64,000 nt of DNA. It comes from Streptomyces sp. YIM 121038. Its GTDB lineage: Bacteria; Actinomycetota; Actinomycetes; Streptomycetales; Streptomycetaceae. The translations under genes were made by a program, and so were the position numbers. The first letter of the stretch is position 1, and each line of letters begins with the position of its first letter. Where the stretch lies: positions 992,001-1,056,000 of the forward strand of contig NZ_CP030771.1 of NCBI RefSeq assembly GCF_006088715.1. Direction: 5' to 3'. Of the stretch, positions 1 to 64,000 are shown piece by piece. The notes under the pieces are model-generated. The model saw nothing but the letters and a program-made list of their open reading frames with translations, was not told where the DNA came from and made no database searches.

Positions 1-1158
1 ACAACCCACCCGCCACCACCGCCGCCGCGATCTCCCCCTGCGAATGCCCCACCACCGCATCCACCACCACACCAAACACCCGCCACAACCGCGCCAACGA
101 CACCATCACCGCAAACAACACCGGCTGCACCACATCCACCCGCTCAAACCCCACACCCGAACGCACCACCTCCACCAAAGACCACCCCACATACGGCTCC
201 AACGCCGCCCCGCACTCCCCCATCAACCCCGCAAACACCGCCGACTCATCCAGCAACCCACGCGCCATCCCCACCCACTGCGCCCCCTGCCCCGGGAACA
301 CAAACACCGTCCCCCCACACACCAACCCCCCACCCGACACCACACACCCCGACGGCTCACCCACCGCCAACGCCCGCAACCCCGCAAGAAGTTGCTCACG
401 ACCACCAGCCACCACGGCCCGGTGCTCGTGGAGTGCCCGGGTCTCGACCAGCGACAGCGCGACGTCGGAGATCCGTACGTCCTCCTCGCCACACACCTCG
501 AGCAGCCGCTCCGCCTGCGCCCGCACCCCCTGCGGCGACCGCGCCGACACCACCCACGCCACCGGCCCGCCCACCCCGCAAGCCCCGGCGACCACGGACT
601 CCTGCGGCACCTCCTCCACGATCACGTGCGCGTTCGTCCCGCTCACGCCGAACGACGAGACACCGGCTCGTCGCGGCCCGCCCCCGGTCTCCCAGGCGCG
701 CGCCTCGTCGAGCAGGCGTACGTCGCCGGTCGACCAGTCGACCTGCGGGGTGGGTGCGTCGACGTGGAGGGTCTGCGGCAGCAGGCCGTGGCGCATGGCC
801 AGGACCATCTTCATGACACCGGCGACACCGGCCGCCGCGGAGGTGTGGCCGATGTTGGACTTGAGGGAGCCCAGCCACAACGGCCGCCCCTCCAACCGCT
901 CCTGACCGTACGTCGCCAGCAACGCCTGCGCCTCGATCGGATCACCCAAGCGAGTGCCCGTACCGTGCGCCTCCACCGCGTCCACGTCCTTCGCCGACAA
1001 CCCCGCGTCCGCGAGAGCCGCACGGATCACCCGCTGCTGCGAAGGACCGTTCGGAGCCGTCAGACCATTGCTCGCACCGTCCTGGTTCACCGCACTGCCC
1101 CGCACCACCGCCAGCACCGGATGACCGTTGCGACGGGCATCCGACAGGCGCTCCAGGA
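1..1158. repeat. Left copy of a PKS segmental duplication (blocks 1-643 and 843-1158)
   Basis: Bases 1-643 (KS-AT linker and start of the AT of module 8) match 32953-33588 with about seven substitutions and seven missing bases in the other copy. Bases 843-1158 (C-terminal half of the KS) match 33788-34103 with only a few changes. The 200 bases between diverge clearly. The duplication continues beyond the left edge. Coding-strand codons are rich in TTG, GTG, GGT and TTT, unlike flanking PKS sequence. Confidence 0.9.
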
Positions 1159-4100
1159 CGAGGATTCCAGCGCCTTCGCCGAAGCTGGTGCCGTCCGCGG
1201 CGGCCGCGAAGGACTTGCAGCGGCCGTCGGCGGCGAGGCCTCCCTGGCGGCTGAACTCGACGAAGAGTTCGGGGCTCGACATCACGGTGACGCCGCCCGC
1301 GAGCGCGAGCGCGCACTCGCCGCGGCGCAGCGACTGCACCGCGGTGTGCAGGGCGACGAGGGAGGAGGAGCAGGCCGTGTCGATGGTGAGGGCCGGGCCT
1401 TCGAGGCCGAAGGCGTAGGCGACGCGGCCGGAGACGACGCTGCCGGAGTTGCCGGTGCCGAGGAAGCCCTCGACGTCCTCGGGGATGTGCGGCAGGAGGC
1501 GTACCGCGTAGTCCTGCTGCATCAGGCCGACGAAGACGCCCGTGGGGGTTCCGCGCAGCGCGGCCGGGTCGATGCCCGCGCGTTCGAAGGCCTCCCAGGT
1601 GATGGTGAGCAGCAGGCGCTGCTGCGGGTCCATGGCGATGGCCTCGCGGGGCGAGATCCCGAAGAAGTCGGCGTCGAAGTCCCCGGCGCCGGTGAGGAAC
1701 CCGCCTTCGCGCACGTACGAGGTGCCGGTGTGGCCGGGGTCGGGGTCGTAGAGGGCGTCGAGGTCCCAGCCCCGGTCCGTGGGGAAGTCACCGATGCCGT
1801 CGGCGCCGGAGGCGACGAGGCGCCACAGGTCGTCCGGGGTGCGGACGGAGCCGGGGAAGCGGCAGCCCATCGCGACGATGGCGACCGGCTCGTCCGCGGC
1901 GGACGCCACGGGCACGGGTGCGCTCGCCCCGGTGGCCGTCCCGGCCAGCTCGTCCCGCAGGAGCCCGGCGAGGGCTTCCGGGGACGGGTGGTCGAAGACC
2001 AGCGTGGCGGGCAGGCGGAGCCCGGTGGCGGCGCCCAGGCGGTTGCGGAGTTCGACGGAGGCGAGGGAGTCGAAGCCGAGGTCGCGGAAGGCCCGGGCGG
2101 GGGCCACCGCGTCGCCGGAGGTGTGCCCGAGGACCGCGGCGGCCTGCGCGCACACCAGTTGGACGAGGGTGCGCCGCTGTTCGGCCTCCGGCAGTGGGGC
2201 GAGGCGCTCGGCCAGGGAGGTGCCCGTGTCCGCGGTGGGCGCGGCGGCCGCGGCCCTGCGCACCGGGACCCGTACGAGCGCGCGCAGGAGCGGGGGCACC
2301 GGTTCGCCCTCCGCGGCCCGGGCGCGCAGGGCGCGGCGGTCGAGCCGGAGCGGTACGAGCGCGGGCGCGTCGACGGTGAGGGCAGCGTCGAAGAGGGCGA
2401 GGCCCTGTTCGGTGGTGAGCGCGGGCATGCCGGAGCGGGCCAGGCGGCGCACGTCGGCGTCGTCGAGGTGGCCGGTGAGGGCGGAGCGCTGTTCCCACAG
2501 GGTCCAGGCGAGGGACTGCGCGGGCAGGCCGCGGGCGTGGCGCCACTGGGCGAGGGCGTCGACGTAGGCGTTGGCGGCGGCGTAGTTGCCCTGTCCGGGG
2601 CCGCCGAAGGTGCCCGCGGCCGAGGAGAAGACGACGAAGGCCTTCAGGTCCAGGTCCTGGGTGAGTTCGTGGAGGTGGAGCGCGGCGTCGGCCTTGGGGC
2701 GCAGGACCGCGTCGACGCGGTCGGGCGTGAGGGAGGTGACGACGCCGTCGTCGAGGGCGCCCGCGGCGTGCACCACGGCCGTCAGGGGGTGGTCGGCGGG
2801 CACGCCGTCGAGGAGGGCGGCGAGCGCGGCGCGGTCGGCGGCGTCGCAGGCGGCGACGGTGACCTGGGCGCCGAGCGCGACGAGTTCGGTGACGGCCTCG
2901 GCGGCGCCCGGCGCGTCCGGTCCCGAGCGGCCCGCGAGCAGGAGGTGGCGCACGCCGTGGTGGGCCACGAGGTGGCGGGCCACGCGGGAGCCGAGCAGGC
3001 CGGTGCCGCCGGTGACCAGGACGGTGCCGTCCGGGTCGAGGGCCACCGGTGCCGGGGCGTCGGCGGGGACCTTGCCGAGGCGCGGGGCGAGGAGGGCGCC
3101 GCCGCGCAGGGCCAGCTGCGGCTCGTCGGCGGCGAGGGCCGAGAGCAGGGCTTCCGTGTCCGCGTCGGCGTCCAGGTCCAGTAGGACGAACCGGCCGGGG
3201 TGTTCGGACTGGGCGGAGCGCACCAGGCCCCACACGGCGGCGCGGGCCGGGTCGGCGGGGGCCTCGCCGGGGGCCGCGGCGACCGCGCCGCGGGTGACGA
3301 CGGCGAGGCGGGTGCCGGCGAGGCGCTCGTCGGTGAGCCAGGTCTGGAGGGCTGCCAGGGTCCGGTGGAGGGCGTGGCGCGCCGCGCCCGTGTCGGCGCT
3401 GCCCGTCCCGCCCTCGCCGCCGGGGAGTTCCGCCAGCAGGACCGTGCCGGGGGCGGGGGCGCCCGTGTCGAGGGCGGCGAGGAACGCGGGCAGGTCGGGG
3501 TGCGGGTGCGTCAGGCCGAAGGAGTGCGGGCCGACGGCCACGGGGGTGGTGTCCGTCCCGGCCCGCGGGCGGGCGACGGGGGTCCACTCCACGCGGAACA
3601 GCGCGTCGTGGTGGGCGCGGCCCGTGCCGGGTGCGGGCGCGGCCGGGCGCAGGGTCAGGCACTCCACGGAGGCGACGGGGCTGCCCGCGGTGTCGGTGAC
3701 GTCGAGGGCGAGGGTGTCGGTGCCGGTCACGGTCAGGCGCACGCGCAGGGCGGTGGCGCCCGAAGCGTGCAGGGCGGCCCCGGACCAGGCGAACGGCATC
3801 CGGCCGCCGTCGGCCGCGGCGGCGGTGAGCCCGGTGGCGTGCAGGGCCGCGTCGAGCAGCGCCGGGTGCAGGGCGAACCGCGCGGCGTCCTGGCGGAGTC
3901 CGGCCGGGAGTTCGGCCTCCGCGTACAGGTCGTCGCCGAGCCGCCACGCCGCCGTGAGGCCCTGGAAGGCGGGGCCGTAGGCGAAGCCGCCCGCGGCGTA
4001 GCGGGCGTACATGCCGTCGAGGTCGAGGGGGGTGGCGCCGGGCGGGGGCCAGGCGGTGGGGGCGGCGGGGGCCGGGGCGGGGGTGCGCGGGGCGAGGACG

Positions 4101-7100
4101 CCGGTGGCGTGGCGGGTCCACTCCTCGTCCGTGTCGGGGTCGTCGGGCCTGGCGTGCAGGGCGAGGGTGCGGGTGCCGTCGGGGGCGGGCGCGCCGACGG
4201 AGAGGCGCAGGACCGCACCGCCGTCCTGGGGAAGCGTCAGGGGCGCTTCGAGGGTGAGGTCGTCGACGCGGGGGCAGCCGGTGTGGTCGCCCGCGAGGAC
4301 GGCGAGTTCCAGGAAGGCGGTGCCGGGCAGCAGGGCGGTGCCCCGCACGGCGTGGTCGGCGAGCCAGGGGTGGGTGCGCAGCGAGAGCCTGCCGGTGAGC
4401 AGCAGTCCTTCGGTGTCGGCGAGGGTGACGACGGCGCCGAGGAGCGGGTGCCCGGAGGGGGTGAGCCCGACCGAGGCGGGGTCGCCCGCGGGCGCGCCGG
4501 AGTCCTCCAGCCAGTAGCGCTCCCGCTGGAAGGCGTAGGTGGGCAGGTCGACGCGGTGTGGCCGGTGCCCGGCGAGGGCCGCGTCCCAGTCGACGGACAC
4601 GCCCCGTACGTGCAGTTCCGCGAGCGCGGTGAGCAGCCGTCGCGGGCCGCCGTCGTCGCGGCGCAGCGTGCCGAGGGCGAGCGCGTCGGTGCCGGTGGCG
4701 TCGGCGGTGTCCTGGAGCCCGGCGGTGAGCACGGGGTGCGCGCTGACCTCGACGAGGACGCGGTGCCCGTCGGTGAGCAGGGCGCGCGCGGCCTCGTCGA
4801 AGCGCACGGTGCGGCGCAGGTTCTCGTACCAGTAGGAGGCGTCGAGGCGCGCGGTGTCGAGGAGGCCGCCGGTGACGGTCGAGTAGAAGGGGACGTCGGC
4901 GGCGCGGGGCGCGATGCCCGCGAGCGCCTGCGTCAACTCGTCCTGGATCTCCTCGACTTGGGGGCCGTGCGAGGCGTAGTCGACGGGGATGGGGCGGGCC
5001 CGTACGCCGTCGGCGTCGAGGGCGGCGAGGAGTTCGGCCAGTGCCCCGGGGTCGCCGGAGACGGCGACGGAGGAGGGGCCGTTCACGGCGGCGACGGCGA
5101 TCCGCTCGCCCCAGGGCGCGACGCGCTCGCGGACCCGGTCGGCGGGGAGCGACACCGACGCCATGCCGCCGCGTCCGGCGAGGGCCCGCAGCGCCTTGGC
5201 GCGTACGGCGACGACCTTCGCGGCGTCGGCGAGGGTGAGCGCCCCGGCCACGCACGCGGCGGCCATCTCGCCCTGGCTGTGCCCGACGACGGCGGCGGGC
5301 TCGACGCCGTGGGCGCGCCACACCTGTGCCAGCGAGACCATCACCGCGAACAGGGCGGGCTGGACGACGTCCACGCGGTCGAGGGAGGGCGCGTCGGGGG
5401 CTTCGCGCAGGACGTCGAGGAGCGACCAGTCGGTGTGCGGGGCCAGGGCCTCGGCGCACTCGGCCAGGCGGGCGGCGAACACCGTTGAGGTGTCGAGGAG
5501 TTCGCGGGCCATGCCGGGCCACTGGGTGCCCTGCCCGGGGAAGACGAAGGCGACCGCCTCGCCGGTGCGGGCCGTGCCGCGCGCGCAGCCCGGCGGCAGC
5601 GGGTCCGTGTCGCGGGCGAGCGCGTCCAGGGCGTCGAGCAGCGCCGGCCGGTCGTCGGCGACGAGTGCGGCGCGCTCTTCGAGGGCGGCGCGGCCGGTCG
5701 CCAGGGTGTGGGCGACGTCCGCCGGGTGCAGCGCGGGGTGCCGCGTCAGATGGGCGTGCAGCGCGGCGGCCTGGGCGCGCAGGGCCCGGGGGTCGCGTGC
5801 GGAGACCAGCCAGGGCACGGGTCCGGTGCGGTCGTCCTCGGCGGCGGGCCCGGCGGTGGGCCCGGCGGTGGGCCCGGCGGTGGGCTCGGCGGTGGGCTCG
5901 GCCTGTTCGAGGACGACGTGGCCGTTGGTGCCGCTGACGCCGAAGGAGGAGACGGCGGCGCGGCGCGGGCGTCCCGTGGCGGGCCACGGCGTGGCCTCGG
6001 TGACGAGCCGCAGCGTCCCCGGCGACCAGTCGACCTGGGGGGTGAGGTCGCCGCCGTGCAGGGACGGCGGCACCTCGCCGTGCCGCATGGCGAGGATCAT
6101 CTTGATGACGCCGCCGACCCCGGCGGCGGCCTGGGTGTGGCCGATGTTGGACTTCAGCGAGCCGAGCAGCAGGGGCTGTGCGGCGGTGTGCTCGCGCCCG
6201 TACGTGGCGAGCAGGGCCTGGGCCTCGATGGGGTCGCCGAGCGGGGTGCCGGTGCCGTGGGCCTCGACGACGTCGACGTCGGCCGGGGTGAGCCGGGCGT
6301 TCGCGAGGGCCTGGCGGATGACGCGCTGCTGGGAGGGGCCGTTGGGGGCGGTGAGGCGGCTGCTGGCGCCGTCCTGGTTGACGGCGGAGCCGCGGACCAG
6401 GGCGAGCACGGGGTGGCCGTGGCGGCGGGCGTCGGACAGGCGCTCCAGGAGGAGCATGCCGACGCCCTCGCCCCAGCCGGTGCCGTCGGCGGCCGCGGCG
6501 AAGGACTTGCACCGGCCGTCCGCCGCGAGGCCGTTCTGCCGGCTCATCTCGACGAACGGCACCGGCGTGGACATCACCATGGCGCCGCCCGCGAGGGCGA
6601 GCGCGCAGTCGCCCTGGCGCAGCGCCTGGCAGGCCAGGTGGAGGGCGACGAGCGAGGAGGAGCAGGCGGTGTCGACGGAGACGGCGGGGCCTTCGAGGCC
6701 GAAGGTGTAGGCGACGCGGCCGGAGGCGACGCTGTCGGAGCTGCCGTTGCCGAGGTAGCCCTGGACGTCGTCGGGCACCTGGCGCAGGCGCACCGCGTAG
6801 TCCTGGTACATCACGCCGGCGAAGACGCCGGTGCGGCTGCCGCGCAGGGCGTGCGGGTCGATCCCGGCGCGCTCGAAGGTCTCCCAGGTGGTCTCCAGGA
6901 GGAGGCGCTGCTGCGGGTCCATGGCGAGGGCCTCGCGCGGCGAGATGCCGAAGAAGCCGGGGTCGAACGCGGCGGCGTCGTCGAGGAAGCCGCCCTCGGC
7001 GCTGTACGTGCTGCCGGGCCGCTCCCCCGTCGGGTCGTGCAGGGCGGCCAGGTCCCAGCCGCGGTCGGCGGGGAAGGGCGTGATCGCGTCGGTGCCCGTG

Positions 7101-7276
7101 GAGACGAGCCGCCACAGGTCCTCGGGGGTGCGGACGCCGCCGGGGTAGCGGCAGCCCATCGCGACGACGGCGATCGGTTCCCGGTCCCGCGCCTCGGCCT
7201 CGCCGAGGCGCTGCTTGGTCCGGTGCAGGTCGGCGGCCACCCGCTTGAGATAGTCGCGCAGCTTGTCGTCATTCAC
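1..7276 (-). CDS. Modular type I PKS, modules 7 and 8 (3' end off the left edge)
   Basis: Multimodular polyketide synthase extending a cytosolic ACP-bound chain. I chose GTG at 7276 ([13 protein letters not shown], a coiled-coil N-terminal docking domain) because the AAGG upstream fits a ribosome site and the only nearby ATG is out of frame. First module (module 7): KS about 7180-5905; AT 5550-4500 with GHSQGE and YASH near 4975, predicting methylmalonyl; DH 4455-3620 with intact HxxxGxxxxP ([10 protein letters not shown]); KR 3600-2250 with LDD (B-type) and YAAAN; ACP 2215-1950 (GFDSL near 2070). No ER was seen. Second module: KS 1895-610 with DTACSSS, then the first part of an AT with GHSQGE, so probably methylmalonyl; the rest lies outside. 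It starts 63 bases after the preceding PKS gene, in the same operon. Bases 1-643 duplicate the module 1 AT and have G/T-rich codons unlike the rest of the gene. Module content and position match the third PKS gene of bafilomycin-type clusters (inference). Confidence 0.95.
5846..5905. repeat. 12-bp tandem repeat in the KS-AT linker of module 7
   Basis: Five units of GGGCCCGGCGGT or its GGGCTC variant encode a PTAG/PTAE-type low-complexity linker after the KS. In frame, so it only changes linker length. Confidence 0.85.
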
Positions 7277-7339
7277 CGTGCATCGTCACCTTCGGTACGC
7301 GGGGCGGTCGGAGGGAGGGCGTGGGGCGGCGGGGTGCCG

Positions 7340-10300
7340 TCATGGCCTGCCGAGTTCGTTGTCGATGAAGGCGAAGAGGTCGTCGTCGGTGGAGCCCATG
7401 CGGTCCTCCACGGCGTCCGCGTCCGGCCCGGTGCCGGGGCGGAGGGTCTCCAGGAGGCCCTGGAGGCGGGTCGTGAGGGCGGTACGGGCGGCGTCGTCGG
7501 GCAGGCCGTCGCGGACCGCGGCCTCCAGGCGTTCGAGTTCGGCGAGGGCGGCGGGGCCGGTCCCGGCCGTGCCGTCCTCCGGGGCGATCTCGTCGGCCAG
7601 GTGGCGGGCCACCGCGGCGGCCGTCGGGTGGTCGAAGAGCAGGGTCGCGGGCAGGTGCAGGCCGGTGGCGGCGCGCAGCCGGTTGCGCAGCTCCACCGCG
7701 GTCAGCGAGTCGAAGCCGAGGTCGAGCAGGGGCTGTTCGGTGCTGAGGGCCGCCGGGTCGGGGAAGCCGAGGACCAGGGCGGCGTGGGTGCGGACCACGT
7801 CGACGAGGACCCGGGCGCGCTGTGCCGGGGGCAGTCCCGCCAGACGGCCGCGCAGGGCGTCCGCGGCGTCGGGCCCCGGCCCTTCGCCCGCCGCGGCCCG
7901 GCGCGCCGGGGTGCGGACGAGGCCGCGCAGGAAGGCCGGCACGCCACCGGCGGCGGCCTGGGCCGCCAGCGCCCCGGTGTCCAGGCGCAGGGGCAGCAGG
8001 GCGGGCGCGTCGAGGCCGGTGGCCGTGTCGAAGAGGGCGACGCCGTCGGCGGGGGTGAAGGCGACGATGCCGCCGCGGGCGATGCGGGCCAGGTCGGCCT
8101 CGCCGAGGTGTCCGGTCATGCCGCCGCCGGTGGCCCACAGGCCCCAGCCGAGCGAGGCGGCGGGCAGGCCCCGGGCGCGGCGCCGGTGGGCGAGGGCGTC
8201 CAGGAAGGCGTTGGCCGCGGCGTAGTTGGCCTGGCCCATGCCGCCGAAGACACCGGCGATGGAGGAGAAGACGACGAACGCGGACAGGTCGAGGTCCGCG
8301 GTCAGCTCGTGCAGGTGGACGACGGCGTCCACCTTGGGGCGCAGCACCCGGTGGAGCTGGTGCGGGGTCATGTCGGCGACGACGCCGTCGTCGATGACGC
8401 CCGCGGTGTGCACGACGCCGCGCAGCGGGTGCTCCAGGGCGCCCAGGACCTTCTCCAGGGCCGCCCGGTCGGCGGCGTCGCAGGCGACGATCTCGGCATC
8501 GGCGCCGAGGGCGGCCAGTTCGGCGCGGAGCGCGTCCGCGCCGTCGGCGGCGGGGCCGCTGCGGCTGGTGAGCAGCAGGTGCCGTACGCCGTGCTCGCCC
8601 GCGAGGTGACGGGCGAGCAGGGCGCCGATGGAGCCGGTGCCGCCGGTGATCAGGACGGTGCCCTCGGGGTCCCAGCCGGGTGCGCGCGCGGGCGTGGAGC
8701 CGGGCACCCGGGCGAGGCGCGCGGTGTGCGGCTGCCCGGCGCGCAGGGCGAGTTGGGGCTCCCCCGTGCCGAGGGCCGTGGCGAGCACCGCGGCGAGGGC
8801 GGCGTCCGAGGCCGGGGTGCCGTCGGTGTCGAGCAGGACGAACCGGTCGGGGTTCTCGGTCTGCGCGGAGCGAACCAGGCCCCACACGGCGGCCTGCGCG
8901 GGGTCGGCCACGTCGTCGTCCGGGCCGACGGGCACGGCTCCGGTGGTGACGAGGGCCAGCGTGGCGCCCGCGTACCGCTCGTCGGCGAGCCAGGCCCGCA
9001 CCAGCTCCAGGGCGCTCGCGGTGAGCTCGTGGACGGACGCGGCGAGCTCCCCGGTCGTCGGCGGCAGCGCGGTCACGACGAGGGCCGGTACCTCGGCGCC
9101 CGCCTCGATCGCCGCTCCCAGGGCGGCGAGGTCCGCGTGGGCGGGCGCGAGGCCGGGCAGGGCGTCGCCGAGCACGGCGCAGGACGCGGGGGCGGTGTCG
9201 GCCACCGCGAGGGCGGGCCACTCCAGGCGGAACATGTCCGCGTGGGTGCCGGTGCGGGACTCCTGGATGCGGTCGGCCGTCACGGGCCTGAGCACCAGGG
9301 AGCGGGCCGAGGCGACCGGGGCGCCCGTGGGGTCGGCCACCGTCCACGCGACGGCGTCGCGCCCGGCCGGTGTCATGCGCAGGCGCAGCGCGGTCGCGCC
9401 CGCGGCGTGCAGCCGTACGCCGCTCCAGGAGAACGGCAGCCAGCCCTGGTCACTGCCTTCGAGGACGCCGAAGGCCAGCGCGTGCAGCACGCTGTCGAGG
9501 AGCGCGGGGTGGAGGCCGTAGCGTCCGGCGTCGGAGGCCTGTGCCTCGGGCAGGCGGGCCTCGGCGTAGACGGCGTCGCCCAGGCGCCAGGCGGCGCACA
9601 GGCCCTGGAAGGCGGGGCCGTAGGCGAAGCCGCCGTCGGCGAGGCGCGCGTAGAGGCCGTCGACGTCGAGGGGTTCGGCTCCGGCGGGCGGCCAGGCCGT
9701 GAGGTCCTCGGGCGGTGTGTGGCCGCCCGGGCTCAGGCGGCCCGTGGCGTGCCGGGTCCAGGGCTCGTCCGGCGCGGCGTGCTCGGGCCTGGCGTGGAAG
9801 GCGAAGACGCGGCCGCCGCCCGCGTCGGGGGCCTGGACGGTGAGCTGGAGGGTGACGGCGCCCCGCTCGGGCAGGGTCAGGGGCGCTTCCAGGGTGAGTT
9901 CGTCGACCTCGGCGCAGCCCAGCTCGTCGCCCGCGTGGACGGCGAGTTCCAGGAAGGCCGTGGCGGGGAACAGCGCGCCGCCGAGGACGGCGTGGTCGGC
10001 GAGCCAGGGGTGGGCGGCCACGGAGAGGCGGCCGGTGAACAGGTGGCCGCCGGTGTCGGCGAGCGGGGCGCCCGCGCCGAGCAGCGGATGCCCGGCGGGG
10101 AGCAGACCCGCGGCGGGCATGTCACCGGTGGGCGGGGTGGGCGGGAGCCAGTAGCGGGCGCGCTGGAAGGCGTACGTGGGCAGCTCGACGTGCCCGGCCG
10201 GGACCCGTGCGAACAGCGGCGCCCAGTCGACGCGCACGCCGTGGACGTGCAGACGGGCAAGGGCCGCGGTGAACGCGGCCTCCTCCGGCGCGTCCTTGCG

Positions 10301-13300
10301 AAGCAGCGGGACCGCGGCGACGCCGTCGGCGGGCCCGGTCAGGCACTCCTGGCCGAGCGCGGTCAGGGAGCCGTCGGGGCCGAGTTCCACGTACGCGGTG
10401 GCGCCTTCGGCCTCCAGGGTCCGTACGGCGTCGAGGAAGCGGACGGTGGAGCGGACGTGGCGGACCCAGTGGCCGGGGTCGCGCAGCTCCTCGGCGGTGG
10501 CGACGGCGCCGGTCAGGTCGGAGACGACGGGGATCCGCGGCGCGTGGTAGGTGACCCGTTCGGCGACGGCGCGGAAGTCGTCCAGCATGCCGTCCATGTG
10601 CGGGGAGTGGAAGGCGTGGCTGACGGTGAGGCGCCGGGTCTTGTGGCCCTTCTCCCGCCAGTGGGCGGCGATCTCCTCGACGGGCGCCGCGTCGCCGGAC
10701 AGGACGGTGGCGGCGGGCCCGTTGACGGCGGCCACCGCGATCTCGCCCTCGCGGCCCGCGAGCTGGGGCAGCAGGTCCGGCTCGGGGACGGTGAGGGAGA
10801 CCATCGCGCCGCCGCCGGGCATGGCCTGCATCAGGCGGCCGCGCGCGGCCACGAGGGCGGCGGCGTCCGGCAGCGAGAGCACCCCGGCGACGTGCGCGGC
10901 GGCGAGCTGTCCCACGGAGTGCCCGGTGACGAGGTCGGGGCGCACCCCGTACGACTCCAGGAGCCGGTGCAGGGCGACGCCGACGGCGAACAGGGCGGGC
11001 TGGGTGTAGGCCGTGGTGTGGAGCAGGGCCGCGTCCGCGCTGCCCTCAGGCGCGGTGATCACGTCGCGCAGCGGGCGGTCGAGGAGCGGGTCGAGTTCCG
11101 CGCACACCGCGTCGAAGGCGTCGGCGAACGCCTCGAAGCGCTCGTACAGTTCCGCGCCCATGCGCAGGCGCTGGCTGCCCTGCCCGGGGAAGAGGAAGGC
11201 GGTCCTGCCCGCCCGGCCGGTGGCGCCCTCGACGACGTCGGTCGAGGGGGTGCCGTCGGCGAGCGCGGCCAGCGCGGCCAGGAGGCCTTCGCGGTCGGCG
11301 GCGACGAGGACGGCCCGGTGTTCGAAGGCGGTGCGGCCGGTGGCGAGGGCCTTGCCGACGGCGTCGGGGTGCCGCTCCGGTGCGGCGGTGACGCGGTCGA
11401 GCAGGCGGCGGGCCTGGGCGCGCAGGGCGTCCTCGCCGCGGGCGGCGAGCAGCCAGGGCAGACGGCGGCCCGTCGGCGGCGCCGCGACGGGCGGCGCGGG
11501 GTCGGGGACGTGCTCCAGGATGGTGTGCGCGTTGGTGCCGCTCACGCCGAAGGACGACACGCCGGCGCGGCGCGGGCGGTCCCCCTCGGGCCAGGCGGTG
11601 TGCTCGGTGACCACGTGGACGCGGCCCGCGGTCCAGTCCACGTACGGCGTCGGCTCGTCGACGTGGAGGGTGGCGGGGAGCGCGCCGTGCCGCATGGCCA
11701 GGACCATCTTGATGATGCCCGCGATGCCCGCGGCGGCCTGGGCGTGGCCGATGTTGGACTTCAACGAGCCCAGGTACAGCGGGGTTTCGCGCTCCTGCCC
11801 GTAGGTGGCGAGCAGGGCCTGGGCCTCGATGGGGTCGCCGAGGCGGGTGCCGGTGCCGTGGGCCTCGACGGCGTCGACGTCGCCGGGGGCGAGGCCCGCG
11901 CCCGCGAGGGCCTGGCGGATGACGCGCTGCTGGGAGGGGCCGTTGGGGGCGGTGAGGCCGTTGCTGGCGCCGTCCTGGTTGACGGCGGAGCCGCGGACCA
12001 GGGCGAGCACGGGGTGGCCGTGGCGGCGGGCGTCGGACAGGCGCTCCAGGAGCACCATGCCCGCGCCCTCGGCCCAGGCGGTGCCGTCGGCGGCGGCCGC
12101 GAACGGCTTGCAGCGGCCGTCGGCGGCAAGTCCGCGCTGGCGGGAGAACTCGACGAACGCGCCGGGCGTGGCCATCACCGTGACGCCGCCCGCGAGCGCG
12201 AGGGAGCACTCGCCGGAGCGCAGCGCCTGCGCCGCCATGTGGACGGCGACGAGCGAGGAGGAGCAGGCCGTGTCCACGGTCACGGCGGGGCCCTCAAGGC
12301 CGAAGGTGTACGCGACGCGCCCGGAGGCCACGCTGCCCGCGCTGCCGATGCCGAGGTAGCCCTCGAACTCCTCGGACGGCTCGGTGACCCGGGAGCCGTA
12401 GTCGCGGTAGCTGGAGCCGACGAAGACGCCGCCGTCGCTGCCCTTGAGGGTCCGCGGGTCGATGCCCGCCCGTTCGAAGGCCTCCCAGGCGGTCTCCAGG
12501 AGGAGCCGCTGCTGGGGGTCGACGGCGAGGGCCTCGCGCGGCGAGATGCCGAAGAAGGCGGGGTCGAAGTGGGCGGCGTCGTAGAGGAATCCGCCCTCGC
12601 GGGCGTAGGTGCGGCCGACCTTCTCCGGGTCCGGGTCGTAGAGGCCCTCCAGGTCCCAGCCGCGGTCGGCGGGGAACGCGGAGACGGCGTCGGTGCCGTC
12701 GGCGAGGAGCCGCCAGAAGTCCTCGGGGGTCTGTACGCCGCCGGGGAAGCGGCAGCTCATCGCGACGATCGCGACCGGGTCGTCGTCGGTCGCGGCCGCC
12801 GCGGCGGGTACGGGGGCCGTCGTGGGGGCGGGCGCCGTGCCGAGCAGTTCCTCGCGCAGGTGGTCGACGAGCGCGGCGGTGGTGGGCCGGTCGAAGACGA
12901 GCGTGACGGGCAGGCGCAGGCCGGTGGCCCCGGCGACGCGGTTGCGCAGCTCCACGGCGGTCAGCGAGTCGAAGCCGAGGTCCTTGAAGGCACGCTCCGG
13001 TGCGATCGCGGCGGGGTCGTCGTGCCCGAGCACGTCGGCGGCCAGGGCGCGCACCAGGTCCGCGAGTTCCTGGGTGCGTTCGGCGTCGCCGAGCCCGGCG
13101 AGCCGCGCCACCAGGGCGTTCTCCGCGGCGCCCGGCGCGGCGGCGCGCTCGGCGAGGGCGCCGCGCGCCTCGGGCACGTCGGCGATCAGGGCGCTGGGCC
13201 GCAGCGCGGTGTAGGCGCGGACGAAGCGGTCCCAGGCGAAGTCGGCGACGATCAGCCGGGTCTCGTCGTCGGCCAGGGCCTGCCAGAGGGCCTCGACGGC

Positions 13301-16300
13301 GAGTTCGGGGTCCATGGCGGGCAGACCGTCGCGGACCAGGCGTTCGCTGGTGGCGCCCGCGGCCAGGCTGTCGCCGCCCCACAGGCCCCAGGCCACGGAG
13401 GTGGCGGGCAGGCCGTGGTCGCGGCGCGTCTGCGCGAGGGCGTCGAGGAAGGCGTTGGCGGCGGCGTAGCTGCCCTGTCCGGTGCCGCCGAGGGTGCCGG
13501 CGAGGGAGGAGAAGAGCACGAAGGCGGTCAGGTCCGCGTCCCGGGTGAGTTCGTCGAGGTGGAGCGCGGCGTCCGCCTTGGGGCGCAGGACCCCGGCGGC
13601 GCGCTCGGGGGTGAGCGTGTCGAGGACGCCGTCGTCCAGGACGCCCGCGGCGTGGAACACGGCGCGCAGCGGGCGTCCGGCCGGGACGGCGGCGAGGAGC
13701 GCGGCGAGGTCGTCGCGGTCGGCGGCGTCGCAGGCCGCGATGGTGAACTCGGCTCCCAGTGACGTGAGTTCGGCGGCGAGCGCGTCGGCGCCCGGGGCGT
13801 CGGGGCCGCGGCGGCTGGTCAGGAGGAGATGCGCGGTGCCGCTCCCGGCGAGCCTGCGGGCGAGCTGGGCGCCGAGGCCGCCCGTGCCGCCGGTGATCAG
13901 GACGGTGCCGTCGGGCGTCCAGGCGGGCCCTTCGGGCTCGGTCCTGGGCGCGGCGTGGGCGAGGCGGCGGCCGAACACGCCGGAGGCGCGGATCGCCAGC
14001 TGGTCCTCGCCGTCCGGGGCCGCGAGGACCGCGGCGAGCCGGGCGCGGGCCCGTGCGTCGAGGCGGGCGGGCAGATCGACGAGGCCGCCCCAGCGCTCGG
14101 GGTGCTCGACGGCGGCCACCCCGCCGAGGCCCCAGTGCAGGGCGCCCAGGGGCGCGTCGAGGCGGTCGGAGCGGCCCACGGCGACGGCCCCGCGGGTCGC
14201 GCACCACAGCGGCGCCTTCACCGCGGCGTCGCCGAGCGCCTGGAGCAGCGCGGTGGTGAGCGCGAGGCCGACGGGCAGGGCGGTGCCGTCGGCGTACGGG
14301 GCGTCGGCGAGGACGAGCAGGGACAGGACGCCGTCGGCCGGGGACTCCTGGGCGAGGGCGCGCAGGCGCCCGGCGAGCGGGCCGCGTCCGGTCTCCCCGG
14401 CGTCGTCCGCGCCGAGTTCCACGACGACGGGGTGCGCGCCGTGCTCGCGCAGGGCCTCGACGCAGGCGGTGACGGCCGGGTCCGCGGCGACGGCCTCGGG
14501 CACGGCCACCCACCAGCTGCCGCCGAGGTCCGCCGCGCGCTCCTGGGGCAGGGGCTTCCAGGTGACGCGGTGGCGCCAGGAGTCGAGGGTGGTCCGGCCG
14601 CGGCGGCCGTGCAGCCACTGGGAGAGCGCGGGCACGACGGTGCTCATGGCCGCGCGTACGTCGTCGTCCTCGATGCGCAGGTGCCGGGCGAGGGCGTCGG
14701 GGTCCTGCCCGGCGACGGCGTCCCAGAAGCCCCGGTCGACGGGGTCCGTGCCGACGGGGGCGGTGGCGGCGTCCCGGGGTGCGGGCCGCATCCAGTAGTG
14801 GCGCCGCTGGAACGCGTAGGTGGGCAGGTCGACGCGGCGGGCTCCGGTGCCGTCGAAGACGGCGTCCCAGTCCACGGGGTGGCCCAGGACGTGGAGTTCG
14901 GCGAGCGAGGCGAGCACGCGGTCCCGGCCGCCCTCGCCCCGGTGCAGGGTGCCGACGGCGCCGCCGCTGCCGCCCGCGGCCTCCAAAGCCTCCTGGAGCC
15001 AGACGGTGAGGGCGGGGTGGGTGCTGGTCTCGACGAACAGGCGGTGCCCGTCGGCGATCAGGGCGCCCAGGGCCCGGTGGAAGTCGACGGGCTCGCGCAG
15101 ATTGCGGTACCAGTACGCGGCGTCCAGGGCGGTGGTGTCGAGGGCGGCGCCGGTGACGGTGGAGTAGAAGGGCACGCGGGACGGGCGCGGGGCGATCCCG
15201 GCGAGCAGGGTGCGCAGTTCGCCGTGGATCTCCTCGACCTGCGGCGAGTGCCCGGCGAAGTCGACGCCGGGCAGCGGCCAGCACAGCACGCCGTCGTCGG
15301 CGAGCGCGGCGTGCAGCTCGCCCAGGGCTTCGGGGTCGCCCGAGACGGTCACCGTGGTGGGTCCGTTGACGGCGGCGACGCTCAGCCGGTCCGTCCAGGG
15401 GGCGAGTCGGGCCTCGACCCGCTCCGGGGGCAGCGGGATGTACAGCATGCCGCCGCGCCCGGTGAGCGCGCGCAGGGCCTTGCTGCGCAGGGCGACGACG
15501 CGGGCGGCGTCCTTGAGGGTGAGCGCCCCGGCCACACAGGCCGCGGCGATCTCCCCCTGGGAGTGCCCCACCACGGCAGCGGGCTCCACACCGTACGAAC
15601 GCCACACCTCCGCCAGCGACACCATCACGGCGAACAACACCGGCTGCACCACGTCCACCCGCTCCAGCGACGGCGCCTCAGAAGCTTCGCGCAACACGTC
15701 CAGCAACGACCACTCCGTGTACGGAGCGAGCGCCTCAGCACACGCCGTGATCCGCGCGGCGAACTCCGGCGAGGAGTCCAGGAGTTCACGCGCCATGCCC
15801 GGCCACTGCGAGCCCTGGCCGGGGAAGACGAACACGGCGCGCCGGTCCTGGGCGGTGGTGCCGCGCACGGCTCCGGGTCCGGTGCGGCCGTCGATCAGGG
15901 TGTCGAGCGCGGCGAGGAGGGCGTCCCGGTCGCGCCCGACGGCGGCGGCGCGGTGCTCGAAGGCGGCGCGCGTGGTGGCCAGGGAGTGTCCGACGTCGGC
16001 GGGGCCGAGGCCGGGCCGGGCCGCGACGTGGGCGCGCAGGCGTACGGCCTGCTCGCGCAGCGCTTCGGGGCTGCGCGCGGAGAGCACCCACGGCACGGCC
16101 GTGTCGGGGCGGCCCTGCTCGGCCCCGGCCGGTTCCTCGTCGGCGGGCGGCTGCTCGACGACGACGTGGGCGTTGGTGCCGCTGAGCCCGAAGGAGGAGA
16201 TCCCGGCGCGCCGGGGGTGGCCGTTCGCGGGCCACGGCGCGGCCTCGGTGAGCAGCGACACGGCGCCCGCGGACCAGTCGACGTTGGGGGACGGCGCGTC

Positions 16301-19300
16301 CACGTGCAGGGTCGCGGGGAGCACCTCGTGGCGCATGGCGAGGACCATCTTCATGATGCCCGCGACTCCGGCGGCGGCCTGGCTGTGCCCGATGTTGGAC
16401 TTCAACGAGCCCAGGCGGAGGGGGTTTTCGCGCTCCTGTCCGTAGGTGGCCAGCAGCGCGTCGGCCTCGATGGGGTCGCCGAGGGTGGTGCCGGTGCCGT
16501 GGGCCTCCACCACGTCGACGTCGGCGGCGGACAGGCCCGCGTCGGCGAGCGCCTCGGTGATCACGCGCTGCTGGGCGAGGCCGCTGGGGGCGGTCAGGCC
16601 GTTGCTCGCGCCGTCCTGGTTGACGGCCGAGCCGCGCAGGACGGCGAGGACGGGGTGGCCGTTGCGGCGGGCGTCGGACAGGCGCTCCAGGAGGAGCAGG
16701 CCGACGCCCTCGGCCATGCCGAAGCCGTCGGCGGCGGCCGCGAAGGACTTGCAGCGGCCGTCGGCGGCGAGGCCCCGCTGACGGCTGAAGCCGGTGAAGG
16801 TGAGCGGGGAGCCGATGACGGTGGCGCCGCCCGCGAGGGCGAGCGAGCAGTCGCCGTTGCGCAGGGCCTGCGCGGCGGTGTGGACGGCGACGAGGGAGGA
16901 GGAACAGGCCGTGTCGACGGTCACGGCGGGCCCTTCGAGGCCGAGCGTGTAGGCGACGCGGCCGGACAGGACGCTGGTGGAGATGCCCGCGACGAAGAGG
17001 CCCTCCAGCTCTTCCGGTACGTCGTCCATGCTGCCGCCGTAGCCCTGGTAGGCGGCGCCCGCGAAGACGCCGGTGCGGCTGCCGCGCAGGGTGTGCGGGT
17101 CGATCCCGGCGCGCTCCAGGGCCTCCCAGGAGGTCTCCAGGAGGAGGCGCTGCTGCGGGTCCATGGCGAGGGCCTCGCGCGGCGAGATGCCGAAGAAGCC
17201 CGCGTCGAAGTGGCCCGCGTCGTAGACGAAGCCGCCCGCCGCCGCGTAGCTGGTGCCGGGCCGGTCGGGGTCGGCGTCGTAGAGCGCGTCGAGGTCCCAG
17301 CCCCGGTCGGCGGGGAGTCCGGCGACCGCGTCGCGGCCCTCGGCGACGAGCTGCCACAGCTCTTCGGGGGTGCCGACGCCGCCCGGGTAGCGGCAGCTCA
17401 TGGAGACGATGACGATCGGGTCGTCGTCGGCCTGCGCGGCGCGCACCACCGGCGCGGTGGCCGCCGGGGTCCGGTCGCCGAGGAGTTCGGCGCGCAGATG
17501 ACGGGCGAGCGCGCCGGGCGAGGAGTAGTCGAAGACGAGGGTGACGGGCAGGCGCAGGCCGGTGGCCGCGGTGAGCCGGTTCCGCATCTCGACGGCGGTC
17601 AGCGAGTCGAAGCCGAGGTCGCGGAAGGCGCGTTCGGGCGCGATCGCCTCGGGCGCGTCGTGGCCGAGCACGGCGGCGGCCTCGGTGAGCACCAGGTCGG
17701 ACAGGGCGCGTTCGCGCTCGGGTCCGGTCAGGTCGCGCAGCTGGGCGCGGAGGCCGCGGGACGGGTCCTCCGCGGTGTCGGCGGGGGCGGGGTCCGGTGC
17801 GAGGGCGGCGCGGGCCTCGGGGACGGTGCCGATGAGGGGGCTGGGCCTGCTGGTGGTGAAGACGGTGGCGAAGCGGTCCCAGTCGATGTCGGCGACCAGG
17901 ACGAGGGTCTCGTCGTGGTCGAGCACCTGCTTCAGGGCGGTGACGCAGGTGGCGGGCGGCATGAAGAGCACGCCCTGGGCGCGGAGTTGGTCCTCGGCGA
18001 GGTTCGCGGCCATGCCGCCGCCGTCCTCGGGGCTCCAGATGCCCCACACCACGGAGGTGGCGGCCAGGCCCCGGGCTCTGCGGTTCTCGGCGAGCGCGTC
18101 CAGGTGGGCGTTGGCGGCGGCGTAGGCGCCGTGGATCGCGCTGCCCCAGACGCCGGAGATGGAGGAGAACAGCACGAAGGCGTCGAGCGTGTCCCGGTCG
18201 AACAGGGCGTCCAGGTGGTCCGCGCCGAGGGCCTTGGCGTGCAGCGTGTCGGCGAACTCGGCCGCGTCCGTGTCGTCGAGCGCCACGAGGGAGCCCCCGG
18301 CGGCGGCGTGCAGCACGGACCGGATCTCGCAGCCGTCGGCCACGAGGCCCGCGACGAGGGTGGCGAGGGCGTGCCGGTCGGTGATGTCGCACGCGGCGAC
18401 GGTGGTGCGGGCGCCCAGCTCCGTGAGTTCGGCAGCGAGTTCGGCCGCGCCGGGGGCGTCGGCGCCGCGGCGGCTGATCAGGACGAGGTGTTCGGCGCCC
18501 TCGCGGGCGAGCCAGCGGGCGATGTACGCGCCGAGGCCGCCGGTGCCGCCGGTGATCAGCGTGGTGCCGCGCGGGGTCCAGGCGCGGCGGGGCGCGGCGT
18601 CGCCGAGCGGGGCCCGGACGAGCCTGCGGCCGTGGACTCCCGTGCCGCGCACGGCGAGCTGGTCCTCGTCGCCGGGCGCGGCGAGCACCGCGCACAGCCG
18701 GGACGCGGCGCGGGGGTCGAGCTCGGGCGGCAGGTCGAGGAGCCCGCCCCAGCGGCGCGGGTGCTCCAGGGCGGCACACCGGCCGAGGCCCCAGGCCGCG
18801 TGCTGCGCGGGCCGCACGGGCGGGTCGGCGGGGCCGACGGCGACGGCGCCGCGCGTGGCCCACCACAGCGGCGCGTCGACACCCGCGTCGCCGAGGGCCT
18901 GTACGAGGGCGAGGCTCAGGGCGGTGCCGACGGACACGGCGGGGTGCCGCGGGTGCGGCCGTTCGTCGGTCGCGAGCAGGGACAGGACTCCCGCGGGCGC
19001 CCCACCGGCGTCGGAGAGGGCGTCGCGGAGGAGGTCGCGGAGGACGTCGGCGAGCCGGTCGCGGAGCGGACCCCTCTCGGGGTCGGCCACGTCGGGGTCG
19101 GCCACGTCGAGGGCCGCCACGTCGAGGGCGGCGCTCACCACGGTGGCCCCGGCGTCCTGGAGGGCGCGCACGCAGGCGAGGGACTGCGGGTCGAGGGCGA
19201 GCGGCGCGGGCAGCAGCACGAGCCAGGTGCCGCGGAGCCGGGCGGCGGCGGCCTCGGGCAGCGGCTGCCAGTCGGGCCGGTAGCGCCAGGACTCGACGGT

Positions 19301-22261
19301 GGTGAGCGCGGCGCGCCGTTCGCGCCAGGCGGCGAGCGCGGGCAGGACGGCGCTGAGCGGCTCCTCGGGCCCGACGCCGAGGGTGGCGGTCAGCTCCGGC
19401 AGGTCACCGGCGCGCACGGCCTCCCAGAAGCGGTCCGCCACGGGGTCGGCGGGCGGCGCCGCCGCGGGCGCGGGCGCGGACTCCGGCTCCAGCCAGTACG
19501 GGCGGCGCCGGAAGGCGTACGTGGGCAGGCCGGTCGCGGCCGCATGCCCGGCGAACACCCGGGACCAGTCCGGGAACAGGCCGCGGGTGTGGGCCTGGGC
19601 GAGGGCGAGCAGGAAGCGCGCGCGGCCGCCCTCGTCGCGGCGGAGCGTGCCGAGCACGGCGACGGGCCGCTCCAGGTCGGCGGCCTCGGCGGTCTGCTCC
19701 ACGCCGATGGTGAGCACCGGGTGGGCGCTGACCTCGACGAAGTGGCTGTAGCCCTGGCCGAGGAGGCCGCGTACGGCCTCCTCGAAGCGCACGGTCCGCC
19801 GCAGGTTGCGGTACCAGTACGCGGCGTCGAGGGCGGCTCCGCCGTCCAGCGGGGCGGCGTCGACGGTGGAGTGGAAGGGCACGTCGGCGGGGCGGGGCGC
19901 GAGGTCCGCGAGCGCGGTCAGGAGGCGCTCCTCGATCGCCTCGACGTGGGCGGAGTGCGAGGCGTAGTCGACGGGGATGACGCGGGCCCGCACGTCCTGG
20001 GCGACGAGGGCGGCGACGACGCCCTCGACGGCCTCGGGGTCGCCCGACAGAACCGTGGTCGCGGGCCCGTTGACGGCCGCGACGGACAGCCGGTCGCCCC
20101 AGGGCTCCAGGTGCGGGCCGAGGTCCGCGGCGGGCAGCGGCACGGACGCCATGCCCCCGCGCCCGGCCAGGTCCGCGAGGGCCCGGCTGCGCAGGGCGAC
20201 GACCTTGGCCGCGTCGTCCAGGGACAGCGCGCCCGCGACGCAGGCGGCCGCGATCTCGCCCTGGGAGTGCCCGACCACGGCGTCCGGCTCGATGCCGTAC
20301 GACCGCCACAGCTCCGCCAGGGACACCATCACCGCGAACAGGGCGGGCTGGACCACGTCGACGCGGTCCAGGGACGGCGCGCCGTCGGCGCCGCGCAGCA
20401 CGGCCTCCAACGACCAGTCCACGTACGGGGCGAGGGCCCGCTCGCACGCGGCGGCGCGAGCGGCGAACACCGGCTCCGCGTCCAGGAGCCCCACCGCCAT
20501 GCCGGGCCACTGGGAGCCCTGTCCGGGGAAGACGAACGCGGTCTTCCCGTCGGGCCCCGTGGTGCCGCGGACGAGGTGCGGGGCGGTGCCGCCGGAGGCG
20601 AGCGCGGTCAGGCCGTCGACGAAGCCCGCCCGGTCGTCGGCGACGACGGCGGCGCGGTGCTCGAAGGCGGTACGGGTGGTGGCCAGGGCCCGGCCGATCG
20701 CACCGGCCGTGGTGTCCTCGCCGGTGCCTGCGCCTGCGTCGGTGCCCTCGATGTGCGCGAGCAGGCGCGTGGCCTGGGCGCGCAGGGCGTCCTCGTCGCG
20801 GGCGGAGAGCACCCAGGGCAGCGGGCCCGTGGCGGGCTCGGGCGCGGTGGCGTCCGGCGCCGGATCGGCGAGGTCCTGCGGGGTCTCCTCCTCCAGGACG
20901 AGGTGCGCGTTCGTGCCGCTCACGCCGAACGCCGACACCCCCGCCCGGCGCGGGCGCCCCGGCGCCTCCCAGGGGCGGGGCTCGGCCAGGATCCGTACGG
21001 CGCCCTCCGACCAGTCCACGAACGGCGTCGGCTCGTCGACGTGGAGGGTGCGGGGCAGCCGCCCGTGGCGCAGGGCCATGACCGTCTTGATGACGCCTCC
21101 GACGCCGGCGGCGCCGGAGGTGTGGCCGATGTTCGACTTCAACGAGCCGATCCACAGCGGCCGTTCGGCGGGCCGGTGCTTCCCGTACGTGGCGAGCAGG
21201 GCCTGGGCCTCGATGGGGTCGCCGAGGCGGGTGCCGGTGCCGTGGGCCTCCACGGCGTCGACGTCGCCGGGGGCGATCCTGGCGTCGGCGAGGGCGTCGG
21301 CGATGACGCGCTCCTGCGCGGGTCCGTTGGGCGCGGTCAGGCCGTTGCTGGCCCCGTCCTGGTTGACGGCGGAGCCGCGGACGACGGCGAGGACCTGGTG
21401 GCCGTTGCGGCGGGCGTCGGACAGGCGCTCCAGGACGAGGACGCCGACGCCTTCGGACCAGCCGGTGCCGTCCGCGGCGGCGGCGAAGGCCTTGCAGCGC
21501 CCGTCGGCGGACAGGGCGCGCTGACGGCTGAAGGCGACGAACGCGTCCGGCGTCGCCATCACGGCGACGCCGCCCGCGAGGGCGAGGGAGCACTCTCCGG
21601 AGCGCAGCGAGCGCACCGCGAGGTGCACGGCCACCAGCGAGGAGGAACAGGCGGTGTCGACGGTGAGCGCGGGCCCTTCGAGGCCGAGGGTGTAGGCGAC
21701 GCGCCCGGAGACGACGCTGGCGGCCGTGCCGGTGTCGAGGAGCCCCTGGAGTTCGGGGACGTGCCGCGACGTGCTGCCGTAGTCGTTGCGCATCGCGCCG
21801 ACGAACACGCCGGTCCTGGTCGCGCGCAGCGCCTCCGGGTCGATGGCGGCGCGCTCGACGGCCTCCCAGGCGGTCTCCAGGACGAGGCGCTGCTGCGGGT
21901 CCATGGCGAGGGCCTCGCGCGGCGAGATCCCGAAGAAGGCCGCGTCGAAGTCCCCGGCCCGGTGCAGGAATCCGCCGTGCCGCGTGAAGGAGGTGCCGGG
22001 GTGGTCGGGGTCGGGGTGGTAGAGCGCCTCGGTGTCCCAGCCGCGCCCCGCGGGCCACTCGGTGATGGCGTCGGTGCCGCTGTCGACGAGGTCCCACAGG
22101 GCTTCGGGGGTGTCGGCTCCCCCGGGGTAGCGGCAGCTCATGGAGACGATGGCCACGGGGTCGTGGCGGGCGTCCTCCGCCTCGCGCAGTCGGCGGCGGG
22201 CGTCTCCCAGGTCGGCGGTGGCGCGCCTGAGGTATTCGAGGAGCTTGTCGTTGTCCGGCAT
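7340..22261 (-). CDS. Modular type I PKS, three modules (modules 4-6)
   Basis: A 4973-residue polyketide synthase. Start ATG 22261 ([15 protein letters not shown] docking domain) follows GGGAGAAG. Module 4: KS 22165-20900; AT 20545-19490, GHSQGE and YASH (methylmalonyl); KR 19280-17880 without the LDD signature but with Trp and His in [11 protein letters not shown], the A2-type pattern; ACP near 17600. Module 5: KS 17425-16155; AT 15830-14790 with GHSQGE and FAGHS near 15255, the XAGH pattern linked to ethylmalonyl or bulkier extenders; KR 14570-13220, LDD (B-type); ACP near 12970. Module 6: KS 12775-11510; AT 11205-10130, GHSVGQ and HAFH (malonyl); DH 10095-9260, active motif [12 protein letters not shown] 9230-8000, IDD variant of the B-type; ACP near 7710. 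The C-terminal tail ending [13 protein letters not shown] is a docking helix region. It begins 18 bases after the upstream PKS stop, so it is co-transcribed. The module order equals that of the second bafilomycin-type PKS protein (inference). Confidence 0.97.
15502..15837. repeat. Near-identical AT fragment, module 5 copy
   Basis: 336 bases at the N-terminal half of the module 5 AT (from PGQGSQW through GHSQGE) match 23599-23934 in the module 3 AT almost base for base. The two ATs then diverge before their specificity motifs (FAGH against YAAH), so the shared block joins different substrate-choosing halves. Confidence 0.88.
19081..19130. repeat. 15-bp tandem repeat in the module 4 KR structural region
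   Basis: Three and a partial units of GGTCGGCCACGTCGG-like sequence encode a repeated [10 protein letters not shown] stretch in the structural subdomain ahead of the KR catalytic half. Confidence 0.8.
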
Positions 22262-22279
22262 GGGTGTCTCGCTTCTCCC

Positions 22280-25200
22280 TCAGGCCCCGTAGTTGTTGTC
22301 GAGCAGTTCGAAGAGTTCGTCGGCCGTGGCGGTGTCGACGGCGGGTGCGCCGTCGACACCGCTGCCGTCCTGCGGCACCCGGTCGTTCCAGGCGCGCAGC
22401 AGGTCCCGCAGGCGGGTGCCGATCGTGTCGGCGCCCGGTGTGTCGGGCCCGGCGGCGGCCAGCGCGGCGGCGAGCCCGTCCAGGTGTTCGTGGACGGGGC
22501 GGTCCGGCCGGTCCGGTGCGGAGGCCGCGCACAGCCGCTGGTGCAGGTGGTCGGCGAGCGCGGCGGGCGTGGGGTGGTCGAAGACCGCGGTGGGCGAGAT
22601 CCGCAGCCCGGTCGCCTCCCCGAGCCGGTTGCGGAACGTCACGGCGAGCATCGAGTCGAACCCCGCGGCGGTGAAAGGCCGCCGTGCCTCCACGGCCGCG
22701 CCACCGGAGTGGCCGAGCACGGCGGCGGCGTGCGCGGTGACCAGGTCGAGGACGGCACGGCGCCGGTCGGTGCCGCTCAAAGGGGCGAGCCGGGCGGCGA
22801 GTTCGGCCGCGGGGTCGCCGTTCGGCACGGGCGCGGGGGCCTGCGCGGGTGCGGTGGCGGCGACGGCGGCGGTCCGGCCCGGTGTCGCCAGCCAGTAGCG
22901 CTCGTGCTGGAAGGCGTAGGTGGGCAGGGGGACGTGGGTGCGGGCGGGCCGGGGCAGGGCGGCGGCCCAGTCCAGGGGCGCGCCGTGGGCCCAGGCCTCG
23001 GCGAGCGCGGTGAGCAGCCGGTCGGTGCCGCCGTCGTCGCGGCGCAGCGTGCCGACGGCGGCGACGGGCCGCTCCGCGCGCTCGGCGGTCCCGGTGAGGG
23101 CGGCGGTCAGGACGGGGTGCGGGCTCGTCTCGACGAACAGGTCGTGGCCCGCGGCGAGCAGGGTCTCGGTGGTGCGGGCGAACTCGACCGGCTCGCGCAG
23201 ATTGCGGTACCAGTAGGCGGCGTCGAGGGCGGTGCCGTCGATGACGTCGCCGGTCACGGTGGAGTAGAGCGGGATGCGCGAGGGCCGGGGCCGCACTCCG
23301 GCGAGGGCGGTGCGCAGCGCGTCGCCCACGTCGGCGACCTGGGCGGAGTGCGCCGCGTAGTCGACGGGCAGCCGCCGGGCCCGTACGCCCGCCCGCTCGC
23401 AGTCGGCCTGCAGGCCGGTCAGCGCGTCGGGCGCGCCCGCGACGACGACGGCCCCCGGTCCGTTGACGGCGGCCACGCCGATCCGCCCGTCGTAGGGCAG
23501 CAGCAGTTCCCGTACGTGCTCTTCGGGGGCGGCGAGCGAGACCATGCCGCCGCGGCCCGCGAGCCGCCGCAGCTCCCGGCTGCGCAGGGCGACGACCAGG
23601 GCGGCGTCCTTGAGGGTGAGCGCCCCGGCCACACAGGCCGCGGCGATCTCCCCCTGGGAGTGCCCCACCACGGCAGCGGGCTCCACACCGTACGAACGCC
23701 ACACCTCCGCCAGCGACACCATCACGGCGAACAACACCGGCTGCACCACGTCCACCCGCTCCAGCGACGGCGCCTCAGGAACCTCCCGCAACACGTCCAG
23801 CAACGACCACTCCGTGTGCGGGGCGAGCGCCTCAGCACACGCCGTGATCCGCGCGGCGAACTCCGGCGAGGAGTGCAGGAGTTCACGCGCCATGCCCGGC
23901 CACTGCGAGCCCTGGCCGGGGAAGACGAACACGGTCCTGGCCTCTCCGGCGCGGCCGGTGGTGGCGCCGGGCGCGGGCGCCCCTTCGGCCAGCGCCGCGA
24001 GCGCGGCGAGGAGTTCGTCCCGGGTGCGCCCGGTCACGGCGGCGCGGTGCGGGAACGCGGTGCGCGTGGTGGCGAGCGCGTGGGCGAGGTCCGTGAGGGG
24101 CAGGGCGGGGGCGGCTTCGGCGTGCTCGCGCAGGCGGCGGGCCTGGGCGCGCAGGGCGGGCGCGGAGGCGGCCGACAGGGGCAGCGCGACGGCGTCCGTG
24201 GCGATCGGATCGACGGCGGGGGCCGGGGCGGCGGGCTCCAGCGGCGGCTCGTCCGGGGCCTGTTCGATGACCGCGTGGGCGTTGGTGCCGCTCATGCCGA
24301 AGGAGGACACGCCCGCGCGGCGGGGGCGGCCGGTGTCGTCCCACGGACGGGCCTCGGTGAGCAGGCGCACCGCTCCCCCGGACCAGTCGGCCTCGGTGGT
24401 GGGCATGTCCACGTGGAGGGTGCGGGGCAGCAGTCCGTGGCGCAGGGCCATGACCGTCTTGATGACCCCGGCGACGCCCGCGGCGGCCTGGGTGTGGCCG
24501 ATGTTGGACTTGAGCGAGCCGAGCCACAACGGCCGCTCGGCGGGCCGGTCCTGGCCGTAGACGGCGATCAGGGACCGCGCCTCGATGGGGTCGCCGAGTA
24601 CGGTGCCGGTGCCGTGCGCCTCGACGAGGTCGACGTCCGCTCCGGTGAGCCCGGCGGCGGCGAGCGCCCGCCGTAGGACGCGCTCCTGCGCGGGGCCGCT
24701 CGGCGCGGTCAGGCCGTTGCTCGCGCCGTCCTGGTTGACCGCCGAGCCCCGGACCACGGCGAGCACGGGGTGGCCCCGGCGGCGGGCCTCCGAGAGCCGC
24801 TCGACCACGAGCATGCCGACGCCCTCGCCCCAGCCGGTGCCGTCGGCCGCGGCGGCGAAGGACTTGCAGCGGCCGTCGGGCGCGAGGCCTCGCTGACGGC
24901 TGAACTCCACGAACACGTCGGGCGACGCCATCACGGCCGCGCCGCCGACGAGCGCGAAGGAGCACTCCCCCGCGCGCAGCGCCTGCCCGGCCAGGTGCAG
25001 GGCGACCAGGGACGAGGAGCAGGCGGTCTCGACGGTGACGGCCGGGCCCTCGGTGCCGAGGGTGTAGGCGATGCGGCCGGAGGCGACGCTCGTGACCGTG
25101 CCGCTGAGCAGATGCCCCTCGACGGCGGCGGCCGGGTCCTGCGGCCCGGTGCCGTACCCCTGGGCGGCCACGCCGAGGTAGACGCCGCCCTGGCTGCCGC

Positions 25201-28200
25201 GGACCGAGCCCGGGTCGATGCCCGCGCGTTCCAGGGCCTCCCAGGCGGTCTCCAGGAGGAGGCGCTGCTGCGGGTCCATGGCGAGGGCCTCGCGCGGCGA
25301 GATCCCGAAGAAGGCCGCGTCGAAGTCCCCGGCGCCGTCGAGGAAACCGCCGCCGGTCGTGTAGAAGGTGCCCTCGCGCTCGGGGTCCGGGTCGTAGAGG
25401 TCGTCCAGCGGCCAGCCCCGGTCGGCGGGCAGCGGGCCGACGGCGTCGCGCTCGCCCGCGACGAGGTCCCACAGGTCCTCCGGGCCGCGGACGCCGCCCG
25501 GGAAGCGGCACGCCATCCCGACGACCGCCAACGGCTCGTCGGTGGTGGCGGGCCGCACGGGCTCGTCCTGCGGTGCGGGCGTGGCGCCGGTCAGTTCGGC
25601 GTGCAGATGGCCGCCGAGCGCGGTGGCCGTGGGGTGGTCGAAGACGGTGCTCGCGGGCAGGGTCAGGCCGGTGGCGGCGGCCAGCCGGTTGCGCAGTTCG
25701 ACGGCGGTGAGCGAGTCGAAGCCGATGTCGTGGAAGGGCCGGGCGGCTTCGACGGCGACCGCCGCGTCGTGGCCGAGGACGGCGGCCGCCTCGGCGCGCA
25801 CGAGGTCGGTGAGCGCCCGCGGTCGCTCGGCGGGGGGCAGCGCGGCGAGCCGGTCGCGCCAGCGGGCCGCGGCGCCGGACAGCGCGTCGTCCGTCTCCCG
25901 GCCCGGTTCGGCGGCGGCGTCGGGGAGTTCGGCGAGCAGCGCGCTGTCGCGGCCCGAGCGGAAGGCCGGGGCGAAGCGCGGCCAGTCCATGTCCGCGACG
26001 ACCATGCCGCTGTCGTCGCGCTCCAGGGCCCGCCACAGCGCGTCGAGCGCCGCTTCGGGCGCCATCGGGACCAGGCCGAGGCGGCGCAGGCCGTCGCCGG
26101 TCGCGCCGTGCGCCATGCCCGCCCCGGCCCAGGGCCCCCAGGCCACGCAGACCGCCGCGCGGCCATCGGCGCGCCGCCGCTCGGCGAGGGCGTCCAGGTG
26201 GGCGTTGGCGGCGGCGTAGGCGGCCTGGCCCGCGCTGCCCCAGGTGGCGGAGACCGACGAGAACAGCACGAACGCGTCGGGCCCTTCGCCGAGCAGGTCG
26301 TCCAGGTGGGCGGCGCCGCGCACCTTGGCCGCGGTCTCCTCGGCGAGCAGCGCGGGGGTGCAGTCCGCGACGCGGGTGTCGGAGGTGACGCCCGCGGCGT
26401 GGAAGACGGCCCGTACGGCGTCGCCGTCGGCGGCGAGCCGGTCGAGCAGCTCCGCGAGCGCGTCCCGGTCGGCCACGTCGCAGGCCGCCACGGTGACCCG
26501 GGCGCCCAAGGCCTCCAGGTCCGCGGCGAGTTCGGTGGCTCCGGGCGCGTCCGGGCCGCGCCGGCTCGTCAGGACGAGGTGCTCGGCGCCGTCGCGGGCG
26601 AGGCGCCGCGCCACATGGGCGCCGAGACCGCCGGTGCCGCCGGTGACGAGGACGGTGCCGCGCGCGGACCACCCGGGCTCGCCGCTTCCTGTCGTACGCG
26701 CGTCGTCGGCTGCCGTACGCGAGCCGTACGCCGGTGTCGGCGCGGCCCTCAGGAGGCGGCGTCCGTACAGGCCGTCCGCGCGGAGGGCCACCTGGTCCTC
26801 GGCGCAGCCGCCGTCGGTCCGTACGGATCCGGACAGCAGGGCGCACAGGCGGCGCAGCGACGCGGCGTCGGGCCGCTCCGCCAGGTCCGCCAACCCGCCC
26901 CAGCGGCCCGGGTGTTCGAGCGCGGCGACCCGGCCGAGCCCCCACACCTGGGCCTGCTCGGGCCGGTCGGGGCCCCGGCCGTCCAGGGCGACGGCGCCGG
27001 TGGTGACGCACCACAGCGGGGCGTCACCGCCCGCGTCGCCGAGGGCCTGGACGAGCAGCAGGGTGGCCTCGGTGCCACCGGCGGGAGCTGTGGCGAGCAG
27101 CGACAGGACACCGCTCGCTCCGAGCGGTACGAGCGCGGCGAGCCCGGCCCGGTCCGTGCCGTCGGGCACGGCGAGGACGGACACAGCGGCGCCGTGCCCG
27201 GCGAGCGCGGCCCGGCAGGCGTCGGCGAGCGGCGTGCTCGCGGCGGCCCCGGGCACGACGAGCAGCCAGGTACCGGTGAGCGCGGGCGCGGCGGCGGGTT
27301 CGGGCAGGGCGCGCCAGGCCACGCGGTAGGTCCGGGCGTCCGCCGCGTCGGCGGCCTCGGCGGGGCGCGGGGCCGGCCAGTACCTGCGGTGCCGGAACGG
27401 GTAGGTGGGCAGGTCGTCGAGGCGGGGCAGCCGGTCGGGGCAGCCCACGGACCAGTCGACGGCCGCGCCCCGCACGTGCAGCGCGGCGAGGGCGCCCGTG
27501 AACGACGCGGTCTCGGGCCTGCCGTCGCGCAGCAGCGGCACCGCGCGGCAGGCGTCGCCGTCGGTCCCGCACGCCTCGACGAGGCCGGACAGGACGCCGC
27601 CCGTGCCGAGTTCGAGGCAGCTGGTGGCGGACTCGGCGAGCAGGGTGCGGGCGCCGTCGAGGAAGCGCACGGTGCCGCGCACGTGCCGCACCCAGTACTC
27701 CGGGTCGCACAGTTCGTCGGCGGTGGCGCGCGCCCCGGTGAGGTTCGAGATCACGGGGATGCGCGGCGGCGCGTACGTCATCTGCCGGGCCACGGCCCGG
27801 AAGGCGTCGAGCATGCCGTCCACGCGCGCCGAGTGGAAGGCGTGGCTGACGGCGAGCTCCTTGGTGCGGCGCCCGCGCGCCCGGAAGGCCTCGGCCAGGC
27901 GCAGTACGGGGGCGCGGTCGCCGGACAGGACGGTGGCGCGCGGCCCGTTGACGGCCGCGACGCAGACGCCTGGCTCCCCGGCCTCGGCGAGCAGGGCGCG
28001 CACCTCGTCCTCGTCGGCCTCCACGGCCGCCATGGCGCCGCCGCCGGGCAGCGCGTCCATGAGCCGGCCGCGCGCGGCGACCAGGGCGCAGGCGTCGGGC
28101 AGGTCGAGGACCCCAGCCACGTGTGCGGCGGCGAGTTCGCCGATGGAGTGGCCGAGCAGCAGGCCGGGCCGCACGCCCCAGTGCTCCGTGAGCCGGAACA

Positions 28201-31200
28201 GCGCGACCTGGAGCGCGAACAGCGCGGGCTGGGTGCAGCCGGTGCGGTCGAGGAGGGCCGCCGCGCCGGTGCCGGGCGCGGCGAACATGACGTCGCGCAG
28301 CGGAAGTTCCAGATCCGGCGAGAGGTGCGGGGCCAGGTGGGTGAGGACGGCGTCGAGCGCGTCGGCGAAGACCGGTTCGCTCCGGTACAGCTCGGCGCCC
28401 GCGCCCGCCCGCTGGCTTCCCTGCCCCGGGAAGAGGAAGGCCGTGCGGCCTGGCGCGCCCGCGTGACCGGTGACGAGGCGTCCGGCGGAGTTCCCCTCGG
28501 CCAGCGCGGCGAGGGCGGCGAACACGGCGTCGGGGTCCCGGCCGAGGACGGCGGCGCGGTGGTCGAGCGCGGCGCGCCGGGTGGCGAGGGCGTGGGCCGT
28601 GTCGGCGAGGGCGCCGGGGGCGGTCCCCTCGTCCGGCGGCCGGTGGCCCGGCTGGTGGCCGCCGAGATACGTACGCAGCCGTGCGGCCTGCGCGCGCAGG
28701 GCGTCCGGCGTACGGGCGGAAAGGAGCAGGGGGACGGCGACACCGGTGCGGGGGGCGTCGGGGCGGGGGGCCTCGGAGCCCGGGCCGGGTGCCTCCGTGC
28801 GGGGGGCTTCGGCGGCGGGGCCGGGCTGGTCGGCGCGGGAGGCTTCGGCGGCGGGGACGCCGGGCGTGCCCGCCGCTGCCGGGGCGTCGGCGGGCGGTGC
28901 CTGTTCCACGATCACGTGGGCGTTGGTGCCGCTGATGCCGAACGAGGAGACCCCGGCCCGGCGCGGCTCGCCCGTCTCCGGCCACGGGGTGCGCCCGGTC
29001 AGGAGGCGCACGTCGCCCGTGGACCAGTCGACGTGCGGGTTGGGCTCCTCGGCGTGGAGCGTGCCGGGCAGTTCCCCGGCCTGGAGGGCGAGCACCATCT
29101 TCATCAGCCCGGCCACCCCGGCGGCGGCCTGGGTGTGTCCGATGTTGGACTTGACCGAGCCGAGCCACAGCGGTCGTCCGGCGGGCCGCCCCGCGTGGAC
29201 GGCCTGGAGCGCCTGGGCCTCGATCGGGTCGCCGAGCACGGTGCCTGTGCCGTGTGCCTCCACGGCGTCCACCTGGTCGGCGCGGAGCCCCGCGTCGGCG
29301 AGCGCGGCCCGGATGACGTCCTGCTGGGCGGGGCCGTTGGGGGCTGTCAGGCCGTTGCTGGCGCCGTCCTGGTTGACGGCCGAGCCGCAGAGGACGGCGT
29401 GGACGGGGTGGCCGTTGCGGCGGGCGTCGGAGAGGCGTTCCAGGAGCAGGACTCCGGCGCCCTCGCCCCAGGAGGTGCCGTCGGCGCCCGCCCCGAAGGC
29501 CTTGCAGCGGCCGTCGCGGGCGAGGCCGCGCTGGCGGCTGAACTCGACGAAGAGCCGGGGCGTGCTCATCACCGTGACGCCGCCCGCGAAGGCCTGGTCG
29601 CAGTCGCCGCGCCGCAGCGCCTGCGCGGCGAGGTGCACGGCGACGAGCGACGAGGAGCAGGCCGTGTCCACGGTGAGGGCGGGGCCTTCGAGGCCGAGGA
29701 CGTAGGCGACGCGGCCGGACAGCACGCTGGCCGTGTTCCCGGTGAGGAGGTGGCCCTCGGACACCTCGGGGTCGGCTCCGGCGAGGGCCATGTAGTCCTG
29801 CCCGTTGGTGCCCACGAACACGCCGACGCGGCGGCCGCGCAGCGCCTCGGGGTCCTGTCCCGCCCGTTCCAGGGCCTCCCAGGAGGTCTCCAGGAGGAGG
29901 CGCTGCTGCGGGTCCATGGCGAGGGCCTCGCGCGGCGAGATCCCGAAGAACTCGGCGTCGAACCCGGCGGCGTCCGTGACGAACGCGCCCCGCGTGCAGT
30001 AGGTCGTGCCCGCCCGGTCCGGGTCCGGGTCGTAGAGCCCGGCGGCGTCCCAGCCCCGGTCCGCGGGCCAGTCCGTGACCGCGTCCCGGCCCTCGGCGAG
30101 CAGCCGCCACAGGTCGGCGGGGCGCTCGACCCCGCCGGGGAACCGGCAGCCCATGCCGACGACCGCGATGGGCTCCGCGTCGTACGCGGACGGCGCGCGG
30201 CCCGCTTCCCGGGCGCCGTCCTGCGGGCTTTCCGCGCCCGTCTCGCCGAGTTCGTCCAGGAGGTGGGCGGCGAGGACGGCCGGCGTCGGCCGGTCGAAGA
30301 GCACGGTGGCGGGCAGGCGCACACCGGTGGCGGCCGCCAGGCGGTTGCGCAGCTCGACCGCCGTGAGGGAGTCGAACCCCATGTCGTTGAAGGCCCGTTC
30401 GGGCCGTACGGCGTCGGGGGTGGGGTGCCGCAGGACCGCCGCGGCGTGCGTACGGACGAGGTCGGTGACGAACCGCTCGCGCTCGGCGGCGGGCACGGCG
30501 GCGAGCCGGTCGCGCAGCGTCCCGTCCGGTGAGCCGGGCGCGCGCTCGCCGCCGTCGCCGTCCGGGCCGGTGTACGCGGCGAGCAGCGCGGTCGCGCGCG
30601 GCCCCGTGGCGGCGGCGAAGCGCTGCCAGTCCGCGTCGGCGACGACCACGTGCCCGTCGTCCTCGGCGAGGGCGCGGCCGATGGCCGTCACGGCCGCCGC
30701 GGGGTCCATGGAGGGCAGGCCCCGGTCGCGCAGGCGTCCGGCGACGCCGTCGTCGAGCATGCCCTCGCCCGCGGCCCAGGCGCCCCAGGCGAGGGCCGTG
30801 CCGGGCAGACCCGCGGCGCGCCGGGCGGCGGCGAGGGACTCCAACGCCGCGTTCGCCGCCGCGTAGTTGCCCTGCCCGGCGTTGCCGACGACGCCCATGA
30901 CGGAGGTGAAGACGACGAACGCGGAGAGGTCCAGGCCCGCGGTCGCCTCGTGCAGGACGCGGGCGGCGGTCGCCTTGGCGCGCAGCGACACGGCGAGCCG
31001 CGCCGGGGTGAGGGCGTCCACCATGCCGTCGTCGAGGACGCCCGCCGCGTGCACGACCGCGGTCAGCGGGTGCTCCCGCGGCAGCGCGTCGAGCAAGGCC
31101 GTCACCTGGCCGGGGTCCGCGACGTCGCACGCGGCGACCGTCACCGCGGCGCCCGCGGCGGCCAGTTCGGCCCGTAGTGCGGCGGCCCCGGGCGCCCCCG

Positions 31201-34200
31201 GCCCGCGCCTGCTGACGAGCAGCAGCTGTCCGGCGCCCTGTGCGGCCAGCCAGCGCGCCACGTGGGCGCCGACGCCTCCGGTGCCTCCGGTGATCAGTAC
31301 GGTGCCGGTCCCGAAGCCCTCCTCCACGGCGGGGGTGCCGCCGCGCGTGACGGGTGCGGGCAGCAGCCGACGGCCGTGCACCCCGGTCGAGCGGACCGCG
31401 ACCTGGTCCTCGTCGGTCACCGATGCCAGGACCGCGCACAGCCGTCGCAGGGCCCGCTCGTCCGGCTCGGCGGGCAGGTCGGCCGACCCGCCCCAGCGGT
31501 CGGGGTGTTCGAGGGCGACGCACCGGCCGAGACCGGCGACGGCCGCGTGGGCAGAGGGCCCCGGCCGCTCCCCCGCGCCGACCACGGCCGCCCCCCGGGT
31601 CACGCACCACAGCGGCGCGTCGATCCCGGCGTCGCCGAGGGCCTGCACGAGCGCGAGGGTCAGGGCGAGCCCGCCGGGCAGGTCGGTGTGGTCGGGGTGC
31701 GGGCGGCGCTCGTCCGCGAGCAGGGACAGGACTCCGGCGACGGGCCGCTCCGCCACGGCGTCCGCGAGCGCGGCGGCCAGCCCGGCGCGGCCCTGTCCGG
31801 GCCCTCGGGCGGTGACCACGGCGAGGTCGAGCCCGAGCGCGCGGAGGCCGCGCACGATGTCGTCGGCGGATCCTGCTTCGGGGTCTGCCGCCCCTTCCGC
31901 GTACGGGGCTCCTTCCGCGTACGCGGGTTCTTCGGGGCGTACGGCTTCAGGGCGTACGGCTTCGGGGCACACCGCGAGCCAGCGCCCCTCGGGCACCGAG
32001 CCGGGCGGCAGTTCGAGCGGCTGCCACGCCACGCGGTGGCGCCACGCGTCGACGCTCCGCTCCCGCGCCCGCTCGGCACGCCACGCCGAGAGCGCGGGCA
32101 GCACCTCGTCCAGGGCCTGCGGGGTCACCTTCAGCGTCTCCGCGAGCCGGGCGGGCTCCTCGCGTACGAGGGCTTCCCAGAGGTCGTCCGTGTCGGGCGC
32201 CGGGGCCGCGCTCTCCTGAGGGCCCAGCCAGTAGCGTTCACGCTGGAAGGGGTAGGTGGGCAGCTCGACGCGGGTGGCATCGGTGCCCTCGAACAGCGGC
32301 GCCCAGTCCACGGAGAGCCCATGCACATGCGCCTGCCCGAGCGCGAGAAGCATGCGCTCCAGACCGCCCTCGTCCCGGCGCAAGGTCCCCAGGACCACCG
32401 CGGTGCTCTCGGCCGACTCCAGGGTCGCTTCGACCGCCATCGTCAGGACCGGATGCGGACTCACCTCCACATACGCGCCGAAACCCTGCTCCGCCAGAGC
32501 GCGGATGGCGGGCTCGAAAGCCACCGTACGGCGGAGGTTGGCATACCAGTACCCGCCATCCATGACCGAGGTGTCCAACCACTCACCCGTGACCGTGGAG
32601 AACAGGGGAACCTCTGACGAGGACGGTGCGATCCCCTTCAAGGCCTCCAGAAGCTCTGCCTCGATGCGTTCCACATGGGCCGAGTGCGAGGCATAGTCCA
32701 CATCGATACGACGCGCCCGCACCCCCTCCGCCTCACACCCCGCCACCAACTCACCCAGAGCATCGCCATCGCCCGACACCACCACCGCAGAAGGCCCATT
32801 GACAGCCGCGACCGACAACCGGCCACCCCACCCAGCCAGCCGCTCCTCCACCTCAGCCGACGACAAAGCGAGCGACACCATCCCGCCACTGCCCGCAAGC
32901 CGCACGATCGCGCGACTGCGCAACGCCACCACCCGCGCCCCGTCCTCCAACGACAACCCACCCGCCACCACCGCCGCCGCGATCTCCCCCTGCGAATGCC
33001 CCACCACCGCATCCACCACCACACCAAACACCCGCCACAACCGCGCCAACGACACCATCACCGCAAACAACACCGGCTGCACCACATCCACCCGCTCAAA
33101 CCCCACACCCGAACGCACCACCTCCACCAACGACCACCCCACATACGGCTCCAACGCCGCCCCGCACTCCCCCATCAACCCCGCAAACACCGCCGACTCA
33201 TCCAGCAACCCACGCGCCATCCCCACCCACTGCGCCCCCCCGGGAACACAAACACCGTCCCCACACACCAACCCCCACCCGACACCACACACCCCGACGG
33301 CTCACCCACCGCCAACGCCCGCAACCCCGCAAGGAGCTGCTCACGACCACCAGCCACCACGGCCCGGTGCTCGTGGAGTGCCCGGGTCTCGACCAGCGAC
33401 AGCGCGACGTCGGAGATCCGTACGTCCTCCTCGCCGCACACCTCGAGCAGCCGCTCCGCCTGCGCCCGCACCCCCTGCGGCGACCGCGCCGACACCACCC
33501 ACGCCACCGACCCACCCACCCCGCAAGCCCCGGCCACCACGGACTCCTGCGGCACCTCCTCCACGATCACGTGCGCGTTCGTCCCGCTGATTCCGAAGCC
33601 GGACACTCCGGCCCGTCGTGGCCGGTCGCTCTCGGGCCAGGGCGTCGGTTCGGCGAGGAGGCGGATGTCGCCCGCGCTCCAGTCCACGTACGGAGTCGGC
33701 TCGGTGAGGTGGAGGGAGCGGGGCAGCAGGCCGTGGCGCATGGCCAGGACCATCTTCATGACGCCGCCGACACCTGCGGCGGCCTGGGTGTGGCCGATGT
33801 TGGACTTGAGGGAGCCCAGCCACAACGGCCGCCCCTCCAACCGCTCCTGACCATACGTCGCCAGCAACGCCTGCGCCTCGATCGGATCACCCAAGCGAGT
33901 GCCCGTACCGTGCGCCTCCACCGCATCGACGTCCTTCGCCGACAACCCCGCGTCCGCGAGAGCCGCACGGATCACCCGCTGCTGCGAAGGACCGTTCGGA
34001 GCCGTCAGACCATTGCTCGCACCGTCCTGGTTCACCGCACTGCCCCGCACCACCGCAAGCACCGGATGACCGTTGCGACGGGCATCCGACAGACGCTCCA
34101 GGAGCAGTACGCCGACGCCCTCGGCGAGGCCGAAGCCGTCGGCCTGTGCGGAGAACGCCTTGCAGCGGCCGTCGGGGGCCAGGCCGCCCTGGCTGCTGAA

Positions 34201-36516
34201 CTCCACGAACATGCCGGGCGTCGGCATCACCGTCGCTCCGCCCGCGAGCGCGAGCGCGCACTCGCCGCGCCGCAGTGCCTGCACGGCGAGGTGCAGGGCC
34301 ACCAGGGAGGAGGAGCAGGCCGTGTCGACGGTGACCGCGGCGCCTTCCAGGCCGAGGGCGTAGGCGACGCGGCCGGAGGCGACGCTGCCGGTGTTGCCGG
34401 TGAGGAGGTGGCCGTTGCCGTCCGTCGCCTCGTGCAGGCGGGGGCCGTAGTCCATGGTCATCGCGCCGATGTAGACGGCGGTGCGGCTGCCCCGCAGCGT
34501 GTGCGGGTCGAGCCCCGCGCGCTCCAGGGTCTCCCAGGAGGTTTCCAGGAGGAGACGCTGCTGCGGGTCCATGACGAGCGCCTCGCGGGGCGAGATGCCG
34601 AAGAACTCGGCGTCGAAGCGGTCGGCGTCGTGCAGGAAGCCCGCCTCGCGCTGGTAGTGGCGGCCCGGTCCGGTGTCCTCGGGCGCGCAGGCGCCCGCGG
34701 TGCTCCAGCCCCGGTCGCCGGGGAACTCCGTGACGGCGTCGGTGCCGTCGGCGAGGAGGCGCCACAGGCGCTCGGGGGTGTCGGCGCCGCCGGGGAAGCG
34801 GCAGCCCATCGCGACGATCGCCACGGGGTCTTCGTGCGCGGCCGTCGCGGGTGCCTCGGCGGGTGCTTCCTGCCGGGCGCCGCCGAGGAGTTCGTCCCGC
34901 AGCGCCTCGGCGAGCGCGCGCGGTGTCGGATGGTCGAAGACGGCCGTCACGGGCAGCGCCGCGGCGCCCGTGGCGGCGGCGACGCGGTTGCGGATCTCCA
35001 CGGCGGTGACGGAGTCGAGGCCGAGGCCGGTGAAGGTGGCGTCGGGGTCGACGGGGCCCGGTTCGCCGAGCACGGCGGCGACTTCGTGGCCCACCAGGCG
35101 CAGCAGCCGTTCGCGCTGGGCCGTGGCGGTGAGGGGGGCCAGTTCGTCGCGGAGGGCCGTGCGCGGGTCCTCGGTGCCGGGGTCGTCGCCCGCCTCCAGC
35201 AGCTCCGCGGGGAGGTCCATGGGCCGGGCGTCGAGCCCTTCGCAGAGGGTGTCGGGGTCGGGTGTCGCGCCGCCGTGGACGTACACCTCGCCGAGCGCGG
35301 TGAGGAATTGGGTGCGGTCGCCGTGGCCGCGGCGGAGCGTGGCGCCGACGTGGGCGGTGACGCCGTGCTCGGCGGCGATCGCCTGGAGCGCGGTGGTGAG
35401 GACCGGGTGCGGGCTGATCTCCAGGAGGGTGTGGTGGCCGTCCCGGAGCAGGGCGGCGGCGGCCCGGTCGAACCGGACGGTGCGGCGCAGGTTGCGGGCC
35501 CAGTAGGCGGCGTCCAGGGCCGGTTCGGGCAGGAGGTCGCCGGTGAGGCCCGAGTAGTACGGCAGGTGGGCGGTGAGCGGCCGGACGGCGGCGAGATCGG
35601 CGTGGAGGCGGGGCACGATGGCGTCGATGTGCGGGGAGTGGGCGGCGAGCCCGACGGCGATGCGGCGCGCGTGCAGGCCCGCGGCGGTGAGCCGGGCGGT
35701 CAGCTCGGTGGCGGCGTCGATGTCACCGGACACGATCACGGAGCGCGGGCCGTTGACGGCGGCGACCCCCACCTGCCCTTCGTAGCCGCCGAGTTGGGCT
35801 TCCACGTCGGCGAGGGGCGCCATCACGGAGACCATCTCGCCGCGCCCGGACAGGGTCGCCTGGGCCTGGCTCCACAGGGCGACGACACGGGCGCCGTCGT
35901 CCAGGGAGAGGGCGCCACCGACGACGGCCGCGGAGATCTCGCCGCAGCTGTGGCCGAGCACCGCGGTGGGCTCCACGCCGTGGTCGCGCCAGAGCCCGGC
36001 CAGGCCGACGCCGACGGCGAACAGGGCGGGCTGGACGACGTCGGGCCGCTCCAGCGGGGGCGCGCCGCCGGCCGCGCGCAGCACGTCCATGAGGGACCAG
36101 TCGACGAAGGGTTCGAGGGCTTGCGCGCAGGCGTCCACGCGCGCCCCGAACCGGGGTGCGGAGTCGAGGAGCCGTGCGGCCATGGCGGGCCACTGGGAGC
36201 CCTGTCCGGGGAAGACGAAGGCGGTGCCGCCGCCGGGCCCGGCGGGCCCTTCGGCGAGGCCGGGGGCGCCGCGCCCGTCGGCGAGGGCGTCGAGGCGCTC
36301 CAGGAACGCGTCGCGGTCACCCGCCACCAGGGCGGCGCGCCGCCCGGTGGCGGTCGCGGCGCGGGCGAGGGCGAGGCCGACGTCCGCCGGGCTCCACTCC
36401 GGCAGGGCGCGCAGGTGGTCGCGCAACCGCCGCGCCTGTGCCGTCAGGGCGCCCCGCCGTGCGGCGGACAGGGTCCATAGGAGGGGGGTCCCGGCGGGGG
36501 ACTCGGGCACGTTCAC
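22280..36516 (-). CDS. Modular type I PKS, loading AT-ACP plus modules 1-3, with an internal frameshift
   Basis: First PKS of the assembly line. Start GTG 36516 follows GAGGAG; the ATG inside that spacer stops after two codons. Loading AT 36225-35240 has GHSCGE, LAAHS, and ALWSQA where extender ATs have ALRSRA, so the carboxylate-binding Arg is Trp; expected substrate is a monocarboxylic acyl-CoA. Loading ACP near 35020 (GLDSV). Module 1: KS 34830-33555; AT 33262-32240, YASH (methylmalonyl); KR 32030-30600, LDD; ACP near 30370. Module 2: KS 30175-28895; AT 28440-27380, GHSIGE and HAFH (malonyl); KR 27320-25970, Trp-type (A); ACP near 25710. Module 3: KS 25535-24255 with ETACSSS; AT 23935-22900, GHSQGE and YAAH; ACP near 22655 with GFDSM; no KR, so the beta-keto group stays. 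The tail ends in [12 protein letters not shown]. The frame breaks at 33235-33241. Restoring seven bases gives 4747 residues, so I treat it as one gene. Confidence 0.93.
23599..23934. repeat. Near-identical AT fragment, module 3 copy
   Basis: Partner of 15502-15837, same reading frame and 8097 bases away. The main differences are a few bases around 23790 and 23817. It lies in the AT of the KR-less module 3. Confidence 0.88.
31893..31964. repeat. Two short tandem repeats in the module 1 KR structural region
   Basis: Two 18-bp units (31893-31910, 31911-31928) and two 15-bp units (31935-31949, 31950-31964) encode AYAEG- and AVRPE-type repeats. All are in frame and probably lie in a surface loop. 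Confidence 0.8.
32953..34103. repeat. Right copy of the PKS segmental duplication (module 1 KS/AT)
   Basis: Counterpart of 1-1158, in the KS-AT region of module 1 (blocks 32953-33588 and 33788-34103). The same G/T-rich codon style continues leftwards here to about 32280, covering the module 1 AT as far as its C-terminal end. This copy holds the frameshift at 33235-33282. Confidence 0.9.
33235..33282 (-). other. Frameshift cluster in the module 1 AT (three C-run length differences)
   Basis: Compared with the intact copy at 284-337, this stretch lacks four bases at 33235-33241 (CCCCCTGCCCC has become seven Cs), two at about 33259-33262 (six Cs to four) and one near 33272 (six Cs to five). The last two compensate each other, leaving a three-base loss and a short local change. 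The four-base loss alone shifts the frame and destroys the PGQGAQW entry motif of the AT. All three changes are in homopolymer C on the plus strand, typical of base-calling or polishing error in a duplicated region. Confidence 0.9.
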
Positions 36517-36693
36517 GCCATGGCTCCTCAGGACGTACGGGACAGGGACGGCTGGGCGCGCGCCGGTACGGCGCGGCCGTGCGGGGGCCCGCCGGGGCAC
36601 GGCGGATCCGCGCGCCCGGGTACGGGCACGGCGCGCGGGCACCTCAGCGGGCGGAGGCGGGGTGACGGGGTGGGGGTCGGTGGGGGCGCTGCG

Positions 36694-37800
36694 TCAGTAC
36701 AGGCCCTCGGGGGCGGAGTTGGTGACCTGGAGCGGACGGACGTCGGCGACGCCGTCGCAGGGCCACTGGCTGTCGATGTGCCGTACGGCCTGGTCGCGTT
36801 CCAGGACGTTCGGCAGGAAGAGGTCGTCGTGCAGGACGGTCAGGCGGACCTGTCCGCCCGCGCCGGGTGCGACGACGGCCCGCCAGTCGTCCTTGCGTAC
36901 GACGGCCATCGTCACCTGCGGGTAGTTCGGCATGTACGGGATCGAGCCGCCGTCGTCCGGCACGCCGAGGCAGGCGGCGTTGCCGAGGGTGTTGCCGTAA
37001 CTGATGCCGCAGAGGCCGCCGTTGAGGGCGGTGCGGAAGTCGCGGTACATGGCGGTGTTGATCTGGGTGCCGCTCAGGCGCACTCCGGCGAGGGCGCCGA
37101 CGCGCTCGGGGGCGCGTCGGCACAGGGCCGCGAAGAGTGCGGGGGTGGTGTTCACGTAGTCGACGGCGCCTTGGTCCAGGGCGTCCACGATCTGGTCGAG
37201 GAGGTGGTCGGTGTACTGCTGGACGTCGGCCATGCGGCCTTCGCGGATGAGGCGTTTCACCCAGCGGGGGTCCATGTCGATGGCGTACACCCGGCCCGCG
37301 TACAGGTCGGCGACCTCCCAGACGCCGTGTCCGATGAGGTGCGGCCCGGTGGGTGTCGCCTGGAGCCAGGCGCGGCCGGGCGCGAAGCCTTCGTGGACGA
37401 AGGACCAGCGGCGCCAGAGCGCGCGGTGGCGGATCATGGCGGGGGTGTAGAAGACGCGGCAGGGCGTGCCGGTGGTGCCGCCGGTGTCCCAGACGCGCCC
37501 GGCGAGGGGCCGGGGCTCGGACCGGGGCACGAGGTCCGCGGGGTCCAGGGTGCGCAGTTCCGCCAGCGGGAAGGGGCCGAAGGCCGTGAGGTCCGCGTAG
37601 CGCGTGATGTCGAGCGGCTCGAAGTCGAGCCGCTCACGACGGCGCAGCCAGTACGGGCTGCCGTGGTCGGGGTGGAAGGTTCGCCGGACGACTCTGCGGG
37701 TCCATTCGTCCATGTCGATGCCGAGCCACTGCTGTACGACTAAGTCGGGGTCGACTTCGCACGGTTGTTCCCGCACGCCTCCTTGTACGGCCGACCGCAT
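36694..37800 (-). CDS. AMP-forming CoA-ligase-like protein (CapK/PaaK type)
   Basis: A 368-residue protein resembling the phenylacetate-CoA ligase/CapK branch of the adenylate-forming superfamily, which activates a carboxylic acid as acyl-AMP and passes it to CoA or a carrier thiol. The nucleotide-binding signature TGGTTGTP lies at residues 106-113, followed by a conserved-looking YGNT segment and a C-terminal VLHDD region. Start ATG 37800 was preferred over one 35 codons upstream: it lies one base after the acyltransferase stop (TGATATG) and carries AGGGAG at ideal spacing, so the two are probably translationally coupled. Codon 20 is TTA (37743-37741), which in streptomycetes requires the bldA tRNA. 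It is shorter than typical 430-residue PaaK enzymes, mainly at the C-terminus. The substrate is unknown. Its place just upstream of the loading PKS suggests starter-unit or modified-acyl supply, which is inference only. Confidence 0.8.
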   Translation of the reverse strand: MRSAVQGGVREQPCEVDPDLVVQQWLGIDMDEWTRRVVRRTFHPDHGSPYWLRRRERLDFEPLDITRYADLTAFGPFPLAELRTLDPADLVPRSEPRPLAGRVWDTGGTTGTPCRVFYTPAMIRHRALWRRWSFVHEGFAPGRAWLQATPTGPHLIGHGVWEVADLYAGRVYAIDMDPRWVKRLIREGRMADVQQYTDHLLDQIVDALDQGAVDYVNTTPALFAALCRRAPERVGALAGVRLSGTQINTAMYRDFRTALNGGLCGISYGNTLGNAACLGVPDDGGSIPYMPNYPQVTMAVVRKDDWRAVVAPGAGGQVRLTVLHDDLFLPNVLERDQAVRHIDSQWPCDGVADVRPLQVTNSAPEGLY

Positions 37801-37801
37801 A

Positions 37802-38773
37802 TCAGACTCCCTGCATGCCGGAGCCGACGAAGGAGAAGTCGATCCCCAAGTCGTAGGCCTGGCTGACGGCGAGTCGAATATGTTCTGTTGATTCCACGTG
37901 AACAACAGGGAACGGGAAGGCGAGAACGCCTTCAGGAATGGACGGGCCCACGACGATACCCAGGCGCACGTCCCGCTCCCGCATCCCCTCGTATACGTCG
38001 ACGAGGCTGATCGGGTCCGTGGAATTCCGCTCGAACATATGACGTACGTCGTCCGCCGTTCTCAGTTCCCGGCGCTCCAGACAGGAAAGCAGCGGAATTC
38101 TGGGGGCAGTGAAGGGCATCTCCGCCAGATGGGGCGAGATGAAGTCGCGGAACGGCCGGCGCAGCGGGGAGTGCACGCCGATGGCGCGGTCGGGCAGCGG
38201 CACGATCGTGCCGGGCGGCGCGTCGGCGGCCAGTTCCTCGATGGCCGTACGGTGCCCGGCGAGCATCATGATGCGCTGCGACGCGTCGGCGACGGGGCCG
38301 AAGTCACCGGCGAGGTGGAGGTGCGCACGCCCGCGCCAGGGCCGCGCGGTCTCCGCGTCCTCGGTGGGCACGAAGGCGAGGGCCATGCCCTCTTCGGGGT
38401 CCGAGGGCCGTGGACCTGGGGCGTTCGCCGTCCGGGCCAGCATCGTGAACAGGGATCTGCGGTCCAGGCCCCCGGCCAGGCAGCTGGCCGTCATGGCTCC
38501 CAGGCTCAGGCCTCCGACCACGTCCGGGCGCAGCCCGGCCGCCGCGAGCAGGTCGTGCACGGCGAGGGCGAGCGCCGCTTCGCGGATGGTTCCCGCGCTC
38601 TGCCGCCGCTCGCGCCCCTCGGGCAGTTCCGCGCGCAGGATCTGCTCGGGGGTCAGTCCGGTCCACTCGGATATCTCTTCGTACAACGTCCGCACGGGAG
38701 CCGACGACTCATACAGCTCGATCCCCTGCGGTTCAGAACCCACACCGCCACCGAATAAGTACCCCAGAGCCAT
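37802..38773 (-). CDS. Discrete malonyl-transferase-fold acyltransferase
   Basis: A 323-residue stand-alone acyltransferase of the FabD fold, which would move an acyl group between CoA (or an ACP) and an ACP. Visible features: Ser90 in GLSLGA (family usual GHSLGE, so the oxyanion-side His is Leu), His201 in GVHSPL as the dyad partner, and Arg114 in MLARTAN at the place of the carboxylate-binding Arg. The usual N-terminal PGQGSQ is replaced by FGGGVGSEPQG. Start ATG 38773 has AGGAG five bases upstream; an ATG 43 codons earlier has no such site. Codon 6 is TTA (38758-38756). The last 300 bases are markedly less G+C rich than the flanking PKS genes, with codons such as ATA, TCA and ACA, suggesting separate origin. 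First gene of the left operon and coupled to the ligase. It could load an unusual unit in trans or edit stalled ACPs; no role is proven. Confidence 0.8.
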   Translation of the reverse strand: MALGYLFGGGVGSEPQGIELYESSAPVRTLYEEISEWTGLTPEQILRAELPEGRERRQSAGTIREAALALAVHDLLAAAGLRPDVVGGLSLGAMTASCLAGGLDRRSLFTMLARTANAPGPRPSDPEEGMALAFVPTEDAETARPWRGRAHLHLAGDFGPVADASQRIMMLAGHRTAIEELAADAPPGTIVPLPDRAIGVHSPLRRPFRDFISPHLAEMPFTAPRIPLLSCLERRELRTADDVRHMFERNSTDPISLVDVYEGMRERDVRLGIVVGPSIPEGVLAFPFPVVHVESTEHIRLAVSQAYDLGIDFSFVGSGMQGV

Positions 38774-38912
38774 GCTCACTCCTGTTGCGCTTTGAACATC
38801 TCTTACCGCAGATGCCGCATGGAAGCAGCACCGACTTCCGCCGTCGCCACGGCCTTCGCAGGCCCGGGGGAGGAAATCCACAACACCCAAGAAATACGGC
38901 ACAGGCCACCAT

Positions 38913-38940
38913 CAAGTGGCTTGATCTTCAAAATTTGAGA
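38913..38940. promoter_or_regulatory. Two adjacent palindromes, candidate operator
   Basis: ATCAAG-TGG-CTTGAT (38913-38927) is followed two bases later by TCAAA-A-TTTGA (38930-38940). Both arms are perfect and lie in an A+T-rich island 140-170 bases upstream of the acyltransferase start. This arrangement is typical of a regulator site near a promoter; the binding protein is unknown, though the adjacent LuxR-type regulator is the natural candidate. Confidence 0.4.
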
Positions 38941-39466
38941 AACGAACCTCTTTGGAGACGGGCGGGTCGAAAGCCCCTGCCAAGAAATCGAGGGCCGCCC
39001 CGAAGGGGCTGGTTTCACAGGATCGCGATTAACGTTTGAGGCAGCGACCTTAACACCGAGGCCACGGCCCCGAAAGGGCGCCTTTCAGATCCGGCCACAG
39101 CGTGCTTTTGACGCCTCTCGGCAATGCGATGCGACAAACAAGCCAGCGCCCCGCGTTCCACGCGCCACCGCACGCGCTCACCCGCCGCTGAAACACCGGG
39201 CCGCACGGCATTCGGGGCCCTCGTCCCGGAGGCCGAAACCCGCCTCTGGCATGTGCTGGGCACAGTTGCCGAGTGTGCCTCGCGACGCCCATCGAGACCG
39301 CTGGTCTATACCCACCGTCTCGGCGAGGTGACGCAAAGCCACTTGCCCCCGGCCCGGCGGGACGTCCGCACCCACCCTCACCTTCGAACACGGGGCCGCA
39401 TCGCCGACACACCTCACATCGCGGTACCGGGGGCGTCAGCGGAACATCAGCCGGACGTGAGCGGCG

Positions 39467-39500
39467 GGCGCCAACCTGGTGGGCGACACCACGTGGCGCC
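39467..39500. promoter_or_regulatory. Nested palindrome upstream of the regulator gene
   Basis: GGCGCC at 39467-39472 and again at 39495-39500 flank an inner inverted repeat TGGTG-GGCGA-CACCA (39477-39491), giving a near-symmetric 34-bp element about 120 bases before the regulator start. It could be an operator for autoregulation or for a pathway-external regulator; GGCGCC alone is common by chance at this G+C content. Confidence 0.35.
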
Positions 39501-39620
39501 GCTTGGTGCGCGAACGCGGCAGCTGCTTACCTGACAGCGGAGGAGCGAGCGGTGGACGCAGGTGGCTCCCGCCGCCTTCGCACCTCTGGACCCCCGTGGA
39601 ACCTGGAGGTGCTCTAGCCC

Positions 39621-40274
39621 ATGCAGCCGCGCGTTGAGAGCGTTCCCACGACGCAGCCGGTGCTGGTCACCGTGCACGCGTCGGACCCGATCTCCCGGGC
39701 GGGGGTGGTGAGCCAGCTCCGGCAGTGCGCCGAGATCGCGTTGACGGACGGCACGCGGCACGACCGCGCCCATGTCGCCCTGCTCGTCGTCGGCGCCGTG
39801 GACGAGGCGACACTGGTGAGTCTGCGCAGACTCGTGCACGCGCAGAGCGCCCGGGTGGTCCTGGTGGTGGACCGGATGCGCGGGGCGGACGTGCTGGATG
39901 TCGCGGGCTGCGGTGTCACCTCGATCGTGCGGCGGCGGGAGGCCACACCGGCACGGCTGCTGCGGGCCGTCCTCGCGGCCCACCGCGGCCACGGTGACCT
40001 GCCGCCCGATCTGTTAGGCAGGCTCATCGCCCAGATGGGGCGGCTCCAGAGCAGCGCGCAGGGCCCCGCGCACCTCACCCCGGCGGAGATGACACCGCGG
40101 GAGGTCGACATCCTCCGGCTGGTGGCGGACGGCCTCGACACCGCCGAGGTCGCCGCCAAACTCGCGTACTCCGAGCGGACCGTGAAGAACGACCTGCAGA
40201 ATCTGACCTCGCGCCTTGGGCTGCGCAACCGGACCCACGCGGTGGCCTACGCGCTGCGCGCGGGCTACATCTGA
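39621..40274 (+). CDS. LuxR/NarL-family response-regulator-like transcription factor with atypical receiver
   Basis: A 217-residue DNA-binding regulator and the only plus-strand gene. Residues about 13-125 resemble a receiver domain (LVTVHASDPISRAGVV start), but the strand that should end in the phosphorylated Asp reads HVALLVVGAVDEA, so the acceptor Asp appears absent and control is probably not by phosphorylation. Residues 152-217 form a LuxR-type helix-turn-helix: TPREVDILRLVADGL, then the recognition segment AYSERTVKNDLQNL. Start ATG 39621 has GGAGGT at 39605-39610. Codon 132 is TTA (40014-40016), implying dependence on the bldA tRNA and thus on growth phase. It faces the left PKS operon across a shared promoter region and is convergent with the type II thioesterase, so it is the likely pathway-specific activator, comparable in position and type to LuxR-family genes in plecomacrolide clusters (inference). 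Confidence 0.9.
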   Translation: MQPRVESVPTTQPVLVTVHASDPISRAGVVSQLRQCAEIALTDGTRHDRAHVALLVVGAVDEATLVSLRRLVHAQSARVVLVVDRMRGADVLDVAGCGVTSIVRRREATPARLLRAVLAAHRGHGDLPPDLLGRLIAQMGRLQSSAQGPAHLTPAEMTPREVDILRLVADGLDTAEVAAKLAYSERTVKNDLQNLTSRLGLRNRTHAVAYALRAGYI

Positions 40275-40299
40275 GGCCCGCGGGCCACGCCCGAAGCCG

Positions 40300-40336
40300 A
40301 ACGGGGGCCGGACGAGCGAGTCGTCCGGCCCCCGTT
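40300..40336. terminator. Bidirectional intrinsic terminator
   Basis: Perfect 16-bp inverted repeat: AACGGGGGCCGGACGA (40300-40315), loop GCGAG, and its complement (40321-40336). It lies between the regulator stop (40274) and the thioesterase stop (40353), which face each other, so it can end both transcripts. There is no strong U-tract, as is usual in high-G+C actinomycetes. Confidence 0.88.
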
Positions 40337-40352
40337 CCCGTTCCCCGCTCCG

Positions 40353-41111
40353 CTAGCCGACGGCCACGGCTCCGCGCAGCGCCTCGCCCACCACCGCGAT
40401 CACCTCCGGCGCGCGCGAGCTGAGGTAGAAGTGGCCGCCGCGGAACTCCCGCAGCCGGAACGCGGCCGTGGTGTGGGCGCGCCACGCGTCGGCTTCCCCG
40501 ACCGTCGACTTGGGGTCGTCGTCGCCCACCAGGGCGGTGATCGGGCAGCCGAGCACCGCGTCCACGGAGCCGTACGTCTCGATGGCCCGGTAGTCGCTGC
40601 GGATGGCGGGCAGCACCATGCGCAGCAGTTCCTCGTCGCCGAGCACCTTCGCGTCGGTGCCGCTCAGGGTCTTCACATCGGCCAGGAGCCCCTCGTCGTC
40701 CCGCTGGTGGACGTTCTCCACGCGCCGCGTCGACGGTGCCCGCCGGCCGGAGGCGAACAGCATCGCGAGCGTGTGCCCGTCCTCCTCCAGCCTGCGGGCT
40801 ACCTCGAACGCGAGGATCGCGCCCATGCTGTGGCCGAAGAACACCACGGGCCGGTCGAACAGCGGTGCCACCACGGGCGCCATCCGGTCCGCCAGTACGC
40901 CGATGTCGTCCACGTTCGGTTCGTTGCGCCGGTCCTGGCGGCCCGGGTACTGGAGGGCCACCACGTCGCCACCGCTCGCGAGCGCGGCCGAGACGGGGTG
41001 GTAGAAGCTCGCCGATCCGCCCGCGTGCGGGAAGCAGACGAGCCGGACCGGGGCGTCCGGTGCGGGGTGGAACCGGCGGAGCCAGAGGTCGCTGCCGTCG
41101 GTAGGTGTCAT
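40353..41111 (-). CDS. Type II (editing) thioesterase
   Basis: A 252-residue alpha/beta hydrolase of the stand-alone thioesterase family that removes aberrant acyl groups from stalled ACPs of a PKS. Catalytic Ser95 sits in GHSMG, Asp lies in VGDDDP (197-199) and His227 in GGHFYL; the N-terminal LVCFPHAGGSASFY oxyanion segment is typical. The length matches the family. Start ATG 41111 (MTPTDGSDLWLRRF) is preferred to a 54-codon-longer frame, because that extension is low-complexity and derives from a tandem repeat; the ribosome site is weak (GGAC). It follows the terminal PKS gene by 184 bases and is probably read through from it. Its final stop is followed by the shared hairpin terminator. 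Confidence 0.95.
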   Translation of the reverse strand: MTPTDGSDLWLRRFHPAPDAPVRLVCFPHAGGSASFYHPVSAALASGGDVVALQYPGRQDRRNEPNVDDIGVLADRMAPVVAPLFDRPVVFFGHSMGAILAFEVARRLEEDGHTLAMLFASGRRAPSTRRVENVHQRDDEGLLADVKTLSGTDAKVLGDEELLRMVLPAIRSDYRAIETYGSVDAVLGCPITALVGDDDPKSTVGEADAWRAHTTAAFRLREFRGGHFYLSSRAPEVIAVVGEALRGAVAVG

Positions 41112-41130
41112 GTGCGTCGTCCGTTCTGCT

Positions 41131-41220
41131 GTCGTGGCCGGAGCTGAGTACTGCTGTCGTGGTCGAGTCGAGTGCTGCTGTCGCGGTCGGAGCCGCGTAC
41201 TGCCGTCGTGCTCGGGGCCG
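41131..41220. repeat. Imperfect 24-25-bp tandem repeat between PKS and type II thioesterase
   Basis: Four successive units start GTCGTGGCCGG (41131), GTCGTGGTCGA (41156), GTCGCGGTCGG (41180) and GTCGTGCTCGG (41205), the first three ending in TACTGCT-like sequence. The array fills most of the non-coding gap upstream of the thioesterase. It may be a leader element or simple expansion; no function is evident. Confidence 0.75.
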
Positions 41221-41295
41221 CGTCGGACGCGGGTCGGTTCGGTCGCGTCCGACGCGGCTCGGGCCTGGGTCACCGGTGAAGCTGGGGCCGGTGGG

Positions 41296-44200
41296 TCAAC
41301 CGAGGGTGTCGAACCGGGCGTCGTCCAGCCAGGCCCGTACGGCGAGCGCCGTCGACTCGGAGTGCACGTCCATGATCGTGAAGTGGTCGCCGGGGACGTC
41401 GGCGTCCTCGTGGCGGTGCGGCCACTGGGGCTGCCAGGCGTCCTCGGTCTCCAGCGCCTCCGTCTCCCCGGGCGGGAACGTGGCGTGCACGAACAGCGTG
41501 GGGGCCCCGACCGGTTCGGGCTTCCAGTCCTCGAACACCCGCACGTAGCCGCTCTGTCCGGTCATCTGCGCGCCGGTCAGCAGGTCGAAGGCCTGGCTGG
41601 TGGACATGCGCTCCGACAGTGCCGCTTCGAGCCGCTTCTCGAACGAGTTCGTCGCGATGTACGTGTCCAGGAGCACCACCGCCGCCGGTGCGCGGCCCTG
41701 CCGCTCCAGGAGCGCGGCGACGGCGTTGGCCATCCAGCCGCCCGAGGAGTAGCCGAGGAGCACGTACGGCCGGTCGCCCGCCTGCCGCTCGACGGCATCG
41801 GCCTGGAAGCGGATCACCGCCTCCCGGGTCGCGGGCAGCGGCTCCCCCGCACCGAAGCCGGGGTGGGGCAGCAGGGTCACGTCCCGCTGCCCCGCGAAGA
41901 CGGGGGCGAAGCGGGAGAAGTAGTGCGGCCCCGAGGGTGCCATGGTCGGCGGGAAGCACAGCAGCGGGACGCCGGGGCCGGTGGCCAGCGGGACCGGCGG
42001 CAGCGCGGCCACCTCGTCGGCCTTCTCGAACACCGGCCGCAGCCGTGCGGCCGCGTCCACCATCAGCCATCCCTCCTTGGCGATGCCGAGGTCGTAGGAC
42101 TGGCGGACCAGGCCGACGAGGGTGTCCTCGGCGGCGAGGGCGGCGGGTGCGGCGGGGGCGTCCCCGGCTGTCGCGGCGAGTTCGCGCCGCAGGTATCCGG
42201 CGAGCGCCGGGCCCGTCCGCTGGTCGAACACGACGGTGGTGGGCAGGCGCAGTCCGGTGGCGCCCGCGAGCTCGTTGCGCAGTTGCAGCGCGGTCAGGGA
42301 GTCGAGGCCGAGCTGGGTCAGGGCGCCGGAGACGTCGAGCTCGTCGGGCGCGTAGCCGAGTACGGCCGCCGTGCGGTCCCGGACCAGACCGAGGAGTTCA
42401 CGCTCCTGCTCCTCCTCCGTCAGCCCGGCGAGGCGCCGGGCCGGCGGCTCCTCGGCCGCGCCCGCCGCCCGGGCGGCCCGGGGGCGCGCCAGGCCGCGCA
42501 GCAGCGCGTGCACCTCGTCGGGTCCGCCGCGCAGGCTGCCCGCGTCGAGCCGCATCGGCACGACGACCGCGTCGCCCGCCGCGCAGCCGAGGTCGAACAG
42601 GGCGAGCCCCTCCTCCTCGGTCAGGCCCGTGACGCCGGAGCGGGACATCCGCGCCACGTCGCTGTCGGCCATGGCGCCGGTCAGCGTGCTGGCCGACTCC
42701 CACAGGCCCCACGCCAGCGACGTGGCGGGCAGGCCCGCCGCCCTGCGGTGCTGGGCGAGCGCGTCCAGGAACGCGTTGGCGGCCGCGTAGTTGCCCTGGC
42801 CGGGGTTGCCGAACGTACCGGCGGCGGAGGAGAACAGGACGAACGCCGACAGGTCGAGATCGCGGGTCAGCTCGTGCAGGTGCCAGGCCGCGTCGACCTT
42901 GGGCCGGAAGACCGTGTCGATCCGCTCGGGCGTCAGCGAGGCGAGCACGCCGTCGTCCAGGACGCCCGCCGAGTGCACCACTCCGGTCAGCGGGTGGTCC
43001 GCGGGCACCTCGGCCAGGAGCTTGCCCAGCGCGGCGCGGTCCGTGACGTCGCAGGCGGCGAGCGTGACCCGCGCGCCGAGTCCGGCCAGCTCCGCGCAGA
43101 GCGCGTCGGCGCCGGGCGCGGCGGCGCCCCTGCGACTGGCGAGGACGAGGTGCCGGACCCCGTGCTCCGTGACGAGGCGGCGGGTGACGAGGCCGCCGAT
43201 CATGCCGGTGGCCCCGGTCACGAGGACGGTGCCACCGGGCGCGAAGGCGATCGGGGACTGCGGCGCGGACGGTCCGAACCGTGCGAGGCGCGGCGCCCTC
43301 GCGTCACCGGCGCGCACCGCCACCTGCGGCTCGGCACCGGTGAGGATGCCGGGCAGCGCCGCCCAGGACGCGTCGTGCCCGTCCACGTCGACGAGGACGA
43401 ACCGGCCGGGGTTCTCGGACTGGGCCGCCCGGATCAGGCCCCACACCGCCGCGTCGGCGACGTCGGGCACGTCCTCGTCGGGACCGGCCGCGACGGCCCC
43501 GCGGGTCACGAAGACGAGGCGGGAGTCGAGGAACCGGTCGTCGGCCAGCCACTCCTGGGCCAGGCGCAGCGCGCGGAAGGCCGCGGTGCGGGCGGCGGCG
43601 ACCGGCTCAGGACCGTCCTCCGCGAAGTCAGGACCGTCCTCCGCGAAGGCGGCGAGAACGAGGCCGGGCACCCCGGCCGCGGCGAGGGCCGCGAGGTCGT
43701 GGTGCTCCTCGACGGCGGCCCCGGACGCGGCGAGGCCCGCGCGGGCCTTCAGGTCGTCCGGGCCGATCACGGCGCAACCGCGGGCGGGAGCGGGGGTGGC
43801 CGCACGGGTCGGTGCGGCCACCCACTCCAGCCGGAACAGCGCATCGCGGTGGCGCGCACCCCAGTGATCCGCGGCGATCGGCCGCAGAACGAGGGATGCG
43901 ACCGTCGCCAGGGGTTGCCCCTGTGCGTCGGCCAGCTCAAGGGAGACGGCGTCGGGTCCGGCCGGTGTGAGCCGGACCCGCGCCGTGGTGGCGCCGGTCG
44001 CGTGCCACCGGACGCCGTTCCAGGTGAACGGCAGCCGGGGCCGGCCGGCGTCCTCGACGAGGCCGCCGAGCGTGCAGGCGTGCAGCGCGGCGTCGAGCAG
44101 CGCCGGGTGGAGGCCGAACGACGCGGCGTCCCGGTGCTGGTCCTCGTCGAGCGCGATCTCGGCGTACACGGCGCCGTCGCCGCGCCACGCCGACCGCAGG

Positions 44201-47200
44201 CCCTGGAAGGCGGGTCCGTACCCGAACCCGGCTTCTTCCAGGCCGTCGTAGAGGCCGCCGAGGTCGACGCGCGCGGCGTCGGCGGGCGGCCACTGGGTGA
44301 GCGCCGCGGGGGCGGCGGGCGCCCCCGTGGTGAGGAAGCCGGTGGCGTGCCGGGTCCAGTCGGCGGCGTCCGGTTCTTCCGGGCAGGAGTCGACGTGCAG
44401 CGCCCGGCGGCCGGAGCCGTCGTCGGCGCCGACCGTCACCCGCAGGCGTACGCCGCCGCGTTCGGGCAGCACCAGCGGTGCGGCGAGGGTCAGCTCCTCC
44501 ACCTCGTCCAGGCCGAGCCTGCCGCCCGCGGCGAGCGCGATGTCCGCGAAGGCCGTGCCGGGCAGCAGGACCGTCTGCGCGACGGCGTGGTCGGCGAGCC
44601 ACGGGTGGGTGTCCGTGCCGATCCTTCCGGTGCACACCAGGCCCTGCCCGTCGGCGAGTTCGACGGCGGCGCCGAGCAGCGGATGGCCCGTGCCCGCCAG
44701 GCCGAGCCCTCCGGCCGCTTCCTCGACGCTCAGGTCGCGGGGCGCGTCCAGCCAGTAGCGCTGGTGCTGGAAGGGGTAGGTCGGCAGGTCGACGGGGCGT
44801 CCTGCGGGCACCGCGGCCCGCCACTCGAAGGGCAGGCCCTCCACGTACGCCTCGGCGGCCGACAGCAGGAACCGGTCGAGGTCGCCGTCGGTGCGGCGCA
44901 ACGTGCCCACCACGACGGCCTCGGCGTCGACCGCCTCCAGGGTCTCGCGCACACCGAAGGCGAGCACGGGGTGCGGGCTGCACTCCACGAACACACCCAC
45001 GCCCCGGTCCAGCAGACCCCGCGTGCCCTCCTCGAAGCGCACGGTGTTGCGCAGGTTCTGGTACCAGTACGCGGCCCCGACCTCGGTCCCGGTCAGCCAC
45101 TCCCCCGTGACCGTGGACAGCATCGGCACCTGCGCGGCCTTGCCCTCGACTCCGGCCAGCAGGGTCGCGAGCTCCTCCCGGACGGGTTCGACGTACGGCG
45201 AGTGCGAGGCGTAGTCGATGAGGACCCGGCGGGCCCACACGTCGTCGGTCGCGCATGCCTCCAACAGCTCGTCCAGGTCGTCGGCGCCACCCGCCACCAC
45301 GACCGAGCGGGGGCCGTTGACGGCGGCGACGGTGATCCGCCCCTGCCAGCGGGCGATCCGCTCCCGCGCCGCGTCGAGCGTCACCGCGAGGGACACCAAC
45401 CCGCTCTGCCCCGAAAGCACCAGGGCCGCCTTGCTGCGCAGCGCCACGACCTTGGCGGCATCGGCGAGGGACAGCGCGCCCGCCACGTGCGCGGCGGCGA
45501 TCTCCCCCTGGCTGTGGCCGACGACCGCGTCGGGCTCCACACCGTACGAACGCCACAGCGCGGCCAGCGACACCATCACCGCCCACAGCGCGGGCTGCAC
45601 GACGTCCACGCGCTCCAGCGCGGCCGCGTCGTTCAGGACGTCGTACAACGACCAGTCCACATACGGCGCCAACGCCTGCGCACACGCGTCGAGGGAGGCA
45701 CGGAACACCGGCGAGGACTTTGCCAGTTCCACCCCCATGCCCAGCCACTGCGACCCCTGACCGGGAAACACGAACGCCACCTTCCCCGCAGGCCGCGCGA
45801 CACCGACCGCCACCCGAGCGGACTCCGCCCCCTGAGCCACCGCCGCCAACGCCTCGGCACCACCCCCCACCACCACAGCCCGGTGCTCGAACACCGACCG
45901 GGACAGCAGGGTGTCCGCCATGTCAGCGGAAGCGACCTCCTCCGCGGCGACGGCGAGTTGGGAGGCGTGCGCGCGCAGGGCGTCCTCGGTGCGCGCGGAG
46001 AACACGAAGGGCACCGGCGCCGACGGCGGGTCGGCCGGGGTCTCCGGGGTGGCCGGGATGTCGTCGGGTGCCTGCTCCAGGACGGCGTGGGCGTTGGTGC
46101 CGCTGATGCCGAACGAGGACACGGCGGCGCGCCGGGGGCGTGCGACCTCCGGCCACGGCGTGGTCTCGGTGACCAGCGACACCGCGCCCGACGACCAGTC
46201 GACGTGCGGCGTGGGCTCGGTGATGTGCAGGCTCCTGGGCAGCACGCCGTGGCGCAGCGCGAGGACCATCTTGATCAGGCCCGCGACGCCGGAGGCGGCC
46301 TGGGTGTGGCCGATGTTGGACTTCAGCGAGCCCAGCCACAGGGGCCGGTCCTCGGCGCGGTCCTGGCCGTAGGTGGCGAGGAGCGCCTGGGCCTCGATGG
46401 GGTCGCCGAGGGTGGTGCCGGTGCCGTGCGCCTCGACCGCGTCCACGTCGGACGTGGTCAGGCCCGCGTTGGCGAGGGCCTGCCGGATCACGCGCTGCTG
46501 GGAGGGGCCGTTGGGAGCGGTCAGGCCGTTGGACGCGCCGTCCTGGTTGACCGCGGAACCGCGTACGACCGCCAGGACCCGGTGGCCGTTGCGCCGCGCG
46601 TCGGACAGCCGCTCCAGGACGAGCATGCCGACGCCCTCGCCCCATCCGGTGCCGTCCGCGTCGGCGGAGAAGGCCTTGCAGCGGCCGTCCGGGGCGAGCC
46701 CCCGCTGACGGCTGAACTCCACGAACGTCGCCGGGCTCGCCATGACGGTGACGCCGCCCGCGAGCGCGAGGGTGCACTCGCCGGAGCGCAGCGCCTGCGC
46801 CGCCAGGTGCAGCGCCACGAGGGACGACGAGCACGCGGTGTCCACGGTCATCGCGGGGCCTTCGAGGCCGAACACGTACGAGATCCGGCCGGAGGCGACG
46901 CTGCCGGAGCTACCGACGCCGAGCTGGCCCTCGAAGCCCTCGGGGGCGCGGCGGAGCCGGGAGGCGTAGTCGTTGTACATCACGCCCGCGAACACTCCGG
47001 TGGGGCTGCCGCGCAGCGCCTTCGGGTCGAGGCCCGCGCGCTCCATCGCCTCCCACGACGCTTCGAGGAGCAGCCGCTGCTGGGGGTCGACCGCGAGGGC
47101 CTCGCGCGGCGACATGCCGAAGAACACGGGGTCGAACTCGGCGGCGTCGTGGAGGAAGCCGCCACTGCGGACGCTGCTGGTGCCGGCGTGGTCGGGGTCG

Positions 47201-50200
47201 GGGTCGTAGAGCGCCTCCACGTCCCAGCCCCGGTCGTCCGGGAAGTCGGACACGGCGTCGCGGCCCTCGGCGACCAGGCGCCACAGGTCCTCGGGCGAAC
47301 GGACGCCGCCGGGGTAGCGGCAGCTCATGCCGACGATGGCGATCGGCTCGTCGTCGGCGGCTGCCGTGCGGAGCGTCGCTGTCCCCGCCGTTTCGCCGCC
47401 GAGCAGTTCGGCGCGCAGATGGCCCGCGAGCACCTGGGGCGTCGGGTGGTCGAAGACGAGCGTCGCGGGCAGGCGCAGGCCGGTGGCCGCGTCGAGCCGG
47501 TTGCGCAGCTCGACCGCCGTGAGCGAGTCGAAGCCGAGCTCGTCGAAGGCCCGCTCGGGCTCCACCCCGGCGGCGGAGGCGTGGCCGAGCACGGCGGCGA
47601 CGGACGTGCGCACGAGGTCGAGCAGCGCCGGGAGGCGCTCGTCCTCCGGCAGCGCCGAGATCCGTGCCGCGAGGCCCCCGGCGGCCTTGGCGGCCTCGGG
47701 GCGTGCCGTGCGCACGAGGGCGCGCAGCAGCGCCGGGACGGCCTCGGGGTGCGCCCGCAGCGGCGCCAGGTCGAGGCGCGTGGGCACGGCCACGGCCGAC
47801 GGCAGCGCGACGGCGGCGTCGAAGAGGCGCAGCCCCTCCTGCGGGGTGAGGCCCGCGGCCCCGGTCTGGGCCATCCGCGCGCCCATGCCGTCCGCACCGG
47901 CCCACAGGCCCCACGCCAGCGAGGTCGCGGGCAGGCCCGCGGCGCGGCGGTGCTGGGCCAGGGCGTCGAGGAACGCGTTGGCCGCCGCGTAGTTGCCCTG
48001 GCCGGGGTTGCCGAACGTACCGGCGGCGGAGGAGAACAGGACGAACGCGGACAGGTCGAGATCGCGGGTCAGCTCGTGCAGGTGCCGGGCGCCGTCCACC
48101 TTCGGCCGGAACACCGTGTCGATCCGCTCCGGAGTGAGCGAGCCGATCGTGCCGTCGTCCAGGACGCCCGCGGTGTGCACCACGGCGGTCACCGGGTGCT
48201 CGGCAAGCAGCGCCGCCACCTCGTCCCGCTCCGCCACGTCACACGCCACAACAGCGACCTCGACACCGAGCCCGGTCAACTCGTCGTACAGCGCGCCCAC
48301 TTGGCCGCGCCGACTCGCCAGCACCAACCGCCGCACCCCGTGCCGCACCACCAAATGCCGCGCCACCAGACCACCGAGCATCCCGCTGGCACCCGTCACC
48401 AGGACCGCACCCTCACCGAAGCCCGACTCCGGGGACTCCGCGGGGCGGGCGCGAACGAGCCGCGGCGCGAACCAGTCGCCGCCCCGCAGGGCGAGTTGGG
48501 GCTCGTCCGGCAGCTCCTGGAGCACCGCCGCCGACCGGTCGTCGGCGTCCACGAGCGCGAAGCGGCCCGGGTGCTCGGTCTGTGCCGCGCGTACGAAGCC
48601 CCACACCGGCGCGCAGGCCAGGTCCGGGACGTCCTCGTCGGGGCCCGCCGCCACCGCGCCGGTGGTGACGAACACCAGCCGCGCCGCGCCGAACCGGTCG
48701 TCGGCGAGCCAGGCCCGCGCGAGGGACAGCGCCCAGTGCGTCGCCTCCGCGGGGCCCGCGGCCGCGGGTACGGGGGCGAACACGAGGCCGGGCACCTCGT
48801 CGTCCGCGAGGGCGGCCAGGTCCGGGTACGCGCGGGCCTCGCCGGAGAGTCGGAGGCCGTCGCCGAGCACCGCCCGGCGGGCCGGGGCACAGGCGTCGGG
48901 CCGCACCCGCGTCCAGTCCACCCGGAACAGCGAGTCGAGCCGGTCCCCGGCCAGGGCGTCCGCCGTCAGGGGCCGCAGCGACAGTGCCTCGACCGAGGCG
49001 ACGGGGGCGCCCGTGCCGTCGGCCAGGGTGATCCCGACGCCCGCGGCGCCCGCCGGGGACAGCCGCCCGCGCAGCACGGACGCGCCGCTGCTGTGCAGCC
49101 GCACCCCGCGCCAGGAGTACGGCAGGTGCAGCCGCTCCGCGTCGGCGACGAAGTGGCCGAGCCCGATGGCGTGCAGCGCGGAGTCGAGCAGCGCGGGGTG
49201 CAGGCCGAAGGAGCCCGCGGCGTCCTCGTCGGCGAGCTCCACCTCGACGAACACCTCGTCGCCCCGCCGCCACGCCGCGCGCAGGCCGCGGAACGCGGGC
49301 CCGTAGCCGAGCCCCGCCGCGGCGAGGTCGTCGTAGCGGCCCGCGATGTCGAGCGGCTCGGCGCCCGCGGGCGGCCAGGTCGCCCCGAGGGCGGCCGGGG
49401 CCCGGTCACCGGCCGCGAGCGTGCCGAAGGCGTGCCGCGTCCAGGGCTGGTCGTCGGGCGCGTCGTCGGCCCGCGCGTACGCGCTCAGGGCGCGGCGCCC
49501 GGCGGCGTCCGGCGCGCCGACGGACACCTGGAGGCGCACCGCGCCGTCCTGAGGCAGGACCAGGGGCGCCGCGAGGGTCAGCTCCTCGACGAGGTCGAGT
49601 CCGACCTGGTCGCCGGCCCTGATCGCCAGCTCCACGAGGGCGGCGCCCGGTACGAGGACCACGCCGCCGACGGTGTGGTCGGCCAGCCACGGGTGGGTGG
49701 CCAGGGAGAGCCTGCCGGTGAGCAGGGCGCCCTCCTCGTCCGCGAGGGTGACCGCGGCGCCGAGCAGCGGGTGGTCGGCGGGCCGCAGGCCCACCGACGC
49801 CATGTCGCCGGCGGGCACGCCCGTGTCCAGCCAGAACCTGGTGCGCTGGAAGGGGTAGGTGGGCAGGTCGACGCGCCGGGCGTCGCGGCCCGCGAACACG
49901 GCGTGCCAGTCCAGGGCGACGCCCCGCACGTGCAGGGCCGCGACCGCCGACGTCAGCACGGTGCCCTCGGGCCTGTTCGCCCGCGCGGCGGCCACCAGGA
50001 GCGCGCCCTCGTCGACGCAGTCGCGTCCCGCGGCGGCCAGGACGGCGTCGGGGCCGAGCTCCAGGAAGTTCGCCACGCCCTGCTCGCGCAGGCACCGCAT
50101 GCCGTCGAGGAAGCGCACGGCCTCGCGGGCGTGCCGCACCCAGTGCTCGGGGTCGCGCGCCTGCTCCGGGGCCAGGACGGCGCCGGTCAGGGTGGACACG

Positions 50201-52569
50201 ATCGGGATGGCCGGCGTCCCGTAGGTGACGTTGCGGGCGACGGCGCGGAAGTCGTCGAGGACGGCGTCCACGTGCGGCGAGTGGAACGCGTGGCTGACCC
50301 TCAGGTACCGGGTCTTCCCGCCGCTCTCCCGCCAGGCCGCGTCGATCGCGGCCACGGCGTCGGCGTCGCCCGCGACCACGGTGGACTCGGGGCCGTTGAC
50401 CGCGGCGACGTCCACCGTGCCGCGGCCGTGCTCGGCGAGCAGGCGCCGGACGGTGGGCTCGTCGGCGCGCAGTGAGAGCATCGCCCCGCCCTCGGGCAGC
50501 GCCCCCATCAGCCTGCCGCGGGCCGCGACGAGGGCGCACGCGTCGGTGAGGGAGAACACGCCCGACACGTGGGCCGCCGCCAGTTCGCCGATGGAGTGGC
50601 CCGCGAGGAACTGCGGGGCGAGGCCCCACGCGGTGACGAGGCGGAACAGCGCCACCTCGATCGCGAACAGCGCGGGCTGCGTGTACGTGGTGAGGTCCAG
50701 CAGGGCGGCGGCCTGGGTGTCGGGCTCCGCGAAGAGCACCTCCCGCAGGGGCCGGTCCAGATGCGGGTCCAGACCGGCGCAGACCTCGTCGAGGGCCCGC
50801 GCGAACACGGGGAACTCGCCGTACAGTTCACGGCCCGTGCCCGCCCGCTGGCTGCCCTGGCCGCTGAACAGGAAGGCGAGCCTGCCGCGGGTGCCCACCG
50901 TGCCGCGCACCAGGTGGGGCGCTTCGCCGCCGGTGGCCAGGGCCTCGACGCCGCGCAGCAGTTCCGCGCGGTCCGTGCCGACGACGGCGGCCCGGTGCTC
51001 CAGGGCGGTCCTGCTCAGGGCGAGGGCGTGGCCGACGTCCACCGCCCGGTCGTCGCGGCCGTCCAGGTGGCGCAGGAGGGCGGCGGCGCGCTCGCGCAGC
51101 GCGACGGGGTCGTTGCCGGAGAGGACCCACGGCACCGCCTCGGTCAGGACCGGCTCGACGGGCTCTTCCACGGCGTCGTCGGCGTCCTCGGCCGGGGCCT
51201 GTTCGAGGACGACGTGGGCGTTGGTGCCGCTGATCCCGAACGACGACACCGCCGTCCGGCGCGGCTGCCCCGTCTGCGGCCACGGCCGCGCGTCGGTCAG
51301 CAGCTCCACGGCGCCCTCCGACCAGTCGACGTGCCGGGAGCGCTCGCCGACGTGCAGGGTGGGCGGCAGGACGCCGTGCCGCAGGGCCATGACCATCTTG
51401 ATCACGCCCGCCACTCCGGCGGCCGCCTGGGTGTGGCCGATGTTGGACTTCACGGACCCCAGCCACAGCGGCTGTCCCGCGGGGCGCTCCTGGCCGTAGG
51501 TGGCGAGGAGCGCCTGGGCCTCGATGGGGTCGCCGAGGGTGGTGCCGGTGCCGTGCGCCTCGACGGCGTCGACCTGGGCCGCGGTCAGGCCCGCGCTGTC
51601 CAGGGCCTGGCGGATCACGCGCTGCTGGGAGGGGCCGTTGGGCGCGGTCAGGCCGTTGGACGCGCCGTCCTGGTTGACCGCCGAGCCGCGTACGACGGCC
51701 AGGACCCGGTGGCCGTTGCGCCGCGCGTCGGACAGCCGCTCCAGGAGCAGCATGCCTGCGCCCTCGCCCCAGCCGGTGCCGTCGGCGTCGTCGGAGAACG
51801 ACTTGCACCGGCCGTCCGCGGCGAGGCCGCGCTGCTTGCTGAAGCCCACGAACGTGTGCGGGGTCGTCATCACCGTGACGCCGCCCGCGAGCGCGAGGGT
51901 GCACTCGCCGGAGCGCAGCGCCTGCGCCGCCAGGTGCAGCGTGACCAGGGACGACGAGCAGGCGGTGTCCACCGTGACGGCGGGCCCCTCCAGCGCGAAC
52001 GTGTACGACACGCGCCCGGAGGCGACGCTGCCGAGCCCGCCGGTGCCCAGGAAGCCCTCCAGGCCCTCGGGCACCGACCGCAGGCGTGCGGTGTAGTCGT
52101 GGTACATCACGCCTGCGAACACGCCCGTCCTGCTGCCGCGCAGGGACGACGCGTCGATCCCGGCCCGCTCGAACGCCTCCCAGGAGGTTTCGAGCAGTAG
52201 CCGTTGCTGCGGGTCCATGGCGAGGGCCTCGCGGGGCGAGATCCCGAACACGCCGGGGTCGAAGTCGCCCGCGTCGTGCAGGAATCCGCCCTCGGTGCGG
52301 AACACCCGGTCGGGGTCCTCGGGGTCGGACAGCTCGACGTCCCCCCAGCCCCGGTCGGCGGGGAAGGGCGTCACGCCGTCGCGTCCTTCGGCGACCAGCT
52401 GCCACAGGTCCTCCGGGGAGCGTACGTCGCCCGGGTAGCGGCAGCTCATGCCGATGATGGCGATCGGTTCCTGCTCACCGGCCTCGACCTCGCGCAGCCG
52501 CCGCCGCGTCTCGCGCAGATCGCCGGTGACCCGCTTGAGGAAATAGCGGAGCTTGTCCTCGTTTTCCAT
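41296..52569 (-). CDS. Terminal modular type I PKS, two modules plus thioesterase
   Basis: A 3757-residue last PKS that ends the chain. Start ATG 52569 ([15 protein letters not shown] docking helix) has GGAG about ten bases upstream; a start ten codons earlier lacks one. First module: KS 52470-51190; AT 50880-49850, GHSIGE and HAFH (malonyl); DH 49780-48960, motif [10 protein letters not shown] intact; KR 48880-47770, LDD (B-type); ACP near 47530. Second module: KS 47345-46080; AT 45780-44750, GHSQGE and YASH (methylmalonyl); DH 44690-43880 with [10 protein letters not shown], where the motif Gly is Gln; KR 43820-42560, LDD; ACP near 42300 (GLDSL). TE 42030-41300: nucleophile Ser in GYSSGG (near 41745), Asp in LLDTY, His in GDHFTIM. 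The TE should release the chain, most likely by macrolactonisation. Predicted product end: a 2-methyl dienoate or longer polyenoate if the last DH works. Preceded by another PKS gene with a 48-base gap. Confidence 0.97.
43608..43649. repeat. Perfect 21-bp tandem duplication in the terminal PKS
   Basis: CAGGACCGTCCTCCGCGAAG followed by one variable base occurs twice, encoding a doubled FAEDGP motif in the DH-KR inter-domain region. The near-perfect identity suggests a recent slip event. Confidence 0.85.
48029..48430. repeat. Near-identical KR block, terminal PKS copy
   Basis: 402 bases covering the N-terminal, NADPH-binding half of the KR (GASGMLGG through the catalytic Ser region) match 53495-53896 with very few differences, in the same frame, 5466 bases apart. 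It belongs to the first module of the terminal PKS. Confidence 0.88.
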
Positions 52570-52617
52570 GCTGTCTCTACTCCAGGGAACGTCGAGCAAG
52601 TGGGGTGACCGGACGGG

Positions 52618-55600
52618 TCAGGAGATGCCGAACTCTTTGCCGAGCAGGTCGAACACCTCGTCGTCCGTGGCGGCGTCGAGGTCGTCGGCCGTCTGCGGGA
52701 CGGCGTCGGCGCGGCCGTCGCGCCATGCGGCCAGGAGGGCCGACAACCGGGCGCCGACCCGGTCGTCCTCGTCGTCGCCGGGCTTGATCGCGGCGAGGCT
52801 CGCCTCGATGCGGCTCAGCTCGGCGAGCAGCGGCGCCACTCCTCCCGGCTCGTCGGCGGCGAGCGCTCCGGTGAGGTGCCCCACCAGGTCGAGCAGGGTC
52901 GGATGGTCGAAGATGAGCGTGGCGGGCAGGCGGAGCCCGGTGGCCGCGTTGAGCCGGTTGCGCAGGTCGACGGCGGTCAGCGAGTCGAAGCCCAGCTCGG
53001 TGAACGCGCGCCGCTCGTCGACCGCTTCGGGTCCGGGGAACGCGAGCACGGCCGCGACCTGCGCGCACACCAGGTCCGTCAGGGCGGACGTCCGCTCGCC
53101 CGGCGTCAGCGCGGCCAGGCGCTCCCGCAGCGCGGCGGCGGGGTCGCCTCCGGCCTGGGCCGCCCTGCGGGACGTCGTGCGCACGAGGCCGCTGAGGACG
53201 GGCGGCACCGCCGGGAGTTCCCGCACGGCCCGCAGGTCGAGGCGCATCGGCACGACGACCGGGTCGGCCCCGAGGGCCACCGCGTCGAACAGTTCGAGGC
53301 CTTGTTCGGCGCTCAGGCCCACGGCTCCGGTCTGGGCCATCCGCGCGCCCATGCCGTCCTCCGTGGCCCACAGGCCCCAGGCGAGGGAGGTCGCGGGCAG
53401 GCCCTGGGCCCGGCGGTGCCGGGCGAGGGCGTCGAGGAACGCGTTGGCCGCCGCGTAGTTGGCCTGGCCGGGCGAGCCCAGCGTGCCCGTCACCGAGGAG
53501 AACAGGACGAACGCGGACAGGTCGAGATCGCGGGTCAGTTCGTGCAGGTGCCGGGCGCCGTCCACCTTCGGCCGGAACACCGTGTCGATCCGCTCCGGAG
53601 TGAGCGAGCCGATCGTGCCGTCGTCCAGGACGCCCGCGGTGTGCACCACGGCGGTCACCGGGTGCTCGGCAAGCAGCGCCGCCACCTCGTCCCGCTCCGC
53701 CACATCACACGCCACAACAACGACCTCGGCACCGAGCCCGGTCAACTCGTCGTACAGCGCGCCCACTTGGCCGCGCCGACTCGCCAGCACCAACCGCCGC
53801 ACCCCGTGCCGCACCACCAAATGCCGCGCCACCAGACCACCGAGCATCCCGCTGGCACCCGTCACCAGGACCGCACCCTCACCGAAGCCCGACTCCGCGG
53901 ACTCCGGGGACTCCGCGGGGCGGGCGCGAACGAGCCGCGGCGCGAACACGTCGCCCGCACGCACGGCCAGTTCGGGCTCCGGGCTTCCGACGGCCGCCTT
54001 CCAGCCGTCCGCGTCGTCGACGTCCACGAGCACGACCCGGTCCGGGTTCTCCGCCCGCGCCGTGCGCACCAGGCCCCACACGGCGGCCGCCGCCAGATCC
54101 GGTACGTCGTCCTCGGCCGCGACGGCCACCGCGCCGCGGGTCACCAGGACGAGGCGCGACGCCGCGCACCGCTCGTCGGCCAGCCAGCCCCGCACCAGCT
54201 CCAGAGCGGCGTGCACCTGATGCCGCACCGCGTCCGTGCCGTGGGGCTCGGCGCAGTGGACCACGGCGTTCTCCGGCAGGGTCTCCCCCGCTTCCAGGGC
54301 CGAGCGCAGCGCGGCCCAGTCCGTGAACTCCGCGACCGACCGGGCGCTTCCGGACGCCGCCGCGGCCGGCACCCAGTCGAGGCGGAACAGCGACTCCCAG
54401 GCCTGCCGCGACACCGTTCCCGACACCGGGCGCAGGACCAGCGAGTCGATCGTGGCCACGGGAGCGCCCGTGCCGTCGGCGATCGTCAGGGACACGCCGT
54501 CCGAGCCCGTGGGCGCCAGGCGCACCCGCAGCACCGTCGCGCCCGAGGCGTGCAGCCGCACGCCCGACCACGAGAACGGCAGCCTGCCGGGGCCGTCGGC
54601 GTCGCCCATCAGCCCGATGGCGTGCAGGGCCGCGTCGAGGAGCGCCGGGTGCAGACCGAAGCCGCCCGCGTCCACGCCGTCCGGCAGGGTGACCTCGGCG
54701 AGCACGGCGTCGCCCGTGCGCCAGGCCGACCTCAGGCCCTGGAACAGCGGCCCGTAGTCGAACCCGCCGTCGGCCATGCGGTCGTAGAGCCCGTCGAGGT
54801 CCACGGCCTCCGCGTCCGCGGGCGGCCAGGCGGCGGAGTCGGCCGGCGGCACGTCAGGGGCGGCCACGAGCGCGCCGCTCGCGTGCCGGACCCACACGTC
54901 CGCGTCGTCGCCCCGCGCGTGCACCGTCACCGTGCGGCGGCCGGAGTCGTCCGCGCCGCCGACCCGCACCTGGACGCGTACGCCGCCGCGCTCGGGCACC
55001 ACCAGGGGCGCCTCCAGCGTCAGTTCCTCCACCGCGGCGCAGCCGACCCGGTCACCGGCGTGGACCGCCAGTTCGAGGAAGGCCGTGCCGGGCAGCAGGA
55101 TCGAGCCCTGGATCACGTGCTCGGCCAGCCACGGGTGGGACTCCAGCGAAAGCCGGCCGGTGAAGAGCTCCTCGTCGGAGTCGGCCGTGTCGATGATCGC
55201 GCCGAGCAGCGGGTGGCCCGCCGAGCCGAGCCCGGCGGCGTCCAGGTCGCCCGCGCCCACCCCGGCGTCCAGCCAGTAGCGCCGGTGCTGGAAGGCGTAC
55301 GTCGGCAGGTCCACGCGGCGCGCGCCCCGACCGGCGAAGAAGGCCTCCCAGTCCGGCCGTACGCCCCGCGTCCACAGCTGTGCCAGCGCGGACGTCAGCG
55401 CGGACTCCTCGGTCCTGTCGGCCCGCAGCACCGGCACGAACCCGGCCTCCGGCGCCGACTCCTGTCCCAGGGCCGACAGCGTGCCGCCCGGGCCGATCTC
55501 GACGAAGGTGGTCAGGCCCTCGTCGACGAGCGCGCTGACGGCGTCGGCGAACCGCACGGACTGGCGTACGTGGCTCACCCAGTACTCCGGCGAGGCCAGT

Positions 55601-58600
55601 TCCTCGGCGGTCGCCCGCACGCCCGTGAGCGTCGACACGATCGGCATCGCGGGCGCCGCGTACGACACGCCGTCCAGGACCGTACGGAACTCATCGAGCA
55701 TCGGGTCCATCAGCGGCGAGTGGAAGGCATGGCTCACCCGCAGCTCGGTGACCTTGCGGCCCGCCGCACGCCAGCGCTCGGCCACCGCCTCGACATCGGC
55801 GGCGACACCGGAAATGACCACGGACGACGGGCCGTTGACCGCCGCGACTCCGACGGTCTGCGGCAGCTCGGGCGCGACCTCGGCCTCCGTGGCCCGGATC
55901 GCGGCCATCGCGCCGCCCTCGGGCAGCGCCTGCATCAGCCCGGCACGAGCCGACACCACCTTCGCGGCATCGGCCAGCGACCACACCCCCGCGACGTGCG
56001 CGGCGGCCAGCTCACCGATGGAGTGACCGGCCAGGACGTCGGGGCGGATCCCCCACGACTCCAGGAGGCGGAACAGCGCGACCTCGACCGCGAACAGCGC
56101 GGGCTGGGTCACCCCCGTCTCGTTCAGCGCGTCGGCGTCCTCGCCGAACAGGACCTCGCGGACCTGGGGATCGAACTGCGCGAGCACCTGCTCCAGGGCC
56201 TCGGCGAACACCGCGTACCGGCCCGCCAGTTCACGCCCCATGCCCAGGCGCTGCGAGCCCTGGCCCGAGAACAGGAAGCCCACCCCGCCGACGGCGACGG
56301 AGCCCGCGACCAGACCGGGCGACTGCCGCCCCTCGGCCAGGGCGGTCAGGCCGTCGAGGAGCGCCGTGCGGTCGTCGCCCACGGCGACGGCCCGGTGTTC
56401 GAAGGCCGAGCGCGTGGTCGCCAGCGAGTAGCCGACGTCCGGCAGGCCGAGCCGCGGCTCGGCGGCGACGCGCTCGCGCAGCCGGGCCGCCTGCTCCCGC
56501 AGCGCCTCCTCGCTCCGGGCCGAGAGGACCCAGGGCACCACGCCGTCGGCCGGAGCCGGGGCGCGGTCGTCGTCCGGCGCGTACTCGATGATGGTGTGCG
56601 CGTTGGTGCCGCTCACGCCGAACGACGACACGCCCGCCCGCCGCAGACGGCCGGTCTCCGGCCACGGCCGGGGCTCCGTGAGGAGCTCCACGTCGCCCGC
56701 GGACCAGTCGACCTTCGACGAGGGCTCGTCCACGTGCAGGGTGCGCGGCAGGACGCCGTGGCGCATCGCCATGACCATCTTGATGACACCGGCGACACCG
56801 GCGGCGGCCTGGGTGTGGCCGAGGTTCGACTTGATCGAGCCGAGCCACAGCGGCTGGTCAGCGGGTCGGTCCTGGCCGTAGGTGGCGAGGACGGCCTGGG
56901 CCTCGATGGGGTCGCCGAGGGTGGTGCCCGTGCCGTGGGCCTCGACCGCGTCCACGTCGGAGGTGGTCAGGCCCGCGCTCGCCAGGGCCTGCCGGATCAC
57001 GCGCTGCTGCGAGGGGCCGTTGGGCGCGGTCAGGCCGTTGGACGCGCCGTCCTGGTTGACGGCCGAGCCACGGACGACGGCCAGGACGGGGTGGCCGTTA
57101 CGCCGGGCGTCGGAGAGGCGCTCGACGAGGAGCATGCCGACGCCCTCGCCCCAGCCGGTGCCGTCGGCGCTGTCGGAGAACGACTTGCACCGGCCGTCGG
57201 AGGAGAGGCCGCGCTGGCGGCTGAAGTCGACGAACGTGCTGGGGGTCGCCATCACGGCGACACCACCGGCCAGCGCCATCGTGCACTCGCCCTTGTGCAG
57301 CGCCTGGATCGCCCAGTGCAGGGCGACGAGCGAGGAGGAGCACGCGGTGTCGACGGTGACGGCGGGCCCTTCCAGGCCCAGCGCGTAGGCGACGCGGCCG
57401 GAGGCGACGCTGCCGGACCCGCCGGTGCCGAGGTAGCCCTCGACGTCCTCCGGGACGGAGCGGAGCCGCGACACGTAGTCGTGGTACATCACGCCCGCGA
57501 ACACGCCCACGGCCTTGCCCCGGGCGGAGTTCGGGTCGATGCCCGCCCTCTCGAAGGCCTCCCAGGAGGTTTCGAGGAGGAGGCGCTGCTGCGGGTCCAT
57601 GGCCAGCGCCTCCCGGGGGGAGATGCCGAAGAACGCCGGGTCGAACAGGTCGGCGTCGTGCAGGAAGCCGCCCTCGCGGGTGTACGAGGTGCCGGTGCGT
57701 TCGGGGTCCGGGTCGTAGAGGGCGTCCACGTCCCAGCCCCGGTTGGCGGGGAACTCGCTGATGGCGTCGGTGCCGTCGAGGACGAGCCGCCACAGGTCCT
57801 CGGGGGAGCCGACCCCGCCGGGGAACCGGCAGCTCATGCCGACGATGGCGATCGGCTCGTCGGTCACCGCCACCGCCGTGGGCGCGGGCGCGGCCACGGC
57901 CGGGGCGCCCGCGAGCTCGGCGCTGATGAACGCGGCGAGCGCGGCGGGGTTCGGGTGGTCGAAGACGAGCGTGGCGGGCAGCCGCAGCTCGGTGGCCGCG
58001 TTGAGGTGGTTGCGCAGCTCGACGGAGCTGAGCGAGTCGAAGCCCAGCTCCCGGAAGGCCCGGTCGGGCTCGACGGCGTGGGCCGAGCTGTGGCCGAGCA
58101 CCGCCGCCGCGTGGGTGCGGACGAGGTCGAGCAGCGCCTTCTCCCGCTCGCTCTCGGTCAGGCCCGCGAGGGACTGCGCGAGCGCGGACCGGCTCGCGGG
58201 ATCGGCGGTCCTGCGCGCGGTGTTGCGCACCAGGCCGCGCAGCAGGTGGAACACGGGCTGGGTGCGTGCCTGCCGCCGCAGCACGGCGAAGTCCATCGGC
58301 ACGGGCGCGAGCAGCGCCCGCCCGGTGGAGCCCGCGGCGTCGAACAGGGCCAGGCCCTCGGCCGGGCCGATCGGGAGGGCGCCGCCGCTGGTGATGCGGC
58401 GTACGTCGGTGTCGTCGAGGCTGCCCGCCATGCCGTCGGCCGTGTCCCACAGGCCCCAGGCGAGGGAGGTCGCGGGCAGGCCCTGGGCGCGCCGGTGCTG
58501 GGCGAGGGCGTCGAGGAAGGTGTTGGCCGCCGCGTAGTTGCCCTGGCCGGGGCCGCCGAAGACACCGGCGGCGGAGGAGAACACCACGAAGGCCGACAGG

Positions 58601-61600
58601 CCGGCGTCCCGGGTCAGGTCGTGCAGGTGCCAGGCCGCGTCGACCTTCGGCCGGAACACCGCGTCGATCCGCTCGGGCGTCAGCGAGCCGATCGTGGCGT
58701 CGTCGAGCACACCGGCGGTGTGGACGACGGCGGACACCCGGTGCCGGGCCAGGAGCGCGGCCAGCGCCTCGCGGTCGGCCACGTCGCACGCCGCGAGGAC
58801 GACGTCGGCGCCCTGCGCGGTGAGTTCCTCGCGCAGCGCCTCGGCGCCCTGGGCGGCGGCGCCGCGCCTGCTGACCAGGAGCAGACTGCGCACGCCGCGC
58901 TCCGCGACCAGGTGCCGGGCGACCAGGCCGCCGAGGGTGCCCGTCGCGCCGGTGACGAGCACCGCGTCCGGGCCGAAGCCGGGGTCGTCCACCACGTTCC
59001 GCCGCGCCCTGGCCAGGCGCGGGGCGCTCGCGGCCCCCGAGCGCACGGCGAGCTGCGGTTCGCCCGTCGCGAGGGCCGACGGCAGCGCGTCGACCGAGGC
59101 CGCCTCCTCGTCGAGGTCGACCAGGACGATCCGGTCGGGGTTCTCGGACTGGGCGGAGCGCAGCAGGCCCCAGACGGTGGCGTGCGCGAGGTTCGGCACG
59201 TCCTCGTCGTCGGCGGGGGCGACCGCGCGCCGCGTCACGACGGCCAGGCGCGCCGTGCCGAACCGCTCGTCGGCCAGCCAGGTCCGCACCGCGGCCAGGG
59301 CCCAGGCCGCGGCCTCGTGCGCGCCGGCGGCCGGGTCCTCGGTGGCCGCGACCGGGCACGCCAGGGCGACGAAGCCGGACAGTTCGGCCGCGGCCGACCG
59401 CGCCAGGTCCGCCAGGTCGGTGGTCCACTCCACCGCCGGGGCCCCGTCGTCGGACAGCGGTACCGGCACCCAGTCGACGCCGAACAGCGCGTCGTCGCGG
59501 TCGTCGGCGGCGGCCCGGACCGGGGCGGCCGGGCGCAGCACCAGGGAGTCGACGGTGGCCACCGGGGCGCCGGAGGCGTCCGCGACCGTCAGGGACACCC
59601 CGTTGGGGCCCGTGGGCGCGAGGCGCACCCGCAGTGCCGTGGCGCCGGCGGCGTGCAGGCGCACACCGGACCAGGAGAACGGCAGCTTGCCGGTGGCGTC
59701 GGCCGCGCCCGTGAACCCGGTGGCGTGCAGCGCCGCGTCGAGGAGCGCGGGGTGCAGGCCGAAGCCGTCCGCCTTGACGCCCTCGGGCAGCGCGACCTCG
59801 GCGAAGACCTCGCCGCCCGCGCGCCACGCGGCCCGCAGCCCCTGGAACACGGGGCCGTAGCCGAACCCTCCGTCGGCCATGGCCTCGTAGAACCCGTCCA
59901 GGTCCACGGCCTCGGCCCCGGCGGGCGGCCAGGCGGCCAGCGCGTCGCCCTCGGACCGGCCGCCCGCGCGCAGCACACCGGTGGCGTGCCGGGTCCACGC
60001 GCGTTCGTCCATGTCGCCGGTGCTGGAGTGGAAGGTCAGCTCGCGCCTGCCGGACGCGTCCTCGGCGCCGACCCACACCTGTACCCGTACCGCACCGCTC
60101 TCGGGCAGTACGAGCGGCGCCTCCAGCGTCAGTTCCTCCACCAGGTCGCAGCCGACCTGGTCCCCCGCGCGGATCGCCAGGTCGAGGAACGCCGTACCGG
60201 GCAGCAGCACCGAGCCCATGACCGCGTGGTCGGCCAGCCACGGGTGCGTCCGGACCGACAACCGGCCCGTCAGGAGCGCCCCGTCGGTACCGGCGAGGGC
60301 GACGCTCGCCCCCAGGAGCGGGTGCTCGGCCGCCCCGAGCCCGGCCGCCGATACGTCACCGAACAGAGGCAGCACGTCGGGCCAGTACCGCTCGCGCTGG
60401 AACGCGTACGTCGGCAGGTCCACGCGGCGCGTGCCCCGGCCGGTGAAGAAGACCTCCCAGTCGACGCGGACACCACGAATGTGGAGCTGCCCGGCGGCCG
60501 CCGTGACGGCCACCGCTTCGGGCCGGTCGCCGCGCAGCACCGGCACGAAGGCCGCGTCCGGCGCGGACTCCTGACCGAGCGCCGACAGCGTCCCGCCAGG
60601 GCCGACCTCGACGAACGTGTCCACACCCTCGCCCGCCAGCGCGCTCACGGCGTCAGCGAACCGTACGGACTCCCGTACGTGGCGGACCCAGTACTCCGGC
60701 GACGCCAACTCCTCAGCGCTCGACCGCGCGCCCGTGAGCGTCGACACGATCGGGATCGCGGGCGCCTCGTACGACACGCTCTCCAGCACCCGGCGGAACT
60801 CATCGAGCATCGGGTCCATCAGCGGCGAGTGGAACGCATGACTGACCTTCAACCGGGTGACCTTACGGCCCGCCGCACGCCAGCGCTCGCCCACCGCCTC
60901 CGCGTCAGCAGCGACACCCGAAATCACCACCGAGGAAGGCCCGTTGACCGCCGCGATACCCACCGTCTCCGGCAGGTCCGAGGCAACCTCTTCCTCGGTG
61001 GCCTGGATCGCCACCATCGCACCACCCGACGGCAGCGCCTGCATCAGACCCGCACGCGCAGACACCACCTTCACCGCGTCCGCGAGCGACCACACGCCCG
61101 CGACGTGCGCGGCGGCGAGTTCACCGATCGAGTGACCCGCCAGTACGTCCGGACGTACACCCCACGACTCAAGAAGACGGAACAGCGCCACCTCGACCGC
61201 GAACAACGCAGGCTGCGTCACCCCCGTCTCGTTCAGGGTTGCCGCGTCCTCACCGAACAAGACCGCGCGGACCTCGGGATCCAGGAGCGCCAGGACCTCG
61301 TCGAGGGCTTCGGCGAACACCGGGTACTGGTCGGCCAGTTCACGGCCCATGCCCAGGCGCTGCGAGCCCTGCCCGGAGAACAGGAAGCCCACCCGGCCGG
61401 GCTCGTCCGCCACGCCCGAGACCACGCCGCCGGACACCCGGCCCTCGGCCAGCGCCTCCAGCGCGGCCAGCAGTTCGTCGCGCTCGGCGCCGACCACCAC
61501 CGCGCGGTGCTCCAACACCGCACGCGAGGACACCAGCGAACGCCCCACATCCGCCGGGGACAGCTCAGCCGACGCCTCCACGAAGGACCGGAGCCGCGCC

Positions 61601-64000
61601 GCCTGGTCCCGCAGCGCCTCCACGCTCCGGGCCGAGAGGACCCACGGCACCAGTCCGCCGCCGTACGCGGGCTCCGAGGCGGTCTCCTGTTCCGCCTCGG
61701 GGGCCTGCTCCACGATGACGTGCGCGTTCGTGCCGCTGAATCCGAAGGAGGACACGCCCGCGCGCCACGGCCGGTCGACGGCGGGCCACCGCCGGTCGTC
61801 GGCGAGCAGTTCCACCGCGCCCGCCGACCAGTCCACGTGCGGCGACGGCTCGTCCACGTGCAGGGTGCGCGGCAGCACGCCGTGGCGCATCGCCATGACC
61901 ATCTTGATGACACCGGCGACACCGGCGGCGGCCTGGGTGTGACCGATGTTCGACTTCACCGACCCCAGCCACAGCGGGCGGTCCTCGGGGCGGCCCTGGC
62001 CGTAGGTGGCCAGGAGCGCCTGGGCCTCGATCGGGTCGCCGAGCTTGGTGCCCGTGCCGTGGGCCTCGACCGCGTCCACGTCGGAGGTGGTCAGGCCCGC
62101 GCTCGCCAGGGCCTGACGGATCACGCGCTGCTGCGAGGGGCCGTTGGGCGCGGTCAGGCCGTTGGACGCGCCGTCCTGGTTCACCGCCGAACCACGGATC
62201 ACGGCGAGCACCTCGTGGCCGTTGCGCCGGGCGTCCGAGAGGCGCTCCACGAACAGCATGCCGACGCCCTCACCCCACCCTGTGCCGTCCGCGCCCGCGC
62301 CGAAGGCCTTGCAGCGGCCGTCCTCGGCGAGGCCGCGCTGGCGGCTGAACTCGATGAACGAGCTGGGCGTCGACATCACGGTGACGCCGCCCGCGAGGGC
62401 CATCGCGCACTCGCCCTTGTGCAGCGCCTGCACCGCCAGGTGCAGCGCCACGAGGGACGACGAGCACGCCGTGTCCACCGTGACGGCGGGGCCTTCGAGG
62501 CCGAAGGTGTACGAGAGGCGGCCCGAGGCGACGCTGGCGGCGTTGCCGGTCGCGGCGTAGCCGCCCACGTCCTCGGTGGCACCGGCGAGGACCCACCCGT
62601 AGTCCTGCATGTTCGAGCCGACGAACACGCCGACCCGTTCACCGCGCAGGGAGTCCGGGGCGATGCCCGCCCGTTCGAAGGCCTCCCAGGAGGTTTCGAG
62701 GAGGAGGCGCTGCTGCGGGTCCATGGCGAGGGCTTCGCGCGGCGAGATCCCGAAGAAGCCCGCGTCGAAGGCGCTCACACCGGAGAGGAACGCGCCCGAC
62801 CGGGAGTAGGAGGTGCCCACGGAGTCCGGGTCGGGGTCGTAGAGGCCCTCCAGGTCCCAGCCGCGGTCGGCCGGGAAGTCCGACACCGCGTCCCCGCCCG
62901 CCAGGAGCACCCGCCACAGGTCCTCCGGGCTCGTCACGCCGCCGGGGAACCGGCACGCCATCCCGACGATCGCGATCGGCTCGTCGGACACGCCCGCCAC
63001 GGTGACCGGGGCGGGCGCGGCCGGGGCCGCGCCGCAGAGCTCGTCCCGCAGATGGGCGGCCAGCGCGGCCGCGTTCGGGTAGTCGAAGACGAGGGTCGTG
63101 GGCAGGGCGGCCCCGGTGACCTCGTTGAGCCGGGCGCGCAGCTCCACCGCCGTGAGCGAGTCGAAGCCCAGCTCCCTGAAGGCGCGCGTCGCGGGGAGCG
63201 CGTCGCCGGAGGCGTGCCCGAGGACGGCGGCCGCCTCGTAGCGGACGAGGTCGGTGAGCTGCCGCTCCTGCTCGGCCTCGTCGAGACCGGCGAGCCGCTG
63301 CGCCAGGGCCGACGAGCCCTGTTCCACCGCGGCGGTCTCGAACGCGGCCCGCACCTGCGGCAGTTCGCTCAGGAGGGGGCTCGGGCGCTGCGCCATGAAC
63401 GTGCCCGCGAACCGCTCCCAGTCCACGTCGGCGATGGCGACGTTCCCGTCACCGCTTTCGAGGGCCGTGGCCAGGCCCACGATCGCGACGGCCGGGGCCA
63501 TCGACGGCAGGCCCCGGCGCCGCAGCTGCGCGGCGGCGTCCCGGCCCGCGTTGGCGACCATGCCGCCGTCGGCCCACGGGCCCCAGGCCACCGCCGTGGC
63601 GGGCAGACCCGTGGCCCTGCGGTGCTCGGCCAGCGCGTCCAGGTAGGCGTTCGCCGCGCCGTAGGCGGCCTGGGCGCCGCTGCCCCACACGCCGGAGATC
63701 GACGAGAACAGCACGAACGCGTCCAGCGGCGTGTCCGCGAGCAGTTCGTGCAGGTGCCTGGCGCCGACGGCCTTGGCCGCCAGCACGTCGGCGAACCCGC
63801 CCGGGTCGGCCGGGTCGACGTCCGCGAGGAGGGCGGAGCGCTCGATGCCCGCCGCGTGCACGACCGCGTCGAGCGCGGGAACACCGGCCAGCAGCGCCGC
63901 CACCGACGCGCGGTCCGTCATGTCGCAGGCGGCGAACGTCACCCGCGCGCCCGACTCCACGAGGGCGGCTTCCAGCTCCGCGGCGCCCTCGGCCTCGGCG
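52618..64000 (-). CDS. Modular type I PKS, end of one module and two complete DH-KR modules (5' end off the right edge)
   Basis: The open frame runs to the right edge without a start. It opens inside a KR whose catalytic region reads [19 protein letters not shown]; the Trp and absence of LDD mark A-type. ACP near 63155. Next module: KS 62980-61700; AT 61385-60370, GHSIGE and HAFH (malonyl); DH 60335-59530, [10 protein letters not shown] intact; KR 59440-58290, LDD; ACP near 58035. Last module: KS 57865-56580; AT 56280-55270, malonyl; DH 55235-54410, [10 protein letters not shown] intact; KR 54380-53230, LDD; ACP near 52980. The C-terminal tail ending [12 protein letters not shown] is a docking region that should meet the MENEDK helix of the next protein. 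No ER is present, so both full modules leave double bonds. With the downstream gene this gives four consecutive dehydrating modules, hence a conjugated polyene next to the carboxyl end. Confidence 0.96.
53495..53896. repeat. Near-identical KR block, penultimate PKS copy
   Basis: Partner of 48029-48430. Immediately beyond the block this copy has an extra nine-base unit encoding a duplicated SPESAES-like linker. Confidence 0.88.

What the first reader, a model, noticed from the sequence alone, without database searches (positions are those of the whole stretch)
1..64000. Probable expanded-ring plecomacrolide (bafilomycin-like) assembly line
Seen: loading AT-ACP, then mm/KR, malonyl/KR, mm-like/no KR, mm/KR, FAGH/KR, malonyl/DH-KR, mm/DH-KR, with gene breaks after modules 3 and 6. 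Established knowledge: bafilomycin-type synthases use this order for modules 1-7, and the KR-less module 3 gives the hemiketal ketone. The other end differs: three malonyl DH-KR modules then methylmalonyl DH-KR-TE, predicting a 2-methyl polyenoate. If the hydroxyl made by module 5 closes the ring, modules 5-8 plus the five seen at the right edge need at least a 20-membered ring. I recall 24-membered bafilomycin-class compounds (iseolides) being reported, which would fit about 15 modules, but I cannot check this.
Basis: partly seen in the sequence, partly recalled or inferred. Interest (0 to 1): 0.9.

Follow-up and report, generated by a model that had tools for sequence, protein, structure and literature searches.

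The report
Bafilomycin cluster beside second macrolide synthase
The window straddles two separate antibiotic assembly lines: the start of an ordinary bafilomycin-type one and the end of an unrelated, uncharacterised polyene-type one, which only look like a single giant synthase because the window cuts both off.

Summary
I fetched the flanks in the window's own genome (C1:932001-1156000). The left line does not run into the right one: it continues left through modules 8-11 and ends in its own thioesterase (C1:971140-971763). It is loading plus 11 modules in five genes, followed by methoxymalonyl genes in the order published for the S. griseus bafilomycin cluster. 11 of 11 of its KSs are best matched by the same-position KS in each of two bafilomycin-type clusters; 0 and 1 of 14 right-line KSs are. 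That is a complete 16-membered plecomacrolide synthase with Orf2/Orf3-like fumaryl-transfer genes beside it. The right line is another synthase, loading plus 14 modules, starting near C1:1107.7 kb and ending in the TE at window 41338-41967. Its product is unassigned; its domains predict a 2-methyl-tetraene macrolactone with a C15 ketone. Cautions: gene 1 of the left line changes reading frame between KS1 and AT1, so activity is uncertain; C2 methoxy versus methyl rests on an AT tree plus recalled chemistry. Ordinary overall: a new member of a known kind next to an orphan macrolide line.

The parts
33175..36642 (-). Left line, gene 1, first frame: loading AT (35272-36219)-ACP (34906-35091)-KS1 (34081-34830)
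   Evidence: L009 and L038 carry gene 1 in one open frame of 4877 and 4716 aa, G355 and G379 in one of 4808 and 4738 aa
22280..33292 (-). Left line, gene 1, second frame: AT1 mm-KR-ACP; M2 KS-AT malonyl-KR-ACP; M3 KS-AT (YAAH)-ACP without KR
7340..22261 (-). Left line, gene 2: M4 mm KR; M5 AT FAGH KR; M6 malonyl DH-KR
1..7276 (-). Left line, gene 3 (runs to C1:987490): M7 mm DH-KR and, mostly outside the window, M8 mm DH-ER-KR
   Evidence: genes 4 and 5 with M9-M11 and TE lie at C1:971089 to about 987.5 kb
36694..37905 (-). Orf3-like adenylate-forming enzyme (fumarate activation inferred); likely real start further in (368 aa in P0001)
   Evidence: no Pfam or NCBIfam hit; sources name relatives arylcarboxylate reductase, one PaaK-like, some with PF00501; found beside the match in 9 of 75 loci, among them the baf-type L009, L011, L012, L038
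37802..38902 (-). Orf2-like fumaryl transferase (inferred); sources name relatives ACP S-malonyltransferase or malonyl transferase
   Evidence: next to Orf3 in G355 and G379 too
39621..40274 (+). LuxR-family regulator; which line it serves is unproven
   Evidence: PF00196; a weak LuxR match (41 bits) lies after the TEII in G406
40353..41273 (-). Type II thioesterase, most likely belonging to the right line
   Evidence: PF00975; directly follows the last PKS gene here and in G435 and G406 (415 and 477 bits), against 294 bits for the TEII near the bafilomycin-type lines of G355 and G379
41296..52599 (-). Right line, gene 5: M13 malonyl DH-KR; M14 mm DH-KR-ACP-TE (TE 41338-41967)
52618..64000 (-). 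Right line, gene 4 (runs on to C1:1059650): end of M10, M11 and M12 malonyl DH-KR
   Evidence: genes 1-3 with loading and M1-M9 lie at C1:1059655-1107701

Best explanation
Two complete, independent modular type I PKSs lie head to tail on the minus strand. The left one is a 16-membered plecomacrolide (bafilomycin-type) synthase: isobutyryl-type loading, 11 extensions, the KR-less module 3 leaves the ketone that forms the hemiketal, the module-5 hydroxyl is the nucleophile with which its own TE closes the ring, FkbH-type genes supply methoxymalonyl-ACP and Orf2/Orf3 probably add fumarate. The right one is a loading + 14-module line of another family that makes a 2-methyl-tetraene macrolactone (22-, 26- or 30-membered, depending on the hydroxyl used) with a ketone at C15. 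Shown: gene order, domains, both TEs, homology. Inferred: specificities, ring sizes, tailoring, activity.
For: Own flanks: the left line ends in a TE at C1:971140-971763 after M11; the right line begins with loading AT-ACP at C1:1105257-1106555. Left KSs: 11 of 11 in the same position against G379 and against G355; right KSs: 0 of 14 and 1 of 14. Five genes 4-3-2-2-1 and 3HCDH-ACP-ACAD-FkbH-OMT as in PMC3679948. Right line: a 16-module cluster in G435 shares it (loading AT 79%, KS1 and KS2 89%), and a TEII follows the TE gene in both G435 and G406. Of 75 loci, 9 show an Orf3 hit and in none of these 9 was a right-line TE found at E <= 1e-10 (up to 10 kb upstream held).
Against: Only about 4.7 kb separates the lines, and the LuxR gene between them is unassigned, so shared control is open. 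Gene 1 of the left line changes frame, so either the sequence or the line may be faulty. AfsR (BafG) and the C5N genes of the published cluster were not among the 22 flanking ORFs given to Pfam; other flanking ORFs were not scanned. The reference clusters G379 and G355 are unnamed, so their products are not known. The C2 substituent rests on one AT tree.
Confidence: 0.94

Rival explanations
1. One expanded-ring (20- to 24-membered) plecomacrolide line whose last modules are those at the right edge.
For: Left modules are plecomacrolide-type and the window shows a TE only on the right.
Against: The left line has its own M8-M11 and TE, the right line its own loading module and M1-M10; right KSs are not position-matched to plecomacrolide KSs; the concanamycin-like clusters G437 and G550 hold 14 KSs of plecomacrolide-type modules, not a second line.
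Confidence: 0.02
2. The left line takes methylmalonyl in module 11, so the product is hygrolidin-type (C2-methyl, recalled) rather than bafilomycin-type (C2-methoxy).
For: M11 AT carries YASH, as ordinary mm ATs do; G355 has a YASH M11 AT inside the mm clade, so the residue type varies in the family; the M11 matches L116 and L119 also lack the MAW stretch.
Against: The own M11 AT groups with the terminal ATs of the concanamycin-like clusters G550 and G437 (support 0.999); the MAW/MAF-x-x-PVD stretch is shared by these and by L115, L117 and L118 (3 of 5 M11 matches looked at). Concanamycin has C2-methoxy (recalled). PMC3679948 says that sequence did not separate the two specificities.
Confidence: 0.3
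3. The left line is not functional in this strain because gene 1 is interrupted between KS1 and AT1.
For: Two frames with a 118-base overlap; the four relatives in which I saw a whole gene 1 (L009, L038, G355, G379) have one frame.
Against: The catalytic motifs read in the rest of the line are intact; the spot holds a run of 7 Gs, a common place for assembly errors (general knowledge); AT1 is 98% identical to AT8.
Confidence: 0.25

Closest known systems
Bafilomycin synthase, S. griseus DSM 2608 (PMC3679948)
   Same: Loading + 11 modules in five genes of 4-3-2-2-1 (loading counted), malonyl-type ATs in extension modules 2 and 6, TE in the last gene, methoxymalonyl genes in the same order
   Different: Orf2/Orf3 homologues sit upstream of gene 1 here, not downstream; acyl-CoA ligase, amide synthetase and ALAS, listed upstream there, were not among the ORFs scanned here; gene 1 lies in two frames
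Bafilomycin-type clusters in unnamed G379 and G355
   Same: Same domain string in loading and 11 of 11 modules; KS orthology 11 of 11
   Different: M11 AT is FAGH in G379 and WASPVEVDYASH in G355, MAFHIPVDYASH here; Orf2/Orf3 lie downstream of the PKS there
Concanamycin-like clusters G550 and G437
   Same: Terminal AT groups with the own M11 AT; plecomacrolide-type modules and, in both, Orf2/Orf3 matches
   Different: 14 KSs; one AT with an atypical motif that may be ethylmalonyl-type (inference); 18-membered product (recalled)
Right-line relatives G435 and G406
   Same: G435: same loading AT motif (GSSVGE/LAAH), terminal malonyl DH-KR then mm DH-KR-TE, TEII next. G406 (contig incomplete): last three KSs matched at 88-93%, TEII next
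   Different: G435 has 16 modules, with a KR-less M9 where the own line has M8 with a KR lacking catalytic residues; products unknown to me. G357, whose TE is 54% identical, shows a four-module line only

Membership tests
16-membered plecomacrolide (bafilomycin) synthase | Loading AT-ACP plus 11 extension modules ending in a TE | tested here: met
16-membered plecomacrolide (bafilomycin) synthase | Five PKS genes with modules 4-3-2-2-1 (loading counted) | tested here: met
   (paper) against 10, 13, 51; gene 1 is in two frames here
16-membered plecomacrolide (bafilomycin) synthase | Extension module 3 without KR, module 8 with DH-ER-KR | tested here: met
   (ER motif LVHAAAGGVG in M8); same in G355 and G379; the paper parts read do not list these domains
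16-membered plecomacrolide (bafilomycin) synthase | Position-by-position KS homology to other members | tested here: met
   11 of 11 against G379 and 11 of 11 against G355; right-line control 0 of 14 and 1 of 14; G379 and G355 are unnamed
16-membered plecomacrolide (bafilomycin) synthase | Methoxymalonyl-ACP genes (3HCDH, ACP, ACAD, FkbH, OMT) | tested here: met
16-membered plecomacrolide (bafilomycin) synthase | Methoxymalonyl at C2 (module 11) | tested here: inconclusive
   AT tree favours it, motif alone does not
16-membered plecomacrolide (bafilomycin) synthase | AfsR regulator BafG near the PKS | tested here: inconclusive
   not among 22 flanking ORFs given to Pfam; not all flanking ORFs were scanned
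16-membered plecomacrolide (bafilomycin) synthase | Product made | not testable with these tools
   no culture data
Expanded-ring (24-membered) plecomacrolide synthase | About 15 modules in one line with a single TE | tested here: not met
   two TEs, two loading modules

The most novel reading that the evidence does not exclude
The two lines form a functional supercluster: a V-ATPase-inhibiting plecomacrolide and an undescribed polyene macrolactone with a C15 keto or hemiketal group, brought together in this lineage and controlled jointly through the regulator between them.
Probability: 0.1. Interest if true: 0.5.

Novelty: new member of a known kind. Interest (0 to 1): 0.25.

Why it matters
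It removes a false lead: no expanded-ring plecomacrolide is encoded here. What remains is a further bafilomycin-type cluster and, next to it, a 14-module line with relatives in a few congeners whose product I could not assign. The second is the better target for product discovery.

Tried and rejected
Rejected: a single line, by the flanks. Rejected: iseolides as 24-membered bafilomycin-class compounds. Of the eight papers listed two contain the name; the passages read in those two give no support, one placing them among analogues of the 36-membered cyphomycin. The original iseolide paper was not seen. Led nowhere: naming the organism through contig C2 against plasmids and naming the right line through plasmid-borne TEs (best 43%). 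NCBIfam gave nothing for Orf3. A KS remnant at the start of the right line's loading gene, which I suspected from reading it, scored only 2.5 bits, so I do not claim it. PMC3679948: parts 1-3 of 4 of the text read; PMC7827423, PMC10669366 and PMC8621598: passages only; other papers appeared only in search listings. Beyond no search for a right-line compound in print was made, so I do not claim that it is unpublished.

Full report
Setting. The window is C1:992001-1056000 of an 11.1-Mb, two-contig genome. I fetched C1:932001-1156000, called genes by codon-position G+C and located PKS domains with seeds taken from this window. The joined 224,000 bases hold no N. The gene caller left out left-line gene 4 and called gene 1's second frame only; both were found as open frames.

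Observation.

Left line. Beyond the window it continues with M8 mm DH-ER-KR, M9 mm KR, M10 mm DH-KR and M11 DH-KR-TE, and stops at C1:971089. Downstream follow a 3-hydroxyacyl-CoA dehydrogenase, an ACP, an acyl-CoA dehydrogenase, an FkbH-like frame and an O-methyltransferase on the other strand. PMC3679948 reports five genes of 4, 3, 2, 2 and 1 modules (loading counted as a module), malonyl ATs in its modules 3 and 7 (extension modules 2 and 6) and the same five methoxymalonyl genes in the same order. I ran the same annotation on two clusters of unnamed congeners, G379 and G355, found through Orf2: both have the same domain string in loading and 11 of 11 modules. Best-match positions of KSs: own left line 11 of 11 in G379 and 11 of 11 in G355; own right line 0 of 14 and 1 of 14. 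With the lactone closed by the module-5 hydroxyl, modules 5-11 give a 16-membered ring (established knowledge for bafilomycin; the 16-membered ring is also stated in PMC3679948).

Tailoring. Window 36694-37905 and 37802-38902 match an Orf3/Orf2 pair near the methoxymalonyl genes in G355 and G379. In S. lohii, Orf3 activates fumarate and Orf2 transfers it to the C21 hydroxyl (PMC7827423, passages). I did not have the S. lohii sequences, so the assignment rests on gene neighbourhood, source names and the papers' descriptions.

C2 substituent. The M5 AT has FAGH and groups with the M5 ATs of G355 and G379; G379 has FAGH in M11 too. The own M11 AT has YASH but groups with the terminal ATs of G550 and G437 (0.999). 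Of five M11 matches from named genomes looked at, three (L115, L117, L118) share the MAW-type stretch and two (L116, L119) do not. G550 and G437 have 14 KSs and look like concanamycin clusters; G550's contig has the length that I recall for S. scabiei 87.22, and concanamycin carries a C2 methoxy group (both recalled). I therefore favour methoxy at C2 at about 0.7.

Right line. Loading AT (GSSVGE/LAAH)-ACP; M1 mm KR; M2 malonyl DH-ER-KR; M3 malonyl KR; M4 malonyl DH-KR; M5 malonyl KR; M6 mm (YAPH) DH-KR; M7 malonyl DH-KR; M8 malonyl DH-KR; M9 and M10 malonyl KR; M11-M13 malonyl DH-KR; M14 mm DH-KR-TE. The M2 ER is 44% identical to the left-line M8 ER but lacks some 60 residues and has an altered nucleotide-binding motif, so I take it as inactive. 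The M8 KR reads HAAAS where the other 23 of the 24 KRs aligned read Y-x-A-A-N, so I predict a ketone there. Colinear reading: 2-methyl-2,4,6,8-tetraenoate, OH at C11 and C13, ketone at C15, alkenes at C16 and C18 with 18-methyl, OH at C21, alkene at C22, OH at C25, alkene at C26, 28-methyl, OH at C29. This is inference. In G435 a 16-module cluster shares loading, first and last modules; there the mm (YAPH) module M8 is followed by a KR-less M9, while here the mm (YAPH) module M6 is followed by M7 and then by M8 with the defective KR.

Are the two lines linked elsewhere? Right TE: 37 of 392 sampled congeners at E <= 1e-55, the own genome included; four others lie at 54-73% identity (G406, G328, G435, G357). 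In a sample of 297 family members only G291 (46%) besides the own genome passed 1e-60; among 61 relatives, two besides the own genome passed 1e-55, at 42-47%. Orf2: 9 of 392 at E <= 1e-60, the own genome included; four others at 58-62% (G355, G379, G437, G550) and four at 36-40%. The two samples of 392 were drawn by the same request and look the same, which I did not verify; no genome is in both four-member sets. G379 and G437 also appear, but with TE matches of only 41%. No Orf2/Orf3 match appeared in the stretches read of G435 (92 kb, ending 11 kb beyond the TEII), G357 (100 kb) and G406 (40 of 57 kb); G328 was not fetched. Of 75 loci, 9 show Orf3 and 5 show a right-type TE at E <= 1e-10 (31-45% identity), none both. 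So the side-by-side arrangement looks peculiar to this lineage, within the limits of samples and contig ends. Close kin of the left line exist: 99% identity over the 401 M11 residues compared, in Streptomyces sp. MNP-20, and a 94% Orf2 in Streptomyces sp. NPDC053474. I could not see whether these carry the right line.

Against my reading. Gene 1 is split; AfsR and the C5N genes of the published cluster were not among the 22 flanking ORFs scanned; LuxR and perhaps other control may be shared; the reference clusters are unnamed. None of these revives a single line, since both lines have a loading module and a TE.

Verdict. New member of a known kind next to an orphan line; interest low.

Noticed in passing
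window 33175-33301: Gene 1 of the left line is in two frames meeting between KS1 and AT1, in a stretch with a run of 7 Gs; the four relatives in which a whole gene 1 was seen have one frame.
   Followed up: partly
window 32318-33244 and C1:991366-992304: AT1 and AT8 of the left line are 98% identical in protein, within a 2.8-kb tract of 89% DNA identity, which suggests gene conversion. The ATs of modules 1, 4, 8 and 10 also cluster together within G355 and within G379.
   Followed up: partly
C1:1064953-1065462: KR of right-line module 8 lacks the catalytic Tyr and Asn (HAAAS); the related cluster G435 has a module without KR.
   Followed up: partly
C1:1095.9-1096.7 kb (L006): Right-line module 2 carries an ER with an internal deletion; no ER match was seen in module 2 of G435.
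   Followed up: partly
C1:1102674-1103612 and window 44836-45774: Right-line AT1 and AT14 are 90% identical to each other.
   Followed up: no
G000:C1:8.03-8.24 Mb and C1:776-824 kb: The genome is PKS-rich: 118 PF00109 matches, with further large clusters.
   Followed up: no
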